Shown here one piece after another: positions 1-22,612 of a stretch of DNA of 22,612 nt. How positions within the stretch are numbered: the stretch's first letter is position 1; each line of letters opens with the position of its first letter. The position numbers and the translations under genes are program-made. This DNA is from a virus. Below the pieces are notes generated by a model. It made no database searches. It saw only the letters and a program-made list of their open reading frames with translations, and had not been told where the DNA came from. The stretch spans positions 1 to 22,612 of the IMG/VR virus record IMGVR_UViG_3300001450_000351; one strand, written 5' to 3'.

Positions 1-884
1 CCTGCGAAATCGGATGCTAGTTTACTTGGGGCGACTCCTAATTCTTCAGCAAACTTTTCAAGATTCAGCATTTGTTGTCCAGCGGCATCGACGCTCATTC
101 CCATTGCTTTTGTCAAAGTTTGAATGCTGGTCGCGAAATCTTGGTTTGAAACTCCTAATTTTTCTAAAACTGTTGCGGTGTTTGTTAAGCTTTCTCTGGT
201 TTTAGCATCTTGAAAAGTAAAATCAGTGAACCCGGTATATAATGATTGCATTGATTTATTAACATCGTCAACGGACCCTCCAAATTTACGAGTTTCTCCA
301 TACGAATTTGATACACTGCGCGCAAATTCCCGGTTAGCGCCAGTAACTTTCATAAAGGCGTTTTCGGCGTTACCTATTTGTATAGCGAGCTTTAACATTT
401 CTGCGGCAAGCAGTACAATCGCTAGGGCTGCTGCAGGGCCGGCAGCGGCTTTTAATCCTTTGCCAAAAGTGTCTGCGGATTGAAATGCAGATTTCATATT
501 CTTTGTTAATTTCTTCTCTATTGCACTTCCTAAAGAATTAAGACCTTTTGATGCCTGTCCAGAAGCATCTCCGGAAAAAATGCCTTTTAGAACGTCAGGT
601 GCGTTGTCGGCAAGCTTGTTAAGGTCTTTTTGGGCTTTTATAACTTTATTATAATATTTTTCGGCGGCTTCAAGTTCTTGTTTTTTCAGCTTTAGTGTGT
701 TCTCGGTAGTGTCGTTCTGGGCCTCCGCAGCATCGAAGAGGGACTGCTGAAGATCTAGATTTTCTTTTGCATTTTGAACAGCTACAGCATTAAGAACATT
801 GGATTTCTCTTTTTCCTTGTTTTGTGCTTTTAAAGCTGCCGTAATGGCATCCACCAGCGCTGGATCTAATTCTTCACCGTTCAT
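1..884 (-). CDS. Tail tape measure protein, N-terminal part (cut by window edge)
   Basis: An uninterrupted frame of 294 codons runs from ATG at 884 off the left edge. A GAGGG ribosome binding site lies 7 nt before the ATG. The first ~110 residues are charged and rich in heptad-like Lys/Glu/Leu/Gln (coiled coil). An Ala-rich hydrophobic stretch follows (AGPAAALAIVLLAAEML, about residues 145-165), then an Ala/Ser/Phe-rich helical region with phrases such as KVTGANREFARSVS and VLEKLGVSNQDFATSI, typical of phage tape measures. These proteins set tail length and are packed in the tail lumen. Its place after the tube gene and the tail-assembly pair is the usual one. It sits directly behind a terminator and an ACTATTTA motif, so it probably starts its own transcript. 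Full length and any C-terminal enzymatic domain lie outside the window. Confidence 0.88.
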   Translation of the reverse strand, partial: MNGEELDPALVDAITAALKAQNKEKEKSNVLNAVAVQNAKENLDLQQSLFDAAEAQNDTTENTLKLKKQELEAAEKYYNKVIKAQKDLNKLADNAPDVLKGIFSGDASGQASKGLNSLGSAIEKKLTKNMKSAFQSADTFGKGLKAAAGPAAALAIVLLAAEMLKLAIQIGNAENAFMKVTGANREFARSVSNSYGETRKFGGSVDDVNKSMQSLYTGFTDFTFQDAKTRESLTNTATVLEKLGVSNQDFATSIQTLTKAMGMSVDAAGQQMLNLEKFAEELGVAPSKLASDFA

Positions 885-903
885 AAAGGCACCCTCTACA
901 CAT

Positions 904-911
904 TAAATAGT
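904..911 (-). promoter_or_regulatory. Candidate late promoter motif ACTATTTA before tape measure gene
   Basis: The coding-strand 8-mer ACTATTTA lies 19 nt upstream of the tape measure ATG and immediately behind a hairpin terminator. The same oriented 8-mer occurs in five other intergenic spaces of the window. A promoter role is inferred from position only. Confidence 0.5.
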
Positions 912-914
912 GAC

Positions 915-943
915 AAAACAAAAAAGGCTGAATAAACAGCCTT
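915..943 (-). terminator. Rho-independent terminator after tail-assembly pair
   Basis: Read on the minus strand, AAGGCTG (943-937), a 6-nt TTTATT loop and CAGCCTT (930-924) form a perfect 7-bp stem followed by a T-rich tail (TTTTG TTTTG). It starts 3 nt after the stop codon of the 947 gene and precedes the ACTATTTA motif of the tape measure gene. Confidence 0.8.
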
Positions 944-946
944 ATA

Positions 947-1195
947 CTACCCTATCTTCGGTTGATTGAATTTGTTTAAAGTTTGGCTTTTCTTGCCGCC
1001 TTTCGACGATTCTTCTATTGCCTTCTTTTCGTCTTCAAGTTGCTTCACTAATCTCTCAACAAACCATTTTCTTAAACCTACAGGAAGATTATACGCTTCC
1101 GTTAGACTCCACCCGCCTGAATATTGCAAAAAGAAAAATTGTTCATAAACATTTTGCATATACTCATCGGTCAGGCCAAAAAAAGTCCGCACCAA
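947..1195 (-). CDS. Small tail-assembly partner protein (gp51-like or frameshift C-terminus)
   Basis: This frame overlaps the end of the gp26-like gene and stays open to a stop at 947. The conserved-looking part is an aromatic helical domain (DEYMQNVYEQFFFLQYSGGW, then EAYNLPVGLRKWFVERL) with a Lys-rich tail. Short proteins of this type follow gp26-like genes in T4-related phages. Two expression routes fit. One is independent initiation at TTG 1195 or GTG 1192, 6 or 9 nt after a GGAGG at 1206-1202 inside the upstream gene. The other is a +1 or -2 ribosomal frameshift on the T7 run at 1184-1178, giving a fused protein of about 356-357 residues. The first ATG in this frame (at 1153) lies too far inside the domain to be attractive. 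Its place between tube and tape measure is where tail assembly chaperones usually lie. The start is uncertain. Confidence 0.65.
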   Translation of the reverse strand: MVRTFFGLTDEYMQNVYEQFFFLQYSGGWSLTEAYNLPVGLRKWFVERLVKQLEDEKKAIEESSKGGKKSQTLNKFNQPKIG

Positions 1196-2018
1196 GCGGA
1201 ACCTCCATTGGCTCCTCAAAGCCGCAAGAACTGCACTCAAAATCTTGTGTTAAGTCGATATTTGGATTAACAAGTTTATATGCCAATCTTAAATGACGTG
1301 AATCCTTCGATGGAAGGTTTTGTGCAACATACCTTCTAGTCTCAATTCTATCGTCACCGTTGGCTGCAACCAGCATGGTCATTAGCTGGCGGGTGACTGC
1401 CTTTTCCCCGGCTTTACTTTTCTTATCCTGCTCTAGATTGCTTAGATAAGTTTTTTCGTCACGACCGGTTAGAAGCCTAAACGTTGCCATTATCTTTGTC
1501 GCCGGAAGTTCTACATCAAAGGTACTATCTTCATTTCTGGCAATATCAATTGCTGATGTATCCTCTCCACTATAAACATTGCTTTCTTCTAAATCAAAAG
1601 CAAATTCAACTTTAGTTTGGCATGCCGGACAAACAACCTTTGTTTCATATCGACTACCGTAACTGGCTGCTCGCAATGCAATAACAATTGCATTTCTGTC
1701 TCCAACCAAAAGGGAATTAGGATCAATTGATTTATCGACAATAACATTTGCAATAACCCTATCGATAGCAATACCTTTCTTTAAAAGAACCTTCGAAGTT
1801 AAGATATCCTCTTCTTTTGCCGTCATGTGCTTTATTTCTAACACATCCTTATTATACAAAGGGTGATTTGCAGGATAATATGCGCCCTTTGATGGTAAAT
1901 CTACAAAGTCAGTAGGCACGACAAAAGAAAATGCCCCTGCTTGTTGCGTTGGACTCGATGGTGGCATAGCATTCGATTGTCTATGCCCGCCCATACGGTC
2001 ACTATTTTTTCTACTCAA
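1164..2018 (-). CDS. gp26-like baseplate hub / tail assembly protein with zinc ribbon
   Basis: This 284-aa protein resembles the T4 base plate protein family (gp26-like). The N-terminal ~30 residues are polar and look disordered. The motif FVDLPSKGAYYPANHPLY (38-55) and a following helical region (MTAKEEDILTS) are the family signature I recognise. Two CxxC knuckles, C130/C133 and C262/C265, are placed to form a zinc ribbon whose halves are about 130 residues apart. The start is TTG at 2018, supported by a GAGG 6 nt upstream; the next ATG (1994) has no good ribosome binding site. The gene lies 17 nt after the tube gene and overlaps the next gene in another frame near its 3' end. By position and family it acts in hub or tail-tube assembly, perhaps as a chaperone rather than a virion part; that last point is inference. 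Confidence 0.7.
   Translation of the reverse strand: MSRKNSDRMGGHRQSNAMPPSSPTQQAGAFSFVVPTDFVDLPSKGAYYPANHPLYNKDVLEIKHMTAKEEDILTSKVLLKKGIAIDRVIANVIVDKSIDPNSLLVGDRNAIVIALRAASYGSRYETKVVCPACQTKVEFAFDLEESNVYSGEDTSAIDIARNEDSTFDVELPATKIMATFRLLTGRDEKTYLSNLEQDKKSKAGEKAVTRQLMTMLVAANGDDRIETRRYVAQNLPSKDSRHLRLAYKLVNPNIDLTQDFECSSCGFEEPMEVPLGADFFWPDR
1178..1184 (-). other. Run of seven T: candidate +1/-2 frameshift site
   Basis: In the gp26-like frame the coding strand reads GAC TTT TTT TGG CCT GAC CGA TGA. The downstream partner is in the +1 (equivalently -2) frame: ACT TTT TTT GGC CTG. Skipping one T, or re-reading two, at this homopolymer joins residue F280 to the partner domain four codons before the TGA stop. 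The run also simply encodes Phe-Phe-Trp, so it may be fixed by protein sequence rather than by frameshifting. Confidence 0.4.
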
Positions 2019-2035
2019 TTCTCACCTCTCAAAAA

Positions 2036-2623
2036 TTAACTTGTGGCTTTATAGCTGACTTCGCTGCCCATTCCTTCATTGTAGGTAGCCCAATCATATC
2101 TGATAGTCATGCTATATTCGGTCAAATCCTCTGAACCATAATCTAGAGTTCCAAAATTAACTTCGCTAATGAAAGAGTTGTTTAACGTCCAAGATTCCTG
2201 AACATTTCCTTCATCATCCAATTGCTGACAAAGCACCTCGCCCAATCCACCAACCGCTTTTGTTTTAGAGATTGTCTGGAATTGAGAAGCATCAGTTGGC
2301 ACCACATATCCACTTTCATTCAGAATTTTCGTTAATGCGAAAGCGACACCTTTCTCTCCGCCGGGATCAACCATGGTGATGCTGATATCATTCCAAGTTA
2401 CTCTGCCGGGGAATTTAAACGTATGGTTTAAATAATTATGAGTTGTCTCACCTAGAGTATAAGTAGGCTTATCAGCAGTCTTAGCCCAGAAAACAACGTT
2501 TGTGCCCAAATCCGAACCAATCGCAGTATCACTGAAAGCGCCAACAGTTATCTTAAACCTAAATGCTCTTTTAGGGTTTGTGACCCCCGAGCCATTGTAA
2601 TCTGTAGTCCAAAAAGTGGCCAT
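2036..2623 (-). CDS. gp19: Tail tube protein (T4 gp19-like)
   Basis: This 195-aa protein is slightly longer than T4 gp19 (163 aa). It shows the tube-protein pattern: N-terminal FRFKITVG strand, KPTYTLGETTHNYLNHTFKF (the segment matching the tube family's lipid/hub-facing loop), WNDISITMVDPGG, and a C-terminal TEYSMTIRYDWATY strand. Tube subunits stack as hexameric rings inside the sheath and conduct DNA. The ATG at 2623 is preceded by AGGAG with a 10-nt spacer. It follows the sheath gene directly, as gp18-gp19 do in T4. A variant of the recurring motif, ACTATATA, lies 25 nt upstream of the ATG, so this gene may also have its own late start. Confidence 0.9.
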   Translation of the reverse strand: MATFWTTDYNGSGVTNPKRAFRFKITVGAFSDTAIGSDLGTNVVFWAKTADKPTYTLGETTHNYLNHTFKFPGRVTWNDISITMVDPGGEKGVAFALTKILNESGYVVPTDASQFQTISKTKAVGGLGEVLCQQLDDEGNVQESWTLNNSFISEVNFGTLDYGSEDLTEYSMTIRYDWATYNEGMGSEVSYKATS

Positions 2624-2648
2624 GTTAAATAATCTCCTGTACTGTTAT

Positions 2649-2656
2649 TATATAGT
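2649..2656 (-). promoter_or_regulatory. Variant late promoter motif (ACTATATA) before tube gene
   Basis: It differs from ACTATTTA at one position and lies 25 nt before the tube ATG, matching the usual 19-25 nt distance of the other copies. It is in the 47-nt space after the sheath stop; no terminator hairpin is visible there. Confidence 0.35.
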
Positions 2657-2670
2657 TGACGATTTTATTT

Positions 2671-5600
2671 TTAATCATCGAAAGAAGCCCCACTTGATGC
2701 AATAACAAAGTCAATTGCGATATATTCAATGGCTCTTGCTGGTTTAACCATAATTTTAGCGTAGAGAATATTTTGATCAATTAGATCTGGGGTAGTGGTT
2801 GTGGAGTCCAAGATTAATTTGTAATCTGTGATACCAAGTCTTGTCTGAACACTCGCAAGAAGCGGTCTAATAAGTGCTCTAAAATTGTTCCAAGTCGCTT
2901 CAACATTTTGCTCAAACAGAACCTGTGTAGAGAGGATAGAAATCTGCTTCTTCAAGAAGATAACAAGCCTTCTGACATTAATTCTGTCAAGTGCTGATGG
3001 ACGCTCCTGCAAAGTCTTCTGTCCGAAGACAACAATTCCTTCAGATGGGAACGAGGCGATTGGGTTGATGCGAGCCTCATAAAGAGTGTCACGATCCTTA
3101 GAGCTTAAGCGTTCACTAACCTGTGTAATTGGAATTCCAGCAGCGCCGTCTGTCAAACCACCTCTGTTAAAGCCGGCTGGAGCAAACCAAATTTCGGAGG
3201 TACGCTCTGAGGATGCCAAAACACCCATCATGGCAACTGTTGGTGGAATCCAGACTAACTGACTGGTATTCGCATCGACCGTCTTAACCCATGGGTAGAA
3301 TGTTGCACCGTAACTGGAGTCAACTCTACGCAGCTTAAGAGCATTTGCCGCTGCAATTGGAGTTGTTCCAATTCTACTAGTTTTGTCAGCATAATATTGT
3401 TCGTGAGAAGGTCTATAAACATCCGGAAGATCAATTAATGCCAGAGCATCTGCTCTTTCTGCGCAGGTTTCAATCATGAGAGAAGTTAATGCCGTATTCG
3501 TCAAGCCAGGAATGGATAACAAGTTCATATTAATATATTCCGGATCCGAAACAGTTTGAATCGCCCTTGTATATGTGTGGAAAGCGTAACTATCATCTTC
3601 TGTGCTAGTGGAGGTCATGACTCCGTTATATAGCGGATCTGGTTTTGTTATATCAAATCCATCGAATCCACCCCAGAATGGAGCAGTAAACTTATTGATA
3701 TCTGCGTCGAGAAGTGCAGTATAGCCGCTGACTGCGGAAACACTTTCATTTGAAGTTCTAGAGGCAGAGAGATAAGTATAAGTGCTGCCGGTAATGGTCA
3801 AATTATCCATCGTGAATATGTAAGAATAGCCACTTATTCCTGTAATCGCTGTTGATGTTGGATCAGATGGCACGTTGTTTGTGTTGCCCAATCCTGCATA
3901 AAGCAATCTGTGTGTATCAAATATTCCAGCTTGTGGGGTGGTAGCGGTTGTTTGCCTAGTTGTATCGATACCAAAGTATGCTTTAGTCTGGTCGGACATA
4001 ACATTATCGGTTCCCTTATAGCGCAATCTAGCCGATGGGAAATTAATTGAGCAAGACAATGATATACCGTATGACGAGGATATTAACAAAGTGTGCCCAA
4101 CTGCACCGTGGCCATCACCGGCCATGGCACTTCCTGTCCCCGGCATGGCGGAACCGGTTCCAACTCTAAGAAATGATGCGGAGACAGCCATTTCAAATTT
4201 ATTCGGCTGGCTGGCTGGACCCGTTTCGTATATTTCGATGTCTTTAAACTTTGGAGGACCATAATATCCGAATGGTAAGAGGACTGGGTCTGTTGCGCCG
4301 GCTTCGACATCTGCATTCATATCAATTCTGATATATTTAGAACGATTATCATAATCTCCGTATTCCTTCAATGCCTTCTTTGTGGTATCCCATTCTTGAT
4401 ATTTGTCGCCAATTAATTTTGCAACATAATTTGGCGATGATGGATCCAAGTTACAATTATCAAATCTTTCCAATACTTCTACAGCCGAATCAGTGTCTGT
4501 AATTTTACGAATAATAACCGAGAAGGAACCATATTCGTTTGTAGTTGTAGTTGTTTGCTTAATATTAGCGATAGACACTTTGGCATTTTTATGTAACCAA
4601 GAGCCATGTCCCCGACCAATCAATCTAAATAATTTTTTAGTGGTAGAATAGGGATTAAAACTGTTACTTGAACCAAGATCTTGGCCAATAAACCATCCCG
4701 CGATTGCCTCTTGAGAAGGTGTCGATTTCATATTGTGTGGGCCGAGAGTGGTTGCAGATCCGCTAGCGATGGGGAGCATAAAGCCAACAAGCCTGCCGGA
4801 AGTTAATACAGCATCACGAGCTTCTTGCTCAAAAGTCTCTCCAAGCCAATAATCCTCATATGAGTCTGATGGGAAAAAACTACCTTGTGGAGAAATCAAT
4901 TGTGGGTTCGTATTAAGAACCTTTCTTATATAATATTCATCAGAATCTTCATCCATGCCAATTAAAAATTTCTTTTCGCCATTGACAGCACCACTTATAA
5001 GGATCGCAAATCTTCCACTGGTATCGCTCTCAACAAGAACAGAGGTGCCTTTTACTTGGTCGCCCGTGCCGAACGAGAGCGTTCGGCTCCCCGCTAAAGA
5101 GCCAGAAAGTCCCGCAGAACCAGAGCCAACATATATAATAGCTGCTAATTGAGCAGCGCCAGTGCGATCAAGCTCATGCGCAGGCCCCGCAGGAAGGCGG
5201 GTTCCAGCAACGAGGTTTCCGCTAGAAGAGGATTTCGCAATCCAAAGGCCAAATGCGCCACCAGCAGTTACGCCGCGAACTGGATTAGTAGCAGTACCAG
5301 TACTGGTCACAGATCTCCAGCCTGCTGCTGCAGCACCACCTGCCGCAGAGCCAACAGAGGTTTGCTGCCCTAAAAGACGGATATACGTCAATGGCGCGAC
5401 ATTTGATCTCAGGAACGCCTTGGATGCGTAAGTTCCATACATTGGAGACTGATAATTGCCCTCGCGATAGATATCTCCGCCACCGTTTCCGGGCACAGTA
5501 TCACCAAACATTTCTACAAACTCTGAATAAGATTGCACATTTATCGGCTGCATTGCTAGCCCGCGTGTGGCGCGGCCAATGACGACAGGCCCGATAGTAT

Positions 5601-5682
5601 CGGCTTGACGCGGGAGGAAGGAATTATCGATTTCATTAACGAAAACTCCAGGGGAAACAAATTTGAAATCACTGACTGACAT
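2671..5682 (-). CDS. gp18: Contractile tail sheath protein (T4 gp18-like), unusually long
   Basis: The N-terminus (FVSPGVFVNEID at 8-19, then GPVVIGRATRG and FVEMFGDT) and the C-terminal ~150 residues (INVRRLVIFLKKQI, FEQNVEATWNNFRALI, and a final strand in IEYIAIDFVI) are the conserved polymerising domains of contractile sheaths. The product is 1003 aa against 659 for T4 gp18. The extra length lies in the middle (about residues 110-780), rich in Gly/Ser/Thr/Ala and probably β-structured surface domains. The ATG at 5682 follows AAGGAG. Its 5' space holds an ACTATTTA motif 49 nt upstream, a 10-bp palindrome TTGTATACAA (5696-5705) next to the ribosome binding site and a small hairpin (5703-5716). 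It precedes the tube gene, as in T4. The fold and role are well supported; the function of the insert is unknown. Confidence 0.93.
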   Translation of the reverse strand: MSVSDFKFVSPGVFVNEIDNSFLPRQADTIGPVVIGRATRGLAMQPINVQSYSEFVEMFGDTVPGNGGGDIYREGNYQSPMYGTYASKAFLRSNVAPLTYIRLLGQQTSVGSAAGGAAAAGWRSVTSTGTATNPVRGVTAGGAFGLWIAKSSSSGNLVAGTRLPAGPAHELDRTGAAQLAAIIYVGSGSAGLSGSLAGSRTLSFGTGDQVKGTSVLVESDTSGRFAILISGAVNGEKKFLIGMDEDSDEYYIRKVLNTNPQLISPQGSFFPSDSYEDYWLGETFEQEARDAVLTSGRLVGFMLPIASGSATTLGPHNMKSTPSQEAIAGWFIGQDLGSSNSFNPYSTTKKLFRLIGRGHGSWLHKNAKVSIANIKQTTTTTNEYGSFSVIIRKITDTDSAVEVLERFDNCNLDPSSPNYVAKLIGDKYQEWDTTKKALKEYGDYDNRSKYIRIDMNADVEAGATDPVLLPFGYYGPPKFKDIEIYETGPASQPNKFEMAVSASFLRVGTGSAMPGTGSAMAGDGHGAVGHTLLISSSYGISLSCSINFPSARLRYKGTDNVMSDQTKAYFGIDTTRQTTATTPQAGIFDTHRLLYAGLGNTNNVPSDPTSTAITGISGYSYIFTMDNLTITGSTYTYLSASRTSNESVSAVSGYTALLDADINKFTAPFWGGFDGFDITKPDPLYNGVMTSTSTEDDSYAFHTYTRAIQTVSDPEYINMNLLSIPGLTNTALTSLMIETCAERADALALIDLPDVYRPSHEQYYADKTSRIGTTPIAAANALKLRRVDSSYGATFYPWVKTVDANTSQLVWIPPTVAMMGVLASSERTSEIWFAPAGFNRGGLTDGAAGIPITQVSERLSSKDRDTLYEARINPIASFPSEGIVVFGQKTLQERPSALDRINVRRLVIFLKKQISILSTQVLFEQNVEATWNNFRALIRPLLASVQTRLGITDYKLILDSTTTTPDLIDQNILYAKIMVKPARAIEYIAIDFVIASSGASFDD

Positions 5683-5731
5683 TATTCAAGGCTCCTTGTA
5701 TACAACATATTTGTTGCTTAATAATCATATT

Positions 5732-5739
5732 TAAATAGT
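5732..5739 (-). promoter_or_regulatory. Candidate late promoter motif ACTATTTA before sheath gene
   Basis: An exact ACTATTTA on the coding strand, 49 nt upstream of the sheath ATG, lies in the 87-nt space after the gp15-like gene. No terminator hairpin precedes it, so it would add to read-through transcription. Confidence 0.5.
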
Positions 5740-5769
5740 TGTTTGGTACACGAAAGGTATTTTTTCAAT

Positions 5770-6654
5770 TCAGGAAGTGATATTAAAGAACCCTTCTTCA
5801 TCTTCTTTAACGATTCCTTCCATCGGAAAGGTTATTTCAACAAAATTTTCATCAACTTTGACTATTTGCCGATCGTCATTCTCGCCTTCTCCAATTAAAT
5901 AACCCAAAACCCTTACAGAAATTTCTGTTGTATACATACGACTGTCTTCATTAAGATTCGATGAATTATTGTTCTGGCCAAAGCCCTGATCGATAAAAGC
6001 TTCATATTTATGGCCATCTCTTCGCAAAATAAAGGAATTTATTTGCCCAGTTCTCGCGATAAAGGGGGTGACGATATCATTCATTTGCTGCTGGTACTCA
6101 GTTTTAATTAAAATCTTATATTCCACATTAATATAGACAGGTATCGGTATAGTCAAAGTTTGTATGACTATTTTTTTGTTAACTCTCGGAAAATGGCGTT
6201 GGCTTTCTCCTGAAGTAAAATTAGAACGTCGTGTGTTTCCGACTACAGCAAAGTTCCTTGTCTTGTCTTGAACTATTTTTTTAGCCAATACCATGCGGCC
6301 AGACCGACCATTTTTCTTTGAGGAGAACAAATGTGCCTGAAATGATCCTTTTCTTGTAGGATCTTTTATTATATTGGTTCTTTCGATACTGATCAGGGGC
6401 AACTTAAAAGCGCCATCAGAATCTCTGAGATCCTTGTCGTTTTTTATCTGAAATGCACGCTCTGGGGCTTGCCACAAGACCGGAACTTTTGTCCACCCCT
6501 CATTGGTCCTAGCACTTAAATCTAAATCCTCCTTGAGCCATTCTACGATGGAGTAATCGATAGTTTCAATACTAGACGCGAGCATCCCAATCTCAGAAAG
6601 TTTAAAATCAGTACCGGGAGGCAACATTGCAAAATCAAAATTATCAGGTAGCAT
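5770..6654 (-). CDS. gp15: Tail completion / sheath stabiliser protein (T4 gp15-like)
   Basis: This is a 294-aa product; T4 gp15 is 272. Features shared with gp15 include an early VPVLWQAPERAF strand (compare VPITYASKEHF), a PLISIERTNI segment (compare PRINLHLVDF), and the central VEYKILIKTEYQQQMNDIV (compare IYELSIFTRYEDDMFQIV), followed by FILRRDGHKYE. gp15 forms the hexameric ring at the top of the tail that stabilises sheath and tube and docks to the head neck. The start chosen is ATG 6654, with GGGG 7 nt upstream; the TTG one codon earlier is less likely. It overlaps the end of the gp14-like gene by 11 nt (translational coupling). Identification rests on pattern comparison by eye plus conserved gene order. 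Confidence 0.78.
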   Translation of the reverse strand: MLPDNFDFAMLPPGTDFKLSEIGMLASSIETIDYSIVEWLKEDLDLSARTNEGWTKVPVLWQAPERAFQIKNDKDLRDSDGAFKLPLISIERTNIIKDPTRKGSFQAHLFSSKKNGRSGRMVLAKKIVQDKTRNFAVVGNTRRSNFTSGESQRHFPRVNKKIVIQTLTIPIPVYINVEYKILIKTEYQQQMNDIVTPFIARTGQINSFILRRDGHKYEAFIDQGFGQNNNSSNLNEDSRMYTTEISVRVLGYLIGEGENDDRQIVKVDENFVEITFPMEGIVKEDEEGFFNITS

Positions 6655-7135
6655 CAAACATCCCCTTTCTTGCTCTTCTACATCTAGCGACTATTTCAAA
6701 CTCTTGATCCTCTTGGCCAAATAGTAATGTGGGTTGAGATAAACTGACTATCTCATGATAATTACCATTATATAGGACAAAATCGCCTTCGCGGACATAC
6801 ATATTTTGGTCTTCTTCTAATCTTCTTTTGTGGAAATGCACATTAATTTCCCAAATCTTATCAATACCTGCGCCTTCCATATACTCGGTAGAGTAGTTTG
6901 TATATTCTACAAGGGCATAAACGCGAACTGGAGATAAGAAAGTTTTTTCTATGGCTTCTCCGTAAAGAGGATGAAAATTTGTTGTCTCTAAATCAATGGA
7001 ATAATAGACAATTTGCTGACCTATTATCTTTTCTATTAATTCGTCGTTGACTTGTTTTACTAAATCTCGCTCTTTCTTCCCTAAAAATAAAGGAGGAGGA
7101 GGAGCGTCGGGTCTATTCCATTTATTTTTTGGCAT
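6644..7135 (-). CDS. gp14: Neck protein (T4 gp14-like), short form
   Basis: This is a 163-aa product against 256 in T4. The C-terminal half matches the gp14 plan: an INVHFHKRRL strand, then a positively placed GDFVLYNGNYHEIVSL (compare GDLIYFPMDNSLFEINWV) and TLLFGQ (compare FYQLGQ). An amphipathic basic N-terminus contains PPPP at about 12-15. gp14 joins gp13 to close the filled head and receive the tail. It begins 8 nt after the gp13-like stop and overlaps the gp15-like start, so gp13-gp14-gp15 form one tightly coupled unit in the same order as T4. It lacks the C-terminal extension of T4 gp14. Confidence 0.7.
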   Translation of the reverse strand: MPKNKWNRPDAPPPPLFLGKKERDLVKQVNDELIEKIIGQQIVYYSIDLETTNFHPLYGEAIEKTFLSPVRVYALVEYTNYSTEYMEGAGIDKIWEINVHFHKRRLEEDQNMYVREGDFVLYNGNYHEIVSLSQPTLLFGQEDQEFEIVARCRRARKGMFDAT

Positions 7136-7143
7136 TTATTGTA

Positions 7144-8418
7144 TTATCCTACAAATATTGGTAAAGGCGACTGCTTGAGAGCCTGCGCTGCGGCTTCTGT
7201 AACTTCTGCATCGATTTTAGCCAACTCCTTATAATTGATTCTGTCGATAATCTCCATTAATTTATCTTTAAGGGCCTGTTGCTCTTCTTTGGCCTGCGAT
7301 AACAACTCTGAGTGGTTCAAGGTCACACTCTCGCCAGGAATTGGCATTGTTGTAAACTTGCCACGAATTTGACCTAGCATTTCCTTGCATAACGCTAGTG
7401 CAAATTTGCGAATCCACTGTTTACCAATGGCATTGATATTCTCATATGGTAAATTATCGAACGGTAGCGTGTTAAAGTTATTGATGCCTTTAACTCCGTC
7501 ATCATATCTCGCATTAGACTCCCAGGCATCTCCTTGATCAACATAAAATTGCAGCCAAATACGATCTTGCACCCCATCAAAGCCGTAATTCCCAGGAGTT
7601 GGAAATAGTCGCAACATATTGTCTCTTATCTCATAAGAATAGTGTGAAGTTCTTGTATAAATTGAATCCTCGTACATTATTGCTTGTAATTTATTCTGCC
7701 ATGTTGGAATAACCTCAAAGGTAGAATCATCTGCGAATTGGCCATACGTTGAATAGTTGCCAACGACTCCCACTCCACCATAATATCCATAAAAACGCCA
7801 CATTGCCCTGGGAGACTTATAAAACACTCTGGTTATAATTACTCTTTTGTTTCCTACTGCGTCGGCATAATCAACAGCGGTACCACCATCATCTAAACCT
7901 GTGTGTGAAGCACCAGAAATAATAGTCTGGAGATCATAATCTTGCTTATTAACAGTTGGCGCGAAAGAGGCGGAGTAAATAGGCGTTGTTCCGCCGAATC
8001 CTGCAGCAGTTGCAACAGCATCCCCGATTCTTCTAGCATATTGAAACTGAAACCTTGGAAATGCCAAATTAACATTTTCAGGTCCAGTTATTCTTTCACC
8101 TTTGTGATCAAAGGTACCGGTTGTTTGCCCCAAAACGTCTGATAATATATTTTCACTTTGATGCAGATTAACAATGTAAGAATATTCTAGCACTGCTTCT
8201 TCGTAAGCCGCGTATACATTCGAAGGAGTCAATTCAATATCGACGACATCTCCACCAAGTTTTTTGTAAACATAGTTAACTTGGGTAGAGGCACCGGTTA
8301 AGAATTCTAACGATCCTGTATACATGCCATATGGCACTGCTGCAGCCACATCTGCTGCTGTTCCAGTGGAGGTTAAAATAACTGTGCTTGTTTGTGATAC
8401 CGGGGTAATTTCTGGCAT
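7144..8418 (-). CDS. gp13: Neck protein (T4 gp13-like), extended
   Basis: This is a 424-aa product; T4 gp13 is 309. Two blocks recall gp13: an N-terminal helix set with ELTPSNVYAAYEEAVLEYSY (about 62-81, compare the gp13 segment with DDQLTDCVDDSMQYMSEYHY), and a C-terminal block beginning QWIRKFALALCKEMLGQIRG at 334, then MPIPGESVTLN (compare RWLKQYATALIKKQWG, MQLPGGVTLNG), ending in a coiled coil. Between them lies an aromatic-rich insertion (RFYGYYGGVGVVGNYSTYG) probably exposed on the neck. gp13 sits at the portal-side neck ring. The ATG at 8418 has AGGA about 10 nt upstream and is preferred over a TTG two codons earlier. It is first of the gp13-14-15 run, and gp16/gp17 (terminase) are absent from this spot. 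Confidence 0.72.
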   Translation of the reverse strand: MPEITPVSQTSTVILTSTGTAADVAAAVPYGMYTGSLEFLTGASTQVNYVYKKLGGDVVDIELTPSNVYAAYEEAVLEYSYIVNLHQSENILSDVLGQTTGTFDHKGERITGPENVNLAFPRFQFQYARRIGDAVATAAGFGGTTPIYSASFAPTVNKQDYDLQTIISGASHTGLDDGGTAVDYADAVGNKRVIITRVFYKSPRAMWRFYGYYGGVGVVGNYSTYGQFADDSTFEVIPTWQNKLQAIMYEDSIYTRTSHYSYEIRDNMLRLFPTPGNYGFDGVQDRIWLQFYVDQGDAWESNARYDDGVKGINNFNTLPFDNLPYENINAIGKQWIRKFALALCKEMLGQIRGKFTTMPIPGESVTLNHSELLSQAKEEQQALKDKLMEIIDRINYKELAKIDAEVTEAAAQALKQSPLPIFVG

Positions 8419-8475
8419 TGACAAGGATTCCTATATGTAGATTATGCTTGGGTTAAGCAGATTATAAATTAGATA

Positions 8476-8841
8476 TTAGCTAGTGACATAACGAACAGTA
8501 GGAGGGGTCGCAGGCCCCGCTGTGCTAGCTTCAGCAGCAGCCGTTACACACCAGTGACTAAAGCCAGCCGAGAAAACGATGCCCTCTGGGAATGCGAAGC
8601 TTCGCTTTACAGATGCGGGACACATGAAAACCATTGAGGCAGCAGTTGTTCCAGCCGTAGCACTAGTGGCATCGGCAAGCTTAAAGTAGACGGTGGCCGC
8701 AAGACCTGTATTATCAATTTCCACCATATACAAGGTACCGGATGCGCCTGTTGCATTATCAACAGCCGTATTTGAGCACGATGTATCCTGAACCAATTTG
8801 GTGGCGAGCGGGTTGCTTTGATTGCTGACTGTAACTGCCAT
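8476..8841 (-). CDS. Small Ala/Thr-rich virion-like protein, function unknown
   Basis: This 121-aa protein is rich in Ala, Thr, Ser and Val with short alternating hydrophobic strands (TLYMVEIDNT, ATVYFKLADA, SFAFPEGIVFSAGFSHWCVT), suggesting a compact β-sandwich. There is no signal peptide and no catalytic motif. It starts at ATG 8841 with CGGAGG upstream and is the first gene behind an ACTATTTA motif and a terminator, so it begins a transcript with gp13-15. A capsid or neck decoration role fits the position and composition but is inference. I do not recognise the family. Confidence 0.75.
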   Translation of the reverse strand: MAVTVSNQSNPLATKLVQDTSCSNTAVDNATGASGTLYMVEIDNTGLAATVYFKLADATSATAGTTAASMVFMCPASVKRSFAFPEGIVFSAGFSHWCVTAAAEASTAGPATPPTVRYVTS

Positions 8842-8864
8842 GACTTAATATCCTCCGTTTGTTA

Positions 8865-8872
8865 TAAATAGT
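8865..8872 (-). promoter_or_regulatory. Candidate late promoter motif ACTATTTA before 121-aa gene
   Basis: An exact ACTATTTA (continuing TAAC) on the coding strand lies 23 nt before ATG 8841 and 30 nt after a terminator stem. On the opposite strand it reads TATAAATA, the T4 late box, but pointing away from the genes. Confidence 0.55.
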
Positions 8873-8902
8873 GCCTCATCGCCAGTTTCGTAACTTATAA
8901 AT

Positions 8903-8933
8903 AAAAAAACTCCCCACCTAGAAGATGGGGAGT
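8903..8933 (-). terminator. Rho-independent terminator after 47-aa gene
   Basis: On the minus strand ACTCCCCA (8933-8926) pairs perfectly with TGGGGAGT (8916-8909) across a 9-nt loop, followed by an unbroken run of T (8909-8903). It lies 23 nt after the stop of the 47-aa gene. Confidence 0.88.
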
Positions 8934-8956
8934 CAATAAATGAGTGCTTTATTGTT

Positions 8957-9100
8957 TTACTCGGCACTCGGGTTTTTTATTGGCTTGCGACGAGGCTTAA
9001 TTACCTCTTTTTTTGTTTTAGGAACTGGTACAGCTTTCACTATATTTTGTTCTGCAGCTTGACGCCTAGCCTTTTTAACTGCTCTGTATGAATTACTCAT
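8957..9100 (-). CDS. 47-residue basic protein, function unknown
   Basis: This small gene opens with ATG at 9100 and ends in TAA at 8957. An AGGGGG ribosome binding site lies about 9 nt before the ATG. The product starts MSNSYRAVKKARRQAAEQN and carries many Lys/Arg with Pro-spaced basic clusters (VPKTKK, KPRRKPIKNP) and almost no hydrophobic core. It begins 12 nt after the stop of the 218-aa gene and is followed by a strong terminator, so it closes a two-gene transcript. The charge suggests nucleic-acid or capsid-lumen binding, as in minor internal head proteins, but that is a guess. The good ribosome binding site and exact fit between stop and terminator support it as real. Confidence 0.68.
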   Translation of the reverse strand: MSNSYRAVKKARRQAAEQNIVKAVPVPKTKKEVIKPRRKPIKNPSAE

Positions 9101-9112
9101 TTATTATACCCC

Positions 9113-9769
9113 CTACGTCAGTGTATTGGTAAGCGAACCGCTCACAACATCATTAAATTTCTCGAAACCATACAGTCTAAGAATAAACTTACCTGATGTG
9201 TAGGCAGCACCGTTGACGCCGCCATGGGCACCTGAGTGAACCAGATAAATAAACATGTTATCAAGGTCCGTATCAACGTCAAATGTCCCATCTCGACCAA
9301 CTGATTGAGATTGAGGAACGACCAATTGGCCAACAGTTCCAAGAAGGAAATTTTCATCACTACCAGTAGTGGTTGATCCATACCAGACACCAATGGCTGA
9401 CGCAGCCACAGGCAGCACAGCTTCAACGCAAATTAATTCACCTGATGTAATGATACCGTTTCCATCTTTGGCGCTGCCAGTTGCGTTAACAACCAATACT
9501 TCGGCACCCTTATGAGGCTCTGCAGATGAACTCTGACCAATGGTTCTAACACCGGTCTTAGATGCTGGAACACCAGCGGTACCAAAAGCATATGCTGGGG
9601 TACCGGATGCAGCCAAATCAATCACATACTCTGAGATAATCTCTCGTCCGTTACTAATCTTAATTGCTTCGCCAACGTTGAAATCAATTCCCTTTGCTGA
9701 GGTTTTTGTAAGCGGGACACCAATCTTAGTTAGTGTTTGGACCCTTCCTCTTGCTATTCTTCTTCCCAT
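9113..9769 (-). CDS. Virion-like protein encoded just after the major capsid protein, unknown
   Basis: This 218-aa protein has a basic N-terminus (MGRRIARGRVQTLTKIGVPL) and then a Gly/Ala/Thr/Val-rich, mostly β-type sequence with ELICVEAVLPVAASAIGVWY in the middle and GKFILRLYGFEKF near the end. It has no recognised catalytic motif. The start at ATG 9769 has AAGGAG 8 nt upstream. It is the first gene after the major capsid terminator, under its own ACTATTTA motif and a 127-nt structured leader. In T4 the next gene after gp23 is the vertex protein gp24, a gp23 relative, but this protein does not resemble the capsid protein. A capsid decoration or cement role is plausible from position only. 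Confidence 0.75.
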   Translation of the reverse strand: MGRRIARGRVQTLTKIGVPLTKTSAKGIDFNVGEAIKISNGREIISEYVIDLAASGTPAYAFGTAGVPASKTGVRTIGQSSSAEPHKGAEVLVVNATGSAKDGNGIITSGELICVEAVLPVAASAIGVWYGSTTTGSDENFLLGTVGQLVVPQSQSVGRDGTFDVDTDLDNMFIYLVHSGAHGGVNGAAYTSGKFILRLYGFEKFNDVVSGSLTNTLT

Positions 9770-9896
9770 AACATTTTCTCCTTATTTTGTTATTGCAATA
9801 ACCCGATTTATTCAATGATTTTATTCCAGCCACCTCGGAATAAGATCTTTCTAAGGACAGTGGCCTCGTCCAGAGGAGAACATTTCAAGTCATAAA
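9770..9896 (-). promoter_or_regulatory. Structured 5' leader of 218-aa gene
   Basis: This 127-nt non-coding stretch lies between an ACTATTTA motif and ATG 9769; the other motif copies sit only 19-49 nt from their starts. It holds a 7-bp perfect hairpin (9821-9827 with 9837-9843, 9-nt loop) and a 14-bp perfect palindrome GTTATTGCAATAAC (9789-9802) just upstream of the ribosome binding site. The longest internal reading frame is about 10 codons without a ribosome binding site, so no gene is called. Confidence 0.4.
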
Positions 9897-9904
9897 TAAA
9901 TAGT
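9897..9904 (-). promoter_or_regulatory. Candidate late promoter motif ACTATTTA after capsid terminator
   Basis: An exact ACTATTTA on the coding strand lies 12 nt after the T-tail of the capsid-gene terminator. It would restart transcription for the 218-aa and 47-aa genes. Confidence 0.5.
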
Positions 9905-9916
9905 ATGTAAATATAG

Positions 9917-9946
9917 AAAAGCCCCCCTCATTAAAGTGAGGGGGGC
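9917..9946 (-). terminator. Strong rho-independent terminator after major capsid gene
   Basis: On the minus strand GCCCCCCTCA (9946-9937) pairs perfectly over 10 bp with TGAGGGGGGC (9930-9921) across a 6-nt loop, followed by TTTTC. It lies 26 nt after the capsid stop codon and is the most stable hairpin in the window, as expected for a very highly transcribed unit. Confidence 0.9.
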
Positions 9947-9972
9947 AGTTATCGATTAATTAGCTTAAACTA

Positions 9973-11859
9973 TTAGGAAGAGTACTCTTCACCAAGCAGC
10001 CCGCGAACAATGACAAGGCCATACATATCTGGACGAACCATCTTCTTGGCATAGCGAGTCATCACGCCCTTGCGAGGCACGAAGTCTTCAGGTCCAAAGA
10101 TGGTTGGAGTCGTCTGGAGTGGGACGTATGGAGCATAGACATAGCCAGACTCAAGGAAAGAATTTCCTCTACGACCAACAAGAATGACGTTGCGCAAGAA
10201 GTATGGATCGACGATAACGTCGAACTTCTTGGAAAGCGCACCAATCTTAACAGCACCGACAGTGCCAGTCTCAGAGTCTGCAGTAACGCTAGCGCGGAAA
10301 CCAGCAGTGAACTCAAGGATGTTGGCAACTTCAGGAGAGCAAACTAAGAAGTTTGCGCCACCGCGAAGGGTCTTCCGGTGAATCTGAGCGGAAACATCGT
10401 TGACTGTCTCAACAAGAGTCTCATACCACTCAGAAACAGTACCAGTGAAGTCTGGCGCAGCCTGCTCAGCACCAAGCTCAACGCCGGTAGTCCGATTCAC
10501 GAAAAGTCCAGGTGAACGTGACCAGTAGTAAGTTGCGGCTTTAGCACCACTAACAAGGTCGGCAATGATCTCGCGATCAATCTCAAGAGCAATTTGCTCA
10601 GAGAGAATGCCTGTCAACTCGACCTCTGCATCAAGGTTGTGGTAAGCGTTAAGATCTTGTCCTAACTCTGGAGTCCACTTAGCCTTGAGCTTTTTGGTCT
10701 GAGCGGTAACAGCAATGCTGTCCACCTTGATGTCGATCTCTGGAATGTGCTCATTACCTTCAAGGCCCCATGTTGCAGCACCGACGACAGCACCGGTTGC
10801 TCCACCAGCGTCAAAATTGTCGCGAAGTGGGAACTGAGCGGTTCCAGCATCCAACGTCACACCGAGTGCAACAGGTGTTGTGGATTCGGTAAGCTGTGCT
10901 GGCTCATCGATGACGATGAAGAAGCGAACAGCTTCAGCTTGACTAGTCAAACCGGACTGATATGGTGCGCCACGAGTATCGCTAGAAACCAATCGTGTCA
11001 AGCGACGAACTTGACGCATGTTGGAGATAGCGGTGATGGTACCAATACCGGATGCATTATTCAGTTCGCCGCGAAGTCCGATTGTATCAGCCTGATCCAT
11101 GATGTCCTGAAGAACAAAAGCAGCCATATTATCATAGTCAGCTTCAGCAAAACATGTAGCCGTTTTAATGTCAAGAACAATAAGGCCATGAACGGTCAGA
11201 TCCAACAAGTCAGGATCGTAGTCAATGAGTGATTTCTGATCGTTGGTCATGTTAGCGCCACCGTCAAGCTTAACCAAAGCAGAAACAGCAGCATTGGCAA
11301 GACCGGTGGTCGCCTGAGCCATGGAGCCTGTTGGAGATGCATATGCATAACCACGAGCACCAGCGGTACGAGGACCACCAAAGTCCTCTGCGAAAGTACC
11401 GACCAGATCGACACCAGCAGTCACTTCGCTAGCAACTTCATCAGTACCATAAATGGACTTAGAATTTGGATTACCCATTCGGTTAGTCATGGAACCAGCG
11501 CCGGTTGCGCCAAGATCTGGTGAGTACACGAAATCAAGGAAGAAAATGAGGCCGGATGGCAAACTCATTGGTTGGACGCTAACAAGATCATTAGCGATAA
11601 GGCCGGCGAAAACACGACGGACAATTGGGAAAGCAACACTTGCGAAACCTTCAACGTCACCAGCGCTCATGCTGGAAGACTCACGGAGAAGTTCTTTAGC
11701 TTGATTCTCCAAAAGGCGCGCCATGGTGTTGCGCTTGCGGTCATCAGTAAGACCTTCGAGAAGACCGGTACGCTGCCACTTGTTAAGAAGTGCGGTTCCT
11801 TCGGCCTTCATATCACGCTTAATTACCCCTTCGGATAACCTTTCAATTATACTAGACAT
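9973..11859 (-). CDS. gp23: Major capsid protein precursor (T4 gp23-like)
   Basis: This 628-aa product is longer than T4 gp23 (521). Residues 74-110 (SVAFPIVRRVFAGLIANDLV, then VQPMSLPSGLIFFLDFVY) match the start of mature gp23 (VMGMVRRAIPNLIAFDI, VQPMNSPTGQVFALRAVYG). The C-terminal part has the expected VIVDPYFLRNVILVGRRG block. The N-terminal ~60 residues are helical and charged and end in ELLRE (E60), matching the LxE/IxE cleavage rule of gp21-type proteases, so a removable propeptide is likely. The ATG at 11859 has an ideal AGGAGG with 7-nt spacing. Codon use appears more GC-rich and regular than the neighbours, as for a very abundant protein. The scaffold gene precedes it by 21 nt and a strong terminator follows. 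Confidence 0.93.
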   Translation of the reverse strand: MSSIIERLSEGVIKRDMKAEGTALLNKWQRTGLLEGLTDDRKRNTMARLLENQAKELLRESSSMSAGDVEGFASVAFPIVRRVFAGLIANDLVSVQPMSLPSGLIFFLDFVYSPDLGATGAGSMTNRMGNPNSKSIYGTDEVASEVTAGVDLVGTFAEDFGGPRTAGARGYAYASPTGSMAQATTGLANAAVSALVKLDGGANMTNDQKSLIDYDPDLLDLTVHGLIVLDIKTATCFAEADYDNMAAFVLQDIMDQADTIGLRGELNNASGIGTITAISNMRQVRRLTRLVSSDTRGAPYQSGLTSQAEAVRFFIVIDEPAQLTESTTPVALGVTLDAGTAQFPLRDNFDAGGATGAVVGAATWGLEGNEHIPEIDIKVDSIAVTAQTKKLKAKWTPELGQDLNAYHNLDAEVELTGILSEQIALEIDREIIADLVSGAKAATYYWSRSPGLFVNRTTGVELGAEQAAPDFTGTVSEWYETLVETVNDVSAQIHRKTLRGGANFLVCSPEVANILEFTAGFRASVTADSETGTVGAVKIGALSKKFDVIVDPYFLRNVILVGRRGNSFLESGYVYAPYVPLQTTPTIFGPEDFVPRKGVMTRYAKKMVRPDMYGLVIVRGLLGEEYSS

Positions 11860-11880
11860 TTTAATACCTCCTAAATAATG

Positions 11881-13056
11881 TTATTTAATGCCTGCCAATT
11901 GCTTCATTCGCTCTGCGAATACATCATTTGGCTTTTTGGACTCTTTACGAGTCGCACGAATAAGTGAAGAAGGACGATTAATGGCCTCGCTCAGTGATTT
12001 TGGCCCACGACTATGTGTGGACTGCACTGTGCTTTGAAGCGTATTGTATATCGTTCTTGCTTCGTTTACCGAATCAGACTTTGAAATAGCTTCGACAATT
12101 TTATTTTTTTGTCGCTCATTCAAGGAGGTATCTCTTAATACACGATTGGTATACAGTAGACGAGCGTTAGAAAGGTTAATATCACTAAAACCTTCCTTTA
12201 GTTCGCCAATAACTTTTTTATACTTCTGAAGTTCACCGGTGAGGTTCTTGTTCTCAAAAACAAGCTCTTCCTGTGCCTTCTTTAAATCTTCTAATTCTTC
12301 CGCCATATCGGTAGATCTGCGGTGTGCTAGCTCTTTTTCCATTTCAAGCTTCATGCTATCGGAGGATCTGCCTGCCCAGCCAGATAAATCTGCGCCCATA
12401 TCAACACTAAGCTTTTCAAAAATAGCGTCAGTGAGAGAATCTAGGTCGATTTCCTCTTCCATGCCTTTCATTGCAGCCTCATCCTGCTCACCAGCAGCGG
12501 CAGCTTGTGCAGCGGCAGATTCGCCTTCGCCGGCACTATCATCGGCACCAGCCATTTCGCCGGAACCCTGTGGGTCTTCATCGGCTTCTTGAAGATTGTC
12601 TTCTTCATTCTCTACTATTTCGTAAAGCTCTTCTTCACCCTCTACTATTTCGTAAAGCTCTTCTTCATCCTCTTCAGCAAGCTTCTGAATATGTTCTTGT
12701 AAAGCGCCCAAATCCAACGTAACTGTTGCGGGCATGCCATCTGTTGGGGAATTTGCCAAGTTGCCACTGCCCTTCAAGGAATTTAAGCCATTTTGTGCGG
12801 CATATGGTATTTCTTCTATGTCTTCATCAAAGGCTTCGTCTGCACTGGGGGCATCAATATTCCCTGCTGGATCTTCAGGCGTCTCTTCAGGCATGTCTAA
12901 ATTGCCAAGAAGATCTTCCTCCTGTTCCAATAAAGTATTCAAAGTATTACGAACTTCGTTAGAATATTTATTAATAACGGCATGTTCAGCATTTTTTAAT
13001 GCAGCCTCTCTTAAGGCTTTTGCATCAATAATCGCTTCTTTAAGTAAGCTTGACAT
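11881..13056 (-). CDS. gp22: Prohead core scaffold protein (T4 gp22-like)
   Basis: This 391-aa, very acidic and helical protein lies directly upstream of the capsid gene, the place of gp22. The N-terminus MSSLLKEAIIDAKALREAAL recalls gp22 (MLKEQLIAEAQ). Residues ~45-210 are Glu/Asp/Ala/Ser-rich and low in complexity. They include two head-to-tail copies of EEELYEIVE(G/N) at 131-150. A coiled coil follows (about 235-290). The C-terminus (ARLLYTNRVLRDTSLNERQK, then RPSSLIRATRKES and a basic tail) is the probable capsid-contacting end. Scaffolds of this kind form the core around which gp23 assembles and are then degraded by the gp21 protease. The ATG at 13056 has AGGAG with 6-nt spacing; an ACTATTTA motif lies 22 nt upstream. 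Confidence 0.85.
   Translation of the reverse strand: MSSLLKEAIIDAKALREAALKNAEHAVINKYSNEVRNTLNTLLEQEEDLLGNLDMPEETPEDPAGNIDAPSADEAFDEDIEEIPYAAQNGLNSLKGSGNLANSPTDGMPATVTLDLGALQEHIQKLAEEDEEELYEIVEGEEELYEIVENEEDNLQEADEDPQGSGEMAGADDSAGEGESAAAQAAAAGEQDEAAMKGMEEEIDLDSLTDAIFEKLSVDMGADLSGWAGRSSDSMKLEMEKELAHRRSTDMAEELEDLKKAQEELVFENKNLTGELQKYKKVIGELKEGFSDINLSNARLLYTNRVLRDTSLNERQKNKIVEAISKSDSVNEARTIYNTLQSTVQSTHSRGPKSLSEAINRPSSLIRATRKESKKPNDVFAERMKQLAGIK
12607..12666 (-). repeat. Tandem 30-bp duplication in scaffold gene
   Basis: Two adjacent 30-bp units differ at very few positions and encode EEELYEIVEG and EEELYEIVEN (residues 131-150). Near-identity at the DNA level points to a recent in-frame slippage or unequal recombination event in the acidic domain. 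Confidence 0.85.
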
Positions 13057-13078
13057 AAATTTCTCCTAAATCACAAAA

Positions 13079-13086
13079 TAAATAGT
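13079..13086 (-). promoter_or_regulatory. Candidate late promoter motif ACTATTTA before scaffold-capsid unit
   Basis: An exact ACTATTTA on the coding strand lies 22 nt before the scaffold ATG. Together with the terminator at 9917-9946 it defines a two-gene scaffold plus capsid transcript. Confidence 0.55.
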
Positions 13087-13106
13087 ATTGTAAACAACAA
13101 AAGGAA

Positions 13107-13382
13107 CTAAGAGAGAGCAATCTCTAAGTTAAAGCAATCGGGCTGCGACGGATCAGAGTAGGTTTCCAAGCCGGTATATTTTATAAGATCTGTAATATCT
13201 GTTGACAAGTGTGACGATAATAAAGTTTCTGCCTCTGACAAAGTTTTTTCTTGTCCGTCAATTTCAATTCTTCCATCACCAGCATCAGTCTGCGACAAAA
13301 AACGTTGCAAGGTTCCATCACCTCCTGCTATTGTTCCAATACCAAAAATTTTCACAAAATTAATTTTAAGTTCAACTATCAT
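13107..13382 (-). CDS. 91-aa protein of unknown function after fibre cassette
   Basis: This short acidic protein begins MIVELKINFVKIFGIGTIAG and contains a helical middle (LSEAETLLSSHLSTDITDLI). No family is recognised. The ATG at 13382 lies 3 nt after the stop of the preceding gene with no obvious Shine-Dalgarno sequence, so translation is probably coupled. It is the last gene before the scaffold-capsid promoter motif. The frame is intact and fills the space exactly. A chaperone or assembly factor for the fibre genes is one possibility by position, with no direct support. Confidence 0.62.
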   Translation of the reverse strand: MIVELKINFVKIFGIGTIAGGDGTLQRFLSQTDAGDGRIEIDGQEKTLSEAETLLSSHLSTDITDLIKYTGLETYSDPSQPDCFNLEIALS

Positions 13383-13385
13383 AAT

Positions 13386-14255
13386 TTATTTTACCCATAC
13401 TGTATATTTGCCTTTAATTGTTTGTACATCTCCGCCTGCGGCTTTTCTTCCAACAGCAACAAAAACATAAATATGATGATCTCCCAAATCGCCACTGGCA
13501 CCAACTGTCGAATCTGTTGCAATTGTTTTGACGGCCGAATAATCACCATCACCATCAGTTCCGGGATAATTAACTGTTATAAACCCATTTGTAAATCTAA
13601 AATCGCCATCTAATCTAGTGTGTACCATCTCTGTGTGTCTAAAAGTGTAACGAAAACTTGTTGGATCGGTATGTTTGGATAAATAATCGCCCGAAAAGCT
13701 ACTAACAGTCGCACCACCTTGCCGGAGAGCAACTTGCATATCATAGCCGGCATCGACATTCCACCTCATTGTAGACCAACGAGAACAACCCCAGCTAACC
13801 CCATTATTTGCTGTATTTCCGGCATCTCTAAGGTTTATGCTGGCTATGGTGCCTTCTGGTGCTGTGACAAAGCCCATTGTCTGGTATAGCGTGGTGCCAC
13901 CATAATTTCCATATGGTACTGCGCCTGCCTTTGTAGTAAACTCTATAGTGCAAGCGGGATTTTCTTTAACTTTGACGCCTGTATCCCAAAATCTATAAGA
14001 TATATGTGTGGCCAAATAGTTGGTAAGTTGACTGTTGGTGGAGGCAGTTGAGGCCACTTGTATTTGTTCACCAATTTGCGTCCATTCTGCGCCATCTTGA
14101 TTGTTTGTAACTATGTCAAACTGGTCATTTCCAGAAAGATGAGAATCCATCAAATGTAAAAGACGACCGTTGTGAATACCTATAGGCCAAACTAAGCTCC
14201 CGCTCTGTTGTGGGGCAGTCGCGATAATTGTAGAGCCGGAACGAATTAACTTCAT
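13386..14255 (-). CDS. Putative fibre-tip or decoration protein, paralogue of next-upstream gene
   Basis: This 289-aa protein is β-rich with many Gly, Thr and Tyr. Its plan repeats that of the 279-aa neighbour: an FWDTG motif (89-93 here, 85-89 there) and a C-terminal 28 residues that align without gaps, sharing 12 identities (IYVFVAVGRKAAGGD here, LYVFLAAGNFATGGD there). The start is taken as ATG 14255, one base after the upstream stop, with GAGG 10 nt before. An earlier in-frame ATG (14339) would overlap the upstream gene by 83 nt and adds an unrelated N-terminus. Position after the large fibre gene suggests receptor-binding tips or fibre-associated proteins; function is inferred, not recognised. 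Confidence 0.75.
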   Translation of the reverse strand: MKLIRSGSTIIATAPQQSGSLVWPIGIHNGRLLHLMDSHLSGNDQFDIVTNNQDGAEWTQIGEQIQVASTASTNSQLTNYLATHISYRFWDTGVKVKENPACTIEFTTKAGAVPYGNYGGTTLYQTMGFVTAPEGTIASINLRDAGNTANNGVSWGCSRWSTMRWNVDAGYDMQVALRQGGATVSSFSGDYLSKHTDPTSFRYTFRHTEMVHTRLDGDFRFTNGFITVNYPGTDGDGDYSAVKTIATDSTVGASGDLGDHHIYVFVAVGRKAAGGDVQTIKGKYTVWVK

Positions 14256-14256
14256 T

Positions 14257-15096
14257 TTATTTAATCCTCGCTCTAAATATACCAGCAAATGTGCATGCAT
14301 CACCCCCGGTAGCGAAATTTCCGGCAGCAAGAAAGACATACAATTTGTGATTTAGCGGTATTGCATCTTTAGTATTTTTACTCTTCTCCTGAAGATTTTC
14401 ACCGCCGCAATCTGTACCGGGAGTGTTCGACAGAGACGCTGCATAATAATAGTGTACGTCTGGGATTCCTTCATTGTCGAAGATGAGAGAATTTGCAATT
14501 ATTTTATTTCGAAAACCACGACATCCATCGTCAGTTCCGCGATTTGCATTTGTACTAGCAAAGCCCAAATTTGTATTTCCATGTTCTAGATCAGTCTCCA
14601 CTGATTCGTTCGAACCATTACCCATTTTCCAGGCTAGCCCAGTATTTACCACATCACTAGAGTCGCGGCCGCTCTTACCATACATCATTGGGGCTGAGCC
14701 GGCAGCCGCCCAACACCAACCAAAAACAACAAGCGGCCCACCGGAATTTGTCGCAGTTACCAGATCGGATTCTAAAGCGCCAGAACAATCCATATCTAGG
14801 GCAATGCTTGGCGCGTGATAGCCTTTAAATCCTGTATCCCAAAATAAATAATTTGCGCACTCATCTATCGAGGTAGTAGCTGTTGATGTTGATGCACCGA
14901 TGGTTATTTTAATATATTGATTACCTGAGCCATCGGTCGATGCACTTTGCGCAAAACTTACTGTAGCATCATCAGCGACACCACCCGAAAGATACATAGC
15001 ATTGTCAACATTCAATATAAGAGGTTCTGATTCTGCCCTTAAATAAGCAACACCTTCTGTATAATATAATTCTGAGCCTTGTTTATTATTAATCAT
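14257..15096 (-). CDS. Putative fibre-tip or decoration protein, paralogue of next-downstream gene
   Basis: This 279-aa β-rich protein has several Cys residues (for example C80, C104) and a Tyr-rich late segment (PDVHYYYAASLS). It shares the FWDTG motif and the C-terminal ending with the 289-aa gene that follows, so the pair arose by duplication and diverged strongly. It begins at ATG 15096, overlapping the fibre stop as TAATG, with AGGGA upstream, so translation is coupled to the 1088-aa fibre. A trimeric distal knob or lectin-like binding domain would fit, but no known lectin signature is visible. Confidence 0.75.
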   Translation of the reverse strand: MINNKQGSELYYTEGVAYLRAESEPLILNVDNAMYLSGGVADDATVSFAQSASTDGSGNQYIKITIGASTSTATTSIDECANYLFWDTGFKGYHAPSIALDMDCSGALESDLVTATNSGGPLVVFGWCWAAAGSAPMMYGKSGRDSSDVVNTGLAWKMGNGSNESVETDLEHGNTNLGFASTNANRGTDDGCRGFRNKIIANSLIFDNEGIPDVHYYYAASLSNTPGTDCGGENLQEKSKNTKDAIPLNHKLYVFLAAGNFATGGDACTFAGIFRARIK

Positions 15097-18000
15097 TAGC
15101 TAGTCCCTATAATAAACCAATTAATCCCATTGCTTACACAGGTTACAGAGCCTGAATTGGAAGTTATCTTCACTAAGCTTGCACCATCGATAGTCTCATT
15201 CGCTGAACCGGAAATTACTAAGTTAAATGATGACGCTGAGCCACTGACATCTTTAAAAATATAAGACTTTCCAGCGCCGGCAGCGGCTGCTAGGGGCAGC
15301 GTTCCAGTTATAACGGCACCGGTCAAGTCACAGAAGAGCAAATATTCATTGTTGGCGGCTGTGAAGTTTGCAGTCTTGACCGATGTTGCTAGCGAGATCC
15401 CGCCGGCGATATTAATGCCAGCAGATGCTGTCAATTGACCAGAGAAAGTATTTACGCCACTAAACGTATTATTATCGCCGGTAATGTCGCCACCACCAGA
15501 TGATGCAGTGAGCACTAATTTGCCATCTGAGTTCATGCCCACATAGCTGCCAGGACCACCTATTGCGCCACTAGCAATCGTGACCGGATCAAACAGTATG
15601 CCACTACCTGAAATTTCGATGCCGCCTTGTGAGCCTGAGATTATTAAAGTATTTCGACCGTTTTCGTCGTATTCTATAGAGGAGTCAGATCCATTGCCAA
15701 AAACAATCTTTCTATCGTCATATAGATGAATATTGCCGTTTGGAACATTCAGCGTACCATTAGCCACAGTGACAGAAACCGAGCCATCAGCGGCATCACC
15801 TTGAAGGGTAAATGCTTCTGTTGCTGTTCCATCATATTCGGCAATTGTAAATTTAATTCTTCCCCGTTCTCCACCAGAGGTTGATTTTTTAATTTCGCCA
15901 TCAATCTGGCCATATACTGTTGCATTGCCAGCAGCATCATGAGAAGAAAACACAATACGACCAATAGTATCATCTTCCGTTGGCGACGAACTAGTTTTAT
16001 TAAATATTAATTGACCGGGATGTTGATCAGCGTTTTCGTTCTGAATATATATTCTGGGACGAGTTGACTGTGCTGTTTTAAAAATCACATTATCACTCAA
16101 CACCGCAATTCCGGAAATAGAGCCAGAGATTATTAGTTGATTATCTCCATCTTCATCATACTCTATGTGAGCATCTGAATCTGTACCAAAGAACAGCTTC
16201 TCATCGTCGATAACGGTTAGATCGCCGCTACTGTCGTTAAAGGTTAATGAGGCTACACCACCGAAGGCTCCGCCATTATTGTATTGTATCTGTGTATCAG
16301 ATCCCCCGGGGGTACCTCCTCCCGAAGATGCGGTCAAAACTAACTTGCCGTCTGAATTAATGCCAACATAACTGCCGGGGCCACCAATCGACCCACTAGC
16401 AACTGTGGCCGGATCAAAGAGTACAGAGCTTCCTGATATCTCGATACCGCCTTGGGAGCCAGAGATTATCAGGGTGTTTCTTCCGTCTTCATCATATTCG
16501 ATGCTAGAGTCTGAGTTGGTACCAAAGATGAGTTTCTTATTATCAATAACTGTTAAGTGGCCGCCACTGTCATCAAAAGTAAGACTAGCGACACCACCAA
16601 AAGCGCCACCATTATTATATTGCACTTGAGTGTCAGAACCACCGGGCGTTCCGCCTCCCGAAGAAGCAGTCAAAACTAACTTACCGTTTGTATTGATCCC
16701 TAGATAGCTGCCTGGACCTCCAATGGCACCACTGACAACTGTTCCCGGGTCGAAAAGAACGCCACTGCCAGATATTTCAACTCCCCCTTGAGAGCCAGAT
16801 ATAATCAGTGTGCTTCTTCCGTTCCCATCGTATTCTATAGAGGCATCAGAAGCATTACCGAAGATAACCTTTCTATCATCATGTAAGTGGATATCGCCAT
16901 TTGGAAGGTTTAACGTACCATTAGCCACAGTAACAGAAACCGTTCCATCAGCACTATCGCCTTGAAGTGTCAGTGCTTCTGTTAATGTGCCATCGTACTC
17001 AGCAACTTCAAATTTTATTCTTCCTCTTTCTCCACCGGATCCAGACTTTTTGATATCGCCCGAAAACCGTGCATAGGTTGTTGGGTTTCCGGCGGCATCA
17101 TATGACAAGAATTCCACTCGACCGATCATGTCGTCTTCTGCAGGAGAAGAACTGGTTTTGTGAAATATTAGCTTTCCTGGCTGATCATCTATATTTTCAT
17201 TTTGAATTACTATTCTAGGTTTCCCCGAAGTCGTAGATATAACTGTAAAATCGGTGCCATCAAAAGTTAAATTGGACTCTCCGGTGATCGTACTGCTATT
17301 AACAGCGGTCAATATTCTATTATCAGCAACATTACTATAAGTTGTAATAGGGGACATGCCCGTTAATTTAGCACCATCGCCGAAAAAAGCAGCACCAGAG
17401 ATATTTAATGAGCTAGAAAAATGATTAGAGGCAAAAACACCGGCTGTAGTGCCATTCGCCACTAGTGTTACGGTGTCACCAGAAATTGTGATTGGAGAAC
17501 CGCCAGAAATTCTACTAGCAGTTAATTCTGTAAATATTGCTGTGGAGCCAGTTATACCCAATGAAGCAGATATTTGTCCTATTACTTTAACTATACTTGG
17601 ACCGTTCAGCCATTGCAAATTGCTGCTAGCACTGATTGAACCAGCGCTATTGAATTGAATATTACTGTCGGATCCCGCTGCTTTTATATTTGTCAATCCT
17701 GTGCCGGCACCATAAAAAGCAGCACCAGAGATATTTAATGAACTAGAAACGTGCGTGGCATTAATGACGGTATTATAAGTATTTAAAGAAGAGCCTGTGA
17801 CGCCTTGTGAACCCGATATTTCCCCTACAACCGTTAAGGTCATCGTTGGATTCGAAACCCCAACACCCAATTTTGAGGCATAAATGAAGCTTGCACCCGG
17901 TGTACTGCTTACTGAGGCACTAAAAACTGTTGTAGCGGTTGCTGCGCCATCTGCGCTAGCTGAAGCAACAATAAAACTTCCTGTACGAACGTGTTGATCA

Positions 18001-18362
18001 TCGTTACTATCACCAAAATCAGTAGAACCACTAGAATAGATCCTTTGAATTGTGCTAACGGTATAACTACTAGCAGAAATATTGCCAGATACAACCAGCG
18101 TACCGGTTAATGTTAAAGTGGATTGGTCGGAATTAAATGTAAAGTTATCCGAACCAGATATATCGCCGGAAACCGGAGTGTTTCTTCTAAATTGTATGGA
18201 AAATTCCGGCCCTTCTGCTATGATTGCCGCGCTAGCGGTGATATTTGTAAGACCCGATCCGTCACCATGAAATTCCGAAGCGGAAACAAAACTCGAAGCA
18301 GAGATGGAATTAACCGCCACCACACCTTCAGTATTAACAAATGTCCAGTTAAAATTAGCCAT
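15096..18362 (-). CDS. Large modular fibre protein (tail or head fibre)
   Basis: This 1088-aa Gly/Ser/Thr/Ile-rich protein is built from repeats. The fibre motif FxGDGxGLTNI occurs at 31-41 and in variants at 216-226 and 326-336. The phrase GGSDTQVQYNNGGAFGG, common in phage and prophage fibres, occurs at about 574 and 686. An IEYD module recurs at 509, 621 and 733 with an exact 112-residue period, and again at 896. A 190-residue block (381-570) is repeated without gaps at 768-957. The C-terminal ~90 residues (EYLLFCDLTG, LPLAAAAGAGKSYIFKDVSG, GINWFIIGTS) resemble the closing domain of many phage fibres. The ATG at 18362 follows AAAGGA. It probably forms trimeric fibres; whether they attach to tail or capsid is not shown. 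Its location inside the head gene block leaves a head fibre possible. Confidence 0.85.
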   Translation of the reverse strand: MANFNWTFVNTEGVVAVNSISASSFVSASEFHGDGSGLTNITASAAIIAEGPEFSIQFRRNTPVSGDISGSDNFTFNSDQSTLTLTGTLVVSGNISASSYTVSTIQRIYSSGSTDFGDSNDDQHVRTGSFIVASASADGAATATTVFSASVSSTPGASFIYASKLGVGVSNPTMTLTVVGEISGSQGVTGSSLNTYNTVINATHVSSSLNISGAAFYGAGTGLTNIKAAGSDSNIQFNSAGSISASSNLQWLNGPSIVKVIGQISASLGITGSTAIFTELTASRISGGSPITISGDTVTLVANGTTAGVFASNHFSSSLNISGAAFFGDGAKLTGMSPITTYSNVADNRILTAVNSSTITGESNLTFDGTDFTVISTTSGKPRIVIQNENIDDQPGKLIFHKTSSSPAEDDMIGRVEFLSYDAAGNPTTYARFSGDIKKSGSGGERGRIKFEVAEYDGTLTEALTLQGDSADGTVSVTVANGTLNLPNGDIHLHDDRKVIFGNASDASIEYDGNGRSTLIISGSQGGVEISGSGVLFDPGTVVSGAIGGPGSYLGINTNGKLVLTASSGGGTPGGSDTQVQYNNGGAFGGVASLTFDDSGGHLTVIDNKKLIFGTNSDSSIEYDEDGRNTLIISGSQGGIEISGSSVLFDPATVASGSIGGPGSYVGINSDGKLVLTASSGGGTPGGSDTQIQYNNGGAFGGVASLTFNDSSGDLTVIDDEKLFFGTDSDAHIEYDEDGDNQLIISGSISGIAVLSDNVIFKTAQSTRPRIYIQNENADQHPGQLIFNKTSSSPTEDDTIGRIVFSSHDAAGNATVYGQIDGEIKKSTSGGERGRIKFTIAEYDGTATEAFTLQGDAADGSVSVTVANGTLNVPNGNIHLYDDRKIVFGNGSDSSIEYDENGRNTLIISGSQGGIEISGSGILFDPVTIASGAIGGPGSYVGMNSDGKLVLTASSGGGDITGDNNTFSGVNTFSGQLTASAGINIAGGISLATSVKTANFTAANNEYLLFCDLTGAVITGTLPLAAAAGAGKSYIFKDVSGSASSFNLVISGSANETIDGASLVKITSNSGSVTCVSNGINWFIIGTS
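15492..17222 (-). repeat. Internal duplications of fibre gene (190-aa block twice; 112-aa period)
   Basis: Codons 381-570 (17222-16653) and 768-957 (16061-15492) encode collinear 190-residue copies offset by exactly 387 residues; by hand count about 145 of 190 residues are identical. Between them a 112-residue unit repeats in tandem (IEYD at 509, 621, 733). Corresponding DNA differs at many third codon positions, so the copies are old or have been kept by selection rather than newly made. Confidence 0.88.
17384..17741 (-). repeat. 28-bp identical direct repeat in fibre gene
   Basis: The 28 bases at 17384-17411 recur exactly at 17714-17741 and encode part of SSLNISGAAF just before the GxGxGLTN motif. 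Such islands of identity in diverged modules are typical points of recombination between fibre genes. Confidence 0.8.
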
Positions 18363-18375
18363 TAACTATTTCCTT

Positions 18376-18834
18376 TTAAAAAGTGCTGCATGCGGCAAAA
18401 ACGTTAACCTCTGCTGGGGTACCATTAACAAAATACACCTTGTCTATTCCTACTATCTCATATCGTCGATATTCTCTATCACCTGGGACTTGGTTGGCTG
18501 GTGTGCGCGCAATATTACTAATGTCAATTGAAGCAGGATCGTTTGCAGTATTTTGCCCCTCGCCGCCGGCCTCGGACTCTGGTATTTCAAACCAACGTTG
18601 GAATGCGTGGCAATACCCATAAATAGTGACAGCAGCGGGGTCATCGGATGTGGTAGCATCCTCCACCAAAACATGAAGATATCTTTGGTTTTCAGTCGCG
18701 TAGCCGACTGTAGTTGCTGTAATCCCCACAAGATCATTGGTATTGGCGGCTACGACAACGGCGGTGCCGTTTGATCCACCCAGATTTTTTGGACCTCTGG
18801 TTCTTCCCCAACTAGATGCTTTATATGTACCCAT
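18376..18834 (-). CDS. 152-aa virion-like protein at start of fibre cassette, unknown
   Basis: This protein has a basic N-terminus (MGTYKASSWGRTRGPKNLGG), a β-rich middle (RYLHVLVEDATTS, AVTIYGYCHAFQRWFEIP) and a closing segment YRRYEIVGIDKVYFVNG. No family is recognised. The ATG at 18834 has GAGGGAG upstream, and an ACTATTTA motif lies 20 nt before it, directly at the stop of the bS21 gene. It is followed at 13 nt by the 1088-aa fibre. As first gene of the cassette it could be a fibre anchor or a capsid decoration protein; this is inferred from position and composition only. Confidence 0.72.
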   Translation of the reverse strand: MGTYKASSWGRTRGPKNLGGSNGTAVVVAANTNDLVGITATTVGYATENQRYLHVLVEDATTSDDPAAVTIYGYCHAFQRWFEIPESEAGGEGQNTANDPASIDISNIARTPANQVPGDREYRRYEIVGIDKVYFVNGTPAEVNVFAACSTF

Positions 18835-18854
18835 TGTTTCTCCCTCGTTTACAT

Positions 18855-18862
18855 TAAATAGT
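18855..18862 (-). promoter_or_regulatory. Candidate late promoter motif ACTATTTA before fibre cassette
   Basis: An exact ACTATTTA on the coding strand, whose first A is the last base of the bS21 stop codon, lies 20 nt before ATG 18834. It would start a transcript for the fibre cassette. Confidence 0.5.
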
Positions 18863-19110
18863 TACTTATTGTTTCTTCTCCGCTTTTCTGCAGCGGCTTC
18901 TTGTTTTCTAAGTTCTTTTGCTTTTAACCGATCGGACTTACGTCGTTTTTCTCGTCGCAATTCAGATGGTTTCTTATAATATCTTCTGTCTCTAAGTTCT
19001 TCCATGATTCTCTCTTTCTTAGTTTTCTTTATAAATCTTCGAATCATTTTCTCTACGTTTCCGCCACACTGTCTTAATTTTACAGTGACGTTTGAATATT
19101 TTTTACTCAT
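18862..19110 (-). CDS. rpsU: Phage-encoded ribosomal protein bS21
   Basis: This 82-aa, very basic product (E. coli bS21 is 71 aa) shows the bS21 plan: VTVKLRQCGGNVEKMIRRF (compare IKVRENEPFDVALRRF), a Lys-rich linker, then EELRDRRYYKKPSELRREKR (37-56; compare EVRRREFYEKPTTERKRAK) and a Lys/Arg/Glu helix to the end. bS21 sits on the 30S platform near the anti-Shine-Dalgarno end of 16S rRNA and aids initiation; viral copies are known from aquatic phages and are thought to replace the host protein. The start chosen is ATG 19110, overlapping the upstream stop as ATGA, with GGAAGG at 19123-19118 spaced 7 nt; a TTG five codons earlier would place that GGAAGG inside the coding sequence. It lies in the late head block between the prohead genes and the fibre cassette. 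Confidence 0.9.
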   Translation of the reverse strand: MSKKYSNVTVKLRQCGGNVEKMIRRFIKKTKKERIMEELRDRRYYKKPSELRREKRRKSDRLKAKELRKQEAAAEKRRRNNK

Positions 19111-19532
19111 TTCATTGCCTTCCAAATATGTGATGCGTTTCCTAATATCGAATTAATATCCACGCCTGAATCTCTAGGATCACCTAAATCTACCGCTCCG
19201 GCGGCTGATGGCGATTGTGATTTCACAGGGTCAATATTTTCAAATATATCAACTCCGCCATAGGCATCTTTGCCGATAGAGTCCATTAAACGCTTGCGGT
19301 GTTCGCTTAATTTTTTGCGTGTATCACTAGACTTTCTTTTCATATTGTGATTCTCGTCTACAATATGCTCTTGTTTCGATTGAGTTTGTCTAGTCTCGGT
19401 CACAAGATTTCCTTGCATACCGGCTGCTACCTCTGATACGATGTTTGTAAGAAGACCCTCTTCGAGAATCATCTCTTTAACGCACTCTTTAATAAGAGGC
19501 TTCAACATTCTTTTTAAATCATTTTTCTTCAT
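19107..19532 (-). CDS. 141-aa prohead-block protein, unknown
   Basis: The product starts with a short amphipathic helix, MKKNDLKRMLKPLIKECVKE followed by MILEEG, then a polar Gln/Glu/Lys-rich region, a basic patch (HNMKRKSSDTRKKLSEHRKR) and a Gly/Ser/Asp tail. It begins inside the end of the protease gene (GAGG 6 nt before ATG 19532) and ends overlapping the bS21 start. In T4 small core proteins gp67 and gp68 flank the protease gene; this could be an analogue, but no sequence match is claimed. The N-terminal helix resembles that of the 127-aa gene upstream of the protease, which may mark proteins taken into the prohead. Confidence 0.72.
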   Translation of the reverse strand: MKKNDLKRMLKPLIKECVKEMILEEGLLTNIVSEVAAGMQGNLVTETRQTQSKQEHIVDENHNMKRKSSDTRKKLSEHRKRLMDSIGKDAYGGVDIFENIDPVKSQSPSAAGAVDLGDPRDSGVDINSILGNASHIWKAMK

Positions 19533-20127
19533 CTAAAACCTCATTCAACAGACGATTAACTCTATCCGCTTTTGTAAAAACTTTATTATTATAATCTTTG
19601 GCTTCCTTCATCATGAAGGCACCCGGTGTCGATGGCTCTGAAACGAAGTCAAAGCAAATCAACTGAAAATCATCTTCAACTACAGTTTGCCCATTTGATT
19701 CGTTGACAGAACCCATACCCCGAGAAGATATCCCAAGAGTAACACCACTGTCAACTAAAGAACGAAGAATCTTGCCAGACGGAGTATCAAGGACTTGCGC
19801 CTTGCCCATAACACTATTGCCATCCCACCACACCTCAGTAATCATATGAGAAGCGTTCTTTAAATTAATAACTGAATCATCTGGATGATCCAACTCGCCT
19901 AAAGCGCGCTTTTCTTTAACTAATTTCTGATAGTTCTTCATTTCCCTTTCGAGAATAGGATGCGGATAAACCCTTCCATTACCGTTCTGTGTATCGGACT
20001 TCTGCATGCAGCCAGAAAGGATCATTCCACCCTCTTTGATAAACCGCTTCTCGTCTTCTGTCAGCAGATCTTTACAGACACCGCCTTCACATAACGCATA
20101 AAATTCTCTTAATAGTTTTTTACTCAT
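19519..20127 (-). CDS. gp21: Prohead maturation protease (T4 gp21-like)
   Basis: This is a 202-aa serine protease of the phage prohead type (herpesvirus-protease-like fold). Visible signatures are NGNGRVYPHPIL (48-59), GELDHP with likely catalytic His81, GISSRGMGSV with the nucleophile at Ser134 or Ser135, and FDFVSEPSTPGAFM (159-172). T4 gp21 (212 aa) has the same order and length. The enzyme sits in the prohead core, becomes active after shell assembly, and cuts scaffold, core proteins and the capsid propeptide after LxE/IxE sites; candidates are present in the gp23-like (E60) and neighbouring proteins. The ATG at 20127 has TGAGGA upstream. It overlaps the start of the 141-aa gene by 14 nt. 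Confidence 0.9.
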   Translation of the reverse strand: MSKKLLREFYALCEGGVCKDLLTEDEKRFIKEGGMILSGCMQKSDTQNGNGRVYPHPILEREMKNYQKLVKEKRALGELDHPDDSVINLKNASHMITEVWWDGNSVMGKAQVLDTPSGKILRSLVDSGVTLGISSRGMGSVNESNGQTVVEDDFQLICFDFVSEPSTPGAFMMKEAKDYNNKVFTKADRVNRLLNEVLDEEK

Positions 20128-20147
20128 TGTTGTTCCTCAAGTTTGTT

Positions 20148-20531
20148 TCAACTCATCGTCGTCATGTTTCCTGTGTGAGTCATTTTTTTAGAATTTGCTT
20201 CAAAATCGGCAACGGATATGACGTATCTCTCTCCGGACATACCGCTATCTAAAAGATCCGCATATCCGCGCTCCACAGCATTAAAGGCACTCTCGAATTT
20301 TTCTCCTTTTAAAGAGACAGGTACGCTGGGGTGATATATCGAATATCTAACATATTCCTTGCCATCTCTACCGGTATATTTTTTATTTACTACAACCACA
20401 GCCCCGTCACTGGAACCTGGAATAGCCTTTCCTATTGCCATATGCACGCTCAAGACATCTTTGCCTTCATTCAAAGTCCTAGCGACTTCCTCTTTGATAA
20501 TCCTTCTAAGTGTTTCTTTTGAAATTTTCAT
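20148..20531 (-). CDS. 127-aa prohead-block protein with helical leader, unknown
   Basis: The product opens with a 21-residue amphipathic helix (KISKETLRRIIKEEVARTLN) followed by a globular part with strands (HMAIGKAIPG, GAVVVVNKKYTG, YVRYSIYHP). Leaders of this kind are seen on various proteins of large aquatic phages. It contains IKE and LNE, which fit the cleavage rule of gp21-type proteases, so it may be a removable capsid-targeting sequence as on T4 internal proteins; that is inference. The ATG at 20531 has AAGGA 10 nt upstream. It lies 20 nt ahead of the protease gene. Confidence 0.7.
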   Translation of the reverse strand: MKISKETLRRIIKEEVARTLNEGKDVLSVHMAIGKAIPGSSDGAVVVVNKKYTGRDGKEYVRYSIYHPSVPVSLKGEKFESAFNAVERGYADLLDSGMSGERYVISVADFEANSKKMTHTGNMTTMS

Positions 20532-20628
20532 TTCTTTATATTCCTTTTTTGTTAAAAATTTATTTGCCGGCGCTACCGGCGCGAGTCAGCAGCCGTTCTT
20601 GCAGCGACGTACAGGTTGTAGCATCCAT
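20532..20628 (-). other. Intergenic space with small GC hairpin
   Basis: This 97-nt space holds a 5-bp hairpin GCCGG/CCGGC (20566-20580) followed on the minus strand by an A-rich then T5 stretch, too weak and too far spaced for a confident terminator. In frame with the preceding gene, right after its TAG stop, a 22-codon frame starts at ATG and ends in TAA; no ribosome binding site is seen, so it is not called as a gene. Confidence 0.4.
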
Positions 20629-20988
20629 CTATGCATTTTGTTTTTCCTTTAAAAGCTTTGGCTTAATTGCTTGTATGTTTTGGGAATACTGGATTCCAGA
20701 GTCTCCAAATACCATATTAAGAATATAAGACGTTCCAGATGACAGGCAACCGAAAAGAAACATATTTATAAATGTCACATCACAGGTAAATAGTTCTGTC
20801 CACGGAGAAAGTAACACTAAAAACCAACCAACGTGAAACCCGCAACACATCGGACAATGAAAAATCTTACCATAACCATGGTAAGACTCTTTTTTCGGTC
20901 TTAGTTTTTTTAATATTGGCATATCTGAGAACACCAATATTTGCGTTAGACCATACGCAACAAGAACAAAATATATTAAATTAGCCAT
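20629..20988 (-). CDS. Small membrane protein with CPMCCGFHVG motif
   Basis: This ~119-aa protein has three hydrophobic segments: NLIYFVLVAYGLTQILVF near the N-terminus, FHVGWFLVLLSP in the middle and FINMFLFGCLSSGTSYILNM in the last third, so two or three membrane passes are likely. Between the first and second lie a basic stretch (KKLRPKKES) and HCPMCCGFHVG, a Cys cluster that could bind metal or form disulphides. Similar CPxC-GFW/H-G membrane proteins occur in bacteria and phages as unknown families. ATG 20988 is used; a GTG at 20997 overlapping the upstream stop is possible. A membrane protein among head-assembly genes is unusual. A role in prohead initiation at the membrane is conceivable but unsupported. 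Confidence 0.78.
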   Translation of the reverse strand: MANLIYFVLVAYGLTQILVFSDMPILKKLRPKKESYHGYGKIFHCPMCCGFHVGWFLVLLSPWTELFTCDVTFINMFLFGCLSSGTSYILNMVFGDSGIQYSQNIQAIKPKLLKEKQNA

Positions 20989-20993
20989 ATTTA

Positions 20994-21524
20994 TCACATT
21001 GTATAAAGATAGTGTGCCGATGTATCTCTAACATATCTCATAGAGCCTTTCTCTGCAGCCTGTGGGACTTCACCAAGTTCTGTTGACTTCTCTTTATCCG
21101 GATCAACATACTCTGATTCAGTCTCGGCAACGTATGCTTCCATTGCCTCAAAATAAGGGCGCTCTTCATCAATAAACTCTGAAATATTTACCAGTGTCAT
21201 CTTTGCTGCGCTAACATCTTCGTTAATTGGCGACTGCATTGTAGCTTCAAAGGTTCCATAAAAAGAACCAGCACGAATTGATTCTGGGACAATTACTCCT
21301 CGGTTCTTAAGAAAAGTGAATAACCTGTTTTGTGCTCCATAAACATAATCGCTTAAAGCTTCTTTTGGAAATGCCGTAACTTTATTGTTAGCCGTCGATA
21401 AGACAATATCGATATCGCCGTGATCAAAAATCATAAGATCTCCACTTAAGCTTTTACGGACATCCATCTCCAAGGTAACAAGCTTTCTATTGGCCTTGTT
21501 ACCAACCCTAATCGTTATCGCCAT
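20994..21524 (-). CDS. 176-aa conserved head-block protein, unknown
   Basis: The N-terminal half is β-rich (MAITIRVGNKANRKLVTLEM, SGDLMIFDHGDIDIVLST) and the middle shows alternating strands and helices (YVYGAQNRLFTFLKNRGVIV). A later acidic, helical stretch (EAMEAYVAETESEYVDPDKE) precedes a Tyr-containing tail. No family name can be given. The ATG at 21524 has AGGAG about 7 nt upstream and the gene overlaps the preceding one by 17 nt, so it is coupled to it. Location between the right-edge gene and the prohead protease fits an assembly or minor head protein. Confidence 0.75.
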   Translation of the reverse strand: MAITIRVGNKANRKLVTLEMDVRKSLSGDLMIFDHGDIDIVLSTANNKVTAFPKEALSDYVYGAQNRLFTFLKNRGVIVPESIRAGSFYGTFEATMQSPINEDVSAAKMTLVNISEFIDEERPYFEAMEAYVAETESEYVDPDKEKSTELGEVPQAAEKGSMRYVRDTSAHYLYTM

Positions 21525-22338
21525 TATAAATCTCCTGAACTAAAGATTGAGTCTTTAAAACTGTAAGTAATACATTTTCACCAATTGTTTCTTTTGAGAA
21601 GCCTTGAAGCTTGCGGACAATTTTCCCAGCCATGGCCATCATATCGTCATCTTCTTTAATATAAGAAATTTCCCTTGCTTCCTCTAATCTCTTCTTTAAT
21701 CTACCAATTTCTTCATTTAAAAATATTTTAAGCTGTAAGGAATTGTCTGAAAAGGAAGCTACATAATAAGTCAACAAGTCCTTTTGTTCTTTCAACAGCT
21801 TGTTGTCGTACTTCTCATTGAATTTGTCAACAAACTGACGATATGTAAGATTGTCGATAGTTGGCATGTCATCTCTGTTTTCTTTGAGTGTAACCATATT
21901 TTTAATAATTTCTCCCTCAAGCATAACCCTAGCTTTAGGAGATGCTTTGATAGATAAGATCTGCTGAATCGTCGCTAAAGAACGATAGTTGGGTACAAAG
22001 TTATTAAAGGTTTCTTGCGTCAATTCTTTATTAACATCGTGAATAAGGGCAGTCTGTTGTTTAAACAAGCCCTCTGGGTCAATCAATCTTTTTTGCGCCT
22101 TAACCTCTAATAAGATTTTATTTGCTATCTCTTCGTTAGGTGCGGTGTCTTCGTAAAGAGAGCGATAACATTCTAAATCTTTATAAAGCAAGCTGTCATG
22201 ACTGAAGTGCTTCTTGATAATAGAAAAAACTTTATTTTTTCTTTCACTATCTTGCTTGACTATAGAAATGGTCGCCTCGCGTATGAGCGATTCGAAAACA
22301 AATGCTGTGTTTCTTTTTTTGTTGTGTTTAATCTTCAT
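21508..22338 (-). CDS. 276-aa helical head-block protein, unknown
   Basis: The product is almost wholly α-helical and charged. It opens MKIKHNKKRNTAFVFESLIR, continues through KNKVFSIIKKHFSHDSLLYK and PNYRSLATIQQILSIKASPK, and has a strong coiled coil near LNEEIGRLKKRLEEAREI. No transmembrane or catalytic motif is seen. It is translated from an ATG (22338) lying within the last codons of the preceding gene (11-nt overlap), so expression is tightly coupled. Helical proteins at this position between portal and protease genes in T4-related phages are often core or assembly factors; the assignment here is by position only. Confidence 0.75.
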   Translation of the reverse strand: MKIKHNKKRNTAFVFESLIREATISIVKQDSERKNKVFSIIKKHFSHDSLLYKDLECYRSLYEDTAPNEEIANKILLEVKAQKRLIDPEGLFKQQTALIHDVNKELTQETFNNFVPNYRSLATIQQILSIKASPKARVMLEGEIIKNMVTLKENRDDMPTIDNLTYRQFVDKFNEKYDNKLLKEQKDLLTYYVASFSDNSLQLKIFLNEEIGRLKKRLEEAREISYIKEDDDMMAMAGKIVRKLQGFSKETIGENVLLTVLKTQSLVQEIYNGDND

Positions 22339-22612
22339 TCGTTTGTTCCAATAAAATACTGTCTTTTTTCTCTAGACCATCTAACAAATCGCGGATAGAA
22401 GCGTTCACTTCAAACAATTTCTTTTCCTCTTCTTGCTCAGCCTTACTATAAGTAGTCTCATTTTTAGCATAAATGCCAACATTGGCACCAACAGACTTTG
22501 CCAGATTGTTTATTTGGCTCCCCGGAAAGAGATTTCTAGTTGTAGTGCTACTCTTTTCTGCGTTTCGTTGGCCTGCGAAGTGACGACTGCGCGCGCCTGC
22601 ATTGCGTCTATC
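22328..22612 (-). CDS. C-terminal end of an unidentified head-block gene (cut by window edge)
   Basis: A reading frame of 94 codons enters from the right edge and ends in TAA at 22330-22328. The visible residues are polar: a basic, Gly/Arg-rich stretch (RRNAGARSRHFAGQRN), the segment NLFPGSQINNLAKSVGANVG, then a charged helix (KAEQEEEKKLFEVNASIRDL) and an acidic end. It overlaps the start of the next gene by 11 nt. What precedes in T4-type order is the portal gene gp20, but these residues are not enough to claim it. Confidence 0.65.
   Translation of the reverse strand, partial: DRRNAGARSRHFAGQRNAEKSSTTTRNLFPGSQINNLAKSVGANVGIYAKNETTYSKAEQEEEKKLFEVNASIRDLLDGLEKKDSILLEQTNED

Follow-up and report, generated by a model that had tools for sequence, protein, structure and literature searches.

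A sense-oriented motif as the probable core of a late promoter in an uncultured T4-related phage lineage

The octamer ACTATTTA is in all likelihood the -10-like core of a late promoter specific to the phage, one that stands before the particle-building genes of an uncultured T4-related lineage. The lineage very probably uses a known type of switch in a new wording, together with an upstream element that T4's own promoter lacks. A core at about -13 to -6 would head the late operons and face one way only, joined at about half of the hairpin-free sites by a TTT box at about -33 to -26. Transcription from the motif would take place late in time, by a host RNA polymerase presumably altered by the phage.

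Copies of the motif in the window

The window is the whole stretch of DNA analysed (22,612 bases), a structural-gene fragment of a T4-superfamily phage. Its coding (minus) strand holds eight exact copies of ACTATTTA and its plus strand none. By comparison, 100 dinucleotide shuffles gave a mean of 1.11 copies for both strands together and a maximum of 5, so that eight or more were reached in 0/100. Six of the eight copies are intergenic, with gaps making up 979 of the 22,612 bases (4.3%; binomial p 1.7e-7). Six of the nine gaps of at least 25 nt contain an exact copy; those at 2624-2670, 8425-8475 and 20532-20628 have none. An earlier note had listed these eight copies (six intergenic, two genic, none in the opposite orientation) and a one-mismatch copy, and our recount reproduces all coordinates. 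Its claims of an excess over chance and of intergenic enrichment are borne out by the same figures, and five of the seven intergenic sites do lie 19-25 nt before a start codon, as it had stated.

All sites are on the minus strand. The core at 904-911 is found 19 nt before a tape-measure-like gene (start 884), and 25 nt separate the one-mismatch copy ACTATATA at 2649-2656 from the start of the tail tube gene at 2623. A core at 5732-5739 precedes the tail sheath gene (start 5682) by 49 nt, and an upstream box TACCTTTC (5752-5759) is located 12 nt before this core with its TTT in register. A 121-aa gene (start 8841) has its core at 8865-8872, at 23 nt. The largest distance, 127 nt, separates the core at 9897-9904, past a terminator-like hairpin, from a 218-aa gene (start 9769), and here the upstream box GGGCTTTT (9917-9924) overlaps the terminator-like T-run. 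The core at 13079-13086, with its upstream box TTCCTTTT at 13099-13106, precedes by 22 nt a gene in scaffold position (start 13056), which leads into the capsid gene. Finally, the core at 18855-18862 stands 20 nt before a 152-aa gene (start 18834). No TTT box is in register at 904, 8865 and 18855; overall, four of the eight exact copies have one.

As for the genic copies, the one at 18620-18627 (within the 152-aa gene, 257 nt before a 1088-aa gene) lacks an upstream box. The copy at 20787-20794, within a 122-aa gene, has the box TTACTTTC at 20807-20814. Of 11 sequences compared, the window among them, 10 have this copy with its codon register kept. It may therefore be real rather than background, which makes it a candidate for an in-gene promoter ahead of the protease gene.

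Taken by itself the window is only suggestive, because the 8-mers AAAAAATA (9:0) and GATGAAGA (9:1) are as strand-biased as ACTATTTA (8:0). Such a pattern could also arise from chance or composition, or from a DNA repeat acting as packaging or replication site.

Operon heads, register and upstream box in relatives

We compared the window with 80 loci carrying related capsid genes (together 908 kb, 56 kb of it intergenic). Strand-aware motif discovery and a comparison of intergenic regions, two of the checks that the earlier note had proposed, both bring out the motif. In this set, whose members share ancestry and do not count as independent events, ACTATTTA occurs 264 times in sense and 4 times in antisense orientation; according to an automatic gene caller 217 of the 264 are intergenic and 47 genic. 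It is the top strand-biased 8-mer of the 383 gaps (189:0), outranking the Shine-Dalgarno words, and de novo EM finds ACTANTTA in 87% of gaps. Both methods lead to the lineage consensus A-C-T-A-[T>A>C]-T-T-A, or ACTA[T/A/C]TTA. This consensus stands sense-oriented ahead of the late structural operons: it precedes the scaffold gene in 53/53 loci, the sheath gene in 46/46, the neck gene in 54/68 and the tube gene in 24/33. Before other genes it is rare (capsid 2/73, protease 1/12, hub 0/29). Given strand biases of 264:4 and 189:0 and its presence at every scaffold and sheath head, an origin by chance or as a DNA repeat is hardly credible. The relatives thus strongly support the phage-specific late promoter proposed in the earlier note, a function that we infer from the sequence pattern.

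A gene for a sigma-region-4 protein is followed by the motif in 77/77 loci. In 80 such loci the 374 kb upstream of this gene contain a single ACTATTTA and the 334 kb downstream contain 92, of which 59 lie within 300 nt of the gene. TTGACA forms a separate class, which most gaps in the neighbourhood of the sigma-4 gene have in place of the motif. The 321 de-duplicated gaps of the capsid loci and the window give 158:0 for ACTATTTA and 7:9 for TTGACA, against 0:0 and 15:3 in the 37 gaps upstream of the sigma-4 gene and 9:1 and 44:0 in the 67 gaps more than 300 nt downstream (likewise de-duplicated). None of these 67 holds TTGACA together with ACTA[ACT]TTA, and the two classes are interspersed there, since ACTATTTA occupies 9 of the 67 among many TTGACA. 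The relaxed ACTA[ACT]TTA is seen 15 times upstream of the sigma-4 gene, with 0 in the 37 gaps. TATAAT is not favoured in sense orientation, either in capsid-locus gaps (45:56) or upstream of sigma-4 (4:4), and a two-mismatch sigma70 scan separated the regions only partly. The late sites differ from host sigma70 promoters (TTGACA-N17-TATAAT) in that their core is ACTATTTA and TTGACA is unbiased in capsid-locus gaps, while being sense-biased around sigma-4.

At both index 13 and index 14, purines make up 81% in 274 non-redundant sites, and the 222 sites with a Shine-Dalgarno word all have it beginning at index 11 or later. This purine peak and exclusion zone suggest a motif register of about -13 to -6, that of the T4 late box, and transcription would then start about 6 nt past the motif. 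Part of the sites come directly after a terminator-like hairpin. In the 167 hairpin-free non-redundant sites, TTT is found at offset -16 in 51%, compared with at most 12% at offsets other than -17 to -14, and 24% have GG at -20. About half of them thus carry a GGnnTTTW-like box in a fixed register, 12 nt before the core, which would place it at about -33 to -26, near -30. Terminator T-runs were rejected as its origin because the box persists in hairpin-free sites. The 8-mer of the earlier note accordingly stands as the core, and falls short in its extent.

A signal at the RNA level (ribosome loading, a cleavage site or an mRNA leader element) would suit a motif that is confined to the transcribed strand and closely precedes start codons. 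Nevertheless it is very improbable: the motif is rare before operon-internal genes with starts of their own, as the capsid gene illustrates, and absent from the 37 gaps upstream of sigma-4, its partner box keeps a fixed register, and some copies are 49-127 nt from the start codon.

For practical purposes, ACTA[T/A/C]TTA allows late operons to be called from sequence in a lineage common among public viral contigs (at least 599 capsid-related stretches and 284 sigma-4 relatives). Such de novo rules are needed because cyanomyophage late-promoter methods did not work on pelagimyophages, as reported in a passage of PMC7029224.

Candidate readers of the probable promoter

As reader of the upstream box, the foremost candidate is a lone sigma-region-4 protein of 79-87 aa encoded by the lineage. 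It exceeds the curated cut-off of Sigma70_r4 (PF04545; E 2.1e-10 and 2.6e-9) and has five cysteines that are invariant in 43 aligned sequences. Profile comparison with PDB reached chains of RpoH and RpoD (best E 3.4e-5). SigA region 4 on -35 DNA (1ku7) is among the structures of similar fold, as a weak match (E about 0.8), and confidence of the predicted models is modest (pLDDT 70, and 77 for the 108-aa protein described below). Among 50,697 phage records the protein found one partial match (38% covered, E 0.01). The gene is translationally coupled to that of a 108-aa partner, which gave no structural match and resembles neither gp55 set. Possibly, though we would stop short of calling it probable, the promoters consist of two parts, ACTATTTA as -10-like core and a box at -30, with a split sigma serving them. 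The cysteine-rich, stand-alone sigma-4 protein would read the -30 box and, with the 108-aa partner, replace gp55/gp33/gp45. This switch would have accompanied a change of replisome: a DNA polymerase III alpha of bacterial type is encoded in the fragments G001 and G002, where a gp45 clamp went unrecognised. T4 gp33 occupies the beta-flap position without recognizing DNA sequence, according to a passage of PMC2988020. If a substitute for sigma-4 reads DNA in this phage group, it opens a way to test how T4's split sigma evolved.

Neither G001-G012 nor 15 long sigma-4 records, which are all fragments, gave a match to gp55 (phrog_234) or to sigma region 2 (PF04542). Nor was the gp45 clamp (PF09116) matched in seven long fragments, Flavobacterium phage immuto or Microcystis phage Mel-JY01 (T4 control E 4e-53); the profile missed Mel-JY01 even though this phage is annotated with a clamp loader. 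A region picked by synteny as gp55 (G001 75291-75968) turned out to be a ClpP-like protease, and other unknowns an amidase, a GH25 lysozyme and a dUTPase. The missing matches, and an upstream box absent from T4 late promoters, weigh against a classical T4 system in which diverged gp55 and gp33 with the clamp read ACTATTTA, their genes were missed, and the sigma-4 protein has another role. Yet the register apparently shared with T4 and the kinship to the Aeh1 box (see below) agree with it, every lineage record used is a fragment, and immuto and Mel-JY01 have a gp55-like candidate, so that this reading is plausible if rather less than probable. The candidate, the immuto gp118 family with a clear relative in Mel-JY01, is itself weak: it matches phrog_234 at E 0.008 per genome and E 0.5 as a single protein, profile comparison gives E 0.005 at a probability of 7%, and a T4/cyanophage gp55 profile matched 0/12 immuto-type sequences. 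A search of 12 long lineage records for this family, run without positive control, came back empty.

Appropriation of sigma in the manner of T4 middle promoters, with host sigma70 reading the core and a phage activator on the -30 box replacing sigma-4 contacts, seems unlikely. The upstream box does lie near the position of the Mot box GCTT (-30 to -27, in a passage of PMC1524935), the lone sigma-4 protein and its coupled partner are present, and gp55 was not recognised in the fragments searched. However, the core is other than TATAAT, the genes served are structural rather than middle, and TTT is absent from about half of the hairpin-free sites. MotA_activ matched nothing above cut-off in seven long fragments (T4 control E 3e-63), with one sub-threshold match in G026 (E 0.002).

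Relation to known promoter systems

Bacteroidota-type promoters have the form TTTG/TAnnTTTG and were weighed since a Flavobacterium phage is among the nearest named phages. They were dropped because TTTTGA continues only part of the sites, other gaps of the lineage having TTGACA and strong Shine-Dalgarno words. A genome-contig scan for hosts gave 10 matches, all partial and short. In open-licence literature (preprints excluded; titles and abstract openings) ACTATTTA or CTATTTA as a promoter was not found among the matches listed. Minimal one-HTH sigma factors are described for group 2 jumbo phages in a passage of PMC7824862. These are phage-encoded lone sigma HTH domains as in our lineage; the lineage protein differs by its 79-87 aa, invariant cysteines and coupled partner.

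The late promoter of T4 is TATAAATA at -13 to -6, used with gp55/gp33/gp45. Both systems have in common an 8-bp -10-like element, apparently its register, and homologous late genes (sheath, tube, scaffold position). The wording differs in four of eight letters, as the lineage has ACTA[T/A/C]TTA rather than TATAAATA or NATAAATA; in the window TATAAATA occurs once on the coding strand. Also, T4 late promoters are said to have no upstream element (passages of PMC2988020 and PMC7892883), whereas lineage sites carry the TTT and GG described above. As a control, the same code recovers TATAAATA from the T4 late region, with a strand bias in gaps that is not clear (12:6).

There is also a likeness to Aeromonas phage Aeh1, with a late consensus of (A/G)C at -13/-12 followed by TAAATA (passages of PMC2988020 and PMC1524935). 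Our control found CTAAATA 13:0 in 22 kb of its late region, and EM on its nine gaps gave an unclean result. Orientation, inferred register and AC at -13/-12 are as in the lineage motif; ACTAATTA differs from the Aeh1-type ACTAAATA by one letter and ACTATTTA by two. At -9/-8 the lineage has TT (or AT, CT) where Aeh1 has AA, and Aeh1 is annotated with gp55 and gp45, neither of which was recognised in the lineage fragments searched. The earlier note had suggested a diverged or inverted relative of the T4 box. Inversion is unneeded, because ACTA[T/A/C]TTA aligns with the Aeh1 box in sense direction; divergence stands, and we read the motif as diverged, same-orientation kin of the T4-superfamily late box.

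No motif stood out clearly in regions of RM378, LR756508 and LR756511. For immuto and Mel-JY01 this analysis found TATTTAT in the late regions, with a TATTTA core sense-oriented as in the lineage (12:3 in 18 gaps and 7:2 in 10, respectively). Unlike the lineage motif it has no fixed preceding AC, and both phages lack a sigma-region-4 match while having the weak gp55-like candidate. The late-box series of the T4 superfamily would hereby extend over TATAAATA, (A/G)CTAAATA, ACTATTTA and nTATTTAT.

The repeated motif in the window and in related loci

The window is a virus record of 22,612 bases whose main genes are encoded on the minus strand and make up a structural module of the T4 superfamily. 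These are the prohead protease (19519-20127), a gene in the scaffold position without family match of its own (11881-13056), the major capsid protein (9973-11859), the head-tail adaptor (7144-8424), the tail sheath (2671-5682), the tail tube (2036-2623), a hub-type protein (1164-2018) and, represented by its start only, a gene whose tape-measure match is below threshold. By capsid protein, Flavobacterium phage immuto, Microcystis phage Mel-JY01 and Rhodothermus phage RM378 are among the nearest named phages, with 44-48% identity across 55-70% of its length; none of the 2,494 matching records reached 80% coverage of the query. The minus strand also carries a ribosomal protein S21-like gene (18862-19125; PF01165, E 2e-9). 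Mel-JY01 has an S21-like gene near its prohead protease as well, and the long related record G001 carries a relative of the latter.

The motif ACTATTTA is very probably a late promoter. The copies and their spacing to start codons had been reported in the earlier note; on recheck all coordinates are exact and the spacers correct. Eight copies lie on the coding strand and none on the other, a number reached in none of 100 shuffles of the window. Six are intergenic, where intergenic DNA makes up 4.3% of the window, and six of the nine gaps of at least 25 nt contain the motif. Counting the window alone, other 8-mers are equally strand-biased, so the case rests on relatives.

We therefore turn to the best 80 of at least 599 related capsid stretches in viral_contigs (56-68% identical). 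Together with the window these capsid loci hold 264 sense copies against 4 antisense; by automatic gene calling 217 of the sense copies are intergenic and 47 are not. The orientation bias claimed from the window reappears when strand-aware motif discovery is run over 383 gaps of the relatives without supplying the motif: ACTATTTA is the most strand-biased 8-mer (189:0, sense:antisense), and the variants ACTAATTA (47:2) and ACTACTTA (32:1) are also among the strand-biased words. Expectation maximization (EM) gives the consensus A-C-T-A-[T.69, A.18, C.11]-T-T-A, found in 87% of gaps. For orthologous genes that have 140 nt or more of upstream sequence, ACTA[ACT]TTA stands in the 130 nt ahead of scaffold in 53/53 loci, sheath in 46/46, neck in 54/68 and tube in 24/33, but seldom before capsid (2/73) or protease (1/12) and never before hub (0/29). 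As read from sequence, this is the pattern of predicted operon-head promoters.

Two window copies are genic, at 18620-18627 and, inside a 122-aa gene, at 20787-20794. The latter is exact and in the same codon register in 10 of 11 sequences (the window included), as codons CTA TTT (in the rest of these genes CTA is used for 15 of 156 leucines); common ancestry and a conserved Glu-Leu-Phe reduce the weight of this conservation. Long relatives also carry ACTATTTA within a small gene shortly 5' of the prohead protease region (G001:26638, G002:70503, G003:18021, G004:20464, G007:15223), a possible in-gene promoter.

Register and upstream box

We pooled the window, five long records, 75 capsid loci and 80 loci with a lone sigma-region-4 gene (161 sequences, 1.83 Mb). 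The pool holds 481 unique ACTA[ACT]TTA sites, 360 of them intergenic, of which 126 have an upstream hairpin; clustering at 70% flank identity left 274 non-redundant sites. Counting the first A as index 0, purines reach 81% at index 13 and 14 of these, and of the 222 sites with a Shine-Dalgarno word ahead of an ATG, none has it starting before index 11 (the redundant set has one among 291, at index 9). If +1 is at index 13, the motif spans -13 to -6, the position of the T4 late box.

Part of the promoters carry a second box 12 nt upstream of ACTATTTA, at about -33 to -26. It follows from register peaks in the 167 hairpin-free non-redundant sites: TTT at index -16 in 51% (at most 12% outside offsets -17 to -14), GG at -20 in 24% (at most 10% elsewhere) and all of GGnnTTT at the same offset in 16% (at most 2.4% elsewhere). 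TTT is in register at four of the eight exact window copies.

Two gap classes and candidate readers

The long records G001 (95.5 kb) and G002 (72.5 kb), examined whole, each encode a protein of 79-87 aa whose sigma-70 region 4 domain scores above the Pfam cut-off (sigma-4 genes at L102:1396-1635(+), L103:1474-1737(-) and in L211-L290). It is cysteine-rich, five of its cysteines being invariant across 43 aligned sequences, and its gene shares the same 4-base overlap with the end of a 108-aa gene in 76 of 78 loci holding both. The 108-aa partner is all-helical by model, with a hydrophobic and acidic C-terminus.

In the best 80 of 284 sigma-4 relatives in viral_contigs, ACTA[TAC]TTA follows the gene within 190 nt in 77/77 loci with enough DNA. 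Upstream of the gene, 374 kb contain a single ACTATTTA and 15 matches to the relaxed pattern; the 334 kb downstream contain 92 copies of ACTATTTA, 59 of them within 300 nt and 33 in the following 311 kb. Word counts, made under a single rule in de-duplicated gaps, show two classes of gaps in the lineage, a host-type class and a ACTATTTA class, the latter dominating structural genes. Capsid loci plus window (321 gaps) give ACTATTTA 158:0 and TTGACA 7:9; gaps upstream of sigma-4 (37) give 0:0 and 15:3; those downstream beyond 300 nt (67) give 9:1 and 44:0, with none of the 67 holding both words. At 80-95.5 kb of G001 (14 gaps) TTGACA is 7:1 and ACTATTTA 0:0. TATAAT fits the split less well (37:20 downstream, 45:56 capsid plus window, 4:4 upstream), and a TTGACA/TATAAT scan with two mismatches splits G001 and G002 only partially (26 and 11 intergenic hits).

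The simplest model would be a T4-like late promoter with a changed reader, the lone sigma-4 protein being a candidate reader of the upstream box. The fold matches of its structure model, weak at E about 0.8, include SigF, SigA region 4 bound to -35 DNA and a domain that binds the -35 element, and that of the 108-aa partner had no structural match; both models are of modest confidence. T4 gp55 and gp33 are termed a split sigma in PMC2988020, where gp33 is described as not recognising DNA sequence. A split sigma that reads DNA at -30 is conceivable here, though we would not bet on it.

A diverged gp55 system is about equally plausible. In T4, as outlined in PMC2988020 and PMC7892883, gp55 reads the late box and the gp45 clamp is linked through gp33, which sits on the beta flap. 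Neither gp55, sigma region 2 nor gp45 was recognised among the lineage fragments searched, and the gp45 profile also missed Mel-JY01, which is annotated with a clamp loader; gp55, gp45 and MotA were detected in the T4 positive control, sigma region 2 weakly. Two unannotated proteins, immuto gp118 (L095:28174-28872) and one of Mel-JY01 (L098:8764-9534), may be distant gp55 homologues, on weak and mixed evidence. G001 and G002 encode a bacterial-type DNA polymerase III alpha; the subunit is present in relatives with T4-type structural genes (L108:7024-10464(+); L111:2121-5540(-)), which points to a replisome unlike that of T4; G001 has a gp32-like protein. A ClpP-like protease is present in G001 (75291-75968), G002 (14547-15173) and Mel-JY01 (L098:7744-8427). 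A MotA-like scheme is rather unlikely: the fragments searched gave no MotA above cut-off and one sub-threshold match, in the long record G026. Both rival accounts of the reader share the interpretation of ACTATTTA as a promoter and are no alternatives to it.

Relation to known late promoters

As controls, the same pipeline obtained TATAAATA by EM from the T4 late region (12 gaps sense, 6 antisense), and CTAAATA is 13:0 in 22 kb of the Aeromonas phage Aeh1 late region, where EM on nine gaps was not clean. The T4 late box is placed at -13 to -6 and Aeh1 CTAAATA from -12 in PMC1524935; the Aeh1 consensus is given as a/gC at -13/-12 where T4 has TA (PMC2988020). T4 late promoters are described as having no -35 element (PMC2988020) or no conserved -35 (PMC7892883). 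We do not claim membership of the gp55-dependent class, because neither its consensus nor its freedom from upstream elements is found here.

Outside their late regions, immuto has other motif classes, TTC.TATATTTA and AGTTGCTT (L094, L095), as does Mel-JY01, TTCGTATATTTG and TTGCATA (L096-L098). Late gaps of these two phages share the sense core TATTTAT (12:3 in 18 gaps and 7:2 in 10 gaps), and cyanophage S-PM2 is reported in PMC2984593 to have NATAAATA. In the same orientation ACTAAATA is matched by ACTATTTA at six of eight letters and by the variant ACTAATTA at seven of eight. By sequence and register, ACTATTTA is likely akin to the late-box series of the T4 superfamily.

Follow-up and report, generated by a model that had tools for sequence, protein, structure and literature searches.

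A putative programmed +1 ribosomal frameshift, preceded by a predicted hairpin and a GGAGG element, in probable tail chaperone genes of the phage gp26 family

Tailed phages use −1, −2 or +1 shifts of the reading frame for their tail chaperone pairs (PMC5009743). In the lambda G/GT system (Xu, Hendrix and Duda 2004, as cited in PMC5009743) a −1 shift between overlapping ORFs gives a short form and a frameshifted long form, encoded between the tube and tape measure genes. T4 is given as an exception to G-T frameshifting (PMC5009743): its gp26 and gp51 are one short and one long form, and the long form gp51 is a separate full-length gene. Separate short and long genes are also reported for some T4-like phages (Vladimirov, Gautam and Davidson 2022, as relayed in PMC10885494 (PRFect) and PMC12846349), and in what these two later papers say of T4-like chaperone genes, the signals in some of them are poly-T −1 signals, not +1. 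For +1 shifting the closest comparisons lie elsewhere. At the RF2 (prfB) site CUU_UGA_C a P-site YUU slips to UUU with a stop codon in the A site, and a Shine-Dalgarno duplex forms upstream with 3-nt spacing. An upstream hairpin adjoining the E site stimulates +1 shifting on 70S ribosomes in vitro (Huang, Cho and Chang 2018, PMC6321510), the hairpins in question being designed, with 12-bp stems, to mimic an internal Shine-Dalgarno duplex (PMC6321510). Influenza PA-X, in a eukaryotic host, involves a +1 shift within the UUU_CGU of UCC_UUU_CGU (PMC3498833), a case in which any chaperone or hairpin parallel is absent.

We analysed a candidate frameshift in a window of 22,612 nt, the whole stretch of DNA taken from the phage virus record IMGVR_UViG_3300001450_000351. 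The genes of the window lie on the minus strand, and those that define the locus are as follows.

19519–20127, minus strand: maturation protease
9973–11859, minus strand: major head protein
2671–5682, minus strand: tail sheath
2036–2623, minus strand: tail tube gene (phrog_4542, E 1.6e-20), upstream of gene A
1164–2018, minus strand: gene A, gp26-like, putative short chaperone (284 aa, TTG start, TGA stop)
947–1177, minus strand: partner B as read after the shift, a predicted 76-aa three-helix domain GLTDEYMQNVYEQFFFLQYSGGWSLTEAYNLPVGLRKWF... (stop codon 949–947)
3–884, minus strand: tape-measure-like ORF (PF20155, E 8e-5, under the curated cut-off), downstream of A/B and leaving the window

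The order of tube, A/B and tape-measure-like ORF is the one in which chaperone pairs of the lambda G/GT kind are placed, and the flanking genes at 2623–2036 and 884–3 bear out the position between tube and tape measure that an earlier note had proposed from the sequence. The tail sheath is unusually long (1003 aa), with its sheath-family matches in approximately the C-terminal half, and a 1088-aa ORF at 15096–18362, among the head genes, is without a PHROG match at E 0.001. Shine-Dalgarno sites precede most genes of this phage. Searches of the window for tRNAs and Rfam families found none.

Gene A belongs to the T4 gp26 family rather than to that of lambda G. It scores 60.9 bits against PF12322 (T4_baseplate), for which the cut-off is 24.5, and matches phrog_150 with E 2.5e-18, so that it shares both its Pfam and its PHROG family with T4 gp26/gp51. 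Cysteines 130/133 and 262/265 are nearly invariant. A and B were folded separately, and the fold predicted for gene A is confident (pLDDT 87.5). A PDB search with it put the HK97 tail assembly chaperone 2ob9 first, at a level below significance (E 0.69, probability 0.57). Among predicted viral structures it matches the SP-15 hub subunit (E 3.4e-18) and Aeromonas phage 25 gp26 (E 9e-7), and those matching it well are named baseplate hub or gp26. The product of A and B is likely a tail assembly chaperone.

The features of the junction are given below in the order in which a ribosome would meet them. The 3' region of gene A reads GGAGG-T-TCCGC-TTGGT-GCGGA-C-TTT-TTT-TGG-CCT-GAC-CGA-TGA, its last codons from GAC TTT TTT TGG CCT GAC CGA to the TGA.

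1202–1206, minus strand: Shine-Dalgarno-like GGAGG, internal to gene A
1186–1200, minus strand: predicted RNA hairpin TCCGC-TTGGT-GCGGA, stem 1200–1196 with 1190–1186, ending 1 nt before the slip codons
1176–1184, minus strand: candidate +1 slip site TTT_TTT_TGG, with E-site TTT 1184–1182, P-site TTT 1181–1179 and A-site TGG 1178–1176
1164–1166, minus strand: zero-frame stop codon TGA of gene A, 18 nt past the first slip base

The T7 run (1184–1178), the TGA (1166–1164) and the partner ORF (1240–947), whose +1 frame stays open past the stop of gene A, all lie exactly where the earlier note had put them. Its other coordinates, those of the GGAGG and of the partner-frame TTG 1195 and GTG 1192 included, are likewise correct, and its estimate of a fusion of 356–357 aa agrees with the 356 aa obtained by a +1 shift, with the junction after F280. 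The fusion was built by reading TGGC as one step, which gives a protein identical to that of a +1 slip on the T-run.

The partner would add a compact domain. Its predicted fold (pLDDT 86) comprises helices at residues 4–21, 25–30 and 33–60, and a PDB fold search with it gave no useful match. B is 57–97 aa long among 115 complete relatives, with the consensus GLxxxYxExVYEQFFxLKYxGGWSFxEAYNLPVGLRxWF, and its conservation begins at the Gly-Leu immediately past the slip. A match to DUF6760 (PF20546) is sub-threshold (E 0.045), and when the fused A-B protein is aligned to phrog_150 the alignment reaches only position 235–244 of 282. The C-terminal extension of T4 gp51, itself a gp26-family protein, resembles B by eye; comparison of the two by hhalign, MAFFT and profile search reached no significance. 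Profile matches of B include Mel-JY01 (E 3.9e-21) and immuto (E 1.7e-14).

Relatives were collected in two rounds. A protein scan of viral contigs gave 80 loci, of which one exits its contig and 79 are readable; in all 79 the partner is in the +1 frame and open across the stop. A second, profile-based scan together with a genome scan added 86 further loci with a scorable partner, Bacteroidota MAG contigs included, and again the partner is +1 in 86 of 86. Pooling the readable junctions (n = 156) and reducing them below 80% amino acid identity left 122 representatives, on which the counts below are based unless the first scan is named. All scorable relatives have B overlapping gene A in the +1 frame, as opposed to T4 with its separate long gene, an arrangement found in none of them. 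Likewise, a search of more than 150 loci for relatives with two separate genes, a normal start codon and no homopolymer, which would have spoken against a frameshift, found none. By this comparison the +1 arrangement at A/B is far above chance. Some relatives of the chaperone gene sit on contigs that were binned with Flavobacteriales, Winogradskyella, Saprospiraceae and Sphingobacteriales. This hints that part of the family infects Bacteroidota, although the phage of the window carries Shine-Dalgarno sites ahead of most genes. Named phages also carry the open +1 junction.

Microcystis phage Mel-JY01: open +1 junction
Flavobacterium phage immuto: open +1 junction, AGC TTT CTT TGG
Bacillus phage SP-15: open +1 junction, TTT TTT CAC
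Streptococcus phage GXN1: open +1 junction, TTC TTT CGT
Listeria phage LIS04: open +1 junction
Huge phage LR756508: open +1 junction, TTT CTA

The annotated records of these named relatives mark the joined A-B product in no case; in public records B is either a separate hypothetical protein or missed. In the Mel-JY01 record the B domain has its own entry, a hypothetical protein that overlaps the gp26-like gene and is probably the frameshifted extension.

The slip motif is constant while the codons around it vary. It is TTT TTT TGG in 106 representatives, TTC TTT TGG in 12, TTT CTT TGG in 3 and TTT TTT TTC in 1, so that YTT_TGG is kept in 121 of 122 and a P-site TTT_T or CTT_T in all of them; a C follows the TGG in 112 of the 121. 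Elsewhere in gene A an in-frame TTYTTTTGG is absent from every representative. The zero-frame stop falls 15–18 nt past the slip start in 118 of 122. The earlier note had proposed looking at third codon positions in an alignment. In the first scan the second Phe codon is TTT in 54 of 54 representatives (78% TTT elsewhere in gene A), and the Pro codon after the slip is CCT in 52 of 53 (31% elsewhere in the gene). The fixed third bases of CCT and GAC are the second bases of conserved +1-frame codons, for Leu and Thr. Because these bases are frozen exactly at those positions, the +1 frame appears to be translated from the slip onward.

The site resembles that of RF2 in its P-site codon and its upstream Shine-Dalgarno-like element, most closely in the three representatives with CUU_UGG_C, and differs in having a sense codon in the A site (UGG in 121 of 122, TTC in one). 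The GXN1 junction TTC_TTT_CGT in turn recalls the PA-X site. Taken together, the comparison strongly supports the programmed frameshift that the earlier note had suspected between the gp26-like protein and its partner, and we consider it very probable that a programmed +1 ribosomal frameshift yields a tail assembly chaperone in a short and a long form.

Two elements upstream of the slip codons are conserved across the family. The GGAGG at 1206–1202, which the earlier note had picked out, is real and recurs: a match of at least 6 nt to the anti-Shine-Dalgarno complement lies at −26 to −14 in 90 of 122 representatives, as against approximately 1% of background windows, and the Glu codon within it is GAG in 49 of 50 (34% elsewhere). 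Its distance to the P-site codon is approximately 20 nt. Where RF2 forms its duplex, with 3-nt spacing to the slip codon, there is instead a predicted hairpin, directly 3' of the GGAGG and ending 1–3 nt before the slip codons across the family; like the stems of Huang, Cho and Chang it directly adjoins the slip codons on their 5' side, though these natural stems are short, mostly 4–8 bp. A stem of at least 4 bp is present in 91 of 122 representatives, compared with 6–35 at eight control offsets, the nearest control being the highest. The 27 nt that precede the slip fold with a mean energy of −6.2 kcal/mol, compared with −1.6 to −2.5 for five control positions. Downstream of the slip, the pseudoknot-free folding profile showed no outstanding stimulatory structure.

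RNAalifold over −45 to +60 returned no consensus structure, because the stem register differs between lineages, and fixed-register pair counts for covariation were not significant for the hairpin. We therefore turned to per-sequence randomisations with control windows. Synonymous randomisation gave p ≤ 0.05 in 59 of 122 representatives (5–8 in control windows), and dinucleotide shuffling of the last 18 nt singled out 53 of 122 (3–11 in controls). The stem of the window itself reaches only p = 0.12–0.16 under synonymous randomisation, so the argument for the hairpin comes from the family and not from the window sequence. Stem sequences vary by lineage (CCGC/GCGG, CCGT/ACGG, GGCGTT/AACGCC, GTGCC/GGCAC, GAGGTA/TACCTC and TGCAGT/ACTGCA), and by inspection the distant huge phage LR756508 has CGCATC/GATGCG. 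Should the frameshift be real and the hairpin and GGAGG mere by-products of local codon choice, with no role in it, the non-significant fixed-register covariation and the 31 of 122 representatives that have no stem of at least 4 bp would be readily accommodated. This reading must also account for an excess that appears only here in both randomisations and in the stem counts with their controls, and for stems that differ in sequence between lineages; we judge it the less likely account, though one with some weight. In terms of sequence, hairpin and GGAGG are conserved beyond coding need, and the hairpin is a probable stimulator of the +1 shift.

The GGAGG also bears on whether B could be made as a separate protein, either from an internal start (TTG 1195 or GTG 1192) or by re-initiation at ATG 1159, which we consider improbable. 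Although the GGAGG is well placed for TTG 1195 and GTG 1192, the internal initiation offered in the earlier note as a competing explanation fails on both codons, which are not conserved, and on the 23 of 122 representatives that have no +1-frame ATG, GTG or TTG from the upstream stop to the domain core (34 nt past the slip start). Since no common start codon lies in the required stretch, none could make B in these 23, where ordinary internal initiation is ruled out; on this ground it was rejected. As in pairs of the lambda G/GT kind, B lacks a conserved start codon. The earlier note saw no good ATG for the partner; one is present in frame at 1159–1157. An ATG at this place, slip+25 and directly past the stop of gene A, occurs in 53 of 122 representatives, and these phages could therefore also make some B on its own; in the window it has no Shine-Dalgarno site, unlike most genes there, the conservation of B starts upstream of it at the Gly-Leu, and across the family the slip+25 codon drifts like that of an ordinary residue (ATG, ATA, ATT, ATC, CAA, AAC, GCT and others). 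In 27 of 122 representatives the +1 frame is closed by a stop no more than 15 nt 5' of the slip, which leaves little space for entering it in any other way. It is more likely, from these patterns, that the GGAGG acts with the hairpin in frameshifting than that it serves as an initiation site.

The earlier note had left the direction of the shift as +1 or −2, and of these +1 is supported. A −2 shift, as in phage Mu, would enter the same frame with one extra Phe, and the T7 run of the window would permit re-pairing after it; in the 12 TTC TTT TGG and 3 TTT CTT TGG representatives, where TTC or CTT interrupts the T-run, the P-site tRNA would be mispaired after −2 whereas +1 keeps its pairing, and −2 was rejected as very improbable. 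Finally, RNA polymerase and some sequencers can slip on a T7 run, but that the apparent shift is transcriptional slippage or an assembly error is scarcely credible and was rejected, given 15 of 122 representatives with TTCTTTT or TTTCTTT in place of the run and the identical +1 offset in more than 150 concordant contigs and several finished phage genomes.

For the programmed +1 shift we infer the following course, slip and rate included. Most ribosomes would terminate at the TGA (1166–1164), giving the 284-aa gp26-like short form. A minority would pause when UUU (1181–1179) occupies the P site and UGG, the only Trp codon, the A site; the Phe-tRNA would move one base forward onto UUU (1180–1178) and reading would resume at GGC CUG, yielding a 356-aa long form with the added three-helix domain. 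The hairpin, refolding right behind the E site and aided by the GGAGG further upstream, may promote this slip, in a role comparable to that of the Shine-Dalgarno duplex in RF2. The short form would be the majority and the long form the minority product, as in lambda G/GT, and, by that analogy only, the tape-measure protein would be coated by the short form, and tube subunits would be recruited through the domain that the long form adds.

The direction of the shift may not be the same throughout the family. In the jumbo phages 121Q, Atu_ph07 and PA5oct the corresponding Phe-Phe codons lie within T_TTT_TTC, and the open partner is in the −1 frame. The gp26 family thus seems to use both directions; the records of these three phages carry no joined annotation. 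Slightly favoured, in our view, is a natural +1 signal in which a hairpin refolding behind the E site replaces the RF2-type Shine-Dalgarno duplex, with the GGAGG at its foot as a second element and the stem sequence free to change; as distant jumbo phages of the family appear to use −1 on T_TTT_TTC, the direction of the shift would have switched while the logic of short and long forms was kept.

Chaperone frameshifts are known, including −1 shifts in T4-like phages, and the +1 site with its hairpin would be a new variant, though Vladimirov et al. 2022 may already note +1 cases. The upstream hairpin offers a natural test case for an effect that we found described only with designed constructs, and its many natural stem variants form a ready-made compensatory series. 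For the family itself, a large unannotated set of gp26-family chaperones, mostly metagenomic, keeps the putative +1 frameshift, while T4 has long been listed as the exception; the conserved +1 set suggests that the separate gp51 of T4 may have replaced an ancestral frameshift.
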